NCBI RefSeq assembly: GCF_000768685.1
Contig: NZ_AVPK01000006.1
Location: 62,001 to 126,000, forward strand
DNA length: 64,000 bases
Direction: 5' to 3'
Origin: Knoellia subterranea KCTC 19937
Lineage (GTDB): Bacteria; Actinomycetota; Actinomycetes; Actinomycetales; Dermatophilaceae
The position numbers and the translations under genes are program-made. Below are positions 1-64,000 of the stretch, in pieces. The number at the start of each line of letters is the position of its first letter. Within the stretch, counting starts at the first letter, position 1. The notes beneath the pieces are model-generated. The model was not told where the DNA came from. It made no database searches and saw only the letters and a program-made list of their open reading frames with translations.

Positions 1-1
1 C

Positions 2-97
2 GATCTGCTCCCGCCCGAGTCGCGGGAGCGGCATACGCCGACCGCCGAGGAACTGCGGTCCACGTATCCGGGTGGACGGGTCCCCGACGAGGCCTGA
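2..97 (+). CDS. C-terminal fragment of unknown protein (cut by window edge)
   Basis: An open frame runs from the window edge to a TGA at 95-97 and encodes 31 residues that end in PDEA. The fragment is rich in charged residues and proline and shows no recognisable domain. It is followed by DnaA-box-like sites and the helicase gene on the same strand. That it is the end of a real gene is inferred from the open frame and the intergenic character of what follows; the product cannot be named. Confidence 0.4.
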   Translation, partial: DLLPPESRERHTPTAEELRSTYPGGRVPDEA

Positions 98-101
98 GGG
101 A

Positions 102-139
102 TTTTCCACAGCGGCTCGGGCGTTGCGGACTTGTCCACA
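102..139 (+). promoter_or_regulatory. Two DnaA-box-like sites
   Basis: TTTTCCACA (102-110) and TTGTCCACA (131-139) lie on the same strand, 29 bp apart, between the upstream gene end and the helicase start. The second matches the actinobacterial DnaA box TTGTCCACA exactly; the first differs at one position. No dnaA, dnaN or parAB lies nearby, so this is not oriC. A regulatory or DnaA-titrating role is possible but unproven. Confidence 0.45.
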
Positions 140-211
140 GATCTCGAATGGCCCGTGCGCCGTGTCGGCGGGACGGCATACGTTGGGCGTCGTTGAGGCG
201 CGACGAGGGAG

Positions 212-3200
212 GTGAGCCGACACGTGGAGCAGGCCCACATCCTGGAGGAACTGACCGACGTCGAGCTGGCGCGCGCCTTCGGTCCGCTGACGCTGGCTCG
301 CGGGGTGGAGTACGCGCGGGCCGGGCGGGTCACGAGCATCGTCCTCGCCGACCGCGGCGCGCGAGCGGCAGCCCGGGTCCTCGGTAGTGGCGCCAACATC
401 TATCGCACCGACATCGCGCTCGACCCGGACAGCCCGGGGAGCCACCTCGACACCGACTGCACCTGCCCCGTCGGGGTCGCGTGCAAGCACGCCGCAGCCC
501 TGACGATCGCCCTGCGGACCCAGAAGCCGTGGCGCACCGAACAGGAGTCCGGCGGGTCCGAAGGGTCGGCCGCAACGACGGAGTCGTGGCGTGATGCCCT
601 TGACGAGTTGCTCGACGTCGAGGAGCCCGACCTCGAGACCTCTCCGGTGGGGCTGCTGCTCGACGTGGAGACGCCGCGGACCCAGCGCTGGAATGCCGAG
701 GCGGGGCCGTCGGTGCAGCTGCGACCGATGGTCCCCGGTGCCGTCCCAGGACGGTGGATCAAGACGGGCATCTCGTGGGAGGCGATGGCCGGCGGCTACT
801 ACTCGTCATACTCCTACAACGTCGACGGAGCCGCCCTCGACGCCCTGACCGCCATCGCGGACGCCCACCGGCGTGCGAGTCGGATGGCGAGCTATGGGCG
901 CATGCCGGCGTCGATCCCCCTGTCGCTCGTGGGCCGTGGGTGGGTGGGCCTGCTCGCCAAGGCGCGGGCCGCCGGCGTCGTGCTCCTGTCCCAGTCCTCC
1001 GGCGGGGGCGAGGTCCACCTCGTCGAGGCGCCCGGCCACTTCACCCTGCACCTCCACCCGTCCAACCCCAATGCTGCCGCGGCTGGGCGTCCGACCGACG
1101 TCCGGGCCGTGCCCAGTCTCGAGCTGCCCGAGGGGGACGGCGATGTCGTCATCGTCGGCGACCCACCGACCGGCTGGTTCCGGGTCGAGGGGCGCGACCT
1201 GCGGCTCGGCGGCTTCGGTCCCGATGTCGATCTGGCTGCTGCGCGCGTCGTTGCGCGAGGGCCCTTCACCATCCCGAGCGCCGACTGGTCGAATTTCGCC
1301 GTCGACAAGCTCCCGGTGCTGCGGCGCCGAGCCGCGGTGCAGACCCACGACGGTCTCACCCTGCCCGAAGTCGTGCCGCCGCGACTGCACCTGGGCGTGC
1401 GGTTCGACAAGAAGCACACGGCCCGCGTGGCGTGGTCCTTCCGCTACGGGCCGGTCGACGCGCCGATCACGGTGCCGCTGGCCCGTGAGCGAGTGGTCTT
1501 CCGTGACCCCAACGCCTTCCGCGACGCCGCCGTCGAGAGCGAGCTGCTCGAGGCGATCCCGAGCCACGCCGACCTGCCCGCACTGTGGGACCTCACCCGC
1601 TCCGGATGGGCACCGCACGAGGCGGTGACCCTCACCGGCTTCGACACCGTGGCCTTCGCCGAACTGCTGCCCGAGATCTCGGCACACGCCCAGGTGGAGG
1701 TCGACGTCGTCGGTGAGCCCGCGGCATACGCGGAAGTCACCGAGGCGCCCCGCATCGCGATCGGGACGAGCGAGTCCACCGAGGGCAACGACTGGTTCGA
1801 CCTCCAGATCTCCGTGACCGTCGGCGGGCACGAGGTGCCGCTGTCCGATCTCGTGACTGCGCTCGCGCGCGACGAGCAGCGGATGCTGCTCCCCGACGGT
1901 GCGTGGTTCACGCTCGACCATCCCGAGCTGCACCGACTCCGGTCGCTCGTCGAAGAGGCGCGGGCGTTGCAGGACAAGCAGTCCGACCCACTGCGGTTGT
2001 CCGTCCTCCATGCCGGGCTCTGGGACGAGCTCGTCGAGATCGGCGTGGTCGAGGAGCAGTCGAGCCACTGGCAGCGAGCCGTCGATGCGCTGCTGGGCAT
2101 CGACGCCGACCACAACCCGCCACCGGCCGAGGTGCCGAGCACGCTCAAGGCGACGCTGCGCCCCTACCAGGAGGACGGCTTCCGCTGGCTTTCCCTGCTC
2201 TGGGACCTCGGCCTGGGCGGCGTCCTCGCCGACGACATGGGACTCGGCAAGACCCTCCAGGTCGTCGCGACCGCCCTGCGCGCCAAGGAGCGCGGCGAGC
2301 TCGCCGACCCCATGCTCATCATCGCGCCGACCTCCGTTCTCGGGACGTGGGTTGACGAGGTCGCGAAGTTCGCGCCCGACCTGTCCGTGGCCGTCCTCGA
2401 CCGAACCCGGGCCAAGGCCCGCGTCCCGATGGAGGACGCCATCGTCGGTGCCGACCTGGTGGTGACCACCTATGCAGTGGCGCGGATCGACGCGGAGGCA
2501 TTCCGTTCCGTCCCGTGGTCCGCGGCGGTCCTCGACGAGGCGCAGTTCGTCAAGAACCACCAGGCGAAGACGTATGCCGCGGTGCGGCGACTGCCGGCCC
2601 GCGTCACCTTCGCGCTCACCGGAACGCCGCTCGAGAACTCGCTCATGGACCTGTGGTCGCTCTTGTCGATCGTCGCCCCGGGACTCCACCCACGCCCTCA
2701 GCTGTTCAAGGAGCAGTGGGCCAAGCCGATCGAGAACGGCTCGTCGCCCGAGCTCCTCGCGACCCTGCGCCGACGCATCCGGCCACTCATGCTCCGGCGC
2801 ACCAAGGAGTCCGTCGCCGCGGACCTGCCACCCAAGCAGGAGCAGATCCTCCACGTCGCCCTCAACCCGAAGCACCGCGCCATCTATGACCGGCACCTCG
2901 CTCGCGAGCGGCAGCGACTCCTCGGACTCATCGATGACCTCGACGGCAACCGCATCGCGATCCTGCGTGCGCTCACCGTCCTGCGCCAGATGGCCCTCGA
3001 CCCCTCGCTGGTCGACGCCGAGGCCTATGGCGGCGTGGCCCCCAGCGCCAAGGTGGAAGCCCTCGTCGAGCAGGTGGCCGAGTTGGCGGCCGAAGGGCAC
3101 CGGGCCCTCGTCTTCAGCCAGTTCACCGGCTTCCTGTCGCTCGTGCGCGCGCGGCTCGAGGAGGAGGGCATCGAGTACGCCTATCTCGACGGATCGACGC

Positions 3201-3550
3201 GCGACCGCGCCGACGTCGTGTCCGGGTTCCGCACCGGCGACGCACCGGTCTTCCTCATCTCCCTCAAGGCCGGTGGCTTCGGCCTGACCCTCACCGAGGC
3301 GGACTACGTGTTCGTCCTCGACCCGTGGTGGAACCCCGCCGCCGAGAACCAGGCCATCGATCGGGCCCACCGCATCGGCCAGACGAAGTCGGTCAACGTC
3401 TATCGGCTCGTCTCCACCGACACGATCGAGGAGAAGGTCGTCGCCTTGCAGGACAAGAAGCGCGACCTCTTCGCGCGGGTCGTGGACGACGGCAACCTGC
3501 TGTCGAGCGCCCTGACCGCCGACGACCTGCGTGGGCTGCTCGACCGCTGA
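212..3550 (+). CDS. SWIM zinc-finger SNF2/DEAD-box helicase
   Basis: Large ATP-dependent DNA translocase of the bacterial SNF2 (HepA-like) family, 1112 residues. A SWIM-type zinc site is visible near the N-terminus (C83, C85, C91, H93). A long middle region of unclear fold follows. The SNF2 ATPase begins near residue 660 with Walker A DMGLGKT (about 674-680) and a DEAQ box near 775. The C-terminal helicase half ends with the arginine-finger motif DRAHRIGQTKS near 1050. GTG 212 sits directly against GAGGGAGG, so the in-frame GTG at 224, about 11 nt downstream of that sequence, may be the true start. Such proteins probably remodel protein-DNA or RNA polymerase complexes; the exact role is unknown. 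It is followed by an iron operon and has no defence-type neighbours. Confidence 0.9.
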   Translation: MSRHVEQAHILEELTDVELARAFGPLTLARGVEYARAGRVTSIVLADRGARAAARVLGSGANIYRTDIALDPDSPGSHLDTDCTCPVGVACKHAAALTIALRTQKPWRTEQESGGSEGSAATTESWRDALDELLDVEEPDLETSPVGLLLDVETPRTQRWNAEAGPSVQLRPMVPGAVPGRWIKTGISWEAMAGGYYSSYSYNVDGAALDALTAIADAHRRASRMASYGRMPASIPLSLVGRGWVGLLAKARAAGVVLLSQSSGGGEVHLVEAPGHFTLHLHPSNPNAAAAGRPTDVRAVPSLELPEGDGDVVIVGDPPTGWFRVEGRDLRLGGFGPDVDLAAARVVARGPFTIPSADWSNFAVDKLPVLRRRAAVQTHDGLTLPEVVPPRLHLGVRFDKKHTARVAWSFRYGPVDAPITVPLARERVVFRDPNAFRDAAVESELLEAIPSHADLPALWDLTRSGWAPHEAVTLTGFDTVAFAELLPEISAHAQVEVDVVGEPAAYAEVTEAPRIAIGTSESTEGNDWFDLQISVTVGGHEVPLSDLVTALARDEQRMLLPDGAWFTLDHPELHRLRSLVEEARALQDKQSDPLRLSVLHAGLWDELVEIGVVEEQSSHWQRAVDALLGIDADHNPPPAEVPSTLKATLRPYQEDGFRWLSLLWDLGLGGVLADDMGLGKTLQVVATALRAKERGELADPMLIIAPTSVLGTWVDEVAKFAPDLSVAVLDRTRAKARVPMEDAIVGADLVVTTYAVARIDAEAFRSVPWSAAVLDEAQFVKNHQAKTYAAVRRLPARVTFALTGTPLENSLMDLWSLLSIVAPGLHPRPQLFKEQWAKPIENGSSPELLATLRRRIRPLMLRRTKESVAADLPPKQEQILHVALNPKHRAIYDRHLARERQRLLGLIDDLDGNRIAILRALTVLRQMALDPSLVDAEAYGGVAPSAKVEALVEQVAELAAEGHRALVFSQFTGFLSLVRARLEEEGIEYAYLDGSTRDRADVVSGFRTGDAPVFLISLKAGGFGLTLTEADYVFVLDPWWNPAAENQAIDRAHRIGQTKSVNVYRLVSTDTIEEKVVALQDKKRDLFARVVDDGNLLSSALTADDLRGLLDR

Positions 3551-3686
3551 GACCTTCCGTCCCTGCGTCGGGGATCGTCGTTGGGGTGATCCACGGTGAT
3601 CGTGGGCCGGCGCGGGGCGGCGTGGGCCGACCTTCAGGCTGGACCGGCTTGACGGCGGCACCGGGAAGAGGCGTACAGTCCCGCAC

Positions 3687-3705
3687 TGAGGTAAACCTCA
3701 CCTAA
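3687..3705. promoter_or_regulatory. IdeR/DmdR iron box before efeU
   Basis: The 19-mer starting TGAGGTAAAC and ending CACCTAA matches the DtxR/IdeR consensus (TTAGGTTAGSCTAACCTAA) at about 14 of 19 positions by eye. It lies 41 bp upstream of efeU. Repression under iron sufficiency is inferred from the family; a clear -35/-10 pair was not identified. Confidence 0.7.
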
Positions 3706-3746
3706 GTCTGAAAGTCACTTCTCGACAGTCCTGAATCGCAGGTTCC

Positions 3747-4628
3747 ATGCTCGTCAGCAACGCCCTCATCGGTCTCCGCGAAGGTCTCGAAGCCGCACTC
3801 GTCGTCGTCATCCTCGTGGCGTTCCTCGTCAAGACCGACCGACGGTGGGCCCTGCGCTACGTGTGGCTCGGGGTCGTCACCGCCGTCGTGCTGAGCGCCG
3901 GGCTGGCCGCGCTGCTCACGTTCGGCACGCGTCAGCTGAGCTTCGAGACGCAGGAGCTCATCGGTGGCAGCGCGAGCATTCTCGCTGTCGCCTTCGTCAC
4001 GGCGATGGTGTTCTGGATGAAGTCCGCCGCCCGCACGATCTCGGGTGAGCTCAAGGGCCGGCTCGACAAGGCGCTCGACCTCGGACCACTGGCCGTGGCG
4101 CTCGTCGGCTTCCTCGGTGTGGGCCGTGAGGGCCTCGAGACGGCGATCTTCTTCTACGCGACGACCGAGGCGGCGGGCGCGGGCGAGAGCCAGCCGCTCA
4201 TCGGCTGGCTCATCGGTCTGGCCGCGGCGATCGGCCTGGGCTGGCTCATCTATCGCGGCGCGATCCAGATCAACCTCGGCCGCTTCTTCAAGTGGACCGG
4301 CATCGCCCTCATCCTCGTCGCGGCCGGGATTCTCGCCTATGGCATCCACGACCTGCAGGAGGCGCAGTTCCTCCCGGGCCTCAACACGCTGGCCTTCGAC
4401 GTCTCGGGCACGATCCGCCCGGACAGCTGGTACGCGACCCTGCTCAAGGGCATCTTCAACTTCACGCCGGCGACGACGGTCCTCCAGGCAGTCGCCTGGG
4501 TCGTCTACGTCACGGTCGTCCTCACCCTCTTCCTCCGCCCCTCCAAGGCACCTTCGGCACCCAAGCCCGCCACAACCGCCGCGGCGTCCCTCGCCACGAA
4601 CCAGAACCCTTCAGGAGAACCCGGATGA
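3747..4628 (+). CDS. efeU: EfeU/FTR1-family iron permease
   Basis: Inner-membrane iron permease of the Ftr1 family, 293 residues with about seven hydrophobic segments. The two diagnostic iron-coordinating motifs are present: REGLE at residues 11-15 and GREGLET near residue 128. It is first in the efeUOB operon and overlaps efeO by 4 bp (ATGA). The C-terminus is a short Ala/Pro/Lys-rich cytoplasmic tail. The upstream iron box at 3687-3705 implies induction by iron starvation. In characterised EfeUOB systems it imports iron delivered by EfeO and EfeB; transport here is inferred from family and operon. Confidence 0.95.
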   Translation: MLVSNALIGLREGLEAALVVVILVAFLVKTDRRWALRYVWLGVVTAVVLSAGLAALLTFGTRQLSFETQELIGGSASILAVAFVTAMVFWMKSAARTISGELKGRLDKALDLGPLAVALVGFLGVGREGLETAIFFYATTEAAGAGESQPLIGWLIGLAAAIGLGWLIYRGAIQINLGRFFKWTGIALILVAAGILAYGIHDLQEAQFLPGLNTLAFDVSGTIRPDSWYATLLKGIFNFTPATTVLQAVAWVVYVTVVLTLFLRPSKAPSAPKPATTAAASLATNQNPSGEPG

Positions 4629-5761
4629 CCCGCCGCGCCCTCGCGATCACCCTCGTCCCCGCCGCCTTCGCCCTCGCCGCGTGCGGTGGAGCGAACGACG
4701 ACGCCCCGACCGCCGACGGCAAGGGCCCCATCGCGGTGACCGCCAACGACACGACCTGCGAGGTGGCGCGCGCCGAGGCCCCCGCCGGGCAGATCGAGTT
4801 CACCGTGTCCAACAAGGGCACCAAGGTCAACGAGTTCTATGTCTACGCCGCGGGCGACCGCATCATGGGCGAGGTCGAGAACATCGCCCCGGGCCTGACC
4901 CGCACCTTCCACGTCGAGGTCGCCGAGCCCGGCACCTACGAGATCGCCTGCAAGCCGGGCATGGTCGGCAAGGGCATCCGCCACGACTTCACCGTCACCG
5001 GCGCGAGCGCTGCACCGCAGTCGGCCGACGCCAGGATCCAGGCCGCGACCGCGTCCTACAAGCGCTACGTCGGCAGCCAGGCCGACGCCCTCCTCACCGG
5101 GACGACGGAGTTCGTCGGGCTCGTCAAGGCCGGCAAGGTCGACGAGGCCAAGGCGCTCTACCCGACGGCCCGTTCCTACTGGGAGCGCATCGAGCCCGTC
5201 GCCGAGTCCTTCGGTGACCTCGACCCCAAGATCGACGGTCGTGAGGACGTGGTCGAGGAGGGCATGAAGTTCACCGGCTACCACCGCCTCGAGCAGGACC
5301 TCTGGGCCAAGGGTCTCCAGGCCGACAGCAGCGCCATTGCCGACCAGCTCCTCGCCGACGTCACGACGATCGTGACCGAGGCCAAGAAGGTCGAGTTCAA
5401 CGGCCTCCAGCTCGCCAACGGCTCCAAGGCGCTCCTCGACGAGATGGCCACGGGCAAGATCACCGGCGAGGAGGAGCGCTACAGCCACACCGACCTCTGG
5501 GACTTCGCCGCCAACTGGGAAGGCTCGAAGGGTGCCATCGCCGCGCTCCGGCCGGTGCTGGAGGAGCGTGACGCCGCGCTCGTCGCGTCCTACGACCAGC
5601 GGGCCGCGGCGCTCGACGCCCTGGTCGCCAAGCACCAGAAGGGTGACGGCTACCAGCTCTACACCGAGCTGACGCCGGTCGAGATCCGGGCACTGAGCGA
5701 CTCGCTCGACGCGGTCGCCGAGGACGTCTCCAAGGTCGCCGGAGTGGTCGCGGCAAAGTGA
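4625..5761 (+). CDS. efeO: EfeO iron-binding lipoprotein (cupredoxin plus M75)
   Basis: Extracytoplasmic iron-binding component of EfeUOB, 378 residues. It begins with a lipoprotein signal with lipobox LAAC (Cys20). An EfeO-type cupredoxin domain follows (about residues 35-130), then an imelysin/M75 domain carrying the HxxE metal motif in GYHRLEQDLW near residue 220. The start ATG overlaps the efeU stop by 4 bp, and its own stop overlaps the GTG start of efeB, showing tight translational coupling. It probably binds ferric or ferrous iron at the cell surface and passes it to EfeU. Confidence 0.95.
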   Translation: MTRRALAITLVPAAFALAACGGANDDAPTADGKGPIAVTANDTTCEVARAEAPAGQIEFTVSNKGTKVNEFYVYAAGDRIMGEVENIAPGLTRTFHVEVAEPGTYEIACKPGMVGKGIRHDFTVTGASAAPQSADARIQAATASYKRYVGSQADALLTGTTEFVGLVKAGKVDEAKALYPTARSYWERIEPVAESFGDLDPKIDGREDVVEEGMKFTGYHRLEQDLWAKGLQADSSAIADQLLADVTTIVTEAKKVEFNGLQLANGSKALLDEMATGKITGEEERYSHTDLWDFAANWEGSKGAIAALRPVLEERDAALVASYDQRAAALDALVAKHQKGDGYQLYTELTPVEIRALSDSLDAVAEDVSKVAGVVAAK

Positions 5762-7074
5762 GCTCGTCACCGCAGTCCCAGGAATCCGGTGCCACCCGTC
5801 GCAGTCTTCTCGCCTCGGGTGCCGGCGTCGCCATCGCCGGCGCTGCCGCGGGCCTGACGTATGCCGGCCGCCCCGGTTCCGTTGCGGCGCACCAGTCCTC
5901 GTCCGGTCGGGGTTCCTCGGGGTCCGCCTCGGCGGAGCCCGTGCCGTTCCGCGGCGAGCACCAGGCGGGGATCGTCACGCCGGCCCAGGACCGGATGCAC
6001 TTCGTCGCACTCGACGTCGTGACGAAGGACCCGGCCGAGCTCCGACTCCTCCTCAAGGAGTGGACCCGAGCGGCCGAGCGGATGACGTACGGCGCCGAGG
6101 CCGCTCCCGGTGGCGTCGTCGGTGGTGGGCCCTACCAGCCGCCGGCCGACACGGGCGAAGCACTCGACCTGCCCCCGTCGAACCTCACCATCACGATCGG
6201 CTACGGGCCGTCGCTGTTCGACGGCCGCTTTGGGCTGGCCGGGCGCAAGCCGGAGGCCCTGCACGACCTTCCGGGCTTCGTCGGCGACGACCTCGATCCG
6301 GCACGTTCCGGCGGAGACCTCTGCATCCAGGCCTGCGCCGACGACCCGCAGGTCGCTGTGCACGCCATCCGCAACCTCATCCGGATCGGCTTGGGCGTCA
6401 TCTCGGTGCGGTGGAGCCAGCTCGGCTTCGGCCGCACCTCGTCGACGTCGACGAGCCAGACGACACCCCGCAACCTCTTCGGCTTCAAGGACGGCACGGC
6501 CAACATCAAGGCCGAGGACTCCGACGCCCTGACCAAGCACGTGTGGGTCGATCCCGCCGACGTCCCCGGCAATGCCGCGTGGATGGCGGGGGGTTCCTAC
6601 CTCGTCACCCGGCGCATCCGCATGCACATCGAGGTCTGGGACCGGACACCGCTCCAGGAGCAGGAGGACATCTTCGGGCGCGACAAGGCAGTCGGGGCCT
6701 CGTTGCACCTGCCGGTCGACAAGCGCGACGAGTTCGCACCCCTCGACTTCGAGGCCAAGGGTGCCGACAACCAGCCGCGCATCCCGATGGCTGCGCACGT
6801 CCGGCTCGCCCACCAGAGCCAGCTGGGCGGCATACGGATCCTGCGTCGTGGCTACAACTTCACCGACGGCAGCGACGGAAGTGGGCACCTCGACGCCGGG
6901 CTGTTCTTCGTCGCGTTCGTCCGGGACGCCCACAAGCAGTTCGTGCCGATGCAGCAGGCGCTGGCCAGGGCAGACGTCCTCAACGAATACATCGAGCACA
7001 CCGGATCGGCCCTCTTCGCCGCCCCGCCCGGTCTGGGCACTGACGACGACTGGGGTACCCAACTCTTCGGCTAG
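5758..7074 (+). CDS. efeB: EfeB Dyp-type haem peroxidase / deferrochelatase
   Basis: Dye-decolorising haem peroxidase, 438 residues, probably exported by the Tat pathway with bound haem: a twin-arginine pair at residues 14-15 (TRRSLLASG) precedes a hydrophobic stretch. The Dyp GxxDG motif is seen as FGFKDGTAN near residue 242, and a candidate proximal haem histidine lies in the VRLAHQSQ region of the C-terminal half. The GTG start overlaps the efeO stop. In the family it oxidises Fe(II) or extracts iron from haem for EfeO/EfeU. Peroxidase family membership is clear; the physiological substrate is inferred. Confidence 0.95.
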   Translation: MSSSPQSQESGATRRSLLASGAGVAIAGAAAGLTYAGRPGSVAAHQSSSGRGSSGSASAEPVPFRGEHQAGIVTPAQDRMHFVALDVVTKDPAELRLLLKEWTRAAERMTYGAEAAPGGVVGGGPYQPPADTGEALDLPPSNLTITIGYGPSLFDGRFGLAGRKPEALHDLPGFVGDDLDPARSGGDLCIQACADDPQVAVHAIRNLIRIGLGVISVRWSQLGFGRTSSTSTSQTTPRNLFGFKDGTANIKAEDSDALTKHVWVDPADVPGNAAWMAGGSYLVTRRIRMHIEVWDRTPLQEQEDIFGRDKAVGASLHLPVDKRDEFAPLDFEAKGADNQPRIPMAAHVRLAHQSQLGGIRILRRGYNFTDGSDGSGHLDAGLFFVAFVRDAHKQFVPMQQALARADVLNEYIEHTGSALFAAPPGLGTDDDWGTQLFG

Positions 7075-7088
7075 ACCCAAGGTTTGTC

Positions 7089-7094
7089 TACTCT
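7089..7094 (+). promoter_or_regulatory. Leaderless -10 box TACTCT
   Basis: TACTCT is followed by 7 nt and the ATG at 7102, the spacing expected if transcription starts at the initiation codon. It lies beside a small inverted repeat (TAGAC/GTCTA) just after the efeB stop. Confidence 0.5.
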
Positions 7095-7101
7095 CGACGG
7101 C

Positions 7102-8178
7102 ATGACCGAGGAGCTCCCTCCCACTGACGCCAGTACGACGGACGTCGACCCGGGCGCTGCTTCGCCGACGGCTGTCGAGGCGCTGCTGACTCGCGGCGTG
7201 AAGCGGGTCGCGGGCGTCGCCGACCGCGTCGTCCACCACCGAGTCGTCAACGATGCGCGTGCCGTCATCAACGCCGCCGCCGGTGACACTCTCGCGACGG
7301 CCGGTTCGGCCCTCTCGCACACCATGGGCGTCCGGGTGCTGGGGCATTCGATCCCCCTGACGAGGGAGGGGCTCGCCAACGCCTTCCCCCAGGCCTCCGA
7401 GGAGGTCGTCGTCCTCATCCACGGCCTGATGGTGACCGAATCCTGTTGGGAACAGGGCCAATTCGGACCGCAGCTCGAGGGCGACCTCGGCTTCACGAGT
7501 GTTGCGGTGCGCTACAACACGGGCCTGCGGATCTCGCACAACGGTCGTGAACTCGATCGGGTCCTCACCGCCCTCGTTGCCCACTGGCCCGTCCCCGTGA
7601 CCCGGCTCGCCCTCGTCGGCCACTCGATGGGCGGTCTCGTCCTGCACAGCGCCCTGGCTCAGGCGGCGGACGACGCACCGTGGGTCGGGCTCGTCAGCGA
7701 CACCATCACCCTCGGGTCACCGCACCTCGGTGCACCCCTCGAACGTGCCCTCGCCGGGACCACCCGACTCACCGGCGCCGTGCGGCACGGGGCCGGGCTC
7801 GGTCGCGCGTTGGGCCGACGCAGCGTCGGGATCCAGGACCTCGCTCGCGGCCGGATCCTCGACGAGGAGTGGAACGATCCAGTGGCGACCGGCCGCCGAT
7901 GGCGACGGGTCGACGTTCCGCTGCGGGCCGGCATACGCCATCTGGCAATCGTCGGACTGCTGGGCAAGAAGATCAACGGACCCATCGCGCAACTCATCGG
8001 CGACGGAATCGTCCCGGCATCGAGCGCCCGAGGTTCGGGACGGAAGGCGCCGCGCAGCCGCCGGTTCGCGGGGGAGGACGTCGTCGTCCTTCCCGGGGTC
8101 GGTCACCTCGCGCTCGTCCACGACCCTTCGGTGTATGCCGCGATTCGCGAGCGACTCGGTGCCAGAGTGGACCCATGA
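7102..8178 (+). CDS. Alpha/beta hydrolase, lipase/PGAP1-like
   Basis: Alpha/beta-hydrolase of about 358 residues. It has the oxyanion-hole motif LIHGLM and the nucleophile elbow GHSMGG (Ser near residue 175), followed by a helix resembling triacylglycerol lipases and PGAP1-type esterases. The first 70 or so residues look like a helical extension. ATG 7102 is preferred because a TACTCT -10 box precedes it by 7 nt; an in-frame TTG at 7084 is possible. It overlaps zwf by 4 bp (ATGA), so the two are cotranscribed although no metabolic link is obvious. The substrate is unknown; an esterase or lipase acting on membrane lipids is plausible. Confidence 0.85.
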   Translation: MTEELPPTDASTTDVDPGAASPTAVEALLTRGVKRVAGVADRVVHHRVVNDARAVINAAAGDTLATAGSALSHTMGVRVLGHSIPLTREGLANAFPQASEEVVVLIHGLMVTESCWEQGQFGPQLEGDLGFTSVAVRYNTGLRISHNGRELDRVLTALVAHWPVPVTRLALVGHSMGGLVLHSALAQAADDAPWVGLVSDTITLGSPHLGAPLERALAGTTRLTGAVRHGAGLGRALGRRSVGIQDLARGRILDEEWNDPVATGRRWRRVDVPLRAGIRHLAIVGLLGKKINGPIAQLIGDGIVPASSARGSGRKAPRSRRFAGEDVVVLPGVGHLALVHDPSVYAAIRERLGARVDP

Positions 8179-9656
8179 GCGAGACGACGGCCCCCACGAC
8201 GGTCATCCTCTTCGGCGCGACGGGCGACCTTGCCAAACGCAAGCTCATCCCCGGGATGCTCCACCTGTTCCAGTCGAAGCTGCTCGACGACCTGCGAGTC
8301 GTCGGGACCTCGCTCGACGACATCTCCTCCGACGAGTTCCGCGACCTCGCGCACGAGGCGATCAAGGAGTTCTCGACGCGCGTCCTCAACGAGGCGGAAT
8401 GGAACGAGTTCGCCCAGAGGCTCGACTACGTCCCGATCTCCGCCGGGCCCCAGGCGCTGAGAGATGTAGTGCGGGCAGCCGAGGAGAGGTTGCCGGGGGA
8501 CACCGAGCTGCGTCTGCACTACCTGTCGGTGCCGCCCAAGGCGGCTCTCTCGGCGATCCAGACCATCGCCGAGGCCGGGCTCGTCGAGCGCAGCCGAGTC
8601 GTCATGGAGAAGCCGTTCGGCACCGACTACGCCTCGGCGGTCGAACTCAACCGGCGCGTGCACGAGGTCTTCCGCGAGGAGCAGGTCTTCCGCATCGACC
8701 ACTTCCTCGGCAAGGAGCCGGCGCAGAACATCCTTGCGTTCCGCTTCGCCAACGGCCTGTTCGAGCCGATCTGGCACCGCAACAGCATCGCGCACGTGCA
8801 GATCGACGTGCCCGAAACGCTCGGCCTGTCGACGCGTGGCGACTTCTACGAGAACACCGGCGCCTATCGCGACATGGTCGTGACGCACCTCTTCCAGATC
8901 CTGGCGTTCACGGCGATGGAGCCGCCGACATCGCTGGAACCGGGCGCGATCAGCCGGGAGAAGAACAAGGTCTTCGAGTCGATGCAGCCGATTCAGCCCA
9001 GTGACGTGGTCCGTGGTCAGTACCTCGGCTACCTCGACGAGCCGGGCGTCGCGCCCGACTCCGACACAGAGACGTTCATCGCGCTCAAGTGCTACATCGA
9101 CAACTGGCGCTGGGCGGGAGTGCCCTTCTTCCTGCGGACCGGCAAGCGGATGGCCGAGGGTGCACGCATCATCTCGATCGCCTTCAACGAGCCGCCGCAG
9201 TCGATGTTCCCGCCCGGCTCCGGCGTCGGCGACCACGGACCCGACCACCTCACCTTCGACCTCGCGGACAAGGCCCGGATGTCGTTGTCCTTCTACGGCA
9301 AACGGCCCGGTCCGGGCATGAAGCTCGACAAGCTGTCGATGCAGTTCGCCATGCAGGAGACGACGTGGGCGGGCGCCGTGCTCGAGGCGTACGAGCGGCT
9401 CATCTATGACGCGGTGCGTGGTGACCACACGCTCTTCACCTCTGCCGAGGGCATCGAGCGCCTGTGGCAGATCAGCCAGCCACTGCTGGACAACCCGCCG
9501 GTCGTGCGGCCCTACGCACCGGACACCTATGGCCCCAACCAGATCCACCAGCTCGTGGCGCCGCACACCTGGCGGCTGCCGTTCGAGCGGAAGTGGCGCG
9601 ACAAGAACCCCGACCCGGGCCCGCAATCGCCGATCGAGGGCGGCGCCCGGGGCTGA
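8175..9656 (+). CDS. zwf: Glucose-6-phosphate 1-dehydrogenase
   Basis: Oxidises glucose-6-phosphate to 6-phosphogluconolactone with reduction of NAD(P)+, the entry step of the oxidative pentose phosphate pathway; cytoplasmic. At 493 residues it has the usual length. The N-terminal dinucleotide motif GATGDLAKRK and the substrate/active-site signature RIDHFLGKE (about 173-181) are intact. The start ATG overlaps the hydrolase stop. No other pentose phosphate gene (tal, gnd, opcA, pgl) is beside it, unlike many actinobacteria, so this may be a second or relocated copy. Confidence 0.96.
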   Translation: MSETTAPTTVILFGATGDLAKRKLIPGMLHLFQSKLLDDLRVVGTSLDDISSDEFRDLAHEAIKEFSTRVLNEAEWNEFAQRLDYVPISAGPQALRDVVRAAEERLPGDTELRLHYLSVPPKAALSAIQTIAEAGLVERSRVVMEKPFGTDYASAVELNRRVHEVFREEQVFRIDHFLGKEPAQNILAFRFANGLFEPIWHRNSIAHVQIDVPETLGLSTRGDFYENTGAYRDMVVTHLFQILAFTAMEPPTSLEPGAISREKNKVFESMQPIQPSDVVRGQYLGYLDEPGVAPDSDTETFIALKCYIDNWRWAGVPFFLRTGKRMAEGARIISIAFNEPPQSMFPPGSGVGDHGPDHLTFDLADKARMSLSFYGKRPGPGMKLDKLSMQFAMQETTWAGAVLEAYERLIYDAVRGDHTLFTSAEGIERLWQISQPLLDNPPVVRPYAPDTYGPNQIHQLVAPHTWRLPFERKWRDKNPDPGPQSPIEGGARG

Positions 9657-9741
9657 TCGTGACGGCACCGCGTCCGGCGGTGCGCGGCGGTGTGCGGCGG
9701 ACCAGTCCATGTGGGTCTGGTCCGGGACCGGACGGCATACC

Positions 9742-9747
9742 TAGATT
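9742..9747 (+). promoter_or_regulatory. Leaderless -10 box TAGATT
   Basis: TAGATT is followed by 6 nt and the ATG at 9754. A copy of the dispersed word (9733-9740) sits immediately upstream. This box is the main argument for ATG 9754 being the true start of the following gene. Confidence 0.5.
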
Positions 9748-9753
9748 CGGACG

Positions 9754-11422
9754 ATGGTGCCTACGGGGGAGCGGCCGGCTCGGTCCCGCTCTCGACGCCT
9801 TCACGAGCAACGCTCGCAACCGCAACCTGCGCAGGGCGCAGCTGAGTTTCCTCGGCGCCTGGACGGCTGAATGGGCCTTCACCGTCGGGCTGGGCATCGT
9901 GGCCTACCGTTCCGGCGGGGCCGCCGCGGTCGGGCTCGTGGGCCTCCTGCGGATGGTGCCGTCGGCGGTTCTCGCGCCACTGCTCTCGCCCCTGGCGGAC
10001 CGGGGGAGACGCGAACGCGTGCTCGTCGTCGTGTCCACGGTTCGTGGACTCGCAACGGCTGCCGCGGCTGCGCTGGTGGCGGTGGACGGTCCGGTGGCGG
10101 TCGTCTATGCCCTCGCGGTGGTGTCGACGATCGCGGCCACGCTCTTTCGACCGGCTCATTCGGCCCTGCTCCCGTCCCTGTGCCACACCGGTCACGAGCT
10201 GGCCAGCGCCAATGTCGTGCGAGGGCTCCTCGACTCCGCCGCCACGCTCATCGGACCTCGGCTGGCTGCGGTGCTCCTCGGTCTGAGTGGCGTCGAGATG
10301 GTGTTCGCGGTGTCGGCCGCCGCGTCGCTCTGGTCGGCGGCGCTCGTGGTGGGACTGCGTTATGACGCCCCACCGCGGCCGGATGCAGGGCGAGCCTCCC
10401 GGCTCCTGCCGGAGGCCGCCGAGGGACTGCGCGCCGTGGCCTCGAACGGCGGTCTGCTGCTCGTCTTCGGACTGGGAGCGGCACAGGCCCTGACCCGTGG
10501 TGCCCTCACAGTCCTGTCGGTCGTCGCCGCGATCGAGCTCCTTGGGACGGGTGAGTCCGGGGTCGGCGCGCTCATGACCTCGGTCGGGGTGGGTGCGGTG
10601 CTCGGATCGCTGGCGGCGTCACTCCTCGTGAGCACCACCCACCTCGGGCGGTGGTTCGCACTCGGCATCGGCCTGTGGGGTCTGCCGCTCGCCATCGTCG
10701 GGTCGGTGCCGGTCGAACCCGTCGCGCTCGGCGTCCTCGCCCTGATCGGGGTGGGCAACGCCCTGGTCGACGTCGCCGGCTTCACCCTCATGGCGCGGAT
10801 GGCCCGGGACGAGGTCCTGGCCCGGGTCTTCGGAGTGTTCGAGAGTGTCGTGGCCCTGTCGGTTGGGCTCGGTTCCCTCGTCGCCTCGCTGCTCGTCGAA
10901 CGATTCGACACCAGCACGGCGCTGATCGTCGTGGGCCTGGTCTGTCCGGTCCTTGCGACTCTGGCGCTGTCGCGACTCGGCCGCCTCGACCTCGCGGTCG
11001 GTGCCCTCGACGAGGACGTCACTCTCCTGCGAGGGGTGTCGATGCTCGCCCCGCTACCCCTGCCCGCCGTCGAGGGGCTGGCCCGTGGCCTGCGTCCGTT
11101 CGAGGTCGCCGCCGGAGAGACGGTGTTCCGTCAGGGCGACACCGGCGACGAGTGGTTCGTCATCGAGTCGGGGACGGTCGACGTCCTGGGCGACGGTCAG
11201 GTCGTGACGACGCTCGGCCCCGGGGAAGGGTTCGGGGAGATTGCGCTGCTCCGGGACACTCCGCGCACCGCGACGGTCGTCGCGCGGGAGGATCTGCACC
11301 TGCGTGCGCTGTGCGCCGACCACTTCGTCCCGGTCGTGCTGGGGCACCCTCACAGCACCCGCCGGGCAGGCGCCGACGTCGACGAACTCCTCGACCGGTT
11401 CCACCCCCACGAGGAGGAGTGA
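9754..11422 (+). CDS. MFS transporter fused to cyclic-nucleotide-binding domain (5' frame problem)
   Basis: A roughly 400-residue major facilitator domain (ten to twelve hydrophobic segments) is followed by a CAP-like cNMP-binding domain of about 110 residues. That domain carries the phosphate-binding cassette FGEIALLRDTPRTATV. Effector-gated transport or degradation control is inferred; the cargo is unknown. ATG 9754 follows a good TAGATT box but is in a different frame from the transporter. Removing one G from the five-G run near 9765-9769 joins the two frames. Without that change the only in-frame upstream starts are GTG at 9659, 9680 and 9692, which give an unlikely Arg/Gly-rich leader. 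Either the sequence has a homopolymer error or the gene carries a 5' frameshift. Confidence 0.8.
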
Positions 11423-11426
11423 GGCG

Positions 11427-12656
11427 TCAGACGTAGCGGCCCAGCTCGTCAACGGCAGCGACGGCGGTCGTGCGGACGATGAGCGACTTGGGCCGCACAT
11501 CGAACCGGACGTCCTTCGCGTGTCCGATGACGTCGCCGTCGATCTCCACCATCTGCGGTTCGTCCAGCGACACGAGGATCGACTGGCAGCGGTAGCGGTC
11601 GAGCTTGGGGTGGTTGCGCCCGCGCTTGGCGAGCACGTGCACGGCCACACCGGCCCAGCCGACGATGCCCTTGGGGGTGATGGCGACGACATCGAGCACG
11701 CCGTCGTCCACCTCGGCGTCGGGCATGAGGGTGATGCCGCCCGTGAGGCGGCCGCAGTTGCCGACGACGACCGTGCGGGCCGTGTGTGCGATGGGCTCGC
11801 CGCCGTCGATGCGCAGGCGCGTCGCGAAGCGAGCACCCAGCAGGTTCTTGGCCCCGGTTGCGACGTAGGCGCCCCAGCCGATCCGGGCCTTGGCCTCTTC
11901 ACTCGTGCCGTGCATGATGCTCGCGTCGAGGCCGAGCCCGGCCATGACGAGGAAGGCGTGCCCCTCGTCCGATGCCTCCGCCGCTTCCACCACCTGAGCT
12001 CCTTGGGCGGCTTCGGGCGCGTCCACCGCGTCGCGCGGCTCCGCTCCGTCGCCGGGCTCCGCTGCGTCGGCAGCGCCGGCAGCGTGCACAACGTCCGGGT
12101 CGAGCGTCACCCAGCCGACGTCAATGTGGCGGTTCCGGCCCGTGAGGGCGACGTCGATCCCACCGATGAGACCGAGCGGCAGGCCGAGGTTGCGGCCCAG
12201 CAGGTTGCCGGTTCCGGCCGGGATGAGGCCCATCGGCGTCGATGTCCCGGTGAGGACCTGCGCCACGGCGCGCACGGTCCCGTCCCCACCGATGGCACAC
12301 ACGAGGTCGACGCCGTCTGCGAGTGCCGCGCGGGTCTGGCCGACCCCGGGGTCCTCGGCCGTCGTCTCGAGGATGAGTGGCTCGTCCCAGTCGTCATGCC
12401 CGGAGACCGTGCGTCGGATCAGCTCCCGGGCTGAGGCGACGTTCTCGAACTTCGTCGGGTTGATGACCACGGCGACACGCTTCTTCGGAGCCGGCTCATC
12501 CTCGTCCGACCCCTGCCGGAAGGAGGAACGCGCCGGCCGCTTGGGCGACGCGTGACGACCTCCGCCTCGGCCGAGGCCGACGACGACGGCGGCTCCGAGA
12601 CCGACGATCAGCAGGAGAGCGAGGATCACCAGGATCACGGGCCACGAGTCGTTCAC
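11427..12656 (-). CDS. Diacylglycerol/sphingolipid kinase-family lipid kinase
   Basis: DAGK-catalytic (YegS/BmrU) family protein, 409 residues, with one N-terminal membrane helix (about residues 5-28). The catalytic domain begins at VVINPTKF, and the nucleotide loop GGDGTVRAV is followed by IPAGTGN. It probably phosphorylates a membrane lipid. An unusual Ala/Glu/Asp-rich low-complexity insertion of roughly 35-40 residues lies around residues 190-235, between conserved strands. It may be a surface loop and is absent from typical members as I know them. The gene is convergent with the MFS gene, with only 4 bp between stops. Start is GTG. Confidence 0.88.
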   Translation of the reverse strand: MNDSWPVILVILALLLIVGLGAAVVVGLGRGGGRHASPKRPARSSFRQGSDEDEPAPKKRVAVVINPTKFENVASARELIRRTVSGHDDWDEPLILETTAEDPGVGQTRAALADGVDLVCAIGGDGTVRAVAQVLTGTSTPMGLIPAGTGNLLGRNLGLPLGLIGGIDVALTGRNRHIDVGWVTLDPDVVHAAGAADAAEPGDGAEPRDAVDAPEAAQGAQVVEAAEASDEGHAFLVMAGLGLDASIMHGTSEEAKARIGWGAYVATGAKNLLGARFATRLRIDGGEPIAHTARTVVVGNCGRLTGGITLMPDAEVDDGVLDVVAITPKGIVGWAGVAVHVLAKRGRNHPKLDRYRCQSILVSLDEPQMVEIDGDVIGHAKDVRFDVRPKSLIVRTTAVAAVDELGRYV

Positions 12657-12711
12657 GTCAGGGACCGTACCCCACGGTCAGCGCCCCTCTTCCGACATCG
12701 CCGATCCGCCC

Positions 12712-12717
12712 TACCCT
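12712..12717 (+). promoter_or_regulatory. Leaderless -10 box TACCCT
   Basis: TACCCT is followed by 6 nt and the ATG at 12724. The site lies in the 67 bp gap between divergent genes. Confidence 0.5.
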
Positions 12718-12723
12718 GTGGAC

Positions 12724-13254
12724 ATGAGCGAGATCGTGCCGGACGACAAGGACTGGACCTGGACTCTCGAGCGTCCCTGCCCGGACTGTGGTTTCGACCC
12801 CACGACGGTCGACGGGCCCGACATCGCGAGTCTCGTCACGGCATACACGACGCCGTGGACGGACGTCCTCGCGCGACCGGACGTGGCCGCTCGACCCAAC
12901 CCGAGCACGTGGTCGCCCCTCGAGTACGCGTGCCACGTCCGTGACGTCTGCGACCTCTTCGCCGACCGTGTGCAGCTGATGCTCGACGAGGACGGTGCCC
13001 GCTTCGCGAACTGGGACCAGGACGTCACGGCGGTCGAGAGTGCCTATGCCGCGCAGCCGCCCGTCGTCGTAGCGTCCGAGATTCCCGTGGCCGCCGCGCG
13101 ACTCAGTGCCGCGTATGCCGGCGTGTCCGGTTCGCAGTGGGAGCGTCGCGGCGTGCGGTCCAACGGTTCGGAGTTCACGGTCCTGACGTTGGGGCGCTAC
13201 GGCCTGCACGACCTCCGCCACCACGTGTGGGACGTCGGCGCGTCGGTGGACTGA
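12724..13254 (+). CDS. DinB/MDMPI-fold protein
   Basis: Protein of 176 residues with the four-helix DinB superfamily look. The metal-site histidines are probably in YACHVRD (middle) and LHDLRHHVWDVG (C-terminus). The N-terminus carries a CPDCGFDP segment typical of an actinobacterial DinB subfamily. In this superfamily members use a metal to activate a thiol such as mycothiol, or have lost catalysis; the substrate here is unknown. ATG 12724 is chosen over GTG 12718 because TACCCT lies 6 nt upstream. It is divergent from the lipid kinase. Confidence 0.75.
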   Translation: MSEIVPDDKDWTWTLERPCPDCGFDPTTVDGPDIASLVTAYTTPWTDVLARPDVAARPNPSTWSPLEYACHVRDVCDLFADRVQLMLDEDGARFANWDQDVTAVESAYAAQPPVVVASEIPVAAARLSAAYAGVSGSQWERRGVRSNGSEFTVLTLGRYGLHDLRHHVWDVGASVD

Positions 13255-13258
13255 CGGG

Positions 13259-13630
13259 TCAGACGCGCGGTTCGTTCCTCAAGCGCTCCGCGATGTCGGG
13301 AACCGCAGTGATCGCACCGGTGGACACCTCGATGATCAGGTCGTAGGCCTCGTCGTTCGTGAGGCTCAGCCGTCGCCCGTTCAGACCGTAGGTCGCGATG
13401 GCCGATGCCAAGGCGAGTCTCTTGTTGCCATCGATCAGGGCGTGGTTGCGGGCGATCGATTGGACGAGCGCTGCCACCTTGAGGTCGAGGGATGGGTAGG
13501 CGTCGTCACCGAAGACCGTTGCGCGTGCCCGCGACACGGCTGACTCGAGCAGACCGATGTCACGGATGGACACGTCACCGAGCGTCACCTCGGCGACGCG
13601 GAGCAGGTCATCGAGGTCAAGGAGTTCCAT
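13259..13630 (-). CDS. doc: Doc-like Fic-family toxin
   Basis: Death-on-curing toxin of 123 residues. The Fic/Doc active-site loop is intact as H63-ALI-D67-GNK-R71, matching HxFx(D/N)(A/G)NKR with Leu in place of Phe. Characterised Doc phosphorylates EF-Tu and stops translation. The start codon directly follows the stop of the antitoxin gene (TAG then ATG), so the two are coupled. The stop is 5 bp from the stop of the DinB-like gene on the other strand. Confidence 0.9.
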   Translation of the reverse strand: MELLDLDDLLRVAEVTLGDVSIRDIGLLESAVSRARATVFGDDAYPSLDLKVAALVQSIARNHALIDGNKRLALASAIATYGLNGRRLSLTNDEAYDLIIEVSTGAITAVPDIAERLRNEPRV

Positions 13631-13834
13631 CTACTGTCCGAGCCGGTCGAGGGCGTCCTTGTAGCGGGGGAGTTCGGTGGCGAGCACGTCATCGAGAGCC
13701 GCTCGACGGTCCTGACGCGCGACGTACTCGCGGACGGCCTGGCGGGCAACCTCCTGCATGGACCGCCCCTCATGCCGGGCCCGCTCGCGGAGGGCCTCGG
13801 ATTCCTGGTCGGTAAGTCGCAGTGTCATGGCCAT
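13631..13834 (-). CDS. Ribbon-helix-helix antitoxin of Doc
   Basis: Protein of 67 residues with an N-terminal ribbon-helix-helix: strand MTLRLTD, then helices rich in Arg/Glu. The C-terminal tail (RRAALDDVLATELPRYKDAL) is probably the toxin-neutralising segment. This differs from the classical Phd antitoxin fold, but RHH-Doc pairs are common in actinobacteria. It is the first gene of the pair and probably autorepresses. GGAG with 8 nt spacing favours the internal ATG at 13828 over ATG 13834. Confidence 0.82.
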   Translation of the reverse strand: MAMTLRLTDQESEALRERARHEGRSMQEVARQAVREYVARQDRRAALDDVLATELPRYKDALDRLGQ

Positions 13835-13843
13835 GGCTCCGAC

Positions 13844-13864
13844 GGTATCACTGTGGTATCACTG
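13844..13864. promoter_or_regulatory. Direct repeat, putative TA operator
   Basis: GGTATCACTG occurs twice (13844-13853 and 13855-13864), one helical turn apart, 10 bp upstream of the antitoxin start. Read on the minus strand the repeats contain TGATAC, a -10-like word. An RHH antitoxin bound here would block the promoter. The second copy overlaps the stop codon of the upstream DUF4328 gene. Confidence 0.5.
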
Positions 13865-14518
13865 CTCGCCATGGCCGGCGAGCTCGTGGGCCATGGCGCG
13901 GACCACCCCGCCGAGCAGAGCCGTCGACAGACCGGCGAGGCACAGGTACACGACCAGGAACGTCGTGTCGACGTCGCGGAAGAACACCGTCAGCGCCCAC
14001 ACGAAGCTCGCTCCCCACGCCGTGGCCCACGCAGACATCACCCAGGGTCGGGGGGCGAGAGGCGAGTTGGCGCCGCGGCGGTCGGACTGCTGCCACTTCG
14101 CACTCGCCCACAGGTCGCCGAACATTCGATGCGGCACGAGGATGTGCGCGACGGGGATGAACCACGCCACGAGGAACCACTCGCGGTTGAACTGCTCGGT
14201 CGTGGGGTCCACCCGACGCGTTCCCGCGGCGACGAAGCACCACGCGCCGGCGCCGAGGACGAGACCGGTCTGGAGGATGCCCACCACCTGAGCCGCGAAG
14301 CCGAAGAGTCCACCTGACGCCGAGCCGATCTGGGCCAGCCCGGCCAGCCCGGCGAACACGGCCGCGAGCCCGGCACTCACGGCATACAGGGTGGTCGTCG
14401 CGCGACCGAACCACAGCGGGAGGTCCGGTCGCGGACGACGGGTGTGGGAGCGGTGCGCGCCGCGCCGGTCGTCGGCGTGGCTGGTCAGGCGGACGGAAGT
14501 GGGGATCGAGGTTGTCAT
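13859..14518 (-). CDS. DUF4328-like membrane protein
   Basis: Membrane protein of 219 residues with five or six hydrophobic segments after a basic N-terminus (SHTRRPRPD). The central part, with [20 protein letters not shown] and [10 protein letters not shown], resembles the DUF4328 pattern of a tryptophan/proline-rich transmembrane pair. No enzymatic motif is seen and the function is unknown. Start ATG 14518 is chosen because upstream in-frame sequence looks intergenic. It reads towards the toxin-antitoxin pair, with its stop inside the putative operator, and is divergent from serS. Confidence 0.7.
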
Positions 14519-14558
14519 GTCGATGAGTGTTGCGGGGATCGCGAAAACGGCCGCGGAG

Positions 14559-14567
14559 TTATCCACA
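14559..14567 (+). promoter_or_regulatory. DnaA box upstream of serS
   Basis: TTATCCACA is an exact match to the E. coli DnaA box, 14 bp before the serS -10 box and within the divergent control region. It is a single site, so replication-initiation control is only speculative. Confidence 0.4.
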
Positions 14568-14580
14568 GCCTCCGCGCCAT

Positions 14581-14586
14581 TAGGCT
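14581..14586 (+). promoter_or_regulatory. Leaderless -10 box TAGGCT
   Basis: TAGGCT is followed by 7 nt and the GTG start of serS at 14594. No Shine-Dalgarno sequence intervenes. Confidence 0.55.
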
Positions 14587-14593
14587 GGCGCGC

Positions 14594-15862
14594 GTGATTG
14601 ATCTGAAGCTGCTCCGCGAGAACCCCGACCGCGTGCGCGCCTCGCAGCGCGCCAGGGGCGAGGATGAGTCCGTCGTCGACGCCATCCTCGCCGCGGAGGA
14701 GAAGCAGCGGTCCTCTCTCACCGCGTTCGAGCAGTTGCGCGCCGAGCAGAAGTCGATGGGCAAGCAGGTCGCGCAGGCCCAGGGTGACGAGAAGCAGGCG
14801 CTCCTCGCCCGCACCAAGGAGATCGCCGCGCAGGTCAAGGCCAACCAGGCTGCCGCCGACGAGGCCGCCGCAGAGCTCGCCACGCTCCAGCGCAGCATCG
14901 GCAACGTCATCGACGAAGCCACCCCTGCCGGTGGCGAGGACGACTACGTCGTGCTCGAGGAGGTCGGCACGCCGCGGGACTTCGCGGCGGAGGGCTTCGA
15001 GCCCAAGGACCACCTGACCCTCGCCGAGGGTCTGGGTGCCCTCGACATGGCGCGCGGTGCCAAGGTCAGCGGCTCGCGCTTCTACTTCCTCAAGGGCGTC
15101 GGAGCCCGCCTCGAGATGGCGATGCTCCAGCTTGCGATGCAGCGCGCCATCGAGGCCGGGTTCGTCCCGATGATCACGCCGACCCTCGTCAAGACCGACA
15201 TCCTGGCGGGCGCCGGCTTCATCGACCACCACGCCGAAGAGGTCTACCGCCTCGAGGCCGACGACCTCTGGCTCGTCGGCACGAGCGAGGTCGCGCTCGC
15301 CGGCTACCACGCCGACGAGATCCTCGACCTGTCGCAGGGTCCGATCCGCTACGCCGGCCAGTCGACCTGCTACCGCCGCGAGGCCGGCAGCTATGGCAAG
15401 GACACCGCGGGCATCATTCGCGTCCACCAGTTCAACAAGATCGAGATGTTCGTCTACTGCAAGCCCGAGGAGGCGGCCGAGGAGCACCAGCGGCTGCTCG
15501 GGTGGGAGCGAGAGATGCTCGACCTCATGGAGCTGCCCTACCGCATCATCGACACCGCCGCGGGTGACCTCGGTGGTCCGGCCGCGCGCAAGTTCGACTG
15601 CGAGGCGTGGGTCCCGACGCAGGGCAAGCACCGCGAGCTCACGTCGACGTCGAACTGCACGACCTTCCAGGCGCGCCGCCTCAAGACGCGTTACCGCGTC
15701 GATGGCGGTGGCACCGAGGTCGTCGCCACGCTCAACGGCACGCTCGCCACGACGCGTTGGATCGTCGCCATCCTCGAGAACCACCAGCAGGCCGACGGTT
15801 CCGTCGTCGTCCCCAAGGCGCTGCGCCCGTTCATCGGGCTCGACGTCCTCACGCCTGCCTGA
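14594..15862 (+). CDS. serS: Seryl-tRNA synthetase
   Basis: Charges tRNA-Ser with serine. Class II synthetase of 422 residues, the usual length. The N-terminal antiparallel coiled-coil arm is seen as the charged helix from about residue 30 to 100. The catalytic domain carries the motif 2 region with [20 protein letters not shown] and motif 3 with [19 protein letters not shown] 14594 begins the canonical start [10 protein letters not shown] and lies 7 nt after TAGGCT, so the mRNA is probably leaderless. Confidence 0.97.
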
Positions 15863-15923
15863 GCGCGCCCTCCGGGGGGGGGCCTCCGCCTCGGGACGGA
15901 TCCTTCCGTCGTGGTTCCGTCCC

Positions 15924-15929
15924 TAGGCT
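15924..15929 (+). promoter_or_regulatory. Leaderless -10 box TAGGCT
   Basis: TAGGCT is followed by 7 nt and the ATG at 15937. That ATG is itself part of the dispersed 13-mer GTATGCCGTCCGC. Confidence 0.55.
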
Positions 15930-15936
15930 GAGGGGT

Positions 15937-17334
15937 ATGCCGTCCGCCCGCCCTTCGCTGTCGTCTCGCGTTGCGGGGTTCTTCGCCCTTGACGACGACT
16001 GGCAGCGGCCCTCGCCACCCATCGGCGCGGGTGACCTGGCCCTCGCCGCCTGTTTCGCCCTCTTCGGGATCCTGTCGCTCGAGTTCGTGCGCTCGGTCAC
16101 CGACCTCGAGGTCGGCGGGCAGCCCGTGTGGGTCCAGTGGCTGGCGGTGCTGTCGAGTGCGGCGCTGCTGATCTGGCGCCGGACGCACCCGTTGCTCATC
16201 GGGCTGCTCGCGGCCCTGCACATGTTCGTCGTCGGGGTGACCATGCCCGGGGTGATGGGGCAGTTCTCGCTGCAGGTGCTGTATTTCAGCGCGATCTACT
16301 CGGCCGTCGCCTGGGCGGCGAGTCGGCGCACCGCCATTCTCGTCGCGGGCGGCGTGAGCGTGTTCATGCTGCTCTGGATCGCGTGGCAGCTGGCGCTCGG
16401 TTCCGGAATCCAGGAGATCGTCGACGGCACGCGCGACATCGAGTCACAGGGAGCCTTCGACCCGATCTTCGCCGGGGTAGCCCTCACTTTCGTCATCAAC
16501 ATCGTGTACTTCGGTGGCGCCATCGTCATCGGTCAGGTCGCGTGGCGTGGTGCCCGACAGCGCGCTCGCCTCGAGGAGCAGGCCGAAACGATTGCCGCAC
16601 AGGCGGATTCACTGCAACGCCGGGCCGTCGTCGACGAGCGACTGCGCATCGCCCGTGAACTGCACGACGTCGTCGGGCACCACGTGTCCGTCATCGGCGT
16701 CCAGGCGGCCGCGGCCCGGCGGGTGCTCGACCGGCGACCGGACGAGGCGGCCTCTGCCCTCGCCCACATCGAGACCAGCTCACGCGACGCCGTCACCCAG
16801 ATGCGCAGCCTCCTCGGCACCCTGCGAGAGATCGAGGATGAGGCCGAGGCGGGTGCCCGTCCGGCCGGGGCGATGGGGACGCAGGGCCGCTCCCCTGATC
16901 GTCGCCCGGAGCCCACGCTGTCGGACCTGGCCGACCTCGTGGCCGAGCGGGACACGGGAAGTCTGCGGACGGCATACCACCTCATCGAATCCCGGGAAGG
17001 TGCGCACGCGGAGATCGCGGCGCCCATCGGACTCTCGCTCTACCGCATCGTGCAGGAGGCGCTGGCCAACATCTCGCGCCATTCGACGGCCTCCGCCGCC
17101 GACGTCTTCACTCGCGTGGTGACCGAAGGGGCGGGGTCGCCCTATGCCGAGGTCGAGGTGCTCGACAACGGCCGACCGCGCGCCGGGACGTCCGGCTCGG
17201 GCCTCGGTCAGCTCGGCATGCGGGAGCGCGCAGCGTCGCACCACGGCATCGTCGACATCGGGCCCCGTCCGACCGGGGGATACCGTGTCCGCGTGCGAAT
17301 TCCGTTGGGGGAGATCGACATTGCCGGGGTCTGA
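15937..17334 (+). CDS. NarL-type sensor histidine kinase
   Basis: Membrane sensor kinase of 465 residues. The N-terminal half has about four or five hydrophobic segments with no large extracytoplasmic domain. It is followed by a coiled linker and a HisKA_3 dimerisation helix with the phospho-acceptor in ARELHDVVGHHVSVIG (His near residue 243). The HATPase_c domain ends with the G-box DNGRPRAGTSGSGLGQLGMRERA. It overlaps the response regulator by 14 bp. The following ABC exporter pair suggests sensing of a membrane or antibiotic stress, as in LiaRS/DesKR-like systems, which is inference. Confidence 0.92.
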   Translation: MPSARPSLSSRVAGFFALDDDWQRPSPPIGAGDLALAACFALFGILSLEFVRSVTDLEVGGQPVWVQWLAVLSSAALLIWRRTHPLLIGLLAALHMFVVGVTMPGVMGQFSLQVLYFSAIYSAVAWAASRRTAILVAGGVSVFMLLWIAWQLALGSGIQEIVDGTRDIESQGAFDPIFAGVALTFVINIVYFGGAIVIGQVAWRGARQRARLEEQAETIAAQADSLQRRAVVDERLRIARELHDVVGHHVSVIGVQAAAARRVLDRRPDEAASALAHIETSSRDAVTQMRSLLGTLREIEDEAEAGARPAGAMGTQGRSPDRRPEPTLSDLADLVAERDTGSLRTAYHLIESREGAHAEIAAPIGLSLYRIVQEALANISRHSTASAADVFTRVVTEGAGSPYAEVEVLDNGRPRAGTSGSGLGQLGMRERAASHHGIVDIGPRPTGGYRVRVRIPLGEIDIAGV

Positions 17335-18088
17335 GCCAGTCATCGCACCGATCCGGGTGCTCATCGTCGACGACCAGGCGCTCGTGCGGTCCGGTTTCCG
17401 CATGATGCTGTCCGTCGAGGACGACATCGAGATCGTCGCGGATGTCGCCAATGGTGAACTCGGCCTCGCCGCCGCCCGTGAGCACTCGCCGGACGTCATC
17501 CTCATGGACGTGCAGATGCCCGTCATGGACGGGATCGAGGCCACTCGCTCGATCGTCGCGCAGGACCTCGGACGGGTCATCATCCTCACGACGTTCGACC
17601 GGGACGACTATCTCTTCGACGCACTGCGCGCCGGGGCCAGCGGCTTCCTCCTCAAGAACTGCGAGCCCGACCAGCTCACCGAAGCCATTCGCGCGGTGGC
17701 CGGAGGGCATGCCCTCCTCGCACCGGAGGTGACGACCCGGGTCATCGCCGCGATGACGGCGGGCGGGCAGGGTGCCGGTGCCGGGTCCGGTGGCTCGGCG
17801 GGTGGGCCGGGCGGCGGGGCGACCGGACGCGCCACGTCACACGTCGGGTCGGCCGACCAGCTCGACCGCCTCACCGACCGCGAGCGGGAAGTGCTGGCCC
17901 TCATGGCCCGCGGTCGCTCCAACTCGGAGATCGCGGGTGAGCTCTTCCTCGGCGAAGCCACGATCAAGACCCACGTCTCCAACACCCTCGCCAAGCTGCA
18001 CCTGCGCGACCGGGTGCAGGCCGTCGTCTTCGCCTACGAGGTCGGGCTCATCCGCCCGGCGGAGAACGGCCTTCCCCCCCAGGACTGA
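17321..18088 (+). CDS. NarL/FixJ-family response regulator
   Basis: Cognate response regulator of about 255 residues. Receiver domain: acidic pair VDDQ, phospho-Asp in ILMDVQMPVMDG, Thr in ILTTF and Lys in FLLKN. A Gly/Ser/Ala-rich flexible linker of about 30 residues follows (GGQGAGAGSGGSAGGPGGG). A LuxR-type helix-turn-helix (LTDREREVLALMARGRSNSE) completes it. TTG 17321 is chosen because GGGGGAG lies about 8 nt upstream and it starts just before the conserved receiver. The linker is longer than usual for the family. It probably controls the downstream ABC genes. Confidence 0.92.
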   Translation: MPGSEPVIAPIRVLIVDDQALVRSGFRMMLSVEDDIEIVADVANGELGLAAAREHSPDVILMDVQMPVMDGIEATRSIVAQDLGRVIILTTFDRDDYLFDALRAGASGFLLKNCEPDQLTEAIRAVAGGHALLAPEVTTRVIAAMTAGGQGAGAGSGGSAGGPGGGATGRATSHVGSADQLDRLTDREREVLALMARGRSNSEIAGELFLGEATIKTHVSNTLAKLHLRDRVQAVVFAYEVGLIRPAENGLPPQD

Positions 18089-18110
18089 TCCGGCCCGTGC
18101 CGTCCGCTCC

Positions 18111-18116
18111 TAGCGT
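18111..18116 (+). promoter_or_regulatory. Leaderless -10 box TAGCGT
   Basis: TAGCGT is followed by 6 nt and the ATG at 18123. GGAGG also lies in the gap, too close to the ATG to act as a normal ribosome binding site. Confidence 0.45.
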
Positions 18117-18122
18117 GGAGGC

Positions 18123-19016
18123 ATGAGTTCAGAACTTCTCGAGGTCGACGGGCTGCGCCGGACCTTCGGCGATGTCGTGGCCGTCGATGGTGTGTCCTTC
18201 ACAGTCCCCGGCGGCCAGATGACCGGCTTCGTCGGCGGCAACGGTGCGGGCAAGACGACCACGATGCGGATGATCATGGGTCTGCTCGCCACCCACGGGG
18301 GAGAGGTGCGGTGGAACGGCTCGCCCATCACGACCCTGGACCGGCGCCGCATCGGCTACATGCCCGAGGAGCGCGGCCTCTATCCGAAGCAGAAGGTCCT
18401 CGACCAACTCACCTATCTCGGCGAGCTCTCCGGGATGACCGCAGCGGCCGCCCGGGCCAGCGTCATGGAGCACCTCGAGCGCTTCGGCCTCGAGGACCGT
18501 TCGACCGAGCGCGTCGAGAAGCTCTCCCTCGGCAACCAGCAGCGCGTCCAGATCATCGCCGCGCTCATGACCCAGCCCGACGCGCTCATCCTCGACGAGC
18601 CGTTCTCCGGCCTCGACCCGCACGCCGTCGACTCGATGGTCGACCTCCTGCGCGAGCACACCTCCCGCGGCATCCCCGTCCTCTTCAGCTCCCACCAGCT
18701 CGACCTCGTCGAACGCCTCTGCGACCGCCTCGTCGTCCTGGCCAAGGGACGCGTCGTCGCGGCCGGCAGTGTCGGCGAACTCCGCAGCGCCGGGCCGGTC
18801 CGCTACCGGCTCACGCTGGGAGGTGACGCGGGATGGCTTCGCGACCTGGCCGGCATACACGTCCACGACGTCGACGGGAGCACAGCGCTCCTCGAGTTCA
18901 CCAACGAAGCCGCTCGACCCGCTCTGCTCACCGCAGCAGCCGAGCGCGGCGACGTCCTCGACTTCGCCCGCCAGGTCCCCGCCCTGTCCGAGATCTACCG
19001 AGAGGTGACGTCATGA
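18123..19016 (+). CDS. ABC exporter ATP-binding protein
   Basis: ATPase subunit of an ABC-2 type exporter, 297 residues. Walker A GGNGAGKTT, signature LSLGNQQRVQ (an ABC-2/Nat-like variant of LSGGQ) and Walker B ALILDEPFSGLD are present, followed by a switch histidine in FSSHQ. A C-terminal extension resembling DUF4162 follows the core. It overlaps the permease gene by 4 bp. The similarity to NatA-type ATPases suggests export of a cation or a toxic hydrophobic compound; the cargo is unknown. Position after the two-component pair suggests regulation by it. Confidence 0.93.
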   Translation: MSSELLEVDGLRRTFGDVVAVDGVSFTVPGGQMTGFVGGNGAGKTTTMRMIMGLLATHGGEVRWNGSPITTLDRRRIGYMPEERGLYPKQKVLDQLTYLGELSGMTAAAARASVMEHLERFGLEDRSTERVEKLSLGNQQRVQIIAALMTQPDALILDEPFSGLDPHAVDSMVDLLREHTSRGIPVLFSSHQLDLVERLCDRLVVLAKGRVVAAGSVGELRSAGPVRYRLTLGGDAGWLRDLAGIHVHDVDGSTALLEFTNEAARPALLTAAAERGDVLDFARQVPALSEIYREVTS

Positions 19017-20182
19017 CCGGCACCGCGTGGATGACCGTGGCCCGCCGCGAGATCATCACCAAGCTCACCGACAAGACCTTCCTGCTGAGCACTTTCGGGC
19101 TCGTCGCGATCCTCGCCGGGGTCCTGGGTGTCCAGGCGTTCATGGCGAACCGGGCGACCGAGTATGCCGTCGTCACGAGTTCCAGCGCGGCGCACCAGAT
19201 GGCCGAGCTGGTCAAGACGGGTGCCGAGGCGGAGGACGACAAGCTCACCGTGACGCTGTCCGAGGCAACCGACGACACTGCCGCCCAGACGAAGGTGCGC
19301 GATGGGGATGCCGTCGCGTGGCTCCACCAGGGCGACGACGGCTGGGTCCTCACCGGCAAGGATGACGTCCCCGGCGACCTCCTCACGGCGGCGACGACCG
19401 TCATCCGCGACGAGACGCTCACGGTGAACGCTGCCGCCGCGAATACCTCCGTCGAAGACCTGCAACGCGGATCCGAAGTCAGCACAACGCTTCTGGACGC
19501 CGACGCCGACCGAGCCGGGGTGGCCAAGGCGGTCGGGTTCGCGCTCGCCATGCTCTTCTATCTCGCGTCCTTCACGTTCGGACTGGCGCTCGCCAACAGC
19601 GTCGTCGAGGAGAAGGCGAGCCGCATCGTCGAGATCATCACGACGAAGATCTCCGTGCGCGAACTGCTTGCCGGCAAGGTCATGGGCAACCTCGCCCTGG
19701 CGTTCGCGCAGATGGCGCTGTTCGTCGGCGTCGGCTTGGTCGGGCTGTCCTTCACGGAGTACGACCGGTTCCTGCCGATGATCTCGGGTGCGGTGGGGTG
19801 GTTCGTGGCCTTCTTCGTCGTCGGCTTCGGGCTCCTCGCGTGCCTCTGGGCGGTGGCGGGTGCCCTGGCAACGCGGACGGAGGACGTGCAGTCGACCTCG
19901 ACGCCGTTGACGATGCTCACGGTGGCGGTGTTCTTCGCCGCGATGCTCGCCGACGGCGTGATCAAGGTCGTGCTGTCCTTCGTGCCGCCGTTCTCGGCGA
20001 TCCTCATGCCCATGCGGGTGCTCGAGGGATCGGCGCCGTGGTGGCAGGCCCTCGTGGCGCTCGCGATCCTCCTCGTGACGGCCGGGCTCATCGTGCGCGG
20101 GGCGGCGCGGCTCTACCAGCGCTCGCTGCTCCAGACGCAGGGCCGGCTCAGCCTCCGTCAGGCCTGGTCCACCCCGGAGTGA
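19013..20182 (+). CDS. ABC-2 family permease, NatB-like
   Basis: Permease partner of 389 residues. One N-terminal membrane helix is followed by a large extracytoplasmic domain (about residues 45-175). A cluster of five or six helices follows, with the conserved VVEEKASRIVEIITTKISVRE segment of the NatB/YhaP family. The last 25 residues are a basic cytoplasmic tail. Start ATG overlaps the ATPase stop. Function as the membrane part of a multidrug or ion exporter is inferred from family and pairing. Confidence 0.92.
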   Translation: MTGTAWMTVARREIITKLTDKTFLLSTFGLVAILAGVLGVQAFMANRATEYAVVTSSSAAHQMAELVKTGAEAEDDKLTVTLSEATDDTAAQTKVRDGDAVAWLHQGDDGWVLTGKDDVPGDLLTAATTVIRDETLTVNAAAANTSVEDLQRGSEVSTTLLDADADRAGVAKAVGFALAMLFYLASFTFGLALANSVVEEKASRIVEIITTKISVRELLAGKVMGNLALAFAQMALFVGVGLVGLSFTEYDRFLPMISGAVGWFVAFFVVGFGLLACLWAVAGALATRTEDVQSTSTPLTMLTVAVFFAAMLADGVIKVVLSFVPPFSAILMPMRVLEGSAPWWQALVALAILLVTAGLIVRGAARLYQRSLLQTQGRLSLRQAWSTPE

Positions 20183-20190
20183 CGCTGGCG

Positions 20191-20262
20191 ACTTCTTGCG
20201 CTGTTGGGACGCGTGCGATCGGCCGTAGGCCTCCGCCGCGTGTCCCAACAGCGCAAGCAGTC
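20191..20262. repeat. REP-like inverted repeat, copy 1
   Basis: Arms 191-213 and 240-262 (offset 20000) are 23 bp with two mismatches; the inner 16 bp (CTTGCGCTGTTGGGAC and its complement) are perfect. The loop contains GGCCGTAGGCC, a small nested palindrome shared with copy 2. It lies just after the ABC permease stop and may also end transcription, though no T-run follows. Copies 2 and 3 are at 37652-37726 and 41828-41933. Confidence 0.8.
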
Positions 20263-20280
20263 GAGATGCGTGGACGGGAT

Positions 20281-20323
20281 TTGACAAGGACAGGCTTACC
20301 TAATTTAGGTTTGCCTTACTGAT
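20281..20323 (+). promoter_or_regulatory. Iron-regulated promoter with two IdeR-like boxes
   Basis: TTGACA at 20281-20286 and a -10-like TAGGTT at 20306-20311 are 19 bp apart. Two overlapping iron-box-like words cover the promoter: 20287-20303 (complement reads TTAGGTAAGCCTGTCCT) and 20305-20323 (TTAGGTTTGCCTTACTGAT). Each matches about 13-14 positions of the DtxR/IdeR consensus. Binding by an IdeR-type repressor would occlude the -10 region. It controls the siderophore operon that starts at 20369. Confidence 0.72.
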
Positions 20324-20368
20324 CTTGTCGCCGCGCTTCCGGGTGCGGTCCAACCCACAGAAGGCCTC

Positions 20369-21424
20369 ATGCTCTCTCGTCGCTCCCTCGTCGCCACGGC
20401 TGCCGCCGGCGTCGCCGCCCTCGCCCTCACCGCCTGCTCGACCGGCCCCACCGCCGAGGCCTCGGCCGACCCCACGACGGCCAGCTCGGTCGGCGTGGAC
20501 AAGGACGCGTTCCCCACGACCATCAAGCACGCCTTCGGTGAGACGACGATCAGCGCCGAGCCCAAGCGCGTCGCCACGGTCGGCTGGAACGACGCGGACG
20601 TCGTCGTCTCCCTCGGGGTCCTCCCCGTCGGCGCCACCAAGATCACGTGGGGCGGCAACGCCCAGGGCTCGACCGACTGGTTCGACGCCGGTGTCGCCAA
20701 GATCGATGCCACGGCGCAGATCGCCCGCTACGACGACACCGCGGGCATCCCCGTCGAGGAGATCGCGGCCACCAAGCCCGACCTCATCCTCGGTGTGAAC
20801 TCGGGCATCACCAAGGAGGACTACGACAAGCTCTCCAAGATCGCCCCGACCGTCGCGTACCCCGGTCAGGCCTGGGGCACGTCGTGGGAGGACAGCGTCA
20901 AGCTCGTCGGCCAGGCGCTCGGCCGCAACAGCAAGGCCACGGCCGTCTCTGCTGAAACAAACAAGGCCATCGACGACGCCGTCGCGAAGTACCCGCAGAT
21001 CAAGGGCAAGTCGGCCGCGTGGGCCTGGTTCACGCCGACCGACCTCTCCGTCGTCAGCCTCTACACGAGCAACGACCTGCGCCCGCAGATCCTGCGCCGC
21101 TTCGGCATGGTCGACGCGCCGACAGTTGCCACGCTGAGCAAGGGCAACACGCAGTTCAGCGCCAACCTCTCCGCCGAGAAGTCCTCGACGCTCGCCGCTG
21201 ATGCCCTGATCTTCTACGTCGATGACCCGAAGCAGGTCGACCAGCTCAAGGCCCACCCGCTCCTCGGCCAGATCCCGGCGCTCAAGACCAACCACTACGT
21301 CGCCAGCGCCGACAACGCGACGGCCCTGACGATGTCGTCGCCGTCCCCCCTCTCGATGCCGGTCGCGCTCGAGAAGTTCCTGCCGAAGATCGCCTCGGCC
21401 GTGGACGGAACGCCCGCACAGTGA
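20369..21424 (+). CDS. Iron-siderophore ABC transporter substrate-binding lipoprotein
   Basis: Periplasmic-binding-protein type lipoprotein of 351 residues, cluster FepB/FhuD-like. The signal ends in lipobox LTAC (Cys23). The mature protein has the TroA-type pattern: KRVATVGWNDADVVVSLG for the first lobe and KPDLILGVNSGIT for the middle. It captures a ferric siderophore and delivers it to the permeases that follow. The stop overlaps the next gene by 4 bp. It lies 45 bp downstream of two iron boxes, consistent with iron-repressed expression. Confidence 0.93.
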   Translation: MLSRRSLVATAAAGVAALALTACSTGPTAEASADPTTASSVGVDKDAFPTTIKHAFGETTISAEPKRVATVGWNDADVVVSLGVLPVGATKITWGGNAQGSTDWFDAGVAKIDATAQIARYDDTAGIPVEEIAATKPDLILGVNSGITKEDYDKLSKIAPTVAYPGQAWGTSWEDSVKLVGQALGRNSKATAVSAETNKAIDDAVAKYPQIKGKSAAWAWFTPTDLSVVSLYTSNDLRPQILRRFGMVDAPTVATLSKGNTQFSANLSAEKSSTLAADALIFYVDDPKQVDQLKAHPLLGQIPALKTNHYVASADNATALTMSSPSPLSMPVALEKFLPKIASAVDGTPAQ

Positions 21425-22497
21425 CGCTCCGGGCCGAACTCGAGCCCGGTATGCCGTCCGCCCAGCCGGCTGCCCCGGCCCACCTTTCAGGGAAGGTGGG
21501 TCGGGGTGGTCGCCTGCCCGTGGCCGTCATCGTCGCGGCCGGGCTGGCCACGGTCGTGGCCGCTGCAGCTCTCTCCCTCCTCCTCGGCACCCAGTCGCTG
21601 CCGCCGTCGCAGATCCTCGGCGCCCTCACGGGTGGCACGGTCTCCGACCAGGTCAGTGGCATCGTCGATTCGCGCATCGACCGCACCCTCATCGGGCTCG
21701 TGGTCGGCGCAGCCGTCGGCATCTGCGGCGTCGTCCTCCAGGGGCTGACCCGCAACCCGCTCGCCGAACCGGGCATCCTCGGCATCAACGCCGGCGCGGC
21801 TCTCGCCGTCGTCGTCGGCATCAAGCTCTTCGCGCTGTCGACCGTCGGCGGCTACGTGTGGTTCGCGCTCCTCGGGGCCTGTCTCTCCGCCGTCGTCGTC
21901 CAACTGCTCGCCCTGCTGGCGCCCGTGCGCGCCCAGCCCGTGACGATGGCGCTCGCCGGTGCCGCGGTCATGGCAACCTCGACGAGCGTCGTCGGCGCGA
22001 TCCTCGTGTCCGACCAGGGCGCGCTCGACGTGTTCCGCTTCTGGCAGGTCGGCTCCGTCGCCGGACGTGACGCGGGGATCATCCTCGACGTCGCACCCTT
22101 CCTCGTCGTCGGCTTCGTCCTCTGCCTGGCCTCCGGCTCGCTGCTCAACACCGTCGCGCTCGGTGACGACCTAGCCCGCGGCCTCGGCCAGCGCGTGATC
22201 CTGCACCGTCTCGCGGCAGCCGCCGGGGCGATCCTGCTCGCGGCGTCGGCCACGGCCCTCGCCGGGCCCATCACCTTCGTCGGTCTCGTCGTACCCCACG
22301 TCGTGCGCGCCATCGTCGGCCCCGACCACCGGCGCATCCTCCTCGGCTCGCTCTTCGCCGGGCCGGCGCTCGTCGTCGTCGCCGACACCATCGGACGGCT
22401 GGTCGCCGCCCCGAGTGAGGTCCAGGCCGGCATCGTCTGCGCCGTCGTCGGTGCCCCGTTCCTCGTCGCGCTCGTCCGGAGGATGAACGTCGCATGA
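21421..22497 (+). CDS. FecCD-family siderophore permease 1
   Basis: Membrane permease of 358 residues with about nine or ten helices. The FecCD signatures are present: LQGLTRNPLAEPGILGINAGAALAV in the first half and GPITFVGLVVPH in the second. GTG 21421 overlaps the preceding stop; the ATG at 21451 inside a dispersed 13-mer is an alternative start. It pairs with the next gene to form the heterodimeric channel of a BtuCD-type importer. Confidence 0.94.
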   Translation: MTLRAELEPGMPSAQPAAPAHLSGKVGRGGRLPVAVIVAAGLATVVAAAALSLLLGTQSLPPSQILGALTGGTVSDQVSGIVDSRIDRTLIGLVVGAAVGICGVVLQGLTRNPLAEPGILGINAGAALAVVVGIKLFALSTVGGYVWFALLGACLSAVVVQLLALLAPVRAQPVTMALAGAAVMATSTSVVGAILVSDQGALDVFRFWQVGSVAGRDAGIILDVAPFLVVGFVLCLASGSLLNTVALGDDLARGLGQRVILHRLAAAAGAILLAASATALAGPITFVGLVVPHVVRAIVGPDHRRILLGSLFAGPALVVVADTIGRLVAAPSEVQAGIVCAVVGAPFLVALVRRMNVA

Positions 22498-23639
22498 TTC
22501 AGCCTCCCGAAACCCAGCCACGCGCAGTCGAGAGGGGAGAACGCGCCGCCGACGCACCGGCAGACACGGCGGGTTCTCTCCTCTCGACGGGATCCGGCGC
22601 CGACGCGAGCGCCACCATCCGCGAGATCCGAGCGGTCCGCCGCACCGTGCGTCGTCGCCGTCTCGTCCTCACCGTCGTCCTGGGCTTGCTCGTCGTCGGC
22701 CTCTTCCTCGCCCGGGCGCTCCTCGGCGACTACCGCATCTCGTTCGTGGACGGCATCCGGATGATCTCCGGGACCACCATCCCGGGTGCGTCGTTCATCT
22801 TCATGGAGTCGACGCTGCCCCGCGCCTGTATGGCCGTCCTCGCGGGCGCCGCGTTCGCGTCGGCGGGGGCCGCGTTCCAGTCGATGCTGCGCAACCCGCT
22901 CGCGAGCCCGGACGTCCTCGGCATCAACCTCGGTGCGAGCGCTGCCGCGGTGTTCGCGGTTGTCCTCCTCGGATGGTCCGGTATGCCGGTCACGCTCGTC
23001 GCGTTCGCCGGTGCGGTTGCGGTCGCGGTCACCATTCATGCCTTCGCCGGGCGTGGGGGAGCGGCGACGGGACGGATGATCCTCGTCGGTGTCGGGTTGG
23101 CGGCCGTGCTGTCCTCGGTCGTGCACTGGCTGCTGCTGCGCGCCGACATCTATCGCGCGCAGGACGCCCTCGTGTGGCTGACCGGCAGCCTCGGCACGGT
23201 GACGTGGGGCGAGATCGCGCGGCTCGGCGCCGTCGTCCTCGTCGGGCTGCCGCTGCTCACTGTGGTCACCCGCCAGCTCGGCGTCCTCAGCCTGGGCGAC
23301 GACCTCGCGACCGGACTGGGCGTCCGCGCCCACCGGCTGCGCCTCGTCATCACCGCGATCGTCGTCCTGCTCACGGCCTCGGCGACGGCAGTGTGTGGGC
23401 CGATCGCGTTCGTCGGCTTCCTCAGTGGGCCCATCGCCCGCCGGCTCACGCACGGCCGGACGTCGATCCCCACCGCGGCCCTCGTCGGCGCCGCCATGGT
23501 GCTGGCCGCCGACTACGTCAGTGCCTACGCCGTGCCCGGCACGGCCTTCCCCGTCGGAGTCGTCACCGGTCTCGCCGGTGCCCCCGTCCTCGTCTGGCTG
23601 CTCGTCGCCGGCCGCCGAAGCATCGCCGAGAAAGGATGA
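22494..23639 (+). CDS. FecCD-family siderophore permease 2
   Basis: Second permease subunit, 381 residues. It has a longer soluble N-terminus (about 55 residues, charged) before the first helix. FecCD hallmarks: FQSMLRNPLASPDVLGINLGASAAA and CGPIAFVGFLSGPIARRL. The start overlaps the preceding stop (ATGA), and its stop overlaps the ATPase start. It acts with permease 1 and the ATPase in ferric-siderophore import. Confidence 0.94.
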   Translation: MIQPPETQPRAVERGERAADAPADTAGSLLSTGSGADASATIREIRAVRRTVRRRRLVLTVVLGLLVVGLFLARALLGDYRISFVDGIRMISGTTIPGASFIFMESTLPRACMAVLAGAAFASAGAAFQSMLRNPLASPDVLGINLGASAAAVFAVVLLGWSGMPVTLVAFAGAVAVAVTIHAFAGRGGAATGRMILVGVGLAAVLSSVVHWLLLRADIYRAQDALVWLTGSLGTVTWGEIARLGAVVLVGLPLLTVVTRQLGVLSLGDDLATGLGVRAHRLRLVITAIVVLLTASATAVCGPIAFVGFLSGPIARRLTHGRTSIPTAALVGAAMVLAADYVSAYAVPGTAFPVGVVTGLAGAPVLVWLLVAGRRSIAEKG

Positions 23640-24445
23640 GTGAACGCATGAGCGTCACCCTCGCCGCGGAGTCCCTGTCCCTCGCCTACGACAAGCGCAC
23701 GATCGTCGACGGCCTCGACCTCGCCGTGTCCGCAGGTCAGGTCACCGCCATCGTCGGGCCCAACGGCTGCGGCAAGTCGACCCTGCTGCGTGGCCTGTCC
23801 CGGCTGCTCGCACCGACGGGCGGTCGGGTCCTCCTCGACGGCGACGTCATCGGCAGCCTGCCCACCAAGGAGGTCGCGCGTCGGCTCGGCCTGCTGCCGC
23901 AGCAGCCGATCGTGCCCGAGGGCATCACCGTCGTCGAGCTCGTCGAGCGCGGTCGCCATCCCCACCACGGCCTCTTCAAGCAGTGGTCGCGCGAGGACGA
24001 GTCGGTCGTGGCCGCGGCCCTCGAGGTGACCGAGCTCGTCGACCTCGCCGGCGTCCCCGTCGACAGCCTCTCCGGCGGACAGCGCCAACGCGCCTGGATC
24101 GCGATGGCTCTCGCGCAGCGGACGCCAGTTCTGCTCCTCGACGAGCCCACGTCGTTCCTCGACATCGCCCACCAGATCGACGTGCTCGAACTCGTGCGCG
24201 ACCGCAACGCCCGCGAGGGCACGACCGTCGTCATGGTGCTGCACGACCTCGCCATGGCCGCGCGCTACGCCGACCACCTCGTCGCCATGAGCGACGGCGC
24301 GATCGTCGCCGAGGGCACGCCCGGCGAGATCGTCACCCCCGCAGTCATCGAATCCGTCTTCGGCATCGCGGCCTCCGTCGTCGCTGACCCCACGACCGGC
24401 GACCCCGTCGTCATCCCCCACCGCAGGAAGCGAGACCAGCCATGA
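23636..24445 (+). CDS. Siderophore ABC transporter ATP-binding protein
   Basis: FecE/FepC-type ATPase of 269 residues. Walker A GPNGCGKST, signature LSGGQRQRAW and Walker B LLLDEPTSFLD are intact, and the switch His is in VLHDLAMA. ATG 23636 overlaps the permease stop and is preceded by AAAGG; ATG 23648 is an alternative. It energises uptake by the two preceding permeases. Confidence 0.95.
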   Translation: MSERMSVTLAAESLSLAYDKRTIVDGLDLAVSAGQVTAIVGPNGCGKSTLLRGLSRLLAPTGGRVLLDGDVIGSLPTKEVARRLGLLPQQPIVPEGITVVELVERGRHPHHGLFKQWSREDESVVAAALEVTELVDLAGVPVDSLSGGQRQRAWIAMALAQRTPVLLLDEPTSFLDIAHQIDVLELVRDRNAREGTTVVMVLHDLAMAARYADHLVAMSDGAIVAEGTPGEIVTPAVIESVFGIAASVVADPTTGDPVVIPHRRKRDQP

Positions 24446-25284
24446 CCGTCCTCGACCGTGTCGCCATGAAGGCCGCCACCGTCTATGCCCGCCTCACGAT
24501 GGCCTCGCCCATCTATCGCGACCACGACTCCCAGTTCGAGACGACGGTCGTCTCCGTCGCCGATCTCGGTGGTGGCTTGCGTCGAATCACCTTCAGCGCA
24601 CCGGAACTCGCGACCTATGAGCTGTGCGGAGCCGACGAGTACTTCGGCCTCCTCATGGCTCGCCCCGGCACCGAACTCGTCATGCCCGACGCCACCCGCG
24701 AGAACCTCCGCGCAGCGATCGCCGACATGCCGGAGCAGGACCGGCCCAACCTGCGCTGGTACACCGTGCGCGCGCACCGCCCGGAGGCCTCCGAGATCGA
24801 CGTCGACATCGTCACCCACGGCGACTCGGGCCCGGGTTCGGCGTGGGCCTGCGCCGCCCAGGTCGGCGACCGCGCCGGCTACCGCTCCGGTGGCGCGCTC
24901 TACCGCGGCCACGAGTGCACCGGGCGGATGCTCATCGTCGCCGACGAGACCGCGCTCCCGGCCGTGGCCGCCATCATCGAGCAGCACCCCGATGTCGTGG
25001 AGCGAGCCACGATCCACCTGGAGGTGGCCGACAAGGCCGCACTCACGGCATACGACTTCGGTGGTGCGGAACCACACGTCCACGTGCGCGGCGACGCGGA
25101 GCCGGGGACTGCGGTCCTGCCGGTGCTGCGCGACGCGCAACTCAAGGATGTCTTCTACGCCTGGATATGCGGCGAGTCCGGCATGGTCACCGAGGGACGC
25201 CGCCACCTGGTCAAGACCGTGGGCATCGACCGGCGCCAGGTGCTGTTCTCGGGCTACTGGAAGCTGGGGCAGGAGAGGGGCTGA
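24442..25284 (+). CDS. Siderophore-interacting protein (ferric-siderophore reductase)
   Basis: SIP-family flavoprotein of 280 residues. It has the N-terminal FAD-binding barrel (RRITFSAPEL; RWYTVRAHRP as the flavin motif). The SIP NAD(P)H domain has the C-terminal signature CGESGMVTEGRRHLV and ends in GYWKLG. It probably reduces imported ferric siderophore in the cytoplasm to release Fe(II). It is the fifth gene of the iron operon (ATGA overlap), giving binding, import and reductive release in one transcript. No siderophore biosynthesis gene is in the window, so a xenosiderophore or distant pathway is implied. Confidence 0.93.
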   Translation: MTVLDRVAMKAATVYARLTMASPIYRDHDSQFETTVVSVADLGGGLRRITFSAPELATYELCGADEYFGLLMARPGTELVMPDATRENLRAAIADMPEQDRPNLRWYTVRAHRPEASEIDVDIVTHGDSGPGSAWACAAQVGDRAGYRSGGALYRGHECTGRMLIVADETALPAVAAIIEQHPDVVERATIHLEVADKAALTAYDFGGAEPHVHVRGDAEPGTAVLPVLRDAQLKDVFYAWICGESGMVTEGRRHLVKTVGIDRRQVLFSGYWKLGQERG

Positions 25285-25306
25285 CACTGAGCCGTCTCTG
25301 GGTCGA

Positions 25307-25312
25307 TAGGTT
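25307..25312 (+). promoter_or_regulatory. Leaderless -10 box TAGGTT
   Basis: TAGGTT is followed by 7 nt and the ATG at 25320, 22 bp after the siderophore operon ends. Confidence 0.5.
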
Positions 25313-25319
25313 TGGCGCC

Positions 25320-26120
25320 ATGACGGTCGCCACACCGCACCTGGTCGCTCTCGACGTCGACGGCACGACGATCAACCACGCCGGCGTGATGTCCCCGGCC
25401 GTGCGCGAGGCGGTGCGTGCCGTCGCCGACGCAGGGCACCACGTCACGATCGCCACGGGCCGCGCCATCGTCGCCACGTTGCCGATCCTGCAGCAGCTCG
25501 ACCTCACCCACGGGTATGCCGTGTGCTCCAACGGCGCGGTCACGTTGCGCCTCGACCCGGGGCTGCCCGAGGGCTACGAGGTCATCGAGGCGGTGACGTT
25601 CGACCCCGCTCCGGCGCTCAACCTGTTGCGCGCCGAGTGGCCGGACGCCGTCGTCGCCGTCGAGGAGCTCGGTGTCGGGTTCAAGCTCAGCGCGCCGTTC
25701 CCCGACGGCGAGCTCGAGGGTGAGCTGCGCGTCGTGCCGTGGGAGGAGCTCACCGCGCACCCCGTCACCCGCGTGACGTTCCGCGACCCGACGGGGACGG
25801 CCGAGGACTTCATGGCGCTCTCGGAGCGGATCGGCCTGCACGGCGTGAACTACTCCGTCGGCTTCACGGCCTGGCTCGACATCAACCCCGAGGGCGTGAG
25901 CAAGGGGTCCGCGCTCGAGCTCGTCCGCCGCCAACTCGGTGTCGAACCGGCCCACACGGTGGCCGTCGGCGACCAGCGCAACGACCTCGAGATGCTCCAC
26001 TGGGCCGCCCGCGGAGTCGCGATGGGCAACGCCCCCGACGAGGTCAAGGCCGTCGCCGACGAGACGACTCTCGATGTCGATGACGACGGGCTCGTTCCCG
26101 TGCTGCAATCGCTCCTGTGA
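25320..26120 (+). CDS. HAD-superfamily (Cof-type) phosphatase
   Basis: HAD hydrolase, subfamily IIB, 266 residues. Motif I ALDVDGTTIN near the N-terminus, motif II ATGR, and motif IV GDQRNDLEML near the C-terminus; the cap domain lies between. It probably dephosphorylates sugar phosphates or similar small molecules. It is preceded by a TAGGTT box 7 nt upstream and overlaps the next gene by 4 bp. Confidence 0.9.
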   Translation: MTVATPHLVALDVDGTTINHAGVMSPAVREAVRAVADAGHHVTIATGRAIVATLPILQQLDLTHGYAVCSNGAVTLRLDPGLPEGYEVIEAVTFDPAPALNLLRAEWPDAVVAVEELGVGFKLSAPFPDGELEGELRVVPWEELTAHPVTRVTFRDPTGTAEDFMALSERIGLHGVNYSVGFTAWLDINPEGVSKGSALELVRRQLGVEPAHTVAVGDQRNDLEMLHWAARGVAMGNAPDEVKAVADETTLDVDDDGLVPVLQSLL

Positions 26121-26932
26121 CGGACGCACGCGAGAAGGCCCAGAACACCGCCCGCGACGTCGGCGACCACGCCCTCGTCGAGAAGGGGGCCCGCCTCGGC
26201 TTTGCCATGAGCGGGCTCATCCACCTCCTCATCGGCTGGATCGCGCTCAAGATCGCGTGGGGGATCGGCTCGACCGGGTCGTCGTCGGGTGAGTCGGCGG
26301 ACAAGTCCGGAGCGCTGCGCGAGGTGGCTGGCGGCACGACCGGGCCGTTCCTGCTCGGCCTCGCGGTGCTCGGCTTTGCCCTTCTTGCGCTGTGGAACGC
26401 AACCGAAGCCGTTGTCGGTCGCCACGGCGGCGAGACCCTCGACCGCGCCAAGGCGGGTGGCAAGGCGATCCTGTATGCCGTGTTCGCCTGGTCCGCGTTC
26501 GGGTTCGCCCGGGGCGCCGGCGGGAGTGACGAGCAGAAGACGGACTCGATCACGTCCTCACTCATGTCCCAGCCAGGGGGACGGATCCTCGTCGGACTGG
26601 TGGGCGTCGCCGTGGTGGGGGCGGGTGCCTATCACGTGTGGAAGGGCTGGACGAAGGGCTTCCTCGAGGAGCTCGAGCGCCACCCTGGCCGTTGGGCGGA
26701 GGTCGCCGGGCGGGCCGGCTACGTAGCGAAGGGGATCGCGCTCGCGGTCGCTGGGTTGCTCTTCGCTGGGCCTGCGTTGTCCTCGCGCGCGTCCGAGGCC
26801 GGTGGTCTCGACTCTGCACTGAAGGAGTTGCGGGACAGGCCCTTTGGGCCCTACGTCCTCACGGTGATCGCGCTGGGGATTGCGGCCTATGGCCTCTATT
26901 CGTTCGCTCGCGCGCGGCACGCCAAGCTCTGA
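26117..26932 (+). CDS. DUF1206 membrane protein
   Basis: Membrane protein of 271 residues with about six helices arranged as three internal repeats of two. The repeats begin near LGFAMSGLIHLLIGW, AILYAVFAWSAFGFARG and AGYVAKGIALAVAGLLF. This matches the DUF1206 architecture. GTG start overlaps the HAD stop (GTGA). Function is unknown; members are common in actinobacteria and cyanobacteria. Confidence 0.85.
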   Translation: MTDAREKAQNTARDVGDHALVEKGARLGFAMSGLIHLLIGWIALKIAWGIGSTGSSSGESADKSGALREVAGGTTGPFLLGLAVLGFALLALWNATEAVVGRHGGETLDRAKAGGKAILYAVFAWSAFGFARGAGGSDEQKTDSITSSLMSQPGGRILVGLVGVAVVGAGAYHVWKGWTKGFLEELERHPGRWAEVAGRAGYVAKGIALAVAGLLFAGPALSSRASEAGGLDSALKELRDRPFGPYVLTVIALGIAAYGLYSFARARHAKL

Positions 26933-26957
26933 CACTCGAGTCTGCGTGCGCGTCCCG

Positions 26958-26963
26958 GACAAT
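26958..26963 (+). promoter_or_regulatory. Leaderless -10-like box GACAAT
   Basis: GACAAT is followed by 7 nt and the ATG at 26971. It departs from TANNNT at the first position, so support is weaker than for the other leaderless starts. Confidence 0.3.
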
Positions 26964-26970
26964 GGTGCGT

Positions 26971-27783
26971 ATGCCGTCCCGTCCCGATCTCGAGATCACG
27001 TCACCTGCCAACCCGCGCCTCAAGCAGCTCGTGGGGCTGCGGCGCCGCCGCGCCCGGGACGAGGCCGGGGTGACTGTGGTCGAGGGCTTCGAGGAGCTGG
27101 AGCTCGTGCTCGACGCCGGGGTGCGTCCGCGGACGCTGTTCTACTGCCCGGAGCTCATGCTCGACGCGGACGCGCAGATGGGCGTCGTCGAGGGTGCGCG
27201 GTCGGCGGGCGTCGAGACGGTGCGCGTGGGGCGGGCTGCCTTCGAGAAGGTGGCCTATCGCGAGGGGCCTGACGGCTTCCTCGCCCTGGTGCCGTCGGTG
27301 CGCGCCGGCCTGGCTGACCTCGACCTCCCCGAGGCGCCGCTGCTGCTCGTCTGCGAAGGCCTCGAGAAGCCCGGCAACCTCGGCGCTATGCTCCGCACTG
27401 CCGACGCGGCGGGCGTCGACGCGGTCATCGCCGTCGATCCCGTCACCGACTGGGGCAACCCCAACGTCGTGCGCGGTTCCAAGGGGACGGTCTTCTCCGT
27501 CGCGGTCGCCAGCGCGACGCTCGACGAGACGCTGCAATGGTTGGGTGAGAACGGCATACGTCTCATTGCGACCACCCCGGACACCGAAACGCTCCACACG
27601 GACGCCGACCTCACCGGCGGGATCGCGATCGCGGTCGGGACCGAGAAGTTCGGTCTCACCGACGAGGCGCTGCGCGCCGCCGAGGTGCGCGTGCGGATCC
27701 CCATGCACGGACAGGTGAACTCGCTCAACGCCTCCGCCGCGGCCGCCATCGTCGTCTATGAAGCGGTCCGTCAACGCGGCTGA
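26971..27783 (+). CDS. TrmH/SpoU-family RNA 2'-O-methyltransferase
   Basis: SPOUT-class RNA methyltransferase of 270 residues. An N-terminal RNA-binding segment (PANPRLKQLVGLRRRRAR) is followed by the SpoU domain. Motif 1 is LEKPGNLGAMLRTADAAG, motif 2 contains AVGTEKFGLTDEAL and motif 3 is IPMHGQVNSLNASAAAAI, forming the AdoMet knot. It probably methylates ribose in rRNA or tRNA; the exact target is not predictable. ATG 26971 lies inside a copy of the dispersed word; the in-frame ATG 26962 is an alternative. Confidence 0.92.
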   Translation: MPSRPDLEITSPANPRLKQLVGLRRRRARDEAGVTVVEGFEELELVLDAGVRPRTLFYCPELMLDADAQMGVVEGARSAGVETVRVGRAAFEKVAYREGPDGFLALVPSVRAGLADLDLPEAPLLLVCEGLEKPGNLGAMLRTADAAGVDAVIAVDPVTDWGNPNVVRGSKGTVFSVAVASATLDETLQWLGENGIRLIATTPDTETLHTDADLTGGIAIAVGTEKFGLTDEALRAAEVRVRIPMHGQVNSLNASAAAAIVVYEAVRQRG

Positions 27784-27841
27784 TCCCCACTGGCCCCACC
27801 CGTGTCAAGAGCACCCCATGAGGTGTGTCACGATTATCGGC

Positions 27842-28480
27842 ATGCGAGTCGACCATGTTGTCTATGCCGCAGAGCACGACGGGGCGCGAGCCACGGCCGA
27901 ACGTCTGGCCGAGCAGCTCGGTGTCGCAGCCGTCGACGGGGGTGTGCACCCGCGTTTCGGGACGCGCAACGTCATCCTGCCTCTGCTCGGTGACCGTTAT
28001 CTCGAAGTCGTCGAGGTCCTCGACCACCCTGCCTCGGACAAGGCTCCGTTCGGCCAGGTCGTGCGTGCCCGCTCCGAGAACGGCGGCGGCTGGCTCGGCT
28101 GGGTCGTCGGCGTCGACGACATCTCCCAGCAGGAGGAGCGCCTCGGCCGCGACGCCGTCGACGGCAACCGCCACCGCCCCGACGGTGTCGAGCTCCGCTG
28201 GAAGCAGCTCGGCATCAAGGGCCTCCAGGCCGACCCCCAGCTCCCCTTCTTCATCGAGTGGGCCAAGGGGACGCAGCACCCCTCCGGTGTGGGCTCGACG
28301 CAGGTTGCCCTGACGTCCCTCGAGATCGCCGGCGACCCCGACCGCGTGCTCGAGTGGCTCGGCGACAGCGAGACCGAGTTCGGCACCGACGGCATCCAGT
28401 TCACGTTCGTCTCGCCCAAGGGCACGCCGGGCATCATGTCCGTGACGTTCGAGACCCCGAACGGTCCCGTCACCCTCTGA
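27842..28480 (+). CDS. Glyoxalase-like domain protein
   Basis: Protein of 212 residues with the start MRVDHVVYAAEHDGARATAE, typical of the glyoxalase-like (PF13468-type) family of the VOC superfamily. The repeat-derived fold is suggested by a second domain with TQVALTSLEIAGDPDRVLEWL. A metal site (His4 and later acidic residues) is possible. Substrate unknown. It is monocistronic and ends just before a strong hairpin. Confidence 0.78.
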   Translation: MRVDHVVYAAEHDGARATAERLAEQLGVAAVDGGVHPRFGTRNVILPLLGDRYLEVVEVLDHPASDKAPFGQVVRARSENGGGWLGWVVGVDDISQQEERLGRDAVDGNRHRPDGVELRWKQLGIKGLQADPQLPFFIEWAKGTQHPSGVGSTQVALTSLEIAGDPDRVLEWLGDSETEFGTDGIQFTFVSPKGTPGIMSVTFETPNGPVTL

Positions 28481-28507
28481 GCCGGCCACCCGGCATACGG
28501 CCACACA

Positions 28508-28549
28508 CGAAGCGCCCCGCCACGGACCACGGTCCGGCGGGGCGCTTCG
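28508..28549. terminator. Strong GC hairpin terminator
   Basis: Arms CGAAGCGCCCCGCC (28508-28521) and its complement (28536-28549) are perfect over 14 bp. The inner sequence can extend pairing, and a short GTTTC follows. It lies 27 bp after the glyoxalase-like stop and before a second palindrome. Confidence 0.8.
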
Positions 28550-28586
28550 GTTTCGGACGGGCGCGCACACACGATTCAGACGGGCG

Positions 28587-28678
28587 TGCACAAAGGGGTT
28601 CGCGAACCATGAAGTCACTCGATGACCGGATCGATCCGGTCATCGAATGACAGCTCGGTTCGCGAACCTTCTTGTGCA
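28587..28678. repeat. Nested palindromic element with perfect 28-bp core
   Basis: The core 28619-28646 is a perfect 28-bp palindrome centred between 28632 and 28633. GGTTCGCGAACC, itself a 12-bp palindrome, occurs at 28597-28608 and 28657-28668, placed symmetrically around the same centre. Outermost TGCACAA (28587-28593) and TTGTGCA (28672-28678) are again symmetric. The 10-bp spacers at 28609-28618 and 28647-28656 are not complementary. The element fills the gap between convergent gene ends; no gene is seen in it. Confidence 0.85.
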
Positions 28679-28724
28679 GCGGGGAGGACCACGCCGGGGC
28701 GGCCCAGACGTTGGGCCCAGACGG

Positions 28725-30134
28725 TCAGCCCAGGTGGTCGACGAGCTGCGGCGCCAGACCGATGTAGGTGGCCGGCGTCATGGCTGCGAGGCGCTCCTCG
28801 ACGTCGGCGGGGAGTCCGAGGCCACGCACGAACTCGACGAGCTCGGGCTGGCCGATGCGGCGACCGCGGGTCAGCTCCTTGAGGCGCTCGTAGGGCTCCT
28901 CCATCCCCGGCAAGCCCTGCGCACCAAGTGCCCGCATCGCCGACTGGATCGGCTCGCCGAGAACCTCCCAGTTGGCGTCGAGGTCACGCGCCATCGCCTC
29001 GGGCACGGCGTCGAGCCCGGCCAGGCCCCGCGTCGCGTTGTCGAGGGCGAGGAGCGAGTGGCCCAGTGCGACACCGATGTTGCGCTGCATCGAGCTGTCG
29101 GTGAGGTCGCGCTGGAGCCGCGACTGCACGAGCGTGGCGGCCAGCACGTCGAGGAGGGCGTTGCTCACCTCGAGGTTGGCCTCGGCATTCTCGAAGCGGA
29201 TCGGGTTGACCTTGTGCGGCATCGTCGACGAGCCGACCGTGCCCTGGCCGCGGACCTGGGCGAAGTAGCCCATCGAGATGTAGGTCCAGACGTCGGTGCA
29301 CATGTTGTGCAGCACCCGGTTGAAGCGGGCGATGTCGGCATAGAGCTCGGCCTGCCAGTCGTGGCTCTCGATCTGGGTGGTGAGCGGGTTCCACGTGAGG
29401 CCGAGGCCCTCGACGAAGGACTCGCTGACCTCCTCCCAGTCGGCCTCGGGGACCGCAGCGAGGTGCGCACCATAGGTTCCGGTCGCGCCGTTGAGCTTGC
29501 CGAGGAATTCCGCGTCCTCGACCCGGCGCAGCTGACGCTGGAGGCGCCACGCGAGCACGGCGAGCTCCTTGCCCAGGGTCGATGGGGTGGCGGGCTGGCC
29601 GTGCGTGTGGCTGAGCAGCGGCACCGCGCGGAGGTCCGAGGCCATCGTCGACAGCGCCTCGACGAGCGCCGACGCCCGTGGCAGCCACACGTCCTCGATG
29701 GCGCCCTGGACCATGAGGGCGTAGGACAGGTTGTTGATGTCCTCGCTCGTGCAGCAGAAGTGGATCAGCTCGGCCAGGCCCTTGTCCTCGTCGGCGGGGG
29801 CGATCTCGGCGAGGCGCTTCTTGAGGAAGTACTCGACGGCCTTGACGTCGTGCTGGGTGACCTTCTCGGTCTCGGCCATCTCGGCGATCTCGTCCGGCCC
29901 GAAGTCGGCGACGATGGCGCGCAGGCGGGCCTTCTCGTCGTCGCTGAGGGAGCGCACGCCCGGCACGACGCCCCGGTCGGTCAGGTGGATGAGCCACTCG
30001 ATCTCGACGTGGATGCGCTGGCGGTTGAGTGCCGGCTCGGAGAGGTGGTCGACGAGGGGTGCCACGGCTCCGCGGTAGCGACCGTCGAGGGCGCCGAGCG
30101 CGATGGGAGGGGTGACGTCAGCGAGGGAGGCCAT
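28725..30134 (-). CDS. purB: Adenylosuccinate lyase
   Basis: Catalyses release of fumarate from SAICAR and from adenylosuccinate in purine synthesis. Protein of 469 residues of the fumarase/aspartase superfamily. The signature GSSTMPHKVNPIRFENAE carries the flexible catalytic loop, and the TSEDINN segment and SHTHGQPATPSTLGKE contain the conserved active-site residues. ATG 30134 is chosen over ATG 30143 because GGGAGA lies 9 nt before it. It is monocistronic on this strand and divergent from the DUF1232 gene. The nearest + gene ends in a terminator, so purB transcripts probably end in the palindrome at 28587-28678. Confidence 0.96.
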   Translation of the reverse strand: MASLADVTPPIALGALDGRYRGAVAPLVDHLSEPALNRQRIHVEIEWLIHLTDRGVVPGVRSLSDDEKARLRAIVADFGPDEIAEMAETEKVTQHDVKAVEYFLKKRLAEIAPADEDKGLAELIHFCCTSEDINNLSYALMVQGAIEDVWLPRASALVEALSTMASDLRAVPLLSHTHGQPATPSTLGKELAVLAWRLQRQLRRVEDAEFLGKLNGATGTYGAHLAAVPEADWEEVSESFVEGLGLTWNPLTTQIESHDWQAELYADIARFNRVLHNMCTDVWTYISMGYFAQVRGQGTVGSSTMPHKVNPIRFENAEANLEVSNALLDVLAATLVQSRLQRDLTDSSMQRNIGVALGHSLLALDNATRGLAGLDAVPEAMARDLDANWEVLGEPIQSAMRALGAQGLPGMEEPYERLKELTRGRRIGQPELVEFVRGLGLPADVEERLAAMTPATYIGLAPQLVDHLG

Positions 30135-30187
30135 GATGCCCATTCTCCCATCGAGCCGGACGCGCCTCGGGACGGCCCGGCTCGGCC

Positions 30188-30193
30188 TAGAAT
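30188..30193 (+). promoter_or_regulatory. Leaderless -10 box TAGAAT
   Basis: TAGAAT, close to the ideal TATAAT/TANNNT, is followed by 6 nt and the GTG at 30200. Confidence 0.55.
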
Positions 30194-30199
30194 CCTGCG

Positions 30200-30619
30200 G
30201 TGCCCACCCCGACCCGAGCATCGCGCGACGCCGCCTCGACGCGTCCGGAGCTCGTCCGTCGGCTGCTGCACTCCGAGTCGTTCGCCCGCAGTCGCCACCT
30301 CGCGGAGCGGCTCGACTCGGACCCGGTGATGCTGGCCGAACTCCTCGATCTCGTGCGCCTGCGGTTGGTCCGTATTCGCGCCGACGAGCATCTCGCACAC
30401 CTCGCCACCCTCATCGCTGACGCGGTGGCATGGCTCGACGGGATCGCCTTCGACGGGGGTGCGTCGGCGGCTGCCGTGGCTCGCCGGCGCATGGCGGTGG
30501 CGGCCCTGAGCTACCTCGTCGACTTCAACGACGTGATCCCCGACGATGCGCCGGGCGGCACGGTCGACGACCAGGTCGTCCTCGAAGTCGTCCTCAGTCG
30601 CGCGCTCGATCGAGGCTGA
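30200..30619 (+). CDS. DUF1232/YkvA-like protein
   Basis: Small protein of 139 residues. The C-terminal half has the DUF1232 pattern ALSYLVDFNDVIPDDAPGG followed by VDDQVVLEVVL; the N-terminal part is helical and charged. Function is unknown. Its stop overlaps the 3' end of the phosphatase gene on the other strand by 26 bp, a convergent overlap that could allow antisense interference. Confidence 0.75.
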   Translation: MPTPTRASRDAASTRPELVRRLLHSESFARSRHLAERLDSDPVMLAELLDLVRLRLVRIRADEHLAHLATLIADAVAWLDGIAFDGGASAAAVARRRMAVAALSYLVDFNDVIPDDAPGGTVDDQVVLEVVLSRALDRG

Positions 30620-31133
30620 GCTCGCGCCGCACGTGCTCGAGCACGCCGGGAAGGGCAGCGACCACTTCGGCGTGCGTCCGGTCGAAGTCCGCATCGTCGC
30701 CCCACCACGGGTCGTCCATCTCGAGGTCGTCCGTGGCGACCGACGCCGGGTCGAACGACCGGAACAGCCGCACCTTGGCGCGGTCCTCGTCGGTCGGGGC
30801 AAGGCGCAACAGCACGCGCTCGTGACCTCGGTCCGCAGCGAGCACGAGGTCGAGGTCATCGAAGTCGTCGGCCGTGAAGCGTTGCGCGCGATGCCCGTCC
30901 CAGCCGCGGTCGACGTGGCCGTTGCGACGCATCACCGCGACCGTCCGAGGATCCATCGGGTTGCCCCGCTCCTCTGACGACGTACCGGCCGACACGACCT
31001 CGACATCGTCGATCTCTGCATCCTCGAGCGCCTCACGGAGCAGCCACTCGCCCATGGGCGATCGGCAGATGTTGCCGGTGCAGACCACAGAGATCCGGTA
31101 TGCCGTCCGCCCACCTCGCGTGCCCTCACTCAT
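30594..31133 (-). CDS. Low-molecular-weight protein-tyrosine phosphatase
   Basis: Cytoplasmic phosphatase of 179 residues. The P-loop C(X)5R motif is VCTGNICRSP (Cys18 to Arg24) and the general acid Asp is in the DDPWWGD region near the C-terminus. ATG 31133 is chosen; TTG 31145 is an upstream alternative. Family members act on phosphotyrosine proteins, and some are arsenate reductases, but the DPWW context fits LMW-PTP. Substrate unknown. Confidence 0.9.
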   Translation of the reverse strand: MSEGTRGGRTAYRISVVCTGNICRSPMGEWLLREALEDAEIDDVEVVSAGTSSEERGNPMDPRTVAVMRRNGHVDRGWDGHRAQRFTADDFDDLDLVLAADRGHERVLLRLAPTDEDRAKVRLFRSFDPASVATDDLEMDDPWWGDDADFDRTHAEVVAALPGVLEHVRRELSLDRARD

Positions 31134-31277
31134 GTCGCGATCCAATCACCCCCCAGGAAGACCTGCGGGTGCGGGTCTTTCTTTGCGATTCCTTGGTCAA
31201 GACTTGACCCGCCCTGGGGCGACGGACAGGGCTACTCGTCCGTAGCGTGGCTCGACACCGTCCGAATGGGAGCCACC

Positions 31278-32261
31278 ATGACGCTCAGCCTCGAACCGCT
31301 CGGCCTGGGACCACGCGAGGACCGGGTCTATCTGCGTCTCGTCGACCTCGGCAGTGCCGATGCGGGCAGCATCGCCCGGGACCTCGGCCTGACGCCCGAC
31401 GAGGTGCGTGACTCGCTTCGCGTGTTGACCGAGCGCGGACTGACCCATCAGGACGGCCTGCGCAGTCAGCGCTACCGGGCGCTCTCGCCCCAGTTGGCCC
31501 TGCCCGAGCTCATCCGTCGGCGTCGGGCGGATCTCGTGCGCCTCCAGACCGAGGCCGACCAGCTGGCCCAGGACGTCGGGTCGGCCCTGACCGGTGGGGG
31601 TGCTGCGGTGGTGCCGCTCGTGGGTGCGGCCGCGGTGCACGACATGTGTGCCCGCATCCAGCGCGGAGCCGAGCGAGAGGTCCTCATGGTCGACGCCCCG
31701 CCCTACTTCGACTGCGGGGTCCAGCCCAATCCGAGTGAGTTCGCGGCGTTGGCGAGCGGAGTGTCCTACCGCGTCGTCTACCACTCGGAGGCCGTCGTCG
31801 CCGAGGTGGAGCGAGAGGCGATGCGCGGCTACATCGCTGCCGGCGAGGACGCCCGGGTCAACGCCCAGGCCTGGCCCAAGATGCTCGTCGTCGACGGCAG
31901 CATTGCCGTCATCCCCGAGTCGAGCACGCACCCGGACCCGGAGCGGCGCCTGCTCATCACGTCGTCGAGCATCGTCGACCTCCTTGTCCTCCAGTTCGAG
32001 TCGCTCTGGGAGCGGTCGACGCCGGTCGAGGCCGCGGGCCGACTGGAGCCGCAGCCCGACGCCGACCACATCTCCGAACGCGATCGCGAGCTGCTCATGC
32101 TCATGGCCGGCGGGCTCAAGGACCGGGCCATCGCCCGCTCCCTCGGCGTCACCGAGCGGACGGTGAGTCGCCGCATCCAGGAGCTCATGCGAAGGCTCGA
32201 CGCGGACACGCGGTTCCGGGCCGGCATACGCGCGGTTCAGGAGGGATGGATCGCCAGCTGA
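31278..32261 (+). CDS. TrmB/LuxR-type transcriptional regulator
   Basis: Regulator of 327 residues with DNA-binding domains at both ends. The N-terminus is a winged helix of TrmB type (GSADAGSIARDLGLTPDEVR) and the C-terminus a LuxR-like HTH (HISERDRELLMLMAGGLKDR). The middle resembles the phospholipase-D-like sensor region of the actinobacterial TrmB/LuxR family. ATG 31278 is favoured by GGGAG 5 nt upstream; ATG 31266 is in frame. It lies just upstream of a secreted subtilase on the same strand, and families of this type often sit beside protease genes, so control of the protease is plausible. Confidence 0.8.
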   Translation: MTLSLEPLGLGPREDRVYLRLVDLGSADAGSIARDLGLTPDEVRDSLRVLTERGLTHQDGLRSQRYRALSPQLALPELIRRRRADLVRLQTEADQLAQDVGSALTGGGAAVVPLVGAAAVHDMCARIQRGAEREVLMVDAPPYFDCGVQPNPSEFAALASGVSYRVVYHSEAVVAEVEREAMRGYIAAGEDARVNAQAWPKMLVVDGSIAVIPESSTHPDPERRLLITSSSIVDLLVLQFESLWERSTPVEAAGRLEPQPDADHISERDRELLMLMAGGLKDRAIARSLGVTERTVSRRIQELMRRLDADTRFRAGIRAVQEGWIAS

Positions 32262-32398
32262 CCCGGGTGGTTCGTGCGGGGCGAAGTGGCGACTTCCGGA
32301 CATTGTCCGGTTGGGCACTTCCGGGGTGGGGAGGGCGTCAATACCGTCCCTCCCCAACGCGCTCCCCTCTGACGCGTCCCCCACCCCGAGGAGTTCCC

Positions 32399-33976
32399 AT
32401 GGCCCCCGTCCGTTGGCGCAGATCGGTCGTCCTGGCCGCCGCCGCCCTCACTGCCCTCACCGCGGTGACGATCGCCCCCGCCGCCGCCGATCCCTCAGCC
32501 GCTCCCTCCGCCGCGCCCTCGTCGGACTCGCCAGGTCGCGTCCAGGGCGCCGACAATCCGGACGCGATCCCGGGTGAATACATCGTCGTCCTCAAGGACC
32601 AGAAGCAGTCGGTCGCTGGTGCCAAGGCCTCGGCCCGCAGCATGGCCGCGAAGCACGGCGGCACAGTCCGACACACCTATGGTACGGCCCTCGACGGCTA
32701 CTCGGCGAAGATGAGTGCTGCACAGGCGGCTCGAGTCGCTGCTGACCCGGCCGTCGCCCGCGTCGAGCAGGCCTTCAGGGTCGAGGCGATCGACAGCCAG
32801 AGCAACCCGCCCAGCTGGGGCCTGGACCGGATCGACCAGGCCGACACCCCGCTCAACTCCCGCTACGACTACCCGAGCAACGCGGGTCAGGGCGTCCACG
32901 TCTACATCGTCGACTCCGGCGTCAACCTCGGACACAGCGAGTTCACGGGTCGCACCGGTAGCGGTTACGACTTCGTCGACTACGACTCGAACCCGGCCGA
33001 CTGCAACGGTCACGGCACGCACGTCGCCGGCACCGCTGCAGGCACCCGATACGGCGTCGCCAAGAAGGCGACGGTGCACGCGGTCCGCGTCCTCGACTGC
33101 GATGGCTCCGGCTCGAACGCCGACATCATCGCCGGCATCGACTGGGTGCGCGCCAACGCGATCAAGCCCGCCGTCGTGAACTACAGCATCGGGTGTTCGA
33201 GCCGCTGCTCGTCCACGTCCATGGACAACGCCGTCTCGTCGCTCCTCAACAGCGGCGTGATGTTCGTCCAGGCGGGCGGCAACGGCAACGACGACGCCTG
33301 CTACTACAGCCCCCAGCACGTCAATGGCGCTCTCACGATCGGAAACTCGACGAGCTCGGACGCCAAGGCCTCGTCGAGCGCGTGGGGGTCGTGCGTCGAC
33401 CTCTTTGCACCGGGCACGAGCATCACGTCGGCCTGGTACACGTCGAGCACTGCCTACAACACGATCTCCGGCACCTCGATGGCGTCACCGCATGTCGCCG
33501 GAGCGGTCGCGCTCTATCTCGGCGCGAACCCGTCGGCCACGACGTCGCAGGTTGCGTCCGCGATCATCAACAACGCCGAGCCGTCCACCCTGACCGGCAT
33601 CCCCAGCGGCACGCCGAACCGGCTGCTCAACACGGAGTTCCTCCTCGGCGGCACGACTCCCGGCCCCACGCCCACTGGCTGCACCGGCATGACGTCGGTC
33701 CGCTCTGGCTCGCTGTCCAACGGCCAGTCGACGACCCTGCCGTACTTCTACGACGGCACCGCCGGCACCATCACGGTCTGCCTCGACGGGCCGACCGGAA
33801 CCGACTTCGACGTCGTGCTGCAGCGCTGGAACGGCAGCACGTGGAGCACCGTCGCACGAGGTGAAACCCCCTCTCCTGACGAGCGATTCACCTACAGCAA
33901 CTCGTCGGGCTACTACCAGCTCGTCGTCTCCTCCTGGAGTGGATCCGGATCGTTCACCGCCGGGGTCACGTACTGA
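32399..33976 (+). CDS. Secreted subtilisin-like serine protease (S8) with PPC domain
   Basis: Extracellular protease of 525 residues. Sec signal peptide (basic RWRRS then hydrophobic stretch, Ala-rich cleavage region about residue 30). An I9 propeptide follows ([17 protein letters not shown]). The proteinase-K-like catalytic domain has Asp in [14 protein letters not shown] (about 172), His in [10 protein letters not shown] (about 205) and Ser in [11 protein letters not shown] (about 359). A Thr/Pro linker and a C-terminal pre-peptidase-type beta domain of about 100 residues end the protein. GAGGAG lies 5 nt before ATG 32399. Confidence 0.95.
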
Positions 33977-34092
33977 CCCATACCTCTCCGGTATGCCGTT
34001 CGGTCGGCTCCGCGGATCGCTTCCCCACCTCCGGAGGGTTGCGTTCAGCGGGGCCGACCGTGGTCGTTGGAGGCCGACGCGGCCGTGGTGGT

Positions 34093-35010
34093 TCAGCGCC
34101 AGGCGAGCCACAGCAGGGCGAGGGGCAGCGCGAGGACGGCACCGGCATACAGGTACATCCCGAGCGTGACGATCGACGGCATCGGTTCGGCGGCGAGGAG
34201 TCGCATCCGCACCGCGGTCGTCCCGTCACCGGCGGCGCCGAGACTCGCCTCGGGCGCCTGCCCCTGGGCGAGGGTCAGGAGGGCACGGGCCGTCGTCACC
34301 GGGCCGGACGCACGGACGGCAGCTCGGTCGGCGAGCGCCTCGACGAGGAGCCGGACCTCGCGCAGCGCGGCCGGTGAGCGCACCGGCTCGGGGACGGAGT
34401 GGTGCAGCACGGTGAAGTACTCGAGCAGCAGGTCGTGTCGCCCCCGCAGGTGTGCCCGCTCGTGGGCGAGCACGGCGTCGAGCTCGGCCTGGGGCAGGGC
34501 GGCGAGGGCGCCCTCGGTCAGCACGACTCGGGACCGGCGGCCCGGGAGGCAGTAGGCGGTGGGGGTGGAGTGGTCGAGAACCCGTATGCCGTCCGCTCGC
34601 CCTGCGTGCTCCGGCGCGGTGAGGACGTCGAGGAGTTCGCGGTGGCGGGCCCGGGCCGAGCGCAGGCGCGTGCCTATGCGGTGTCCGGACAGGAGCAGGC
34701 GGCCGAGCACGAACAACGTGACGGACCCGGCGATGAGGAGGACCACCCACCGCCGGTTCTCCAGCCACCAGATCGTGGCCGCGCAACCGTCCTCGCCGGT
34801 GCACGCGAACCAGCCGTGGGTCCCGTCCGAGATCGAGGCGACGGCGGCAGGGCCGGCGAACAGTGCCGACAGGACGGCGGCGAGGGAGACTGCCTGCCAG
34901 GCGACGAGCGCCGCACGCGGAGCGCGGCGGAAGCTGCCGAGGCGCGCCATGACTCGCGGCGCCACCCCGGCGAGGAGGAGGGCGAGGAGAGCGAGGAGGA
35001 CGGCGTACAC
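34093..35010 (-). CDS. M56 (BlaR1-like) membrane metalloprotease
   Basis: Membrane zinc metalloprotease of 305 residues. Helices lie at about 1-20, 33-58 and 88-107, and a last pair near the C-terminus. The zinc motif HExxH is H183-ERA-H187 in LAHERAHLRGRHD. It lacks the C-terminal penicillin-binding sensor of staphylococcal BlaR1, so its signal must be sensed by the membrane or loop parts; two cysteines in the first extracytoplasmic loop (DGTHGWFACTGEDGCAAT) are candidates. In this family it cleaves the BlaI-type repressor encoded 24 bp upstream. It is the last gene of the cyd operon. Confidence 0.88.
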   Translation of the reverse strand: MYAVLLALLALLLAGVAPRVMARLGSFRRAPRAALVAWQAVSLAAVLSALFAGPAAVASISDGTHGWFACTGEDGCAATIWWLENRRWVVLLIAGSVTLFVLGRLLLSGHRIGTRLRSARARHRELLDVLTAPEHAGRADGIRVLDHSTPTAYCLPGRRSRVVLTEGALAALPQAELDAVLAHERAHLRGRHDLLLEYFTVLHHSVPEPVRSPAALREVRLLVEALADRAAVRASGPVTTARALLTLAQGQAPEASLGAAGDGTTAVRMRLLAAEPMPSIVTLGMYLYAGAVLALPLALLWLAWR

Positions 35011-35034
35011 GGTGAGGGCGCGGTCGCGGTGGCC

Positions 35035-35424
35035 TCAGCCGCGCTTCTGCTCGACCTCGGCGAGAGCTGCGCGCAGGTCGTCGAGCTCCTCGGGCGTCGC
35101 ACCGTCGAGGAAGTGCAGCAGGGCCGCCTTGCGGTCGGTCGTGTTGCCCAGCGAGGCGCGCATCGTCTCGGCGGTCAGGGACTCACGCGTGCCGGCCGGC
35201 AGGTAGCGCCAGGCACGCCCATCGCGCTCGCGGGTGACGAGTTCCTTCTTCGCGAGCCGGTCGAGGACAGTCATCACCGTCGTGTAGGCCAGCTCGCGCT
35301 CGGCCGGCAGCCCGGCGAGGACCTCACGCACGCTCATCCCGGCCGGCTCCTCGGACGCCCAGAGCTGCTCCATGACGGCGCGCTCGAGGTCGCCGAGTCG
35401 AGGGGCAGAAGCGTTGGGGGACAC
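35035..35424 (-). CDS. BlaI/MecI-family transcriptional repressor
   Basis: Repressor of 129 residues. The winged helix is clear: LGDLERAVMEQLWASEEPA, then the recognition region AYTTVMTVLDRLAKKELVTRERDGRAWRY. A C-terminal dimerisation helix pair ends in LDDLRAALAEVEQ. In characterised members a BlaR1/M56 protease cleaves the linker and lifts repression. It starts 6 nt after the cydC stop and precedes the M56 gene by 24 nt, so all are cotranscribed. BlaI-like boxes lie over the cydA promoter at 41242-41276, suggesting that it represses its own operon. Confidence 0.9.
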   Translation of the reverse strand: MSPNASAPRLGDLERAVMEQLWASEEPAGMSVREVLAGLPAERELAYTTVMTVLDRLAKKELVTRERDGRAWRYLPAGTRESLTAETMRASLGNTTDRKAALLHFLDGATPEELDDLRAALAEVEQKRG

Positions 35425-35430
35425 GGGTGT

Positions 35431-37044
35431 TCAGTCCTTGTGGATGGGAGTCAGGTCGAGGACGTCGTCGACATCATCGAGGCCTTCGGGACGGTGGCTG
35501 ACGAGGACCACGGTACGCCCAGCGGTGGCTTCCCGAACGTCCCGCATGACCTTCGCCGCGGTGGGGTGGTCGAGATGGGCAACGGGTTCGTCGAGGAGGA
35601 CGACGGGGCGATCGGACACGACGGCGCGGGCCAGCGAGAGTCGGGCCCGCTCCCCGCCGGAGACCCCGCGTCCGCCGGACCCCAGACGCGTCTCCAACCC
35701 GGAAGGTAGGGCGTCGAACCAGTCGCCGAGGCCGGCGACGCGCAGCGCCCGCACCAGGTCGACATCAGTCGCATCCGGCTGTGCCACAGCGAGATTGGCG
35801 CGCAGGTCGGCCGCGAAGATGTGGGGTTCATCGTCGACAATGGCGAGGAGGTCGCGCACGGCGTCGAGGTCCAGCGTGCGGACGTCCCGACCGTCCACGA
35901 GGTAGCGACCGGACCGCGGGTCGAGGGCCCGCGCCAGCACGGCGAGCAGGGTCGACTTGCCCGAACCGTTCGCGCCGACGATCGCGAGGCGACGCCCCGG
36001 GGGGAGGTCGAGGTCCACCGGTCCCACGTCGATCCGGTCGTCGACCCATCCGGCGGTGACCCCTTCGAGCCGGAGGTGCGGAGCGGCTGTGGCAAGGGTG
36101 CCGGTACCGGTGGCCCGGAGGGCCGGGTCCTGGTCCAGGAGGGCGGTGACCCGAGAGCCGCTCTGCTCGGACCGCGCCCGCGCCCGAGATGCGTCGGCTA
36201 GGGGGAGGAGTGCGTCCGCGAGGGCGGCGGGAACGACGACGAGCAGCGCAGCGACTCCGGCGGAGATGTCCGCGCCCACCGCGATGCTGGCCATGGCCAA
36301 CGTGGCCAGTCCGGTCAGGGCGAGGACGCCTCCGGACACCAGGGCTCGCCCGCGACTCTGACGACGCAGGGCCGTACCGAGGTCGCGCTGCGCGCGGTCG
36401 AGATCCCGCACGACGTCGCCCTCGGCACCGATCGCCCGCAATTCTCCGGTATGCCGTCCGACCAGCTCCGCGACCCGACTCACCTCGGCCCGCGCGGCAC
36501 CCAGCAATGGCTGCGAGCTGCGTTCGAGCCGGAGGCCGACAGCAGCGATCACGATGACGGAGAGCACCCAGCCGACGACGACAGCCCCGGCGGCTGGGAC
36601 GAGGGCGGCGGTCAGGAGTGCCGTGAAGGTCGTCGCCACGATCACCGACAACACCGGGACCCGCACCCTGACGTGCGCCTCCACGACGTCGGTGAGGTCG
36701 TCGACCACGCCGGTGAGCACGGCCGAGCGGGACCGGCGGCCGAGGCGGGCGGGAGTGAGGGGGATGAGTGCGGCATACACGGAGGTTCGGGCGGTGGCCA
36801 GGTCGGCGAGGGCCGTGTCGTGCGAACGCAATCGCTCGAGGTGACGGAAAAAGGGCCGCGCCATCCCGAACGCCCGCACTGCGACGATCGCGGTGAGGAG
36901 AGTGAGGATCACGGGGCGCTCGGAGGCGCGGACGATGAGCCAGCCCGACGTGGCCGTGAGGGCGACCCCGGACGTGAGGGCGAGGCCACCCCATACGCCC
37001 GACAGCAGGTCGGCGGGCGAGCGCGCCGTGGTCGTGGCCGTCAT
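35431..37044 (-). CDS. cydC: Cytochrome bd assembly ABC exporter, CydC-type subunit
   Basis: Heterodimeric ABC exporter half of 537 residues: six-helix transmembrane domain (about residues 15-290) and nucleotide-binding domain. Walker A GANGSGKST, signature VSGGERARLSLARA and Walker B VVLLDEPVAHLD are present. CydDC exports cysteine and glutathione-type thiols needed for haem assembly of cytochrome bd in E. coli; in mycothiol-using actinobacteria the substrate is uncertain. It overlaps cydD by 4 bp and ends 6 nt before blaI. Confidence 0.93.
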   Translation of the reverse strand: MTATTTARSPADLLSGVWGGLALTSGVALTATSGWLIVRASERPVILTLLTAIVAVRAFGMARPFFRHLERLRSHDTALADLATARTSVYAALIPLTPARLGRRSRSAVLTGVVDDLTDVVEAHVRVRVPVLSVIVATTFTALLTAALVPAAGAVVVGWVLSVIVIAAVGLRLERSSQPLLGAARAEVSRVAELVGRHTGELRAIGAEGDVVRDLDRAQRDLGTALRRQSRGRALVSGGVLALTGLATLAMASIAVGADISAGVAALLVVVPAALADALLPLADASRARARSEQSGSRVTALLDQDPALRATGTGTLATAAPHLRLEGVTAGWVDDRIDVGPVDLDLPPGRRLAIVGANGSGKSTLLAVLARALDPRSGRYLVDGRDVRTLDLDAVRDLLAIVDDEPHIFAADLRANLAVAQPDATDVDLVRALRVAGLGDWFDALPSGLETRLGSGGRGVSGGERARLSLARAVVSDRPVVLLDEPVAHLDHPTAAKVMRDVREATAGRTVVLVSHRPEGLDDVDDVLDLTPIHKD

Positions 37045-38648
37045 GACGACAACTCCGCGAAGGTCGGGGCCAGGTGCACGTGTTCGTCCGACACGGCGAC
37101 GAGGTCGGGGGAATGGGTCACGGCGATGATGCGCCGCTTGGCGGCCAACTCGCGGAGGACGTCGACGACGGTGCGCGCGGCATCGCCGTCCAGGTGCGCC
37201 GTGGGTTCGTCGAGGAGGAGCACCGGAGCGTCGGAGAGCAGGGCGCGGGCGAGGGCGACGCGGGTGCGCTGTCCGGCAGAGAGCCCGAAGCCGTCGTCGC
37301 CGATGCGGGTCCCCAGCCCGTCGGGGAGGCCGGCGACGAACTCCCACAGGCCGATTCGACGCAACGCGTCCCAGACGTCCGAGGTCGTTCGACCTGTTGG
37401 TGCCCCAAGGCGGAGTGCGGATTCGAGCGTGCCGTCGGGCAGGAACGGTCGCTGCGTCACGTAGTGCACCTGCGAAATCCGAGGCGGGTTGGAGGGGGTG
37501 CGCAGGCCGGCGATGACGTCGAGGAGCGTCGTCTTACCCACTCCTGACGGGCCGGTCACGACGGTGAGGCCCGGACCGGTGGCAACCAGGCTCACCCCGT
37601 CGAGGACCTTCGTCTCCGTCCCGGGGTAGGCGTACTCGACGCCCACCACTTCCACTTCTTGCCCCGCTGGGACATCGTCGTTCGGGCCGTAGGCCCTCCG
37701 CGATGTCCCAGCAGGGCAAGAAGTGGGGGCAAGCAGTCGGTCGATGGCGGTGGCTCCGTCGGCCGCCGCATGGAACTCGGCACCGACGCGACGGATCGGC
37801 CAATACGCCTCTGGCGCAAGGAGAATCGCGAGCAGCCCCACCTCCAGCGAGATGGAACCGTGGGTCAGCCGCAGCCCCACGGTCACCGCGACGATGGCCA
37901 CGGAGATCGTCGCGAGCAGCTCCAGGGCCGCCGACGACAGGAACGCGAGCCGCAGCGTCCGCATCGTCGCCATTCGATGCCGGTCCGACACCGCCCGCAC
38001 GACCTCGACCTGGCGCCGCGCCCGCCCGTAGGTCACGAGCGTCGGCAACCCGCGCATGACGTCACCGAAGTGACCGGCGAGCTGTTCGAGCGCCCGCCAG
38101 CGACCCATCGTGTCGTCCTCGGTCGTGCGTCCGATGAGAGCCGCGAAGAGTGGCAGCAGCGGCAGCGTGACCACGACGATGAGCGCGCTCAGCGGGTCGA
38201 CGACGACCAGGGCCCCCACGGCAAGGACCGGCACGACGACTCCGGCGACGAGCGCGGGAAGGAAGCGAGCGGCATACGGCTCCACTGCCTCCGCACCCTG
38301 GACGGCGAGCGTCGTCGCCTCCTCGGCATCGGGGCGCGCCTCCGCCGGCGCCTCGATCCAGCGCGAGAGCACACGCCGCCGCAGGGCCGAGCTGACGGCC
38401 GTCGCCGTGTGAGCACCCATGCGGTCGACGAACATTCCGAGCACGCCGCGAAGGACGAACGCACCCAGCGCCCACAGTGCACTCCGCTCCCAATTCCCCT
38501 GTGCGACAACGTCGGTCACGAGTCGCGCCAGTGCGAATGCCAGCGCGATCGCCGCCGCACCCTGCGCCGCGGCAGCGACGGCGAGCAGGCCGATAGGCGC
38601 CCGGGTGGCAGGAACCTCCCGGAGCAATCGTGGATCGAACGGCTTCAT
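37041..38648 (-). CDS. cydD: Cytochrome bd assembly ABC exporter, CydD-type subunit
   Basis: Second half-exporter, 535 residues. Transmembrane domain with about six helices, then a nucleotide-binding domain with Walker A GPSGVGKTT, signature LSAGQ (instead of LSGGQ) and Walker B VLLLDEPTAHLD. A REP-like inverted repeat (37652-37726) is read in frame and encodes a linker of about 25 residues (from APTSCPAGTSRR to QEVEVVG) between the two domains. The NBD is rather short between Walker A and the Q-loop. It lies 16 bp after cydB and overlaps cydC. Confidence 0.93.
   Translation of the reverse strand: MKPFDPRLLREVPATRAPIGLLAVAAAAQGAAAIALAFALARLVTDVVAQGNWERSALWALGAFVLRGVLGMFVDRMGAHTATAVSSALRRRVLSRWIEAPAEARPDAEEATTLAVQGAEAVEPYAARFLPALVAGVVVPVLAVGALVVVDPLSALIVVVTLPLLPLFAALIGRTTEDDTMGRWRALEQLAGHFGDVMRGLPTLVTYGRARRQVEVVRAVSDRHRMATMRTLRLAFLSSAALELLATISVAIVAVTVGLRLTHGSISLEVGLLAILLAPEAYWPIRRVGAEFHAAADGATAIDRLLAPTSCPAGTSRRAYGPNDDVPAGQEVEVVGVEYAYPGTETKVLDGVSLVATGPGLTVVTGPSGVGKTTLLDVIAGLRTPSNPPRISQVHYVTQRPFLPDGTLESALRLGAPTGRTTSDVWDALRRIGLWEFVAGLPDGLGTRIGDDGFGLSAGQRTRVALARALLSDAPVLLLDEPTAHLDGDAARTVVDVLRELAAKRRIIAVTHSPDLVAVSDEHVHLAPTFAELSS
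37652..37726. repeat. REP-like inverted repeat, copy 2, inside cydD
   Basis: Arms 37652-37677 and 37701-37726 are 26 bp with a single mismatch. The loop contains GGGCCGTAGGCCC, the same nested core as copy 1 (GGCCGTAGGCC), and the arms share TTCTTGC and GGGAC blocks with copies 1 and 3. The element lies in coding sequence without breaking the frame, at the linker between the two domains of CydD. Confidence 0.85.
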
Positions 38649-38664
38649 CGCGTATGCCGTCCGC

Positions 38665-39708
38665 TCACTTCACGAGGACGGGTGTGGCGAGGCGGTCGGT
38701 CGCCAGCCGTCGCCGGAACACCCAATAGGACCATGCCGTGTAGAGCAGGACGATCGGCACGAACACGAGCGCGGCGATGCTCATGATCTGCAGCGTCATC
38801 GGGGTGCTGGCGGCGTTCTCGATGGTGAGTGACGCGCCATTGGCCAGTGTCGTGGGCATGACGTTGGGGTGCAGGGCGACGAAGTAGGCGGCGGCTGCAG
38901 CCGCCCACGTGATGGCAGTGCCCACGAACGCCAGGCCCTCTCGGCCCACCCGGTTGGCGACGAGCGACCCGACGAGGGCGACGGCGGCGACGACCGCCAG
39001 GACGCCGACGCCGACACTGCCGCGCGCGTTCACGAGCCAGGCCATGAGCACGACGGCCAACACGGCGGACACGAGCCCGGCGCGCTCGGCGACCCGCCGG
39101 GCGGCCTCTCGCAGCCGCCCCGAGGTCTTGAGGGCGAGGAAGTGGGCGCCGTGGGTCACCGAGAGGGCGACGAACACCACGCCACCGAGCAGGCTCGGCA
39201 GGTTGAGCAGGGTCCACAGCGACCCGACGTATTCGAAGTCGGCATCGAGGGGCACGCCCCGCACGACGTTGGTGAGGGCCACCCCGACGAGGAAGGGTGC
39301 GACGACCGATCCGCCGATGATGGCGAGGTCCCACCGCCGCCGCCACGTGTCGTCGTCGCGCTTGTGCCTGTACTCCAAACCCATGTTGCGAACGATGAGG
39401 GCGACGAGCAGGAGCAGGAGCGGCAGGTAGAAGGCGGAGAACATCGTGGCGTACCAGTGCGGGAACGCCGCGAACATCGCACCGCCGGCGGTCAGCAGCC
39501 AGACCTCGTTGCCGTCCCAGTGCGGGCCGATCGCGGTGAGCATGACGCGACGGCGGTTCTCGCCCTCGTCGACCGCGCCGCCGACGCGCGCGCCGTTGCC
39601 ACCGAGCACGGGCAGCAGCGCGCCGACGCCGAAGTCGAACCCCTCGAGCACGAGGTAGCCGGTCCACAGAACGCCGATGAGGATGAACCAGATAAAGGGG
39701 TAGTCCAT
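38665..39708 (-). CDS. cydB: Cytochrome bd ubiquinol/menaquinol oxidase subunit II
   Basis: Membrane subunit of cytochrome bd oxidase, 347 residues, about nine helices. The N-terminus MDYPFIWFILIGVLWTGYLVLEGFDFGVG is diagnostic, as are IGPHWDGNEVWLL and the H-rich WTLLN segments. ATG 39708 is chosen to match the family start; upstream in-frame sequence lies in the cydA 3' region. It follows cydA by 16 bp and pairs with it to form the oxidase core. Confidence 0.96.
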   Translation of the reverse strand: MDYPFIWFILIGVLWTGYLVLEGFDFGVGALLPVLGGNGARVGGAVDEGENRRRVMLTAIGPHWDGNEVWLLTAGGAMFAAFPHWYATMFSAFYLPLLLLLVALIVRNMGLEYRHKRDDDTWRRRWDLAIIGGSVVAPFLVGVALTNVVRGVPLDADFEYVGSLWTLLNLPSLLGGVVFVALSVTHGAHFLALKTSGRLREAARRVAERAGLVSAVLAVVLMAWLVNARGSVGVGVLAVVAAVALVGSLVANRVGREGLAFVGTAITWAAAAAAYFVALHPNVMPTTLANGASLTIENAASTPMTLQIMSIAALVFVPIVLLYTAWSYWVFRRRLATDRLATPVLVK

Positions 39709-39724
39709 GACGAACGTGCCTCTC

Positions 39725-41194
39725 TCAGTAGGAGAACTGGAGCGGAGCATCGGCGGTCTCGGCCACCTGCTCCGGCTCGTGGAACGGCTCCGCACCATGG
39801 GCGACGTAGCGGAGGAAGAGACGTACCTCGACAACGGCGAGAACGGCATACAGGAGGGTGAAGACGCTCATCGAGATGAGGACTTCGGTCGCCGACACGG
39901 AAGGCGAGACGCCGAAGGCCGTCGTCATGAGGCCGTTCACGAGCCAGGGCTGACGGCCGGTCTCGGTGAAGATCCAGCCGAAACTGTTGCCGACGAGGGG
40001 GAGCAGGGGGGCGGCGATCGCGGCCCACACCCACCAGCGGGACACCGGCGGCCGTGAGCGCCCGCGCGTCACCCAGAGCAGGAAGGCCGACAGGGCCATC
40101 GACGCGAACCCGACGCCCATCATCAGCCGGAAGGTCCAGTACGCCAGCGGAATGTTCGGGGTGTAGTCCGCATCGGCACTGATCCGCGCGACATCACTGC
40201 CGTAGGTGCGCTCGATCGCGGCAACCATCTCGGCGTTGCGGGCTTTGATCGGGTTGATGCCCTCGACGAGGCCGTTGGGGTCGCCCGTCGCCATGAACGC
40301 CAGCACCTTGGGCACCTTGATCGCGAAGACCTCGTGCTGACCGTCGAGGGAGCCGATCGTGAAGACGGAGAACGCCGCCCCGGTCTCGTTCTCGTAGAGC
40401 GCCTCGGCCGCTGCCATCTTCATCGGCTGGACCTCGGTCATGATCTTGCCCTGGATGTCACCGCTGGCGATGACGCCGAGGCTGGCGACGAGGGTGACGA
40501 CCGCTCCGATGCGGGTGGCCCTGCGATAGAGCGGGACGTCCTCGGCATCGGGTGCGCCCGGCGCAGCCGATCGCCGCCACAACCACACGCCGACGCCCAT
40601 GACGACGGCGCCGCCGACCATGTAGGCCGACGTGATCACGTGCGGGAAGGCCACCAGCTGGACCTTGTTGAGAAGGATCGCGCCGAAGTCGCTCATCTCC
40701 GCCCGGCCGCTCTCGGGGTTGTAGCGGAAGCCGACGGGGTTCTGCATGAAGGAGTTCGCGGCGAGGATGAAGTAGGCCGAGAGCAGCGTGCCGATGTGGA
40801 CGACCCACATCGTCGCGGCGTGCAGCCTCTCGGGGATGCGTCCCCAGCCGAAGATCCAGAGTCCGAGGAAGGTCGACTCGACGAAGAACGCGAGGAGGGC
40901 CTCGAGGGCCAGCGGTGCACCGAAGATGTCGCCGACAAAGCGGGAGTAGTCCGACCAGTTCATCCCGAACTGGAACTCCTGCACGATGCCGGTTACGAGT
41001 CCGAGCGCGAAGTTGATCGTGAAGAGCTTGCCGAAAAACTTGGCGAGCCGGAGCCACTCCGGGCGCTTCGTGCGGACCCAGGCCGTGTGCATGGCGGCCA
41101 CGATGAGCGAGAGTCCGATCGTGATGGGCACGAAGAGGAAGTGGTAGACGGTGGTGATCGCGAACTGCCACCGCGCGAGGTCGACGGGATCCAC
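39725..41194 (-). CDS. cydA: Cytochrome bd oxidase subunit I
   Basis: Quinol-oxidising subunit of cytochrome bd, 489 residues. Haem ligands: His18 in VYHFLFVP and a second His in FPHVITSAYM; the methionine ligand is probably in FRLMMGVGF. The GRQPW signature is intact. The Q-loop is of the short type common in actinobacteria. GTG 41194 is preferred to TTG 41200 because AGGAG lies 6 nt upstream and the family begins at this point. First gene of a six-gene operon; the 5' untranslated region is about 50 nt. High-affinity O2 reduction under low oxygen or respiratory stress is the known role. Confidence 0.96.
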   Translation of the reverse strand: MDPVDLARWQFAITTVYHFLFVPITIGLSLIVAAMHTAWVRTKRPEWLRLAKFFGKLFTINFALGLVTGIVQEFQFGMNWSDYSRFVGDIFGAPLALEALLAFFVESTFLGLWIFGWGRIPERLHAATMWVVHIGTLLSAYFILAANSFMQNPVGFRYNPESGRAEMSDFGAILLNKVQLVAFPHVITSAYMVGGAVVMGVGVWLWRRSAAPGAPDAEDVPLYRRATRIGAVVTLVASLGVIASGDIQGKIMTEVQPMKMAAAEALYENETGAAFSVFTIGSLDGQHEVFAIKVPKVLAFMATGDPNGLVEGINPIKARNAEMVAAIERTYGSDVARISADADYTPNIPLAYWTFRLMMGVGFASMALSAFLLWVTRGRSRPPVSRWWVWAAIAAPLLPLVGNSFGWIFTETGRQPWLVNGLMTTAFGVSPSVSATEVLISMSVFTLLYAVLAVVEVRLFLRYVAHGAEPFHEPEQVAETADAPLQFSY

Positions 41195-41241
41195 GGGCAA
41201 CTCCTGGTCGGTGCAGGGGCCGCTCCACGGTCGGCCCTCTC

Positions 41242-41282
41242 TACTACGATGGATAGTAGTACGACAGTGTGTAGTAGATCAA
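41242..41282 (-). promoter_or_regulatory. cydA promoter with BlaI-like operator boxes
   Basis: On the minus strand TTGATC (41282-41277) and TACTAT (41258-41253) form a promoter with an 18-bp spacer. Two dyads cover it: TACTACACACTGTCGTA (41276-41260), of the TACTACA/TGTxGTA type, lies in the spacer. TACTAC with GTAGTA arms (41261-41242) spans the -10 and start region. BlaI/MecI repressors bind TACA/TGTA dyads of this style, and a BlaI gene is in the same operon. Binding is inference. Confidence 0.6.
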
Positions 41283-41361
41283 CGTGAGGCGCGTCGGATC
41301 GGAGCGCCGCCCCCCTCCGGGGTTGGGTTGACGCCGCCGAGTGGTTAGCGTGAACCCCGAC

Positions 41362-41823
41362 ATGACGACGCCTCCCGTTCCACGCCATGCCGCTGCCGTC
41401 GGTCCGTGGCGGAGTTGGCGACTCGCTGCAGTGGCCGGCGTCGCGCTCGTCATCGGCGGCCTCGGAGGACTGGCAGTCGGCCCGCATGTCTGGGGCGGCG
41501 ACCCTCAGGGCCCTCCCGCCAGCGGCAACCCCGCCGTCCTGACACGGCCCACCCCGCTGTCGCCCACGCCCACGGGTGTCCTGGCCACGTCCACGACCCC
41601 GGGGCCCAGCGCTGCCGAGCCCGCTCGCCGCACGACCTCCAGGACGGGAACGAGCAGGCCGCCGGCCACGACTCGACCGGCATCGTCGACGGCCGTGGCC
41701 CGCCCGACGACGAGCGCGCCATCATCGACCACCGCACCGTCACCGACGGCGGACACGACCCGCAAGGGCAAGCCCACCGCTCCACCCGGCGCCTCCAACC
41801 GCCCCACCAAGACCCCCAAGTAG
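41362..41823 (+). CDS. Membrane-anchored Pro/Thr/Ser-rich protein
   Basis: Protein of about 153 residues, divergent from cydA. One hydrophobic segment (LAAVAGVALVIGGLGGLAVG, about residues 22-41) is followed by about 110 residues of low-complexity Pro/Thr/Ser/Ala (for example TRPTPLSPTPTGV and TTAPSPTAD). This suggests an extracytoplasmic wall-spanning or stalk segment. No enzymatic domain and no sortase motif is visible. The start is uncertain (ATG 41362, GTG 41350 or GTG 41341). Function unknown. Confidence 0.6.
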   Translation: MTTPPVPRHAAAVGPWRSWRLAAVAGVALVIGGLGGLAVGPHVWGGDPQGPPASGNPAVLTRPTPLSPTPTGVLATSTTPGPSAAEPARRTTSRTGTSRPPATTRPASSTAVARPTTSAPSSTTAPSPTADTTRKGKPTAPPGASNRPTKTPK

Positions 41824-41827
41824 CCCT

Positions 41828-41933
41828 CACTTCTTGCCCTCGTGGGACACGCGGCCGCGACGCACGGCCCGCGCCTCGGTCCCAACCGCGCAAGAAGTGG
41901 CCCGGCATGCCTGTCCCAATTGCGGAAGAAGTG
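41828..41933. repeat. REP-like inverted repeat, copy 3 (three half-sites)
   Basis: Left half 41828-41848 begins CACTTCTTGC and ends GGGAC. Right half 41879-41899 begins GTCCCAAC and ends CAAGAAGTG. A third half 41913-41933 begins GTCCCAAT and ends GAAGAAGTG. Arms of the first pair differ at four of 21 positions, so this copy is more decayed than copies 1 and 2. No gene lies in 41824-42024 apart from this element and the hairpin at 41959-41992. Confidence 0.75.
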
Positions 41934-41958
41934 GTCCGGTCCCAGGCCCCAGACACAC

Positions 41959-41992
41959 GTATGCCGCCCGCTCGGGTGAGCGGACGGCATAC
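41959..41992. terminator. Hairpin made of two dispersed-word copies
   Basis: GTATGCCGCCCGCTC (41959-41973) pairs with GAGCGGACGGCATAC (41978-41992) with one mismatch across a 4-nt loop. Both arms are copies of the dispersed word in opposite orientation. It sits between the ends of convergent genes (41823 and 42025), as expected for a terminator; no T-run follows. Confidence 0.65.
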
Positions 41993-42024
41993 CGGATCGT
42001 TCTTCGCGGCGTCGCCGCCCCCGG

Positions 42025-43707
42025 TCAGGGGGCCTGTGCGGGCTCGCGCGCGAGGAGCGCCTGGACGAACACCGTGAGGAGGTCGTCGGACGTGTTCGCC
42101 GTGTAGGTCTCACCGCCGGTGGTGCTGGAGATGGCCTCGAGCGCCTTCATGTCGGCCTCGCCCATGCCGATGCTGACGATGCGCACGGGGCGCGCCGGGT
42201 CGTGCCCAGCCTTGAGCTGCGCCAGCAGTTGGTCGAGGTTGAGACCGCCGCCCGGGTCGTCGTTCTTGCCGTCGGTGATGATGACGACGGAGTTGAAGTA
42301 CTCCGGGTCGTAGGTCTTCGTCATCTCGGCGAACGCGGCCGCCGTCGTGTCGTAGAGGCCGGTGTCGCCGCTGATGTAGCTCGGGAACTTCTTGAGCGCG
42401 GCGAGGATGGCGTCACGGTGCGTGCCCTGCCCCTCGGGGGCGTCGAGGCGGGCGATTCCCGCGATCGGTGCGTAGTCCTTGCCCTTGCCGCCCTTGTCGG
42501 TGGAGAAGATCCAGCCACCGACCTGGCTGCCGTCGGGCAGGCGCTGGACGGCCGTCGTGAGGGACTCCTCGGCCACCTTGGCGCGGGTCTTGCCACCGGT
42601 GTCCTTGGCGATGTTCGTCATCGACCCGGAGACGTCCATGATCACGAGCATGCGGGCGTCGGCCTTGAGGACGTCCCACTGGCGGATGGCGTTGAGTCGG
42701 TCGGGGCCGGCCATCGGCTTGAGCGCGGTGAAGGTCGCGGCCGCGGCGCCGTCGATCGTCGGGCCGCTCGTGTCGTCGGTGCTGCGGAAACCGGCCTTGG
42801 TGAAGGCCGCGACCGCGGCGGGCGAGGTCAGTGCGCGGAGCCCGGCATCGGCGACCTCCTTGAGGGCCGGGGCGAGGTCGGGCGCCGGCACCCACGGGTA
42901 GTCCATCGTGAGCGTTCCGGCCTTGGGCGTGACCGGCGCCAGAGTGCCGGGAGCCGTCTTCGCGTATGCCGCGAGGGCCTGTTCGCTGATCGGGAACGGT
43001 TCGCTTCGGGTCGTGTTGGACTTCGACGGGTCCTGCACGGCGGCGAGCAGTTCGGGCGTGCCGGTCGCCGCGAAGCGCGACAGCAGGATGATGCGCTGGC
43101 CGGCGGCGACGTCCTTGGTCGTCGCCGCGTCCGTGCGCGAGGCGAGATAGGCGAGTCGGCTGGCCGTGTCGAGGTGCGGGTTCGCGAGGTGGATCGAGCC
43201 CGACTTGTTGATGATGTCGGACCACGAGCCGACATCGCCGGAGAGCTTGTCGTTGCTCTTGACCGGGTTGCCGAGGACGACCGGCGAGTGGGCCAGGTTG
43301 CCGCCGGCTGTCCAGTCGGCCTTGACCGCAGAGCCGGTGCTCCCGGCGGTGGTCTGGTCGAGCCACACGGTGGAGTCGGGGATCCACGCGTCGGGGGCCT
43401 TGCCCTGCCGGATGCGGCTGGCGACGCTCGAGGGTCGGGTACCGGTCACTTCGTAGCGGTGGCACGGGTTCGCCTTGGTGGCCGCGGCGAGCTGGCCCTT
43501 GACGATGTCGGCCACCTCGGGCGCGACTTCGATGCGCAGCGGCGCGGCGGTGCAGGCAGCGCCGGACCCGGCGTTGGTGCCGCCGTCACCGCCCATGCCC
43601 TTGCCGAGCGCGTAGGCGCCCCCGGCGATGATGAGGGCGCCGGCAACGAGTGCGGCGATGATGCCGCGCTGGTTGGGAGCGCTGGCTTCGGACTGGTGAC
43701 GACCCAT
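42025..43707 (-). CDS. Substrate-binding-like protein with VWA domain
   Basis: Protein of 560 residues. One N-terminal helix ([20 protein letters not shown]) anchors it with the rest outside. A solute-binding-protein-like region (about 50-340) has [15 protein letters not shown] and [16 protein letters not shown] segments. A C-terminal von Willebrand A domain carries the MIDAS motif DVSGSM (near 362) and the later Thr/Asp positions ([10 protein letters not shown]). Such proteins are seen in actinobacteria as metal-dependent adhesion or complex-scaffolding factors; the ligand is unknown. Dicistronic or monocistronic status is not clear. Confidence 0.82.
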
Positions 43708-43774
43708 GGGAAATGACGCTGTTCAGTGAGGAGTGGCAGGGAGCAGGTGGTTCAGGGATGGCTGGTGCAGGAAC

Positions 43775-44161
43775 TCAGTCGTCGCCGTCGGGGAGGACGA
43801 CGCTGAGCAGCCACGACACGATCGTGATGATGACCGCGCCCAAGACGGCGTCCCAGAAGAACTCATCGATGGTGAAAGCCAGGCCGAGGGGCTTGGCGAT
43901 CCACTCCGTGATCTGCAGCATGAAGGCGTTCACGATGAACGTGAACAGCCCCAACGTCAGCACGATCGCGGGGAACGACAGCACCTTGGCGATCGGTCGG
44001 ATCACCGCGTTGACCAGTCCGAAGACCAGTGCCACGAGCACGATCGTGACGACCTTGCTCGTCCAGGCGTCGTCGTCTCCGAAGCTGATGCCGGAGATGA
44101 GACCGGCCGCCGCCCAGAGGGCCACGGCGTTGATGAGGACTCGGATCAGGAAGTTCTGCAC
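43775..44161 (-). CDS. Phage-holin-family (superfamily IV) membrane protein
   Basis: Membrane protein of 128 residues with four helices. The pattern [12 protein letters not shown], then [27 protein letters not shown], matches the mycobacterial 4-TMS holin superfamily IV. Despite the name these are normal chromosomal genes in many actinobacteria and no phage gene is near. GTG 44161 begins [13 protein letters not shown]. It is divergent from hisC. Role unknown. Confidence 0.85.
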
Positions 44162-44254
44162 CGAGCCATGGTCCCATGAACTCGGCCCGGGGTGGCACGC
44201 CAGCGTGCCCCATGTGGTGTCCGTCTCGGTTGCGACCCGTCCGCGGCGCGGCCC

Positions 44255-44260
44255 TACAGT
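44255..44260 (+). promoter_or_regulatory. Leaderless -10 box TACAGT
   Basis: TACAGT is followed by 7 nt and the ATG at 44268. The region also contains the start of the divergent holin-family gene. Confidence 0.5.
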
Positions 44261-44267
44261 GGCGGTC

Positions 44268-45368
44268 ATGACCGATGGCGCTCCCTCGACACCCACCACG
44301 CCCGTCCGCCTCCGAGACGCCCTCGATGCGGTTCCCGCCTACGTGGCGGGGAAGCCGGCGGCAGCGCAACCCGGCATCACGGCATACAAGATCTCCTCCA
44401 ACGAGAACCCCTATCCGCCGCTCCCGTCGGTCCTCGACGTCGTGCGTGAGCAGGCCGGTCAGATCAACCGCTACCCGGACATGGGAGTGGCTGCGCTGAC
44501 GGTGAAGCTCGCGGAACGGCTCGATGTCCCCGCCGCGCGGATCGCCACCGGCCCGGGCAGTGTCGGCGTCCTCGGCCAGATCATCACGGCGTTCTGCGAC
44601 CCGGGCGACGAGGTGATCTTCGCGTGGCGCAGCTTCGAGGCCTACCCGATCCTCGTGGCGCTCGCGGGAGCCAACGCGGTGCAGGTGCCGCTCACGGCGG
44701 AGGCGCGGCACGACCTCGACGCCATGGCCGAGGCGATCACCGACCGCACCAAGGTCATCCTCGTCTGCACGCCCAACAACCCGACCGGGCCGTCGGTGCG
44801 CACCGAGGAGCTCGAGGCCTTCCTCGACCGCGTCCCGGAGGACGTGCTCGTCGTGCTCGACGAGGCGTACCTCGAGTTCGTGACGTCCGAGGAGGCGCCG
44901 GACGCGCTGGCGATCCACCGGGCTCGTCCGAACGTGGCAGTGCTGCGGACCTTCTCCAAGGCCTATGGGCTGGCGGGGCTGCGGGTCGGGTATGCCGTCG
45001 CGCACGAGCCGGTGGCCGAGGCGCTGCGCAAGGCGGCGATCCCCTTCGGCGTGAACTCGCTCGCCCAGGCCGCGGCGATCGCGTCCCTCGAGGCGTTCGA
45101 CGAGCTCGACGTGCGCGTCAAGGAGCTCGTGTCGGAGCGGGCTCGCGTCGTCGCCGGGCTCGAGAAGCAGGGTTGGGACATCCCCGACACCGACGCCAAC
45201 TTCGTGTGGTTCGGCGTGGGTGAGCGGACGCCGGAGTTCGCCGCGGCGTGCCAGGCGGCCGGTCTGACCGTGCGTCCGTATGGCACGGACGGGGTGCGCG
45301 CGACCATCGCCGAGCGCGAGGCCAACGACCGTCTGCTCGAGGTCACGGCCGCGTTCCTGGAGGGCTGA
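44268..45368 (+). CDS. hisC: HisC-like aminotransferase (histidinol-phosphate or aromatic)
   Basis: Fold-type I PLP enzyme of 366 residues. The substrate region [23 protein letters not shown] for the PLP phosphate, CTPNNPTG and the Schiff-base lysine in [17 protein letters not shown] are all present. It belongs to the HisC/PatA group, so it could make histidinol phosphate or transaminate phenylalanine and tyrosine. No other his gene is near. The solitary position and the 2-oxoacid dehydrogenase genes a few kb downstream make an aromatic or branched-chain transaminase role as likely. Confidence 0.88.
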
Positions 45369-45400
45369 GGGCTCGAGACGACCAGGTCTGCTCGAGACGA

Positions 45401-46351
45401 TCAGTTGGACATGGTCGTCTCGGGCAGATGTGGTCGACTCACGATGGCCTGCGGCCGTTCAGGAGTATGCCGTCCGCTCGCCGTCACGAGTACGCCCACC
45501 ACGACGACCGCGCACCCGAGCCATTCCACGCCCGTGGGTCGCTCGCCGAGCAGGACCCAGGCGGCGGTGAGACCGGTGACGGGAACGAGCATCGAGAACG
45601 GCGCGACCATGCCGGCGGGATGGCGGGCCATGAGCCAGGACCAGATGCCCGTGCCGATGACGGTCGCGATGAGGCTCGTGTAGACGAGGCCGGCGATGGC
45701 CTTGCCGCCGACGGGGGTCGCGATCGAGGTGAGCGAGTCGCCAATCCGGGTCGGCCCCTCGACCACCAGGCTGAGGGCGAGCATCGGCAGGGGCGGAATG
45801 ACGCTCATCCACATCGTCAGCGCGACGGGCTGCGTGGCGCGTGCCCGGCGCACGGCGAGGTTGCCGAAGGCCCACCCGAGGCCGCCGAGCACGGTGAGCA
45901 CGAACGGCCACACCGCCGACACGTCACCGCGCTGCGACCCGACGATGCCGAGACCGAGCATCGCGACGAGGACGCCGAGTCCGCGCCGAGCCGACAGGTG
46001 CTCACCGAGGAGGGCGCCGAGGACGACGGTGAAGGGCGCGGAACTCTGGAGGACGAGCGAGGCGAGACCGGCCGGCATACCCGTCGCCATGCCCCAATAG
46101 AGGAAGGTGAACTGGAGGATTCCGAAGCCGAGCCCGTAGAGCACGATCCAGCGCCAGGGAACGTCCGGGCGGGGCACGAAGAGCACGGCCACAATGGCGA
46201 GCGGAAGCCATCGCACGAACACCGTGAAGAACGGCGGGAACTGCTCCAGCGACGCGTGGATCGCGATGAAGTTCAGGCCCCAGAGGACGGCGACAGTGAT
46301 GGCGAGGAGGCGGTGACGGACGGGCACGTGTCCAGCGTGAACCAGCGACAC
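45401..46351 (-). CDS. EamA/DMT-family transporter
   Basis: Membrane transporter of 316 residues with ten helices in two EamA repeats. WGLNFIAIHASLEQFPPFF opens the first repeat, and GWAFGNLAVRRAR and APFSMLVPVTGLTAAWVLLGE belong to the second. It is probably an exporter of amino acids or metabolites. Start is uncertain: GTG 46351 or GTG 46327 are both in frame. It is divergent from a LysR-type regulator and shares its control region, the classical arrangement for a LysR-controlled exporter. Confidence 0.88.
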   Translation of the reverse strand: MSLVHAGHVPVRHRLLAITVAVLWGLNFIAIHASLEQFPPFFTVFVRWLPLAIVAVLFVPRPDVPWRWIVLYGLGFGILQFTFLYWGMATGMPAGLASLVLQSSAPFTVVLGALLGEHLSARRGLGVLVAMLGLGIVGSQRGDVSAVWPFVLTVLGGLGWAFGNLAVRRARATQPVALTMWMSVIPPLPMLALSLVVEGPTRIGDSLTSIATPVGGKAIAGLVYTSLIATVIGTGIWSWLMARHPAGMVAPFSMLVPVTGLTAAWVLLGERPTGVEWLGCAVVVVGVLVTASGRHTPERPQAIVSRPHLPETTMSN

Positions 46352-46387
46352 TGCTTCGGTCTAGTGAATGTTTGTGGACTCAATCAT

Positions 46388-46393
46388 TAGGCT
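46388..46393 (+). promoter_or_regulatory. Leaderless -10 box TAGGCT with LysR-like dyad upstream
   Basis: TAGGCT is followed by 6 nt and the ATG at 46400. Just upstream, AATG and CATT words about 20 bp apart (within 46366-46388) form a weak dyad of the kind bound by LysR proteins. Confidence 0.5.
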
Positions 46394-46399
46394 GCCTAC

Positions 46400-47323
46400 A
46401 TGGATGTACGCCACCTCAGCCTGTTGCGTGAGTTGTCGGAGCGCGGGTCGGTGGCCGCAGTGGCCGCGGCGACGCACCGCACGGGATCTGCGGTGTCGCA
46501 GCAACTGCGCACTGCCGAGCGCGAATTGGGCATCGCCCTGGTCGAGCCAGCCGGTCGGGGCATCCGGCTCACGGACGCCGGTCGGCTTCTGGCCGCGGGG
46601 GCGCTCGAGGTGGAGACGGCACTGGCCAGGGTCGAGGCCCGGCTCGACGAGTTCCGCGGTCGCCCATCCGGACGCGTGCGCATCGCCGGCCTGACGAGTG
46701 CCACCGAGTTCCTCGTGCCACCAACGCTGGCCCGACTGGCCACCGAGGGCATCGAGGTCGAGCTCACCGACACCGACGTGTCCGAGGCGGACTATGCGAT
46801 GCTCGCGGCCGATCACGACATCGTCATCGGGCACAGCCTGCTCAGCGCTGTGCCTGCCGGTTCGGAGTCGCTCGTGCGGACGGTGCTGGCCCGTGAGGCC
46901 CTCGACGTCGCCCTCCGCGCCGACCACCCGTTGGCCGGTCGCGAGGAGCTCGGCCCGCGCGACGTCGTCGACGAACCCTGGGTCGGGGTGCCGCCGGGCT
47001 ATCCGTTCGAGACGGTCCACCAGAGCATCGAGCGAGTGACTGGGCGACCGGTGCGCATCGTGCAACACATCCGGGACAACCGGGTCGCCGAGGCCCTCGT
47101 CGAGGGTGGGGCGGGCTTGGCGCTGCTGCCGCGGCACACCACGCGACCCCGCGAGGGCGTCGTCCTGCGACCACTGCGCGGCGTCAACGCCCGGCGCTGG
47201 ATCGTCGCGATGTCACGGCCGGACCGGGCCGAGCGCGCCGTCGTCCGTCGGACCGTGGCAGCCCTGCGCCACGTCGGCCGCACCCCGACCGCCCCAACTT
47301 TTGCTCCCCATGTCGGAAGGTGA
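46400..47323 (+). CDS. LysR-family transcriptional regulator
   Basis: Regulator of 307 residues. N-terminal HTH MDVRHLSLLRELSERGSVAA with the recognition helix GSAVSQQLRTAERELG. A LysR substrate-binding domain (about 90-300) follows, with the RVRIAGLTSA start and the ALVEGGAGLALLPRH end. It is divergent from the EamA exporter and probably controls it (ArgP/LysG-like logic). A strong terminator overlaps its stop. Confidence 0.92.
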   Translation: MDVRHLSLLRELSERGSVAAVAAATHRTGSAVSQQLRTAERELGIALVEPAGRGIRLTDAGRLLAAGALEVETALARVEARLDEFRGRPSGRVRIAGLTSATEFLVPPTLARLATEGIEVELTDTDVSEADYAMLAADHDIVIGHSLLSAVPAGSESLVRTVLAREALDVALRADHPLAGREELGPRDVVDEPWVGVPPGYPFETVHQSIERVTGRPVRIVQHIRDNRVAEALVEGGAGLALLPRHTTRPREGVVLRPLRGVNARRWIVAMSRPDRAERAVVRRTVAALRHVGRTPTAPTFAPHVGR

Positions 47324-47365
47324 AGGGTCCGGAGGTTTCCGTTTCCTCCGGGCCCTTCACCTTCC
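47315..47365. terminator. Bidirectional terminator hairpin
   Basis: Arms 47315-47335 (starting GGAAGGTGAAGGG) and 47345-47365 pair over 21 bp with one G-T wobble across a 9-nt loop (TTTCCGTTT). It spans the LysR stop and lies 30 bp before the end of the convergent serine hydrolase gene. Confidence 0.82.
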
Positions 47366-47394
47366 CTCCGGTGGGACCGCCCGGCAGGCCTCCC

Positions 47395-48726
47395 TCAGTC
47401 GGACAGGGCAGCGACGAGTGGCGAAATCGCGGGGTCCTCGCCCGCCATGTCCGGGCTGAACCCGAGCCGCACCACGACGAGCCTCTTGCTCGGCACGACA
47501 TAGACCCGCTGCCCGTCGTGCCCCTGCATCGAATACGTGTCGGGAGTGAGCGTGGGCTCGACGAGACTGCCGTCCGCGTCCGTGTTGCTCCACCAGCCCG
47601 ATGCGTAGCCCTTCTCCTCCGTCTGCGCGACAGCCTTGGTCGTCGTCGAGTCCTTCATCCAGCCCTCGGGCAGGAGCCGCTGTCCACCCCAGACGCCGTC
47701 CTGCAGGGCGAACTGCCCGAGCGCGGCCCACTCCCGCGGCGTCGCCCAGAGATACGAGCTGCACACCGGATTGCCCACGCCGTCGGTCTCGAGGACCGCC
47801 GACGACAGGCCGAGCGGCGCGAGAACCTGGGCCGGCACGAGGTTCGTCGACGCCTTGACCCTGGAGCCGAGGACCGCGCAGAGCAGGGTCGTGCTGCCGC
47901 TGGAGTACTGCTGATAACTGCCCGGTGCGTGCGCCGACTTCTGCGAGGCGACGTAGCCGGCCATGTCCCTCTCGCCGTAGAGCATCTGCGTGATGGGTGT
48001 GCCCAGCGAATAGGTTTCGTCCCACTCCAGGCCGCTCGTCATCCGGAGCAGCTGGTCGACAGTGATCGCGCTTCGCCCGTCCGTCCACTCCGGACGCAGG
48101 TGGTCGTCGGTCAGCGACACGGCACCGGCCTGCACCAGACGCCCCGTCAGCAGGTTCGTCACGGACTTCGTCATCGACCACCCGAGCTGCGGCGTGTCCT
48201 GGGTGAACCCGTCGGCGTAGCGCTCACCGACGATCTGACCGTCCTGAACGACGACGACGGCCCGGGTGCCGAGGCGCTCGCGCTCCGCCGGGTTGAGCTC
48301 GTCACCGAAGGCCGCAGCGATGAGCCGATCGACCTCGGCGTCGGTCGTCACCGACTGCGTCGCCAGCGGATTCGTCCCCATCGCGGGGACCTGCGTCGTG
48401 TCGGTGGCGATGTCGCGGTCGCCGACGGTGCAGCCGGTGGCCGGGTCGTACGTCGCAGTCTGCTTTGCGAGCAACCCCTTGATCGACGTCCTCGCCGTGC
48501 TGTCCGACTCGTCGACGGTCGTCGAGAGATACGGGACGAGCGGGTTCGGCGGCAGGTCGGTCTCGGGGTTCGACCGCTTCGCGATGAAGGTCAGGGCGCA
48601 CGCGTTGTGTGCCGCATAGCCCGTGCCCGTGCGCAGCAGCGGCCGTTCGTACCAATATCCGCCCACGGCGAGGAGGACGAGGACGACAAGGAGCCCGGCG
48701 AGGACACGGGGCCAGCGACGACGCAT
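47395..48726 (-). CDS. Beta-lactamase-family serine hydrolase
   Basis: Protein of 443 residues with an N-terminal membrane anchor (VLAGLLVVLVLLAVGGYWY). It belongs to the class C beta-lactamase/EstB superfamily: SxxK is in WSMTKSV (about residue 185), Y-x-x in QYSSGS replaces the canonical YxN, and the third motif is in MQGHDGQR. It is probably a surface esterase or peptidase; the altered YSS makes beta-lactamase activity unlikely. Monocistronic; convergent with LysR. Confidence 0.87.
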   Translation of the reverse strand: MRRRWPRVLAGLLVVLVLLAVGGYWYERPLLRTGTGYAAHNACALTFIAKRSNPETDLPPNPLVPYLSTTVDESDSTARTSIKGLLAKQTATYDPATGCTVGDRDIATDTTQVPAMGTNPLATQSVTTDAEVDRLIAAAFGDELNPAERERLGTRAVVVVQDGQIVGERYADGFTQDTPQLGWSMTKSVTNLLTGRLVQAGAVSLTDDHLRPEWTDGRSAITVDQLLRMTSGLEWDETYSLGTPITQMLYGERDMAGYVASQKSAHAPGSYQQYSSGSTTLLCAVLGSRVKASTNLVPAQVLAPLGLSSAVLETDGVGNPVCSSYLWATPREWAALGQFALQDGVWGGQRLLPEGWMKDSTTTKAVAQTEEKGYASGWWSNTDADGSLVEPTLTPDTYSMQGHDGQRVYVVPSKRLVVVRLGFSPDMAGEDPAISPLVAALSD

Positions 48727-48749
48727 GGCCGGACGCTACCCCGCCGAGG

Positions 48750-49430
48750 TCAGTTCGCCGGCCGGATCGACTCGATCGCGAAGTGGCGGCCCTGCATGCA
48801 GAACGACATGACGTTCTCCGCGATCCGCCCGGTCACCGTGACCCGGGTGCCGTTCTCCTGGGTGACGTTTCCGCTCAGCACGAACGTCTCGCCGTCGGTC
48901 CGGAGCAGGCGGCACCCCGACTCGACCCCGTCCGCCAGCACTCCGGTCAGAGTCATCAGGTCCGCGGCGGTTCCTGAGGGCAGCGGCACGGGCCTGTCCT
49001 CCGTCCGCGCCTCGGCGTCCTTCACCTGGAAGGGCAGGCCCTCGGAGCAGTTCGGGTCCATGGCGTCCATCGCAACTCCCTGAATGACGTATGCCGTTTT
49101 GGCCCGGAGGCCGTCCGTCTCACCGATGAGGACCCAACGGGTCGCATCCCGGTCGTTCTTGAACACGATGCACCCCTCGCGGACCTCTGTCACCCGCCCG
49201 GACATCACGACGGGTCGAGCCCGACCACTGGACGGCATCGACGGCGTCGTCCCGCCGGCCGGCGAGGTCGGTGTCGTCGACGGCGTCTCCGGAGGTGCAG
49301 TGGACGTGGACCAGGTCGAGGTCTCCTGGGGTGTCTGGCCGCCACCGGAACCACACCCGGACAGGAGGGTGGCGGCGGCAAGGGCGCACGCGGCATACCC
49401 GGACACTCGGCGGCCCACAGCGAATCGCAT
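48750..49430 (-). CDS. Secreted lipoprotein with duplicated OB-like domain
   Basis: Lipoprotein of 226 residues. Signal with lipobox LSGC (about Cys22), then a Thr/Pro/Ser linker. Two beta-rich segments follow (GRVTEVREGCIVFKNDRDAT and LTGVLADGVESGCRLLRTDG), probably a DUF5818-like pair. Conserved cysteines in both (GCIVFK; GCRLLR; FCMQG) could form a disulphide. ATG 49430 is chosen because TAGGTT lies 7 nt upstream on the same strand; ATG 49436 is too close to that box. Function unknown. Confidence 0.72.
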   Translation of the reverse strand: MRFAVGRRVSGYAACALAAATLLSGCGSGGGQTPQETSTWSTSTAPPETPSTTPTSPAGGTTPSMPSSGRARPVVMSGRVTEVREGCIVFKNDRDATRWVLIGETDGLRAKTAYVIQGVAMDAMDPNCSEGLPFQVKDAEARTEDRPVPLPSGTAADLMTLTGVLADGVESGCRLLRTDGETFVLSGNVTQENGTRVTVTGRIAENVMSFCMQGRHFAIESIRPAN

Positions 49431-49437
49431 GGTCATG

Positions 49438-49443
49438 AACCTA
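49438..49443 (-). promoter_or_regulatory. Leaderless -10 box TAGGTT (minus strand)
   Basis: The complement of 49438-49443 reads TAGGTT and is followed by 7 nt and the ATG of the lipoprotein gene at 49430. The rest of the 229 bp region 49431-49659 has a possible TACGTT (49509-49514) for the plus-strand operon but no clear -35. Confidence 0.45.
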
Positions 49444-49659
49444 GGACGCGACGGCCCCGAGAAGGGTTCCATGACCCGCACGTTTGGGAGGTCTCGGCAC
49501 CCTCGCGGTACGTTTGCCCCAGCAGGCTTGGTGACCCCCTTCACACCCCGGAGGAGGTCCCCAGACACCGCCGTCCGGGCCGCGCGCGCACCAGCGTGAG
49601 GAGCCGGCGGCCCGAGCCGGGCGTCGTCACGAGTGGCGCCCCAGGGAACAGGAGTGCCC

Positions 49660-50868
49660 GTGAGCGACACCGATGTCGCTGCAACCCCGCCGCTGGGCGG
49701 AATGGACCACCACGTGTCGGTGGATCCCGCAGCAGTGCCCCCGCGAGCGGCCGCCGATGGTGGCCCCGACATGGTCCAACTCCTCACCCCGGAGGGTGAA
49801 CGGGTCGCGCACCCGGAGTACGACGAGATCGTCGACGCGCTCAGCCACGACGACCTGCGCGGCCTCTACCGCGACCTCGTCCTCATCCGCCGCGTCGACC
49901 AGGAGGCCACGGCCCTCCAGCGTCAGGGCGAGCTCGGCCTGTGGGCCTCGCTCCTCGGCCAGGAGGCCGCCCAGATCGGCGCCGGTCGCGCGATGCGCAC
50001 GCAGGACCACGCCTTCCCCGGCTACCGCGAGCACGGCATCGCGTGGGCGCGCGGTGTCGACCCGATGCGCCTCATCGCGATGTACCGCGGCGTCGACAAG
50101 GGCGCCTGGGACCCCGCCGACCACGGCTTCCACCCCTACACGATCGTCATCGGCAACCAGAGCCTCCTCGGCACCGGCTACGCCATGGGCATCCAGCGCG
50201 ACGGAGCCGTCGGCACGGGTGACCCCGACCGCGACGCCGCCGTCATCGCCTGCATGGGTGACGGCGCGACGGCGCAGGGCGACAACAACGAGTCGTTCGT
50301 CTTCGCCGGCGTCTACAACAGCCCGGTCGTCTTCTTCTGCCAGAACAACCAGTGGGCCATCTCCGAGCCCAACGCGCGCCAGACCCGCGCCCCCATCTAC
50401 AAGCGCGCCGACGGCTTCGGCTTCCCGGGCATCCGCGTCGACGGCAACGACATCCTCGGTGTGTATGCCGTGACGACCGCGATGCTCGACCGCGCCCGTT
50501 CCGGTGAGGGCCCCTCCCTCATCGAGGCGTTCACCTACCGCATGGCCGCCCACACGACCTCGGACGACCCGACGAAGTACCGCGTCTCCGCGGAGGTCGA
50601 GGTGTGGAAGCTGCGCGACCCGATCGCCCGCTACAAGCGCTGGCTCATGAGTGAGGGCATCGCCGACGCCGACTTCTTCGAGTCGGTCGAGCGCGAGTCC
50701 GACGAGCTCGGCGAGAAGGTCCGGTCCTCGACCGTGTCCATGCCCGACCCGGACGTCAACGACATCTTCGACCAGGTCTACGTCGAGCCGCACCGCCAGG
50801 TGGAGGACGACAAGGCGACGTTCACGGCATACCTCGATTCGTTCGAGACGACCACGGAAGGTGCGTGA
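49660..50868 (+). CDS. pdhA: 2-oxoacid dehydrogenase E1 alpha (pyruvate or branched-chain)
   Basis: Alpha subunit of the thiamine-diphosphate-dependent E1, 402 residues. TPP motif GDGATAQGDNNESF followed by the N-rich QNNQWAISEP; the phosphorylation-loop equivalent lies near YRMAAHTTSDDPTKY. Together with the beta subunit it decarboxylates a 2-oxoacid and acylates the lipoyl group of E2. GTG 49660 is favoured by GGAG 5 nt upstream. PdhA and BkdA types cannot be separated from sequence alone; BkdA is equally likely in this three-gene layout. Confidence 0.92.
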   Translation: MSDTDVAATPPLGGMDHHVSVDPAAVPPRAAADGGPDMVQLLTPEGERVAHPEYDEIVDALSHDDLRGLYRDLVLIRRVDQEATALQRQGELGLWASLLGQEAAQIGAGRAMRTQDHAFPGYREHGIAWARGVDPMRLIAMYRGVDKGAWDPADHGFHPYTIVIGNQSLLGTGYAMGIQRDGAVGTGDPDRDAAVIACMGDGATAQGDNNESFVFAGVYNSPVVFFCQNNQWAISEPNARQTRAPIYKRADGFGFPGIRVDGNDILGVYAVTTAMLDRARSGEGPSLIEAFTYRMAAHTTSDDPTKYRVSAEVEVWKLRDPIARYKRWLMSEGIADADFFESVERESDELGEKVRSSTVSMPDPDVNDIFDQVYVEPHRQVEDDKATFTAYLDSFETTTEGA

Positions 50869-51861
50869 GTGACGATGGCAACCCAGAAGACCACGATTGC
50901 CAAGGCGCTCAACGCCGGCCTGCGCAAGGCCATGGAGGACAACCCCAAGGTGATCCTCCAGGGCGAGGACATCGGCCAGCTCGGCGGCGTCTTCCGCATC
51001 ACCGAGCACCTCCAGAAGGACTTCGGCGACGACCGGGTCATCGACACCCCGCTCGCCGAGTCCGGGATCATGGGCACGGGCATCGGGCTCGCGCTGCGCG
51101 GCTACCGGCCCGTCGTCGAGATCCAGTTCGACGGCTTCGTCTACCCGGCGTTCGACCAGATCGTGTCGCAGCTGTCCAAGCTCCACTCGCGCTCGCGCGG
51201 CGCCATCAAGGTGCCCGTCGTCGTCCGCATCCCCATGGGTGGCGGCATCGGCGCGGTCGAGCACCACTCGGAGTCCAACGAGGCGTACTTCGCGCACACA
51301 CTCGGCCTCAAGGTCGTCTTCTGCTCCAACCCGGAGGACGCCTACTGGATGATCCAGCAGGCCATCGAGTGCGACGACCCGGTGATCTTCTACGAGCCCA
51401 AGCGGCGCTACCACGAGAAGGGTGAGGTCGACTTCGACGCACCCGCCGCGCCGCGCGATCTCTTCTCGGCGCACGTCGTCCGCGAGGGCACCGACCTGAC
51501 GCTCGCCTGCTGGGGTCCGATGGTCAAGGTCTGCCTCGACGCCGCTGCGGTGGCCGCCGAGGAGGGACGCTCGCTCGAGGTCATCGACCTCCGTTCGGTC
51601 AGCCCCATCGACATCGACGCCATCACCCGCTCGGTCGAGAAGACCGGCCGGCTCGTCGTCGCCCAGGAGGCTCCGTCGTTCGTGTCGGTCGGCTCCGAGA
51701 TCGCGGCCATGGTCACGGAGCGCTGCTTCTATTCGCTCGAGGCTCCGGTCATCCGGGTCGCGGGCTGGAACACGCCCTACCCGGCGTCGAAGTTGGAGGA
51801 GCACTACCTCCCCGACCTCGACCGCGTGCTCGACGGTGTCGACCGCGCGTTCGCCCACTGA
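50869..51861 (+). CDS. pdhB: 2-oxoacid dehydrogenase E1 beta
   Basis: Beta subunit of E1, 330 residues. It has the ILQGEDIGQLGGVFRIT start and GIGLALRGYRPVVEIQFDGF, and ends with LEEHYLPDLDRV. GTG 50869 directly follows the alpha stop (TGA-GTG); GGAAGG lies 7 nt upstream. ATG 50875 is an alternative. It completes the E1 heterotetramer. Confidence 0.94.
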   Translation: MTMATQKTTIAKALNAGLRKAMEDNPKVILQGEDIGQLGGVFRITEHLQKDFGDDRVIDTPLAESGIMGTGIGLALRGYRPVVEIQFDGFVYPAFDQIVSQLSKLHSRSRGAIKVPVVVRIPMGGGIGAVEHHSESNEAYFAHTLGLKVVFCSNPEDAYWMIQQAIECDDPVIFYEPKRRYHEKGEVDFDAPAAPRDLFSAHVVREGTDLTLACWGPMVKVCLDAAAVAAEEGRSLEVIDLRSVSPIDIDAITRSVEKTGRLVVAQEAPSFVSVGSEIAAMVTERCFYSLEAPVIRVAGWNTPYPASKLEEHYLPDLDRVLDGVDRAFAH

Positions 51862-51897
51862 TCACCGCGACGAACACGGACTGAGGAGAACGACAGC

Positions 51898-53358
51898 ATG
51901 GCTGTGAAGCACTTCAACCTCCCCGACCCCGGTGAGGGTCTGCTCGAGGCCGAGATCGTCGAGTGGAAGGTCGCCGTCGGCGACACCGTCAAGGTCAACG
52001 ACATCGTCGTCGAGATCGAGACCGCCAAGTCGCTCGTCGAGCTGCCCATCCCGTGGGCCGGCACCGTGACGGCACTGCTCGTCAACGTCGGCGACGAGGT
52101 CGCGGTCGGCACTCCGATCATCGGCATCGACGACGGCCAGGGTGGCGAATCCGCTTCTCCTGCAGCGGAATCCGCTGCCACGGTGACGTCGGCTTCGACG
52201 TCGGACTCGGCTCCCGCTGAGGTCGAGGAGGAGCCGGTCAAGACGCTCGTCGGCTATGGCCCCAAGGCGGGCGGCAGTTCGCGGCGTCCGCGCAAGGCGG
52301 CGGCCTCGCCTGCCGCGGCTCCTGCACCTGCGCCCGTCGCAGCGCCGGAGCCCGAGCCGGTCGCGACTCCTGTCCCCGCGACGACGGGTGGCGGCAAGGC
52401 GCTCGCCAAGCCCCCGGTGCGCAAGCTCGCCAAGGACCTCGGCATCGACCTCGGTTCCGTTGCCGGGTCCGGTCCCGGTGGCATCGTCACCCGTTCCGAC
52501 GTCGAGGGGTATGCCGCAGGCTCGCCCGCCGCTGCCTCCTCACCGGCCGGTGTGGCCGGGTCCTCGAACGCGGCCACCGCGGCCCCGGCGGCCGGGAGCG
52601 GCGCGGGCTCGACGGCATACGCCAACGGTTTGGGTGGAGGCGAGCGCGAGGTGCGCGTCCCCATCAAGGGCGTCCGCAAGATGACGGCGCAGGCGATGGT
52701 CGGCAGTGCCTTCACGGCGCCGCACGTCACCGAGTGGGTCACCGTCGACGTGACCGCCACGATGGACCTCGTCGCGAAGCTCAAGAAGGACCGCGAGTTC
52801 AAGGACGTCAAGGTCACTCCGCTCCTCATCCTCGCCAAGGCGATGGTGATCGCGGCGCGCCGCAACCCCGAGATCAACGCGGCGTGGGACGAGGCGGCGC
52901 AGGAGATCGTCCTCAAGAACTACGTCAACCTCGGTATCGCCGCGGCCACCCCGCGCGGGCTCGTCGTCCCGAACATCAAGGACGCCGACCGGCTCGACCT
53001 GCGCGGTCTCGCCGAAGCGATCGGTGCGCTGACCGCGACGGCCCGCGAGGGTCGCACCCAGCCGGCCGAGATGTCCGGCGGAACGATCACCATCACGAAC
53101 ATCGGTGTCTTCGGCATCGATGCGGGCACGCCGATCCTCAACCCCGGCGAGTCGGCGATCCTCGCGTTCGGCACGATCACCCGTCGTCCGTGGGTCGTCA
53201 CCGACGCGTCCGGCGCCGAGACGATCGTTCCGCGCTCGGTGACGACCCTGGCCCTCAGCTTCGACCACCGGTTGGTCGACGGTGAGCTCGGGTCGCGCTA
53301 CCTGGCCGACGTCGCCGCGGTTCTCGAGGACCCGGCGCGCGCCCTCGTCTGGGGCTGA
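51898..53358 (+). CDS. pdhC: 2-oxoacid dehydrogenase E2 (lipoyl acyltransferase)
   Basis: E2 subunit of 486 residues. One lipoyl domain (lipoyl Lys44 in ETAKSLVEL), an Ala/Pro/Ser-rich linker, an E3-binding domain (VRKLAKDLGIDLGSVAGSGP), a second Ala-rich linker and the acyltransferase with DHRLVDGELG near the C-terminus. GAGGAG precedes the ATG. No E3 (lpd) gene follows, so the complex must use a lipoamide dehydrogenase encoded elsewhere. The E2 is shorter than Pdh/Sdh-type actinobacterial E2 with multiple lipoyl domains. Confidence 0.94.
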   Translation: MAVKHFNLPDPGEGLLEAEIVEWKVAVGDTVKVNDIVVEIETAKSLVELPIPWAGTVTALLVNVGDEVAVGTPIIGIDDGQGGESASPAAESAATVTSASTSDSAPAEVEEEPVKTLVGYGPKAGGSSRRPRKAAASPAAAPAPAPVAAPEPEPVATPVPATTGGGKALAKPPVRKLAKDLGIDLGSVAGSGPGGIVTRSDVEGYAAGSPAAASSPAGVAGSSNAATAAPAAGSGAGSTAYANGLGGGEREVRVPIKGVRKMTAQAMVGSAFTAPHVTEWVTVDVTATMDLVAKLKKDREFKDVKVTPLLILAKAMVIAARRNPEINAAWDEAAQEIVLKNYVNLGIAAATPRGLVVPNIKDADRLDLRGLAEAIGALTATAREGRTQPAEMSGGTITITNIGVFGIDAGTPILNPGESAILAFGTITRRPWVVTDASGAETIVPRSVTTLALSFDHRLVDGELGSRYLADVAAVLEDPARALVWG

Positions 53359-53385
53359 TCCCGGGCGTTCGTTCCCTCCCGACAA

Positions 53386-53446
53386 GTCGAGATAGACCGA
53401 CACGCGGTGCCGCCTCGAGCGGCACCGCGTGTCGGTCTATCTCGAC
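53386..53446. repeat. Perfect 28-bp-stem hairpin after E2
   Basis: Arms 53386-53413 and 53419-53446 are perfect 28-bp complements separated by a 5-nt loop (CTCGA). The stem begins GTCGAGATAGACC. It lies between the E2 stop (53358) and the next gene (53508) and may be a terminator, though no T-run follows; its perfection is unusual for a terminator. Confidence 0.8.
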
Positions 53447-53507
53447 CTGAAAGGCGCGCGCCGAAACGCGATCGAGAGCAACCAGCCGGCCGTGACAGAG
53501 TTGCGTC

Positions 53508-54743
53508 GTGCTCTCGACGTATCGCCCACTGTTCGACATCCCGGGCGCATGGCGCTTCCTCGCGGCGGGCGCGCTCTCCCGAGTGGGCGGAGCGATGTTC
53601 GGCGTCGCGATCATCATCATGATCGCGACCCGCCGCGACTCCTACGGGTTGGCGGGAGCGGTGAGCGCCGGGGGCATCGTCGTCCTCGCCGTCGCAGGCC
53701 CGCTCATCGGCCGCCTCGTCGACAAGTACGGCCAGCGCCGCGCCTCGCTCCCGTTCATTCTCGGCACCTTCGGTGCGGGGCTCGTGACCGTGGTGCTGTC
53801 CTTTGTCGGCGCACCCGCGTGGACCCTTTTCGTCGGGTATGCCGTGTCGGCCTTCCTTCCCGAGATGGGGCCGATGTCCCGGGCACGATGGGCCTGGCTC
53901 CTGCGCGACGAGCCCGACGCCCTGCATGCGGCGATGTCGCTCGAGCAGGTCGTCGAGGAGGGCACGTTCGTCCTCGGGCCCGTGATCGCGGTGACGGCGG
54001 CGACGATGCTCTTCCCCGAGGCAGGGCTGCTGCTCGCCTACATCACGTTCACCGCCGGGGCCGTGGCCTTCCTCCTGCAGGCCCGCTCCGAACCGCCGGT
54101 CGTCCCACACGACGACCGGCCCGCGGGACTGGCCATCACCCGCCCGGGCGTCGCGGCCGTGGCGGCGGCCGGGTTCATGGTCGGTGCCGTCTTCGGCGGC
54201 AACGAGGTCGTGTCGGTCGCGGTCGCCGACGAGGCCGGGCGGACCCAGATGAGTTCGATCATTCTCGGGGCGTTCGCGCTCGGGTCCGGGCTCTCGGCGC
54301 TCTACTTCGGCACGAGGAAGTTCACCGGATCGCTGGCCCGCCGCTTCGTGTGGTGCGCACTCGCGATGTGCGTCCTCGAACTGCCGGTCCTCTTCATCCA
54401 TGACCTGTGGGGGATCGCGGCCATGATGTTCATCGCCGGGTCAGCGACCGCGCCCACCCTCATCACGGCCCTCACACTGGTCCAGCAGCTCGTCCCCAGG
54501 GCCCTCATCACCGAGGGCATGGCCGTGGTGATCACCGGCCTCCTCGTCGGGCTCGCGAGCGCAACGGCACTGTCCGGCATACTCGTCGACTCGTGGGGCG
54601 CGCACGCGACGTACGCCCTCCCGGTGGGGGCCGCATTCCTCGCCGCGCTCATCGCGGCGGCGTCGGGCCGGCAGGTCGGGCGCGCGGCCCGCGCACCGGA
54701 GCGGCTCCCGAGCCGGGTCAGTCCTCCCGAGCCTTCTCAATGA
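53508..54743 (+). CDS. MFS transporter
   Basis: Major facilitator of 411 residues with about twelve helices. GRLVDKYGQRRASLP is the loop 2-3 signature. The family resembles bacterial EmrD/SetA-type efflux pumps; the substrate is unknown. GTG 53508 begins MLSTYRPLFDIPGAWRF. It follows a long hairpin and ends in another, so it is a separate transcription unit, convergent with the MarR gene. Confidence 0.88.
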   Translation: MLSTYRPLFDIPGAWRFLAAGALSRVGGAMFGVAIIIMIATRRDSYGLAGAVSAGGIVVLAVAGPLIGRLVDKYGQRRASLPFILGTFGAGLVTVVLSFVGAPAWTLFVGYAVSAFLPEMGPMSRARWAWLLRDEPDALHAAMSLEQVVEEGTFVLGPVIAVTAATMLFPEAGLLLAYITFTAGAVAFLLQARSEPPVVPHDDRPAGLAITRPGVAAVAAAGFMVGAVFGGNEVVSVAVADEAGRTQMSSIILGAFALGSGLSALYFGTRKFTGSLARRFVWCALAMCVLELPVLFIHDLWGIAAMMFIAGSATAPTLITALTLVQQLVPRALITEGMAVVITGLLVGLASATALSGILVDSWGAHATYALPVGAAFLAALIAAASGRQVGRAARAPERLPSRVSPPEPSQ

Positions 54744-54752
54744 GGCTCGGGA
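54725..54752. terminator. Hairpin at the end of the MFS gene
   Basis: TCCCGAGCC (54725-54733) and GGCTCGGGA (54744-54752) are perfect 9-bp arms around a 10-nt loop that contains the MFS stop codon. Further copies of CTCCCGAGCC nearby (54705-54715 and 54764-54774) allow alternative pairing. Confidence 0.65.
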
Positions 54753-54803
54753 CGTAGCACCCGGCTCCCGAGCCGCCTGGCCGGGCACCGGAGGCCGCTG
54801 CGT

Positions 54804-55277
54804 TCAGGCCGGGTCGCGCGGTGTGAGGAGCGGATGGGCCTCGAGGTCGTCGGCGAAGCGGTGCAGCAGGCGCTGGAACGTCGCGAGATCCGCATCGGCC
54901 CAGTCGGCGGTCACCTCGCCGAGCCAGGTGTTGCGCCGCGCCCGGATGGCGACGAGCAGTTCGCGCCCGGCCTCGGTGAGCGCAAGGACGTGCGCCCGTC
55001 CATCGGTCGGGTCGGGGAGCCGCTCGACGAACCCCTTGGCGACGAGCTGGCTGACGTGGCGGCTGACCGTCGACACGTCGAGGTGGACGGCGGCGGCGAT
55101 GTCGGAGACCCGGCGCGGTTCGTCGCGCAGGTTGAACATCAGCGGGTAGCCGATCGGGTCGACCTCCGGATGCGCCCGAGGCGCCCGCTGCCGGACCGTC
55201 CCCAGCAGCTTCATCGCGCGGATGAGGTCGTCCCCGAACGCGAGGCGAGGGTCCTCCGGGTCCATGCGATGCGGCAT
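54804..55277 (-). CDS. MarR-family transcriptional regulator
   Basis: Regulator of 157 residues with a winged helix: RVSDIAAAVHLDVSTVSRHVSQLVAKGFVERL and wing DPTDGRAHVLALTEAG. Start ATG 55277 lies inside a copy of the dispersed word (complement GTATGCCGC) and follows CAGGAT by 7 nt. Target unknown; it is convergent with the MFS gene and close to an MDMPI-like gene on the same strand. Confidence 0.9.
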   Translation of the reverse strand: MPHRMDPEDPRLAFGDDLIRAMKLLGTVRQRAPRAHPEVDPIGYPLMFNLRDEPRRVSDIAAAVHLDVSTVSRHVSQLVAKGFVERLPDPTDGRAHVLALTEAGRELLVAIRARRNTWLGEVTADWADADLATFQRLLHRFADDLEAHPLLTPRDPA

Positions 55278-55303
55278 ACGAGAAATCCTGTCGTCCGCCC
55301 CGA

Positions 55304-56152
55304 TCAGGGGGCAATCACCAGTGCGTCGAGCACCCGGCGGGCGATGGCCTCGTCGCCGACGACCGCGTAGTGCGTGTCCTCCGTCGCGACCCGCCCGGCC
55401 GCACGCCGCGTCGCGGCTTCCGTCGACAGCGTGATCGTCGTGGTCTCGACGTCGCCGTGGTCGTCGGTGCCGCCGGAGAAGAGGGGTATGCCGTGTGCCT
55501 TGCCTTCGCGTTCCTCGACCCGCACCCCGGTGCGGCCGACGATCGGTCCGGTGAGGTCGAGGATGACGCCCTGCCCGGCCGGAACAGCGGCAGTGCGCGC
55601 AACGATCCGGGGGAAGGCGGCGAAGAGGGTGCGGACGGTGTGGGCGGCGCCGGCGCTGTCGAGATTGCCGGGACGGCCGAGGGCGCCGCGGATGTCCTGC
55701 TCGTGGACCCACAGGTCGAAGACGCGGCTCTGCATCGATCCGACGAGGTTCGTCGGGCCGAACGGGCCGGGTGCGGGGTCGTCCGGCGAGGTCGTCGGGT
55801 CCTCGAGGTGTGCGATGCGTGCCGTGGAGAGGTCGGTCAGCTCCTCGAGCAGTTCCTCCACGGAACGTCCTCGACGGGACTCGAGGTACTTCTCGACGAC
55901 GGCCGCGAACGGATTGCGCACGTGTTCGTGATGGCTGACGTCGAGGTCCGGAAGCGGCTCACCCTGGACCCACGCCTCGAGACTGACGACGTGGGCGAAC
56001 TGGTCGTGGACGGTCCAGCCGGGGCAGTCGGTGTCGCGCTCGGCATCACCCGGGCGCAGGGAACCGCCGAGGTCGAGGAGTGCCCGCACGGTGTGTGCGT
56101 AGGCCTCCGTGAGGCCGGCGAGGTTCGTGGGGGCGTCTGCGACGAGGGGCAT
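55304..56152 (-). CDS. Maleylpyruvate-isomerase-family, mycothiol-dependent-type protein
   Basis: Protein of 282 residues with the MDMPI_N four-helix domain: TDCPGWTVHDQFAHVV near residue 43 and FDLWVHEQDIRGALG near 165 carry the metal ligands of the fold. A C-terminal SCP2-like region follows. It may use mycothiol as cofactor; substrate not predictable. It starts with an ATG preceded 6 nt by TAGGCT (minus strand) and is divergent from CopD-CtaG. Confidence 0.85.
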   Translation of the reverse strand: MPLVADAPTNLAGLTEAYAHTVRALLDLGGSLRPGDAERDTDCPGWTVHDQFAHVVSLEAWVQGEPLPDLDVSHHEHVRNPFAAVVEKYLESRRGRSVEELLEELTDLSTARIAHLEDPTTSPDDPAPGPFGPTNLVGSMQSRVFDLWVHEQDIRGALGRPGNLDSAGAAHTVRTLFAAFPRIVARTAAVPAGQGVILDLTGPIVGRTGVRVEEREGKAHGIPLFSGGTDDHGDVETTTITLSTEAATRRAAGRVATEDTHYAVVGDEAIARRVLDALVIAP

Positions 56153-56158
56153 GGCCGC

Positions 56159-56183
56159 AGCCTAACGAGGCGGTACCTACGCT
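56159..56183. promoter_or_regulatory. Back-to-back divergent leaderless promoters
   Basis: AGCCTA (56159-56164, TAGGCT on the minus strand) precedes the MDMPI-like ATG at 56152 by 6 nt. TACGCT (56178-56183) precedes the CopD-CtaG ATG at 56191 by 7 nt. The two start codons are only 38 bp apart, so the -35 regions of each overlap the other transcription unit. Confidence 0.6.
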
Positions 56184-56190
56184 GTCTGAC

Positions 56191-58176
56191 ATGAGTTCCA
56201 CCCCTGTTGGCGCGCCGACCGACCGCACCCCGTTGGGTCCGGTGGCCATCGTGTCCGTCGTCGGACTGGTCGTCGCGCTCGTGGCGGCGTCCCTCGCCGG
56301 TGTCCTGGCACCACTCGTCCTCGACGATCCGGGGCCCGCAGTCCGCTGGTCTCTCCCGCTCGTGCGCGTTGTCAGTGACCTCTCCTCGGCGGTGACGCTC
56401 GGGTTGCTGGGGTTGGCGGCGTTCCTCGTTCCGGAGCGGCGCACCACGGAGCGACGGATCCAGGCGTCACGGCTCGCGGCGGTCACGGGAGTCGTGTGGT
56501 TCGTCAGCGCGGGGCTCGGCGTCTTCCTCACTTTTGCCTCGCTGGCCGGACTGCGCCTGGGTGACCCGGAGTTGGGGCGTCAGTTCCTGACCTTCGTGTG
56601 GTCCCTCGAGGTGACGCGCGTGCTGTCGATCTCGACCGGTGTGGCTCTTGTTGTCGCGACGGGCGCGCTCATCGCCCGGACGCGGACCGGCTTCGCGTGG
56701 CTGGCAGCGCTGGCGCTCGGCGGCATCGTCGTCGTCGCGCTCACCGGCCACTCCGCCGGTAGCGCCAGTCACGAGTCGGCCGTCAACTCGCTCGGCGTGC
56801 ACCTCCTCGGCGTCACCGTGTGGGTCGGCGGATTGCTCGCCATCGCGCTCATGCGCCCCCGCATCGGGCGCGACCTCGGCGCGACCGTGTCCCGCTATTC
56901 GGTGCTCGCCGGATGGGCGTATGCCGCGGTCGCCCTCACCGGTCTCCAGCAGGCCGTCATCCGGCTGGGTTCGTTCTCGGGGATCAACTCGGCCTACGGC
57001 GCGATGCTCGTCGCCAAGACCGCGATCCTCGTGGCGCTCGGCCTCATCGGCTGGCAGCAGCGACGCCGCGTCATCGCCTCGATCGAGACCTCGGACAGCG
57101 GCTTCGCCCGCCTCGTCCTTGTCGAACTGGGTCTCATGGCCGCGGCCTTCGGTCTCGGTGCCGTCCTCGGCCGCACGCCTCCGCCCGTCCCGGAGGAGGA
57201 GTTGGACCCGAGCACCGTGCTGTCGCTGACCGGCTTCCCCGACCCCGGACCGATGGCCGCGGCGGACTGGTTCACGGCCTGGCGGCCGAACTGGCTCATG
57301 GTCACCATCGCGGTCGTCGCGGTGGGCCTGTATGCCGCGGGAGTCGTCCGTCTCGACCGTCGCGGCGACGCGTGGCCGGTCCACCGCACGATCCTGTGGA
57401 CCCTGGGTTGGGTCGGCTTCGTCTGGGCGACGAGCGGAGCGCCCGACATCTGGGGGCGGGTGCTCTTCTCGGTGCACATGGTCATGCACATGGTCGTGGC
57501 GATGATCGTGCCGCTGCTCCTCGTCCCGGCGGCACCATTGACGCTCGCGCTGCGGGCGCTCACCGCGCGCAAGGACCGCACGTGGGGTCCGCGCGAGCTC
57601 ATCCTCCAGGTCGTCCACTCGCGGGCGATGCAGGTGCTGGCCAACCCGGTCGTTGCCGCGGTGCTCTTCTTCGGCAGCCTCGCCGCCTTCTATTGGTCGC
57701 CGTTGTTCGAGCTCGCCCTGACGACGCACAGCGGGCACCTCCTGATGCTGGCGCACTTCCTCCTCACCGGATACCTGTTCACGTGGGTGCTCATCGGCAT
57801 CGACCCCGGTCCGCCGAAGTGGTCTCCCGCGATGCTGCTGCTCATCCTCTTCGCGACGATTTCGTTCCACGCGTTCTTCGGGGTCGCCCTGACCGGGACG
57901 AAGTTCGTCCTCGCACCCGGTTTCTTCGAGCAGATCAATCTGCCGTGGGGTCCGCAGCTCTTGGCGGACCAGGAGAAGGCCGGTGAGATCGCCTGGGGCT
58001 TCGGAGAGGCCCCGACGATGATCCTCGCCATCCTCGTGGCGCGACAATGGTTCCGTCGCGACCGTCAGGAGACGGTGCGACTCGACCGGCAGGCCGACCG
58101 CGACGAAGACGCGGCACTGCGCGCCTACAACGCGCGGCTCCAGCGACTCGGCGACGAGGCCAAGGAGGTGGACTGA
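56191..58176 (+). CDS. CopD-like/CtaG (caa3 assembly) fusion membrane protein
   Basis: Membrane protein of 661 residues with two halves. The N-terminal half (about 1-320) resembles copper-resistance CopD: helices with WVGGLLAIALMRPR and SALTGHSAGSASHESA-like His sites. The C-terminal half (about 360-620) is CtaG-like (caa3 oxidase assembly): HMVMHMVVAMIVPLLL, THSGHLLMLAHFLLTG and SFHAFFGVAL. Met- and His-rich helices fit copper transfer to a haem-copper oxidase. The stop overlaps the nitrilase start. It is probably the copper chaperone/importer for cytochrome aa3-type oxidase. Confidence 0.92.
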   Translation: MSSTPVGAPTDRTPLGPVAIVSVVGLVVALVAASLAGVLAPLVLDDPGPAVRWSLPLVRVVSDLSSAVTLGLLGLAAFLVPERRTTERRIQASRLAAVTGVVWFVSAGLGVFLTFASLAGLRLGDPELGRQFLTFVWSLEVTRVLSISTGVALVVATGALIARTRTGFAWLAALALGGIVVVALTGHSAGSASHESAVNSLGVHLLGVTVWVGGLLAIALMRPRIGRDLGATVSRYSVLAGWAYAAVALTGLQQAVIRLGSFSGINSAYGAMLVAKTAILVALGLIGWQQRRRVIASIETSDSGFARLVLVELGLMAAAFGLGAVLGRTPPPVPEEELDPSTVLSLTGFPDPGPMAAADWFTAWRPNWLMVTIAVVAVGLYAAGVVRLDRRGDAWPVHRTILWTLGWVGFVWATSGAPDIWGRVLFSVHMVMHMVVAMIVPLLLVPAAPLTLALRALTARKDRTWGPRELILQVVHSRAMQVLANPVVAAVLFFGSLAAFYWSPLFELALTTHSGHLLMLAHFLLTGYLFTWVLIGIDPGPPKWSPAMLLLILFATISFHAFFGVALTGTKFVLAPGFFEQINLPWGPQLLADQEKAGEIAWGFGEAPTMILAILVARQWFRRDRQETVRLDRQADRDEDAALRAYNARLQRLGDEAKEVD

Positions 58177-58985
58177 TGCGCATCGCCCTGGTCCAGCTCG
58201 GCTACGACGACGCCGAGACGATGCCGGAGCGCGTCGAGCGGGTTGCCACCCTCGTCCGCGCCACCGTCGACGAGCACGAGCCCGACCTCGTCGTCCTCCC
58301 CGAACTCTGGGGCCCGACGGGGTTCGACTACCGGCGCTGGGACGACCTGGCCGAACCGATCGACGGCCCCTGGGTCACGGCCATGACGGCGCTCGCCGCC
58401 GAGACCGGAGTGACCCTCCATGCCGGCTCGTTCATCGAGCGCCTCGCCGAGACCGGGCCCGATGCGCGCACCCTGGCCAACACGTCCGTCCTCGTGACCG
58501 CGGAAGGTGGGCGGACGGCATACCGGAAGATTCACCGGTTCGGATTCGGCTCCGGTGAGCCCAAGCTCCTCGAGGCTGGCGCCGAAGTCGTCACGGCCGA
58601 AATCCCCTCTGGCACAGACGAATCCGTGACCGTGGGCCTGTCCACGTGCTACGACCTCCGCTTCCCCGAGCTCTATCGCCAGCAGGTCGACGCAGGTGCG
58701 GAGATCTTCGTCGTGCCGGCAGCGTGGCCCGCTGCCCGGGTGGCCCACTGGACCCTGTTGGGGCGGGCGCGGGCGGTCGAGGACCAGGTGTTCGTCGTGC
58801 AGTGCAACACCGCGGGGACGCATGCCCGCACCGATATGGGCGGGCACAGCCAGGTCATCGCGCCGACGGGCGAGGTGCTCGCCGAGGCCGGCGCGGACGA
58901 GGAGGTGCTCGTGGTCGACCTCGACCCGGGCCTCGTCGAGCGCACGCGAGCGAGCTTCCCCGTCCTCAGCGACCGCCGTCTCTGA
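58176..58985 (+). CDS. Nitrilase-superfamily carbon-nitrogen hydrolase
   Basis: Amidase-like enzyme of 269 residues with the complete triad: Glu in VLPELWG, Lys in YRKIHRFGFG and Cys in STCYDLRFPEL. It is closest in look to omega-amidase/Nit2-type enzymes, which hydrolyse alpha-ketoglutaramate or damaged metabolites. The ATG shares its first base with the preceding stop (TGATG), so translation is coupled to the CtaG gene. Confidence 0.9.
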   Translation: MRIALVQLGYDDAETMPERVERVATLVRATVDEHEPDLVVLPELWGPTGFDYRRWDDLAEPIDGPWVTAMTALAAETGVTLHAGSFIERLAETGPDARTLANTSVLVTAEGGRTAYRKIHRFGFGSGEPKLLEAGAEVVTAEIPSGTDESVTVGLSTCYDLRFPELYRQQVDAGAEIFVVPAAWPAARVAHWTLLGRARAVEDQVFVVQCNTAGTHARTDMGGHSQVIAPTGEVLAEAGADEEVLVVDLDPGLVERTRASFPVLSDRRL

Positions 58986-58997
58986 GCTGACTGTCGC

Positions 58998-59003
58998 TAC
59001 GCT
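58998..59003 (+). promoter_or_regulatory. Leaderless -10 box TACGCT
   Basis: TACGCT is followed by 6 nt and the ATG at 59010, 12 bp after the nitrilase stop. Confidence 0.5.
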
Positions 59004-59009
59004 TGAGGC

Positions 59010-59330
59010 ATGAGCGAGCCGAGCAGCGCCTCCGTGCGACTCCGCGGTGCCTTGGTGGCGCACGCGGAGCTGGTTGGTGACCTGCTTGATCGCTACGGTG
59101 CGACGAACCCACGGCTTTTCGGCTCCGTCGCGAGGGGGGACGCTGGTGAGCACAGCGACGTGGATCTTCTGGTCGAGTTGACGCCGGATGGGGGCAACGA
59201 CCTCCTGCGGGTTGCCGGGCTCTCGGAGGAGCTGTCCAGCCTGCTGCACACTCGCGTCGACGTCGTCACCGCTTCGCTGCTGCGCGAAGAAGTGTCAGTG
59301 ACGGCGCTCGCGGATGCGGTGGCTGTGTGA
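59010..59330 (+). CDS. mntA: MntA-type nucleotidyltransferase antitoxin
   Basis: Minimal nucleotidyltransferase of 106 residues: GSVARGDAGEHSDVDLLV (Gly38-Ser39 to Asp50/Asp52) is the MNT active site GSx10DxD. In characterised MntA-HepT pairs it attaches AMP to the HepT toxin at a Tyr in the RX4HXY region and neutralises it. It overlaps the toxin gene by 4 bp (GTGA) and is first in the pair. Confidence 0.9.
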   Translation: MSEPSSASVRLRGALVAHAELVGDLLDRYGATNPRLFGSVARGDAGEHSDVDLLVELTPDGGNDLLRVAGLSEELSSLLHTRVDVVTASLLREEVSVTALADAVAV

Positions 59331-59662
59331 GCCGCGCGCAAGAGCAGCGCTTTGCGGACATCCAAGCTGCGATTGAACGATGCAGGCGCTATCGCCCTTT
59401 CCTTGACTCGCCCGAGATGGGCGCGATGGCGTATGACGCGGTGCTCAGAAACCTTGCGGTCATCGGTGAGGCGGTGAAATCGCTCGCTGACGACTTCAAG
59501 GCCTCACACGACGAAATACCCTGGGCGTCAATCGCTGGGCTACGCAATGTCGTCGTGCATGAATACTTCCGAGTCAATCCCGATCTCATCGTGGACATCC
59601 TCGATAACCACCTCCCACTCCTGGAAGTCGCGATGGCGACCAGGAGCGGCCCGACCGGTTGA
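59327..59662 (+). CDS. hepT: HepT HEPN-domain RNase toxin
   Basis: HEPN (DUF86) toxin of 111 residues. The RX4HXY catalytic/regulatory motif is R73-NVVV-H78-E-Y80. In known systems HepT is an RNase inactivated by MntA-catalysed AMPylation of the Tyr in this motif. GTG start overlaps the mntA stop. Base composition here looks lower in GC than the neighbours, consistent with horizontal acquisition. Confidence 0.9.
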   Translation: MSRAQEQRFADIQAAIERCRRYRPFLDSPEMGAMAYDAVLRNLAVIGEAVKSLADDFKASHDEIPWASIAGLRNVVVHEYFRVNPDLIVDILDNHLPLLEVAMATRSGPTG

Positions 59663-59753
59663 CCCGGAACTTCGATGAAGGCGCAGTGACCAGTCATCGG
59701 CAATCCACGTCAGGCCGACAATGGCTCTGACGAGTCAGGGAAGGCCGAGTGGT

Positions 59754-60563
59754 TCAGCCGGCGTCGAGGTCGGCGAAGGGCCAGCCCTCGACCATCCCGT
59801 CAGGTCGGCCCGGCTCGCTGTAGTACTCGGTGCCGAACCATACGAGGAAGATGTCCTCCGGCATCTGGAGCATCATCCCGACGTCGCTGGTCTGGCTGGC
59901 GTGGCAGGCCAGTGAAGCCCGTTTGGACGCGATGTCGGCGGAGACGTCGACGCGCCAGTGGAGCTGGGCCTCGGGCGTGCCGAGGGGCTCACCGCCGTTG
60001 ATCGGCTCGTCGGGGTCGAACGCCTGATCGGCCTGCCCCGCCGCGACGGCCTCCTGGTAGCCGCGGCGCATCTCGTCGCGATTCATCGTCGTCTCGAGCA
60101 TGCGCGGTCGCTGGGCCGCGAGGTCGGCCGCGCGATAGGCGACCTGGTGGACCTTGACGTGGTCGGGGTGGCCATAGCCGCCGTGCCAGTCATAGGTGAC
60201 GAGGACGTCGGCATCCTCCTCGTCAAGGATCTCGACCAGTCGCCCGGCCGCCTCGTCGAGGTCGGCGGCGTGGAACGAGTTCTCGTGCTCGTTCTGCTCC
60301 CACCCCTCCATGCCCGAGTCGGTGTAGCCGAGCCACTCGATGCGCTCCGTCCCCGTCACGCGCGCCGACGCCTCGGCCTCGCCGCGCCGGAAGTCGGCGA
60401 GCGTCATGCCCTCGGGCAGGTCGTCGGGTGCCGTGCCGTGCTCGCCGCCGGTGCCATAGACCACGACGACGCGGTGGCCCTCGCGGGAGAGGCGGGTCAT
60501 CGTGCCGCTGGTGCCGGAGGCCTCGTCGTCAGGGTGGGCATGCAAGAACACGGTCGTCGCCAT
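59754..60563 (-). CDS. mca: PIG-L-family deacetylase, mycothiol S-conjugate amidase-like
   Basis: Zinc deacetylase of 269 residues. HPDDE near the N-terminus (FLHAHPDDEASG) and the later GHPDHVKVH carry the zinc ligands. Length and overall pattern fit Mca or MshB, which act on mycothiol conjugates or GlcNAc-Ins. ATG 60563 is preferred over ATG 60572, as CAGGAT lies 7 nt before it. It supports use of mycothiol by this organism. Confidence 0.87.
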   Translation of the reverse strand: MATTVFLHAHPDDEASGTSGTMTRLSREGHRVVVVYGTGGEHGTAPDDLPEGMTLADFRRGEAEASARVTGTERIEWLGYTDSGMEGWEQNEHENSFHAADLDEAAGRLVEILDEEDADVLVTYDWHGGYGHPDHVKVHQVAYRAADLAAQRPRMLETTMNRDEMRRGYQEAVAAGQADQAFDPDEPINGGEPLGTPEAQLHWRVDVSADIASKRASLACHASQTSDVGMMLQMPEDIFLVWFGTEYYSEPGRPDGMVEGWPFADLDAG

Positions 60564-60597
60564 GGGCACCATCCTGCCGGTCGGCTCCGACAGCCCG

Positions 60598-61284
60598 CTA
60601 ACGCATTCTCGGGTCGGCGGTCGGGTTGGCGTACATGTCCGGGCATCCCTGGCTCGTTGCCTGCGGCCGGAGTTCGTAGTGCCACGGTTCGTTGCGATAG
60701 ATCTGACAGAGCCCGTATGCCGGCCCGTGCTCGGCGAGCCATTGGGTCGCCTTGGTGGGCCCGACGTCGACGGCGTCGCCGGAGACGTGCTCGGACTTCT
60801 CGGGTGGCGCGACCCAGCGGGCGGCCTCCTCCTCGGAGCCGTACTTCGCCACGGCCTCGCGGAGCAGCTTCGCCTGGTACTCCGGGCTGCGCCAGCCGCT
60901 GTTGATGACGATGCGCACACCGTCGGCCTCCGCGTCCTCGGCGGCGGCGCGCAGGGCGGCGAGGAGATCCGGGTCGAGGTTCGTCACGGAGGGATCGTCA
61001 CCGAGGACGCCCGAGGCCGTGGACGAATTCCCCTGTGACGAGCCGGGTTTCGCCGGTGGCGCCTGGAGGCGCGTTGCCCGCTTGACGGGGTTGGCCACGG
61101 TCGGCGGCCTGCTGTCGACCGTGATGGGAGGCGAGGTGTGGGTCTGGGCGGCAGCCCCGTCGTTACCGTGCAGCGGCCACCAGATCGTGAGGGCCACGAG
61201 GGTGGCGGACGCGAGGACGGCCGACGTGAGCAGGGTGAGGAGTGGGTAGCGGAGCCGCGGCGGCGGCGTCGGTGACTGGATCAT
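60598..61284 (-). CDS. VanY-like D-Ala-D-Ala carboxypeptidase (M15)
   Basis: Peptidase of 228 residues with an N-terminal membrane anchor (LLTLLTSAVLASATLVAL) and a Pro-rich spacer. The M15B/C zinc domain has SGWRSPEYQ, SEHVSGDAVDVG and EPWHYE, all metal/catalytic residues intact. It trims peptidoglycan stem peptides outside the membrane. It is divergent from a VanR/VanS-like pair. The palindrome at 61273-61296 covers its start codon. Confidence 0.88.
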   Translation of the reverse strand: MIQSPTPPPRLRYPLLTLLTSAVLASATLVALTIWWPLHGNDGAAAQTHTSPPITVDSRPPTVANPVKRATRLQAPPAKPGSSQGNSSTASGVLGDDPSVTNLDPDLLAALRAAAEDAEADGVRIVINSGWRSPEYQAKLLREAVAKYGSEEEAARWVAPPEKSEHVSGDAVDVGPTKATQWLAEHGPAYGLCQIYRNEPWHYELRPQATSQGCPDMYANPTADPRMR

Positions 61285-61296
61285 GTGATCCAGTCA
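61273..61296. promoter_or_regulatory. Palindrome over the VanY-like start
   Basis: TGACTGGATCA (61273-61283) and TGATCCAGTCA (61286-61296) are perfect 11-bp arms around a 2-bp spacer. The dyad covers the peptidase start codon and lies 80 bp before the response-regulator start, so it could be an operator. A second small dyad, CGTATGC/GCATACG, lies at 61319-61338 and contains a dispersed-word copy. Confidence 0.45.
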
Positions 61297-61375
61297 AGGG
61301 AGGAGCCCGTTGCGAGCCCGTATGCCGTTTTGCATACGTCCGCGATACCTCCCGGCTCGTAGCATCGACAGTGAC

Positions 61376-62059
61376 ATGCGCGTGTTGATCGTCGAGGACG
61401 AGCCCCTGCTGGCCGAGGCCATCCGCGATGGCTTGCGTCTCGAGGCCATCGCTGCCGACATTGCCGGCGACGGCGACACGGCCCTCGAGCTGCTCGACCT
61501 CAACGACTACGACATCGCCGTCCTCGATCGCGACATCCCCGGGCCGTCGGGTGACGAGGTCGCGCGGAGCATCGTGTCGTCCGGCGCCGGCACCCCGATC
61601 CTCATGCTCACGGCTGCCGACCGCCTCGACGACAAGGCGAGCGGGTTCGAACTCGGCGCGGACGACTACCTGACGAAGCCGTTCGAGCTGCGCGAGCTCG
61701 TCCTCCGCCTGAGGGCCCTGGATCGCCGTCGCGCCCACAACCGTCCGCCGGTCCGGGAGATCGCCGGGCTGCGGCTCGACCCGTTCCGGCGGGAGGTCTT
61801 CCGCGATGGTCGCTACGTCGCGCTGACGCGCAAGCAGTTCGCCGTCCTCGAAGTGTTGGTCGCTGCCGAGGGTGGCGTCGTCAGTGCGGAGGAACTCCTC
61901 GAACGGGCGTGGGACGAGAACGCCGACCCCTTCACCAACGCCGTCCGGATCACGGTATCGGCGCTGCGCAAGCGCCTCGGTGAACCGTGGGTCATCACCA
62001 CGGTCCAGGGCGTCGGCTACCGCATCGCTGCCGAGGGCGGGCATGGCCACACCACCTGA
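61376..62059 (+). CDS. OmpR/VanR-like response regulator
   Basis: Response regulator of 227 residues. Receiver with phospho-Asp D51 (IAVLDRDIPG), DDYLTKPFELRELVLR and a C-terminal OmpR winged helix (LTRKQFAVLEVLVAAEGGVVSAEELLERAWDE). It overlaps the kinase by 17 bp. ATG 61376 is the canonical start (MRVLIVEDEP). Neighbourhood with VanY suggests a cell-wall stress regulon. Confidence 0.93.
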   Translation: MRVLIVEDEPLLAEAIRDGLRLEAIAADIAGDGDTALELLDLNDYDIAVLDRDIPGPSGDEVARSIVSSGAGTPILMLTAADRLDDKASGFELGADDYLTKPFELRELVLRLRALDRRRAHNRPPVREIAGLRLDPFRREVFRDGRYVALTRKQFAVLEVLVAAEGGVVSAEELLERAWDENADPFTNAVRITVSALRKRLGEPWVITTVQGVGYRIAAEGGHGHTT

Positions 62060-63176
62060 CGCAGCGGTGACGGTCCGTCCGCAGGGCATGAGCGTGCGGC
62101 TCAAGCTCACGCTGAGCTACGCCGCCTTCCTCATCGTGGCCGGCGCGATCCTCCTGGCCGTCGTGTGGCTCTGGTTGCTGCGCTACGTCCCGGACGTCAT
62201 CATCGCGCGCGGGCCGGGGACCCCGAACCGCGGCGACCTGCAGCGCGCGTTCGTCCCCAAGGCCGCCTGGGCCATGTTCTTCATCGTCGTCTTCGGGCTG
62301 GTTGGCGGATGGCTGCTCTCCGGCTGGATGCTCGCCCCGCTCAACCGCATCACGCGCACGACCCGACTCGTGGCGGACGGGTCGCTGTCGCAGCGCATCC
62401 GCCTGGAGGGTCCCCGCGACGAGTTCCGGGAGCTGTCCGACGCGTTCGACACGATGCTCGATCGACTGGAGGCGCACGTCGAGGAGCAGAAACGCTTCGC
62501 GGCCAACGCTTCTCACGAACTCCGCACACCACTGGCGATCACCCAGACCCTGCTCGACGTGGCCCGCAACGACCCGGCACGCGAGTCCGACGACCTGCTC
62601 GACCGGCTGCACGCCGTCAACGTTCGCGCCATCGACCTCACGGAGGCACTGCTCCTGCTGAGCCGGGCAGATCGTCGCGCGTTCACCCGAGAGCCCGTGG
62701 ACCTGTCGCTGCTCGCCGAGGACGCTGCCGAGACCTTCCTCCCGCTCGCCGAGTCCCGTGGCGTCACCCTCGAGGTCGACGGGGATGCGGCGCCCACCGA
62801 TGGCTCGCCCGCGCTCCTGCTGCAGCTCGTCACGAACCTCGTGCACAACGCGGTCGTCCACAACCTCGCCGAGGAAGGGCGCGTCTGGGTGTCCACTGCC
62901 GCCGGCCAGCGGCGGTGCGAGCTGGTCGTCGAGAACACTGGCCCCGTCGTCAGCGGCTCGCAGCTCGCGACCCTCGTCGAACCCTTCCAGCGCGGCGCCG
63001 GTCGCACCCGCACCGACCACGGGGGTGTGGGACTCGGCCTCGCCATCGCCAAGGCCATCACCGAGGCGCACGACGGCACGCTCGCCCTCGCCCCGCGCGA
63101 GGGAGGAGGCCTCCGCATCACGGCACGCTTGGCGCGAACCAGTCGCGAAGCCACCGCCGGGTCAGTCGTCGAGTAG
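62043..63176 (+). CDS. VanS/EnvZ-like sensor histidine kinase
   Basis: Sensor kinase of 377 residues. Two transmembrane helices (about 21-47 and 74-96) enclose a short extracytoplasmic loop, then HAMP, HisKA with ANASHELRTPLAITQTLL and HATPase with VENTGPVVS and GVGLGLAIAKAI. The small sensor loop fits membrane- or cell-wall-stress sensing. ATG 62043 is chosen; ATG 62088 is an alternative. It overlaps the ankyrin gene 3' end on the other strand by 15 bp. Confidence 0.93.
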   Translation: MATPPDAAVTVRPQGMSVRLKLTLSYAAFLIVAGAILLAVVWLWLLRYVPDVIIARGPGTPNRGDLQRAFVPKAAWAMFFIVVFGLVGGWLLSGWMLAPLNRITRTTRLVADGSLSQRIRLEGPRDEFRELSDAFDTMLDRLEAHVEEQKRFAANASHELRTPLAITQTLLDVARNDPARESDDLLDRLHAVNVRAIDLTEALLLLSRADRRAFTREPVDLSLLAEDAAETFLPLAESRGVTLEVDGDAAPTDGSPALLLQLVTNLVHNAVVHNLAEEGRVWVSTAAGQRRCELVVENTGPVVSGSQLATLVEPFQRGAGRTRTDHGGVGLGLAIAKAITEAHDGTLALAPREGGGLRITARLARTSREATAGSVVE

Positions 63177-63833
63177 AGCCGCGATCTCGTCAAAACCCTT
63201 GATGCGGGCGTGTTCCAGAGCCGTCACGTCGTCCTTGTCGGCGATGGACCGGTCCGCTCCCGCGTCGAGCAGGATCCGCACGATCTCCTGGTGACGCTCG
63301 CCGCCGTCGCCGAGGATGACGGCTTCGAGCAGAGCGGTCCACCCGAGGTCGTTGACGTGGTTGACGTCGATGTCGGTCCGGACGACGCGGCGCACGTAGT
63401 CGACGTGTCCCCGCTCGCTCGCCGGAATGATCGACACCCCGCCGTAGCGGTTCTTGATGGTCAGATCCGGCTTCGCGGGGAGCAGCACCTCGACCATGGC
63501 GACGCTGCCGGTGACCCCGGTGACGAGCCACGGGGTGTCGTGCCGGCCGTCGAGAGCGTCCGGCGAAGCGCCCTGCGTCAGGAGCAGCTGGGCGACCTCG
63601 ACGTGATCGCCGGTCACGGCGAGCAGCAGTGGTGTGCGCTGCTGCTCGTCACGGGCTTCCACATCGGCACCTGCCTCGAGCGCCTGGGCCACCCCGCCGG
63701 TGTCACCGTCTCGTGCCGCGACGAGCAGCTCGGAATCGGCGTCGCCGGACCGTGCGGAACGCTCCGTTGAGGTGCACGCGGACGTCATCCATCCGAACGC
63801 GACGAGCAGCAGCACACTGAGGATTCGGGTCAC
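63162..63833 (-). CDS. Ankyrin-repeat lipoprotein
   Basis: Lipoprotein of 223 residues: signal with lipobox TSAC (Cys20) and about five ankyrin repeats. These include AARDGDTGGVAQALEAGADV, RTPLLLAVTGDHVEVAQLLL, and a C-terminal TALEHARIKGFDEIAALL. It probably mediates a protein-protein contact at the outer face of the membrane. GTG 63833 start; partner unknown. It is divergent from the FAD-linked oxidase gene at the window end. Confidence 0.88.
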   Translation of the reverse strand: MTRILSVLLLVAFGWMTSACTSTERSARSGDADSELLVAARDGDTGGVAQALEAGADVEARDEQQRTPLLLAVTGDHVEVAQLLLTQGASPDALDGRHDTPWLVTGVTGSVAMVEVLLPAKPDLTIKNRYGGVSIIPASERGHVDYVRRVVRTDIDVNHVNDLGWTALLEAVILGDGGERHQEIVRILLDAGADRSIADKDDVTALEHARIKGFDEIAALLDD

Positions 63834-63838
63834 GTTCC

Positions 63839-63844
63839 TAGGAT
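63839..63844 (+). promoter_or_regulatory. Leaderless -10 box TAGGAT
   Basis: TAGGAT is followed by 7 nt and the GTG at 63852. The same site is CCTAGG-palindromic and lies next to the divergent ankyrin start. Confidence 0.5.
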
Positions 63845-63851
63845 GGACGAT

Positions 63852-64000
63852 GTGACCGATCGCAGCGTTGCCGTCGCCGAACTCGTCTCGTCCCTCCCTG
63901 CGGGGGTGGTCGCGACAACACCCGAAGCGCTCGAGAAGTACCGGCAGGACTGGGCCAAGGACCCAGACGCCGGTATGCCGTGTGCGTGCGTTCGCGCCGA
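63852..64000 (+). CDS. FAD-linked oxidase, N-terminal part (cut by window edge)
   Basis: The frame from GTG 63852 is open to the window edge and encodes 49 residues. The stretch ALEKYRQDWAKDPDAGMP followed by CACVRA resembles the N-terminus of GlcD-like FAD-linked oxidases (glycolate or D-lactate type). The usual next element is the FAD-binding PP loop, which lies outside. A TAGGAT box lies 7 nt upstream. Family assignment from this short part is tentative. Confidence 0.65.
   Translation, partial: MTDRSVAVAELVSSLPAGVVATTPEALEKYRQDWAKDPDAGMPCACVRA

Follow-up and report, generated by a model that had tools for sequence, protein, structure and literature searches.

The window, i.e., the whole 64-kb stretch of DNA that was analyzed, contains 57 copies of the octamer GTATGCCG, 30 on the plus and 27 on the minus strand, the first starting at position 29 and the last ending at position 63980 (Table 1). 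An exact recount agrees in all these respects with the original prediction. The GC content is 69.9%, and not about 72 percent as stated there. The computed expectations are below the roughly two copies estimated there, namely, 0.84 (order 1) to 1.5 (order 2) under Markov models and a mean of 0.88 (maximum 4) in 100 dinucleotide shuffles of the window.

Genes were called with a home-made codon-usage caller, and not with a published gene finder. By these calls, 43 of the 57 copies are located inside genes; the other 14 fall between genes or at their edges. The coding copies specify Tyr-Ala (TAT-GCC, 17), Ala-Tyr (GCA-TAC, 11), Gly-Ile (GGC-ATA, 8), Met-Pro (5), and Arg-His-Thr (2). The word had been predicted to occur in all frames and orientations of coding DNA; five of the six classes are present in the window, and the sixth, Val-Cys-Arg, was encountered only once in 464 kb of the host genome. 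The ATA codons given as examples (7929, 18851, 27552, 32222) and the GCA codons (12839, 25046, 44380) were all found as claimed.

Table 1. Copies of GTATGCCG, and a hairpin formed by two of them, from a search of the window combined with the home-made gene calls
Position	Strand	Context of the GTATGCCG copy, or other feature
29..36	-	intergenic
174..181	-	intergenic
1722..1729	-	Ala-Tyr (GCA TAC), gene 224-3550+
2572..2579	+	Tyr-Ala (TAT GCC), gene 224-3550+
5859..5866	+	Tyr-Ala
6828..6835	-	Gly-Ile (GGC ATA)
7929..7936	-	Gly-Ile (GGC ATA)
8133..8140	+	Tyr-Ala
9733..9740	-	intergenic by gene call
12839..12846	-	Ala-Tyr (GCA TAC)
13113..13120	+	Tyr-Ala
14380..14387	-	intergenic, upstream of serS
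15935..15942	+	intergenic by gene call, after serS
16970..16977	-	Ala-Tyr
18851..18858	-	Gly-Ile (GGC ATA)
19162..19169	+	Tyr-Ala
21449..21456	+	Met-Pro
22981..22988	+	Met-Pro
25046..25053	-	Ala-Tyr (GCA TAC)
25514..25521	+	Tyr-Ala
26473..26480	+	Tyr-Ala
26969..26976	+	Met-Pro
27552..27559	-	Gly-Ile (GGC ATA)
28491..28498	-	intergenic by gene call
31098..31105	+	intergenic by gene call
32222..32229	-	Gly-Ile (GGC ATA)
33991..33998	+	intergenic
34143..34150	-	Tyr-Ala
34584..34591	+	Gly-Ile
36449..36456	+	Arg-His-Thr
36771..36778	-	Tyr-Ala
38270..38277	-	Tyr-Ala, cydD-like gene
38652..38659	+	intergenic by gene call
39844..39851	-	Tyr-Ala, cydA-like gene call
41959..41966	+	left arm of inverted pair
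41985..41992	-	right arm of inverted pair
41959..41992	-	terminator-like hairpin, GTATGCCG inverted pair, 32 bp past stop of gene 42025-43707(-)
42964..42971	+	Ala-Tyr
44380..44387	-	Ala-Tyr (GCA TAC), hisC-like gene
44990..44997	+	Tyr-Ala, hisC-like gene
45465..45472	+	Arg-His-Thr
46073..46080	-	Met-Pro
49089..49096	+	Ala-Tyr
49391..49398	-	intergenic by gene call
50463..50470	+	Tyr-Ala
50825..50832	-	Ala-Tyr
52509..52516	+	Tyr-Ala
52613..52620	-	Ala-Tyr
53837..53844	+	Tyr-Ala
54575..54582	-	Gly-Ile
55272..55279	-	intergenic by gene call
55486..55493	+	Gly-Ile
56919..56926	+	Tyr-Ala
57330..57337	+	Tyr-Ala
58516..58523	-	Ala-Tyr
60715..60722	+	Ala-Tyr
61320..61327	+	intergenic by gene call
63973..63980	+	Met-Pro

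GTATGCCG is maintained at the DNA level in the host genome

The whole host genome (3.57 Mb) carries 2,444 copies of GTATGCCG, 1,233 forward and 1,211 reverse, against 54 copies of the reversed word used as a control, and the excess thus extends to the genome-wide count suggested with the original prediction. The ninth base is T, G, or C and hardly ever A. A count of the one-mismatch neighbors, likewise proposed there, gave 326 in the host versus 326-332 expected, i.e., no overall excess, with two single-mismatch variants being raised (CTATGCCG, 28 versus 7-12 expected; GTAGGCCG, 37 versus 20-21). Some other octamers, e.g., CGTCCTCG, also exceed the Markov model in the host sample, for which codon usage is probably the cause.

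In a 464-kb sample of the host genome, the spacing of the word is near random (mean 1.43 kb, CV 0.97), and most of the sampled sequence is within reach of a copy. A chi-square test over 12 bins, 11 of them 40 kb long and the other 20 kb, showed no strand skew (5.1, p 0.96), which supports the earlier view by which the word is likened to DNA uptake sequences (DUS) or HIP1 and not to a polar KOPS. To see whether the word is scarcer in recently acquired DNA, as would be expected of an uptake sequence, 92 five-kb bins were compared by GC content. The mean number of copies is 0 in three bins below 62% GC and 1.8 in five bins at 62-66%, these low-GC bins being few; it is 3.5-3.8 in 82 bins at 66-72% and 3.0 in two above. 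Five gaps longer than 5 kb occur, of which three are low in GC and two have 70-71% GC.

The word is maintained independently of the encoded protein. When synonymous codons were shuffled as a codon-aware null, 19.5 copies were obtained versus 314 observed in the 464 kb, and every frame class is above expectation, so that codon-pair usage in a single frame does not account for the enrichment. Tyr-Ala in the context G__G is encoded by TAT in 107 cases and TAC in 13, versus 45 and 102 outside that context; Ala before TAC is GCA in 72 of 111 cases after CG and in 5 of 176 elsewhere; and 20 of 43 ATA codons are located in GTATGCCG words. Intergenic or gene-edge DNA holds 94 of the 314 copies, though it makes up 12% of the sequence. 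Aligned sites are intact in eight congeners in 150 of 179 cases, compared with 471 of 2,480 (19%) for neighboring octamers. Codon bending, synonymous shuffling, and conservation at orthologous sites all bear out the claim that selection on protein cannot explain the word.

In the host, 16 inverted pairs span 60 bp or less, and 13 of these sit 5-64 bp past a stop codon, forming hairpins. For the pair in the window, the minus strand of 41945-42010 folds with -37.8 kcal/mol (z -3.97 versus 200 shuffles).

Words and competence genes across the family

Among the genomes scanned, GTATGCCG is confined to one family, which we infer to be the Dermatophilaceae sensu GTDB. At least 390 copies are present in 107 of 186 family members and 1,971-3,277 in all nine genomes of the genus, while the count does not exceed 177 in any of 273 genomes sampled from the rest of the order. 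Members without GTATGCCG often bear another word, and such words reach a similar density in sister lineages. Whole-genome counts identified GGATGCCG in 7 of 186 genomes (2,099-4,480 copies) and CGAAGGGG, which is unrelated to GTATGCCG, in 19 of 186 (1,198-3,180 copies); two genomes (G044 and G045) contain both GTATGCCG and GGATGCCG. Further words were seen in genome samples only, including near-palindromic, CGTACG-centered words in four genomes (G010, G022, G023, G088). GTATGCCG (reverse complement CGGCATAC), GGATGCCG, GGTATGCG, and CGAAGGGG are all non-palindromic. On a tree of one protein, TadA, the word labels cluster, requiring 12 changes versus 21.3 in shuffles (0 of 200 as low).

Counted irrespective of gene position, inverted pairs of GGATGCCG number four, five, and two in samples of G042, G025, and G178, and those of GAAGGGG four in G064 and none in G072. 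They are scarce in some small samples (none in G164, G016, G036, G044, and G072; one in G102 and G033). No clear word was recognized in 19-79 kb samples of 12 genomes (G009, G018, G019, G027, G029, G030, G046, G082, G083, G153, G160, G184), of which only G029, G083, G153, and G184 were subjected to the codon-aware test, or in 3.8 kb of G113. Weak excesses were observed in these samples, e.g., of GGATGCCG in G153 (16 versus 3.6 in 39 kb; 1,210 genome-wide).

The competence genes for which a check had been proposed are present, yet they do not track the word. ComEC was matched in 179 of 184 family genomes, ComEA was present at 20 of 20 comEC loci examined, and the Tad ATPase was found in 45 of 45 genomes examined. 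As all three occur both with and without GTATGCCG, the presence of the machinery does not predict the word. The five of 184 genomes lacking a ComEC match comprise four with at least 1,042 copies and one with 341; two of the five, G128 and G168 (about 570 and 760 contigs), are of good quality. No receptor candidate that tracks GTATGCCG was found, Tad minor pilins occurring with and without the word. Behind the tadA copy examined, Flp, TadE, and TadF genes were not recognized in the word-bearing G008 (2,805 copies) and G102 (3,272), the sole Flp trace in G008 being a 15-residue match. In the actinobacterium Micrococcus luteus, transformation is described as requiring Flp/Tad pili and comEA/EC (PMC4322843, PMC8467076).

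Possible functions and relation to known systems

Judging from the sequence evidence, GTATGCCG probably serves DNA uptake in this actinobacterial family as a genome-wide self tag of the DUS/USS type. The features by which such tags are recognized were found together, namely, many strict copies, independence of strand and frame, terminator-like inverted pairs, dialects that follow phylogeny, and competence machinery, and by analogy these are hallmarks of uptake sequences with dialects as in Neisseriaceae and Pasteurellaceae. The word would be bound at the cell surface by a DNA receptor belonging to the competence machine, in all likelihood a Tad/Flp minor pilin or else a protein that acts together with ComEA, and tagged DNA of lysed kin would preferentially be taken up and then recombine. 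Transformation events would copy tagged alleles over untagged ones, and the word would therefore accumulate and be repaired everywhere (molecular drive). A change of receptor may give rise to a new dialect, into which the genome would slowly be rewritten. Strong drive would explain the lack of a one-mismatch excess, as would other mechanisms.

It is unlikely that the words are instead self tags of a recognition system unrelated to transformation, e.g., a system for defense or DNA repair that would count family-specific octamers and spare or process the DNA accordingly. The tag-reading protein would then change along with the word from lineage to lineage, which could go as far as replacing GTATGCCG by the unrelated CGAAGGGG. 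We likewise consider it improbable that the word is HIP1-like, in which case it would be recognized by a solitary DNA methyltransferase, or modified in some other way, and DNA-level selection would keep it for the sake of mismatch repair, replication, or gene control; the dialects would then reflect changes in enzyme specificity. This reading agrees equally well with the density of the word, its strand balance, its sharpness, and its independence of frame; two orphan methyltransferases have been linked to cyanobacterial HIP1 (PMC4390886), and the CGTACG-centered words may be of this kind. The evidence nevertheless favors an uptake sequence because the main words are non-palindromic, inverted pairs past stop codons are an uptake-sequence trait, and substitute words are lineage-specific, 19 genomes bearing an unrelated one.

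A site for a chromosome-organizing or nucleoid protein, wanted about every kilobase on either strand, would agree with the near-random spacing and with the reach of the word over most of the sampled sequence, but is highly unlikely: such proteins usually tolerate mismatches in their sites, an overall one-mismatch excess is absent, and differing words in sister lineages would be hard for an essential protein. We know of no nucleoid-protein example with 2,400 strict octamers. The density of the octamer would also suit a recombination hotspot of the Chi type that a helicase-nuclease recognizes, and a recombination signal could be enriched genome-wide too. Chi, however, acts in one orientation, and GTATGCCG lacks strand polarity; RecC was not matched in the host (G000) or the congener G008, and was found in 8 of the 20 genomes with the word, 12 of the 20 with low counts, and 2 of the 5 in between. 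RecC does not track the word; the RecBCD-Chi reading fails, and a Chi-like role is scarcely credible. The high copy number would be expected of a replication-oriented guide word (KOPS/AIMS), but the near-equal strand counts, both genome-wide and in each of the 12 bins, refute this at the level of strand skew within the sampled 464 kb and leave it a negligible chance. Equally negligible is the chance that the enrichment arises as an artefact from codon pairs or mutation in high-GC coding DNA, a possibility to which the other octamers above the Markov model could point; it is refuted by frame independence, synonymous shuffling, and orthologous conservation, with the intergenic excess and the lack of such excess in the 273 other genomes of the order also arguing against it.

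Sequence-tagged DNA uptake was described for two Gram-negative families in a 2016 review (PMC5031613), and ComP-dependent uptake in Neisseria is termed an outlier in a 2025 paper (PMC12040237). Among the matches listed in the open-licence PMC literature, no report of uptake tags in Gram-positive bacteria was found, nor of transformation or uptake in these organisms, nor, in agreement with the original prediction, of such a word in this group. If GTATGCCG is an uptake tag, the number of independent cases would rise to three, the new one being from Gram-positive actinobacteria; self-specific bacterial sex would be shown to evolve repeatedly and to need no outer membrane, and undetected natural transformation would be implied across a large family. 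As many close pairs carry different words, and G044 and G045 carry two, dialect change and the tag reader are directly testable, and M. luteus offers a same-phylum genetic model of Tad-dependent transformation.

Other iterated octamers include Chi (GCTGGTGG, RecBCD), KOPS, and cyanobacterial HIP1, which is highly iterated and maintained at the DNA level; the density of the USS in Pasteurellaceae is similar to that of GTATGCCG. Unlike Chi and KOPS, GTATGCCG has no polarity, and the host genome lacks a RecC match. Both HIP1 and GTATGCCG vary between relatives, but HIP1 (GCGATCGC) is described as palindromic and methyltransferase-linked (PMC4390886), whereas the main word here is non-palindromic. 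The USS of Pasteurellaceae is likewise presented as a short, non-palindromic self tag (PMC7811141, PMC12616744, PMC5031613) with dialects (PMC5031613), although its sequence AAGTGCGGT (PMC5031613) is unrelated to GTATGCCG and the host phylum differs. In contrast to neisserial DUS, the hosts here are Gram-positive actinobacteria, and one lineage has the unrelated CGAAGGGG. To our knowledge, no ComP is known in these hosts. The CTG core, reported as essential in neisserial DUS (PMC3630211), is missing from GTATGCCG. By one-mismatch counts, GTATGCCG is the sharper word: a single mismatch is reported to add 21% for the kingDUS of Neisseriaceae (PMC3630211). The nine-letter form of the host and the neisserial ATGCCGTCTGAA have ATGCCGT in common, possibly by chance (PMC5031613). 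As described in PMC3630211, neisserial DUS resemble GTATGCCG in their thousands of strict copies, both genic and intergenic, their inverted pairs tied to terminators, and their phylogeny-clustered dialects.

Copy number and DNA-level maintenance in the host

The window holds 57 copies of the octamer GTATGCCG (30 plus, 27 minus), exactly as originally predicted, while dinucleotide-preserving shuffles of the window (69.9% GC) hold 0.88 copies on average and at most 4 (100 shuffles). The whole draft genome of the host, Knoellia subterranea KCTC 19937 (3,566,056 bases, 33 contigs), carries 1,233 forward and 1,211 reverse copies, compared with 54 for the reversed-word control. In a host sample of 464 kb (the window plus 400 kb more of the host genome), 314 copies were counted against 19.5 (mean of 10 rounds) under a codon-aware null in which synonymous codons were permuted and intergenic DNA was regenerated, which bears out the claim that the word is kept at the DNA level. 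Codon-pair usage in a single frame fails as an explanation: the 220 genic copies of this sample fill all six frame/orientation classes, each above the codon-product expectation (Table). The other 94 of the 314 copies are intergenic or at gene edges, i.e., 30% of the sites in 12% of the sequence. In the same sample, the Tyr codon before GCC is TAT 107 times and TAC 13 times in a G__G context (45 and 102 times in other contexts), the Ala codon before TAC is GCA in 72 of 111 cases after CG and in 5 of 176 elsewhere, and 20 of the 43 ATA codons fall within GTATGCCG.

Conservation at orthologous sites was assessed by aligning eight congeners (15-33 kb each, about 80-82% identity) to the window. The word was intact at 150 of 179 aligned sites, which are not independent because many are the same window site met in several congeners; control octamers, 12-30 bases off the same sites and in phase, were kept in 471 of 2,480 cases (19%). 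It is nearly certain that GTATGCCG is a real, maintained, and dialect-forming word.

One-mismatch variants show no overall excess in the host sample (326 vs. 326-332 expected); two are raised, namely CTATGCCG (28 vs. 7-12) and GTAGGCCG (37 vs. 20-21). The ninth base, directly following the octamer, is T in 160 of the 314 copies, G in 90, C in 59, and A in 5. The words CGTCCTCG/CGAGGACG were also frequent in the 464 kb (362 vs. 126 by an order-2 Markov model), are absent among the six words listed from the codon-aware test of the host, and probably reflect codon usage.

Table. Coordinates of features, and copies of GTATGCCG per frame/orientation class in the 464 kb host sample (C1 and C31 are host contigs; L140 and L141 are sequence loci)
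Feature	Position	Copies	Expected	Remarks
Window	C31:62001-126000			
Inverted pair of GTATGCCG	window 41959-41992			32 bases past end of gene 42025-43707(-); fold z -3.97
Word-free stretch	C1:209842-224975			
Word-free stretch	C31:1-8972			
Split tadA-like gene, one part	L140:13529-14032			C1, about 413.5-428.7 kb (both parts)
Split tadA-like gene, other part	L141:8065-8718			
Tyr-Ala class		107	5.7	
Ala-Tyr class		72	2.3	
Gly-Ile class		20	0.28	
Met-Pro class		13	2.1	
Antisense frame 0 class		7	0.33	
Val-Cys-Arg class		1	0.03	

Distribution in the family and substitute words

The host family, which we take to be Dermatophilaceae in the wide GTDB sense (former Intrasporangiaceae), was presumptively named from the titles of serS matches. 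The best named match of the window serS is that of Nostocoides sp. Soil756 (81%), followed by Phycicoccus, Terrabacter, and Humibacillus; the serS neighbourhood of Terrabacter aerolatus holds 14 copies of GTATGCCG in 21 kb. All nine genomes of the host genus contain 1,971-3,277 copies. At least 390 copies are found in 107 of the 186 family genomes scanned (53 genera), and at most 361 in the other 79. Of the 297 genomes in an order-level sample, the 273 outside the family hold no more than 177 copies, mostly half to four times the reversed-word control; at 68 other named serS loci, from outside the order save a few, 18 copies occur in 1.38 Mb, with at most two per locus. GTATGCCG is a family trait, with substitute words in some low-count members.

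Markov-only word searches were misled by high-GC codon pairs, e.g., TCGTCCTC and GTCGTCG lead the lists in some genomes with no recognised tag, and synonymous-codon shuffling was therefore applied (15 samples). Several family genomes low in GTATGCCG turned out to hold another word. Seven of the 186 family genomes, from three genera (g9, g15, g51), hold 2,099-4,480 copies of GGATGCCG, a word one base off GTATGCCG; no other genome exceeds 1,336. In five of these seven, GTATGCCG is found 40-361 times; the other two (G044 and G045; loci L193, L194) are high in both words, with 1,217 and 1,189 copies of GTATGCCG, and possibly represent a dialect shift under way or a receptor reading both words. Two genomes of genus g46, G153 and G158, have about twice the family background of GGATGCCG (1,210 and 1,336 copies), and the word was not prominent in the codon-aware list of G153. 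Among serS loci, GGATGCCG occurs 21 times in Humibacillus sp. DSM 29435, 12 times in Nostocoides sp. Soil756, and 11 times in Phycicoccus sp. HDW14, against an average of about 3.5 (up to 9) at the 68 other serS loci.

Every genome of genera g27 (16 genomes) and g35 (three) carries 1,198-3,180 copies of CGAAGGGG, and the other 167 carry at most 396. This iterated word, CGAAGGGG(G), is independent of GTATGCCG and bears no sequence relation to it (L124, L166, L219, L220, and other g27/g35 genomes). Its inverted pairs number four in 59 kb of one genome (G064) and none in 39 kb of another (G072). At least one of these three words strongly marks 131 of the 186 family genomes. Sampled sequence revealed further marker words, namely GGTATGCG(G) in both G033 and G036 (31 vs. 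1.7 in 80 kb of G033) and CGTAGACC in G016 (35 vs. 6.8 in 99 kb). The serS locus of an Intrasporangiaceae MAG has nine copies of GGTATGCG in 17 kb, and other loci at most two. Samples of G010, G022, G023, and G088 show an excess of a near-palindromic word centred on CGTACG (L176, L177, L180, L187-L189, L196-L197, L204-L211); one form, GTACGCCG, still stood at 88 vs. 19 in G088 after codon shuffling. The counts of these words may be inflated by Tyr-Ala and Tyr-Asp codon pairs, for which reason they were treated separately as weaker cases, and they may be a different, HIP-like phenomenon. No clear word emerged in samples of 19-79 kb from each of 12 further family genomes.

Across the nine genomes of the host genus, T is the commonest base directly after GTATGCCG, alone or jointly with C; G102 has C there in 22 of its 28 copies, and G164 in 19 of 33. 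In 39 kb of G049 (L120, L148), all 11 copies read GTATGCCGCT, 10 of them preceded by C, which is a longer local dialect. The words cluster on a TadA tree (43 proteins, one gene, arbitrary root), with 12 changes against a mean of 21.3 after shuffling (0 of 200 shuffles as low). A single origin fits CGAAGGGG (93/84 support), adjoining the GTATGCCG-bearing genus g40; GGATGCCG requires two changes, one for the pair G178 and G025, which falls within the GTATGCCG genomes, and one for G042 at another place in the tree.

Inverted pairs and competence machinery

Gaps between copies in the 464 kb are near exponential (mean 1,428, CV 0.97), with an excess confined to 20-40 bases (13 vs. 4.3 expected) that consists of inverted pairs. 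Of 16 opposite-orientation pairs within 60 bases in the host sample, 13 sit 5-64 bases past a stop codon; one lies within a called gene, one 112 bases off, and one between divergent genes. Their folds range from -19.6 to -55.6 kcal/mol. Two low-GC (62-63%) host stretches without GTATGCCG appear, by eye, to be a surface-polysaccharide island (on C1) and a mobile/defence island (on C31).

In the host, ComEA adjoins ComEC (L113; Pfam hits), and Tad/Flp pilus loci are present, one of which (L139) encodes a DUF4244 Flp-like pilin and TadE-like and TadG-like proteins, the latter two below the Pfam cut-off. Transformation of the actinobacterium Micrococcus luteus requires Tad loci and comEA/EC (PMC4322843, PMC8467076); the term 'uptake sequence' is absent from both main texts. 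ComEC was found in 179 of 184 family genomes, ComEA at all 20 comEC loci compared (10 word-bearing, 10 low-count), and a host-like Tad ATPase in all 45 genomes tested. The presence of ComEC, TadA, or RecC was rejected as a correlate of the word, being not specific to tagged genomes. Inspection by eye of ComEA and Tad minor pilins among the matches listed revealed neither a presence/absence difference tracking the word nor a residue that covaries with it convincingly, and no receptor was found among the ComEC, ComEA, TadA, and Tad minor pilins compared. Two word-rich genomes, the congener G008 (L142) and G102 (L143), have no recognisable Flp, TadE, or TadF gene behind this tadA, save a 15-residue Flp match in G008; if the locus is needed, this therefore implies recent loss or use of another locus. 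Each has a second TadA. By eye, TetR-like and SMR-transporter-like genes lie behind tadA in G008. In a third host Tad locus, the tadA-like gene is split, its two parts being separated by 14,032 bases with transposase-like and methylase/helicase-like genes (by eye), one copy of GTATGCCG, and 64.8% GC.

Candidate functions and known systems

The word has no polarity, in agreement with the original prediction and unlike KOPS: over eleven 40-kb bins and one 20-kb bin, each strand carries 8-21 copies (chi-square 5.1, p 0.96). KOPS and AIMS fail on this ground, and a Chi site is very unlikely on this ground and on the RecC pattern; RecC has no match in the host and is present in 8 of 20 tagged, 12 of 20 low-count, and 2 of 5 intermediate genomes. 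Binding by a nucleoid protein is unlikely because the mismatch tail is missing around GTATGCCG. HIP1-like methylation at the word is less probable than uptake, as GTATGCCG is not palindromic and uptake accords better with its hairpin pairs and with the switching of words.

Taken together, the traits match those of DNA uptake sequences, and GTATGCCG is quite probably an uptake tag. Matches listed in open-licence PMC gave no account of such words, or of transformation in these genera; among papers containing the literal octamer, the 20 listed of 643 seem unrelated, judging by title. In neisserial DUS, the same inverted-pair arrangement, suggestive of terminators, is described (PMC3630211). The seven letters ATGCCGT are common to GTATGCCGT and the neisserial DUS consensus ATGCCGTCTGAA (PMC5031613), a likeness due to either chance or convergence. 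No receptor is known to be common to GTATGCCGT and neisserial DUS. According to a 2016 review, two families have sequence tags, namely, Pasteurellaceae and Neisseriaceae (PMC5031613); GTATGCCG would, we infer, add a third, Gram-positive case of sequence-tagged uptake.
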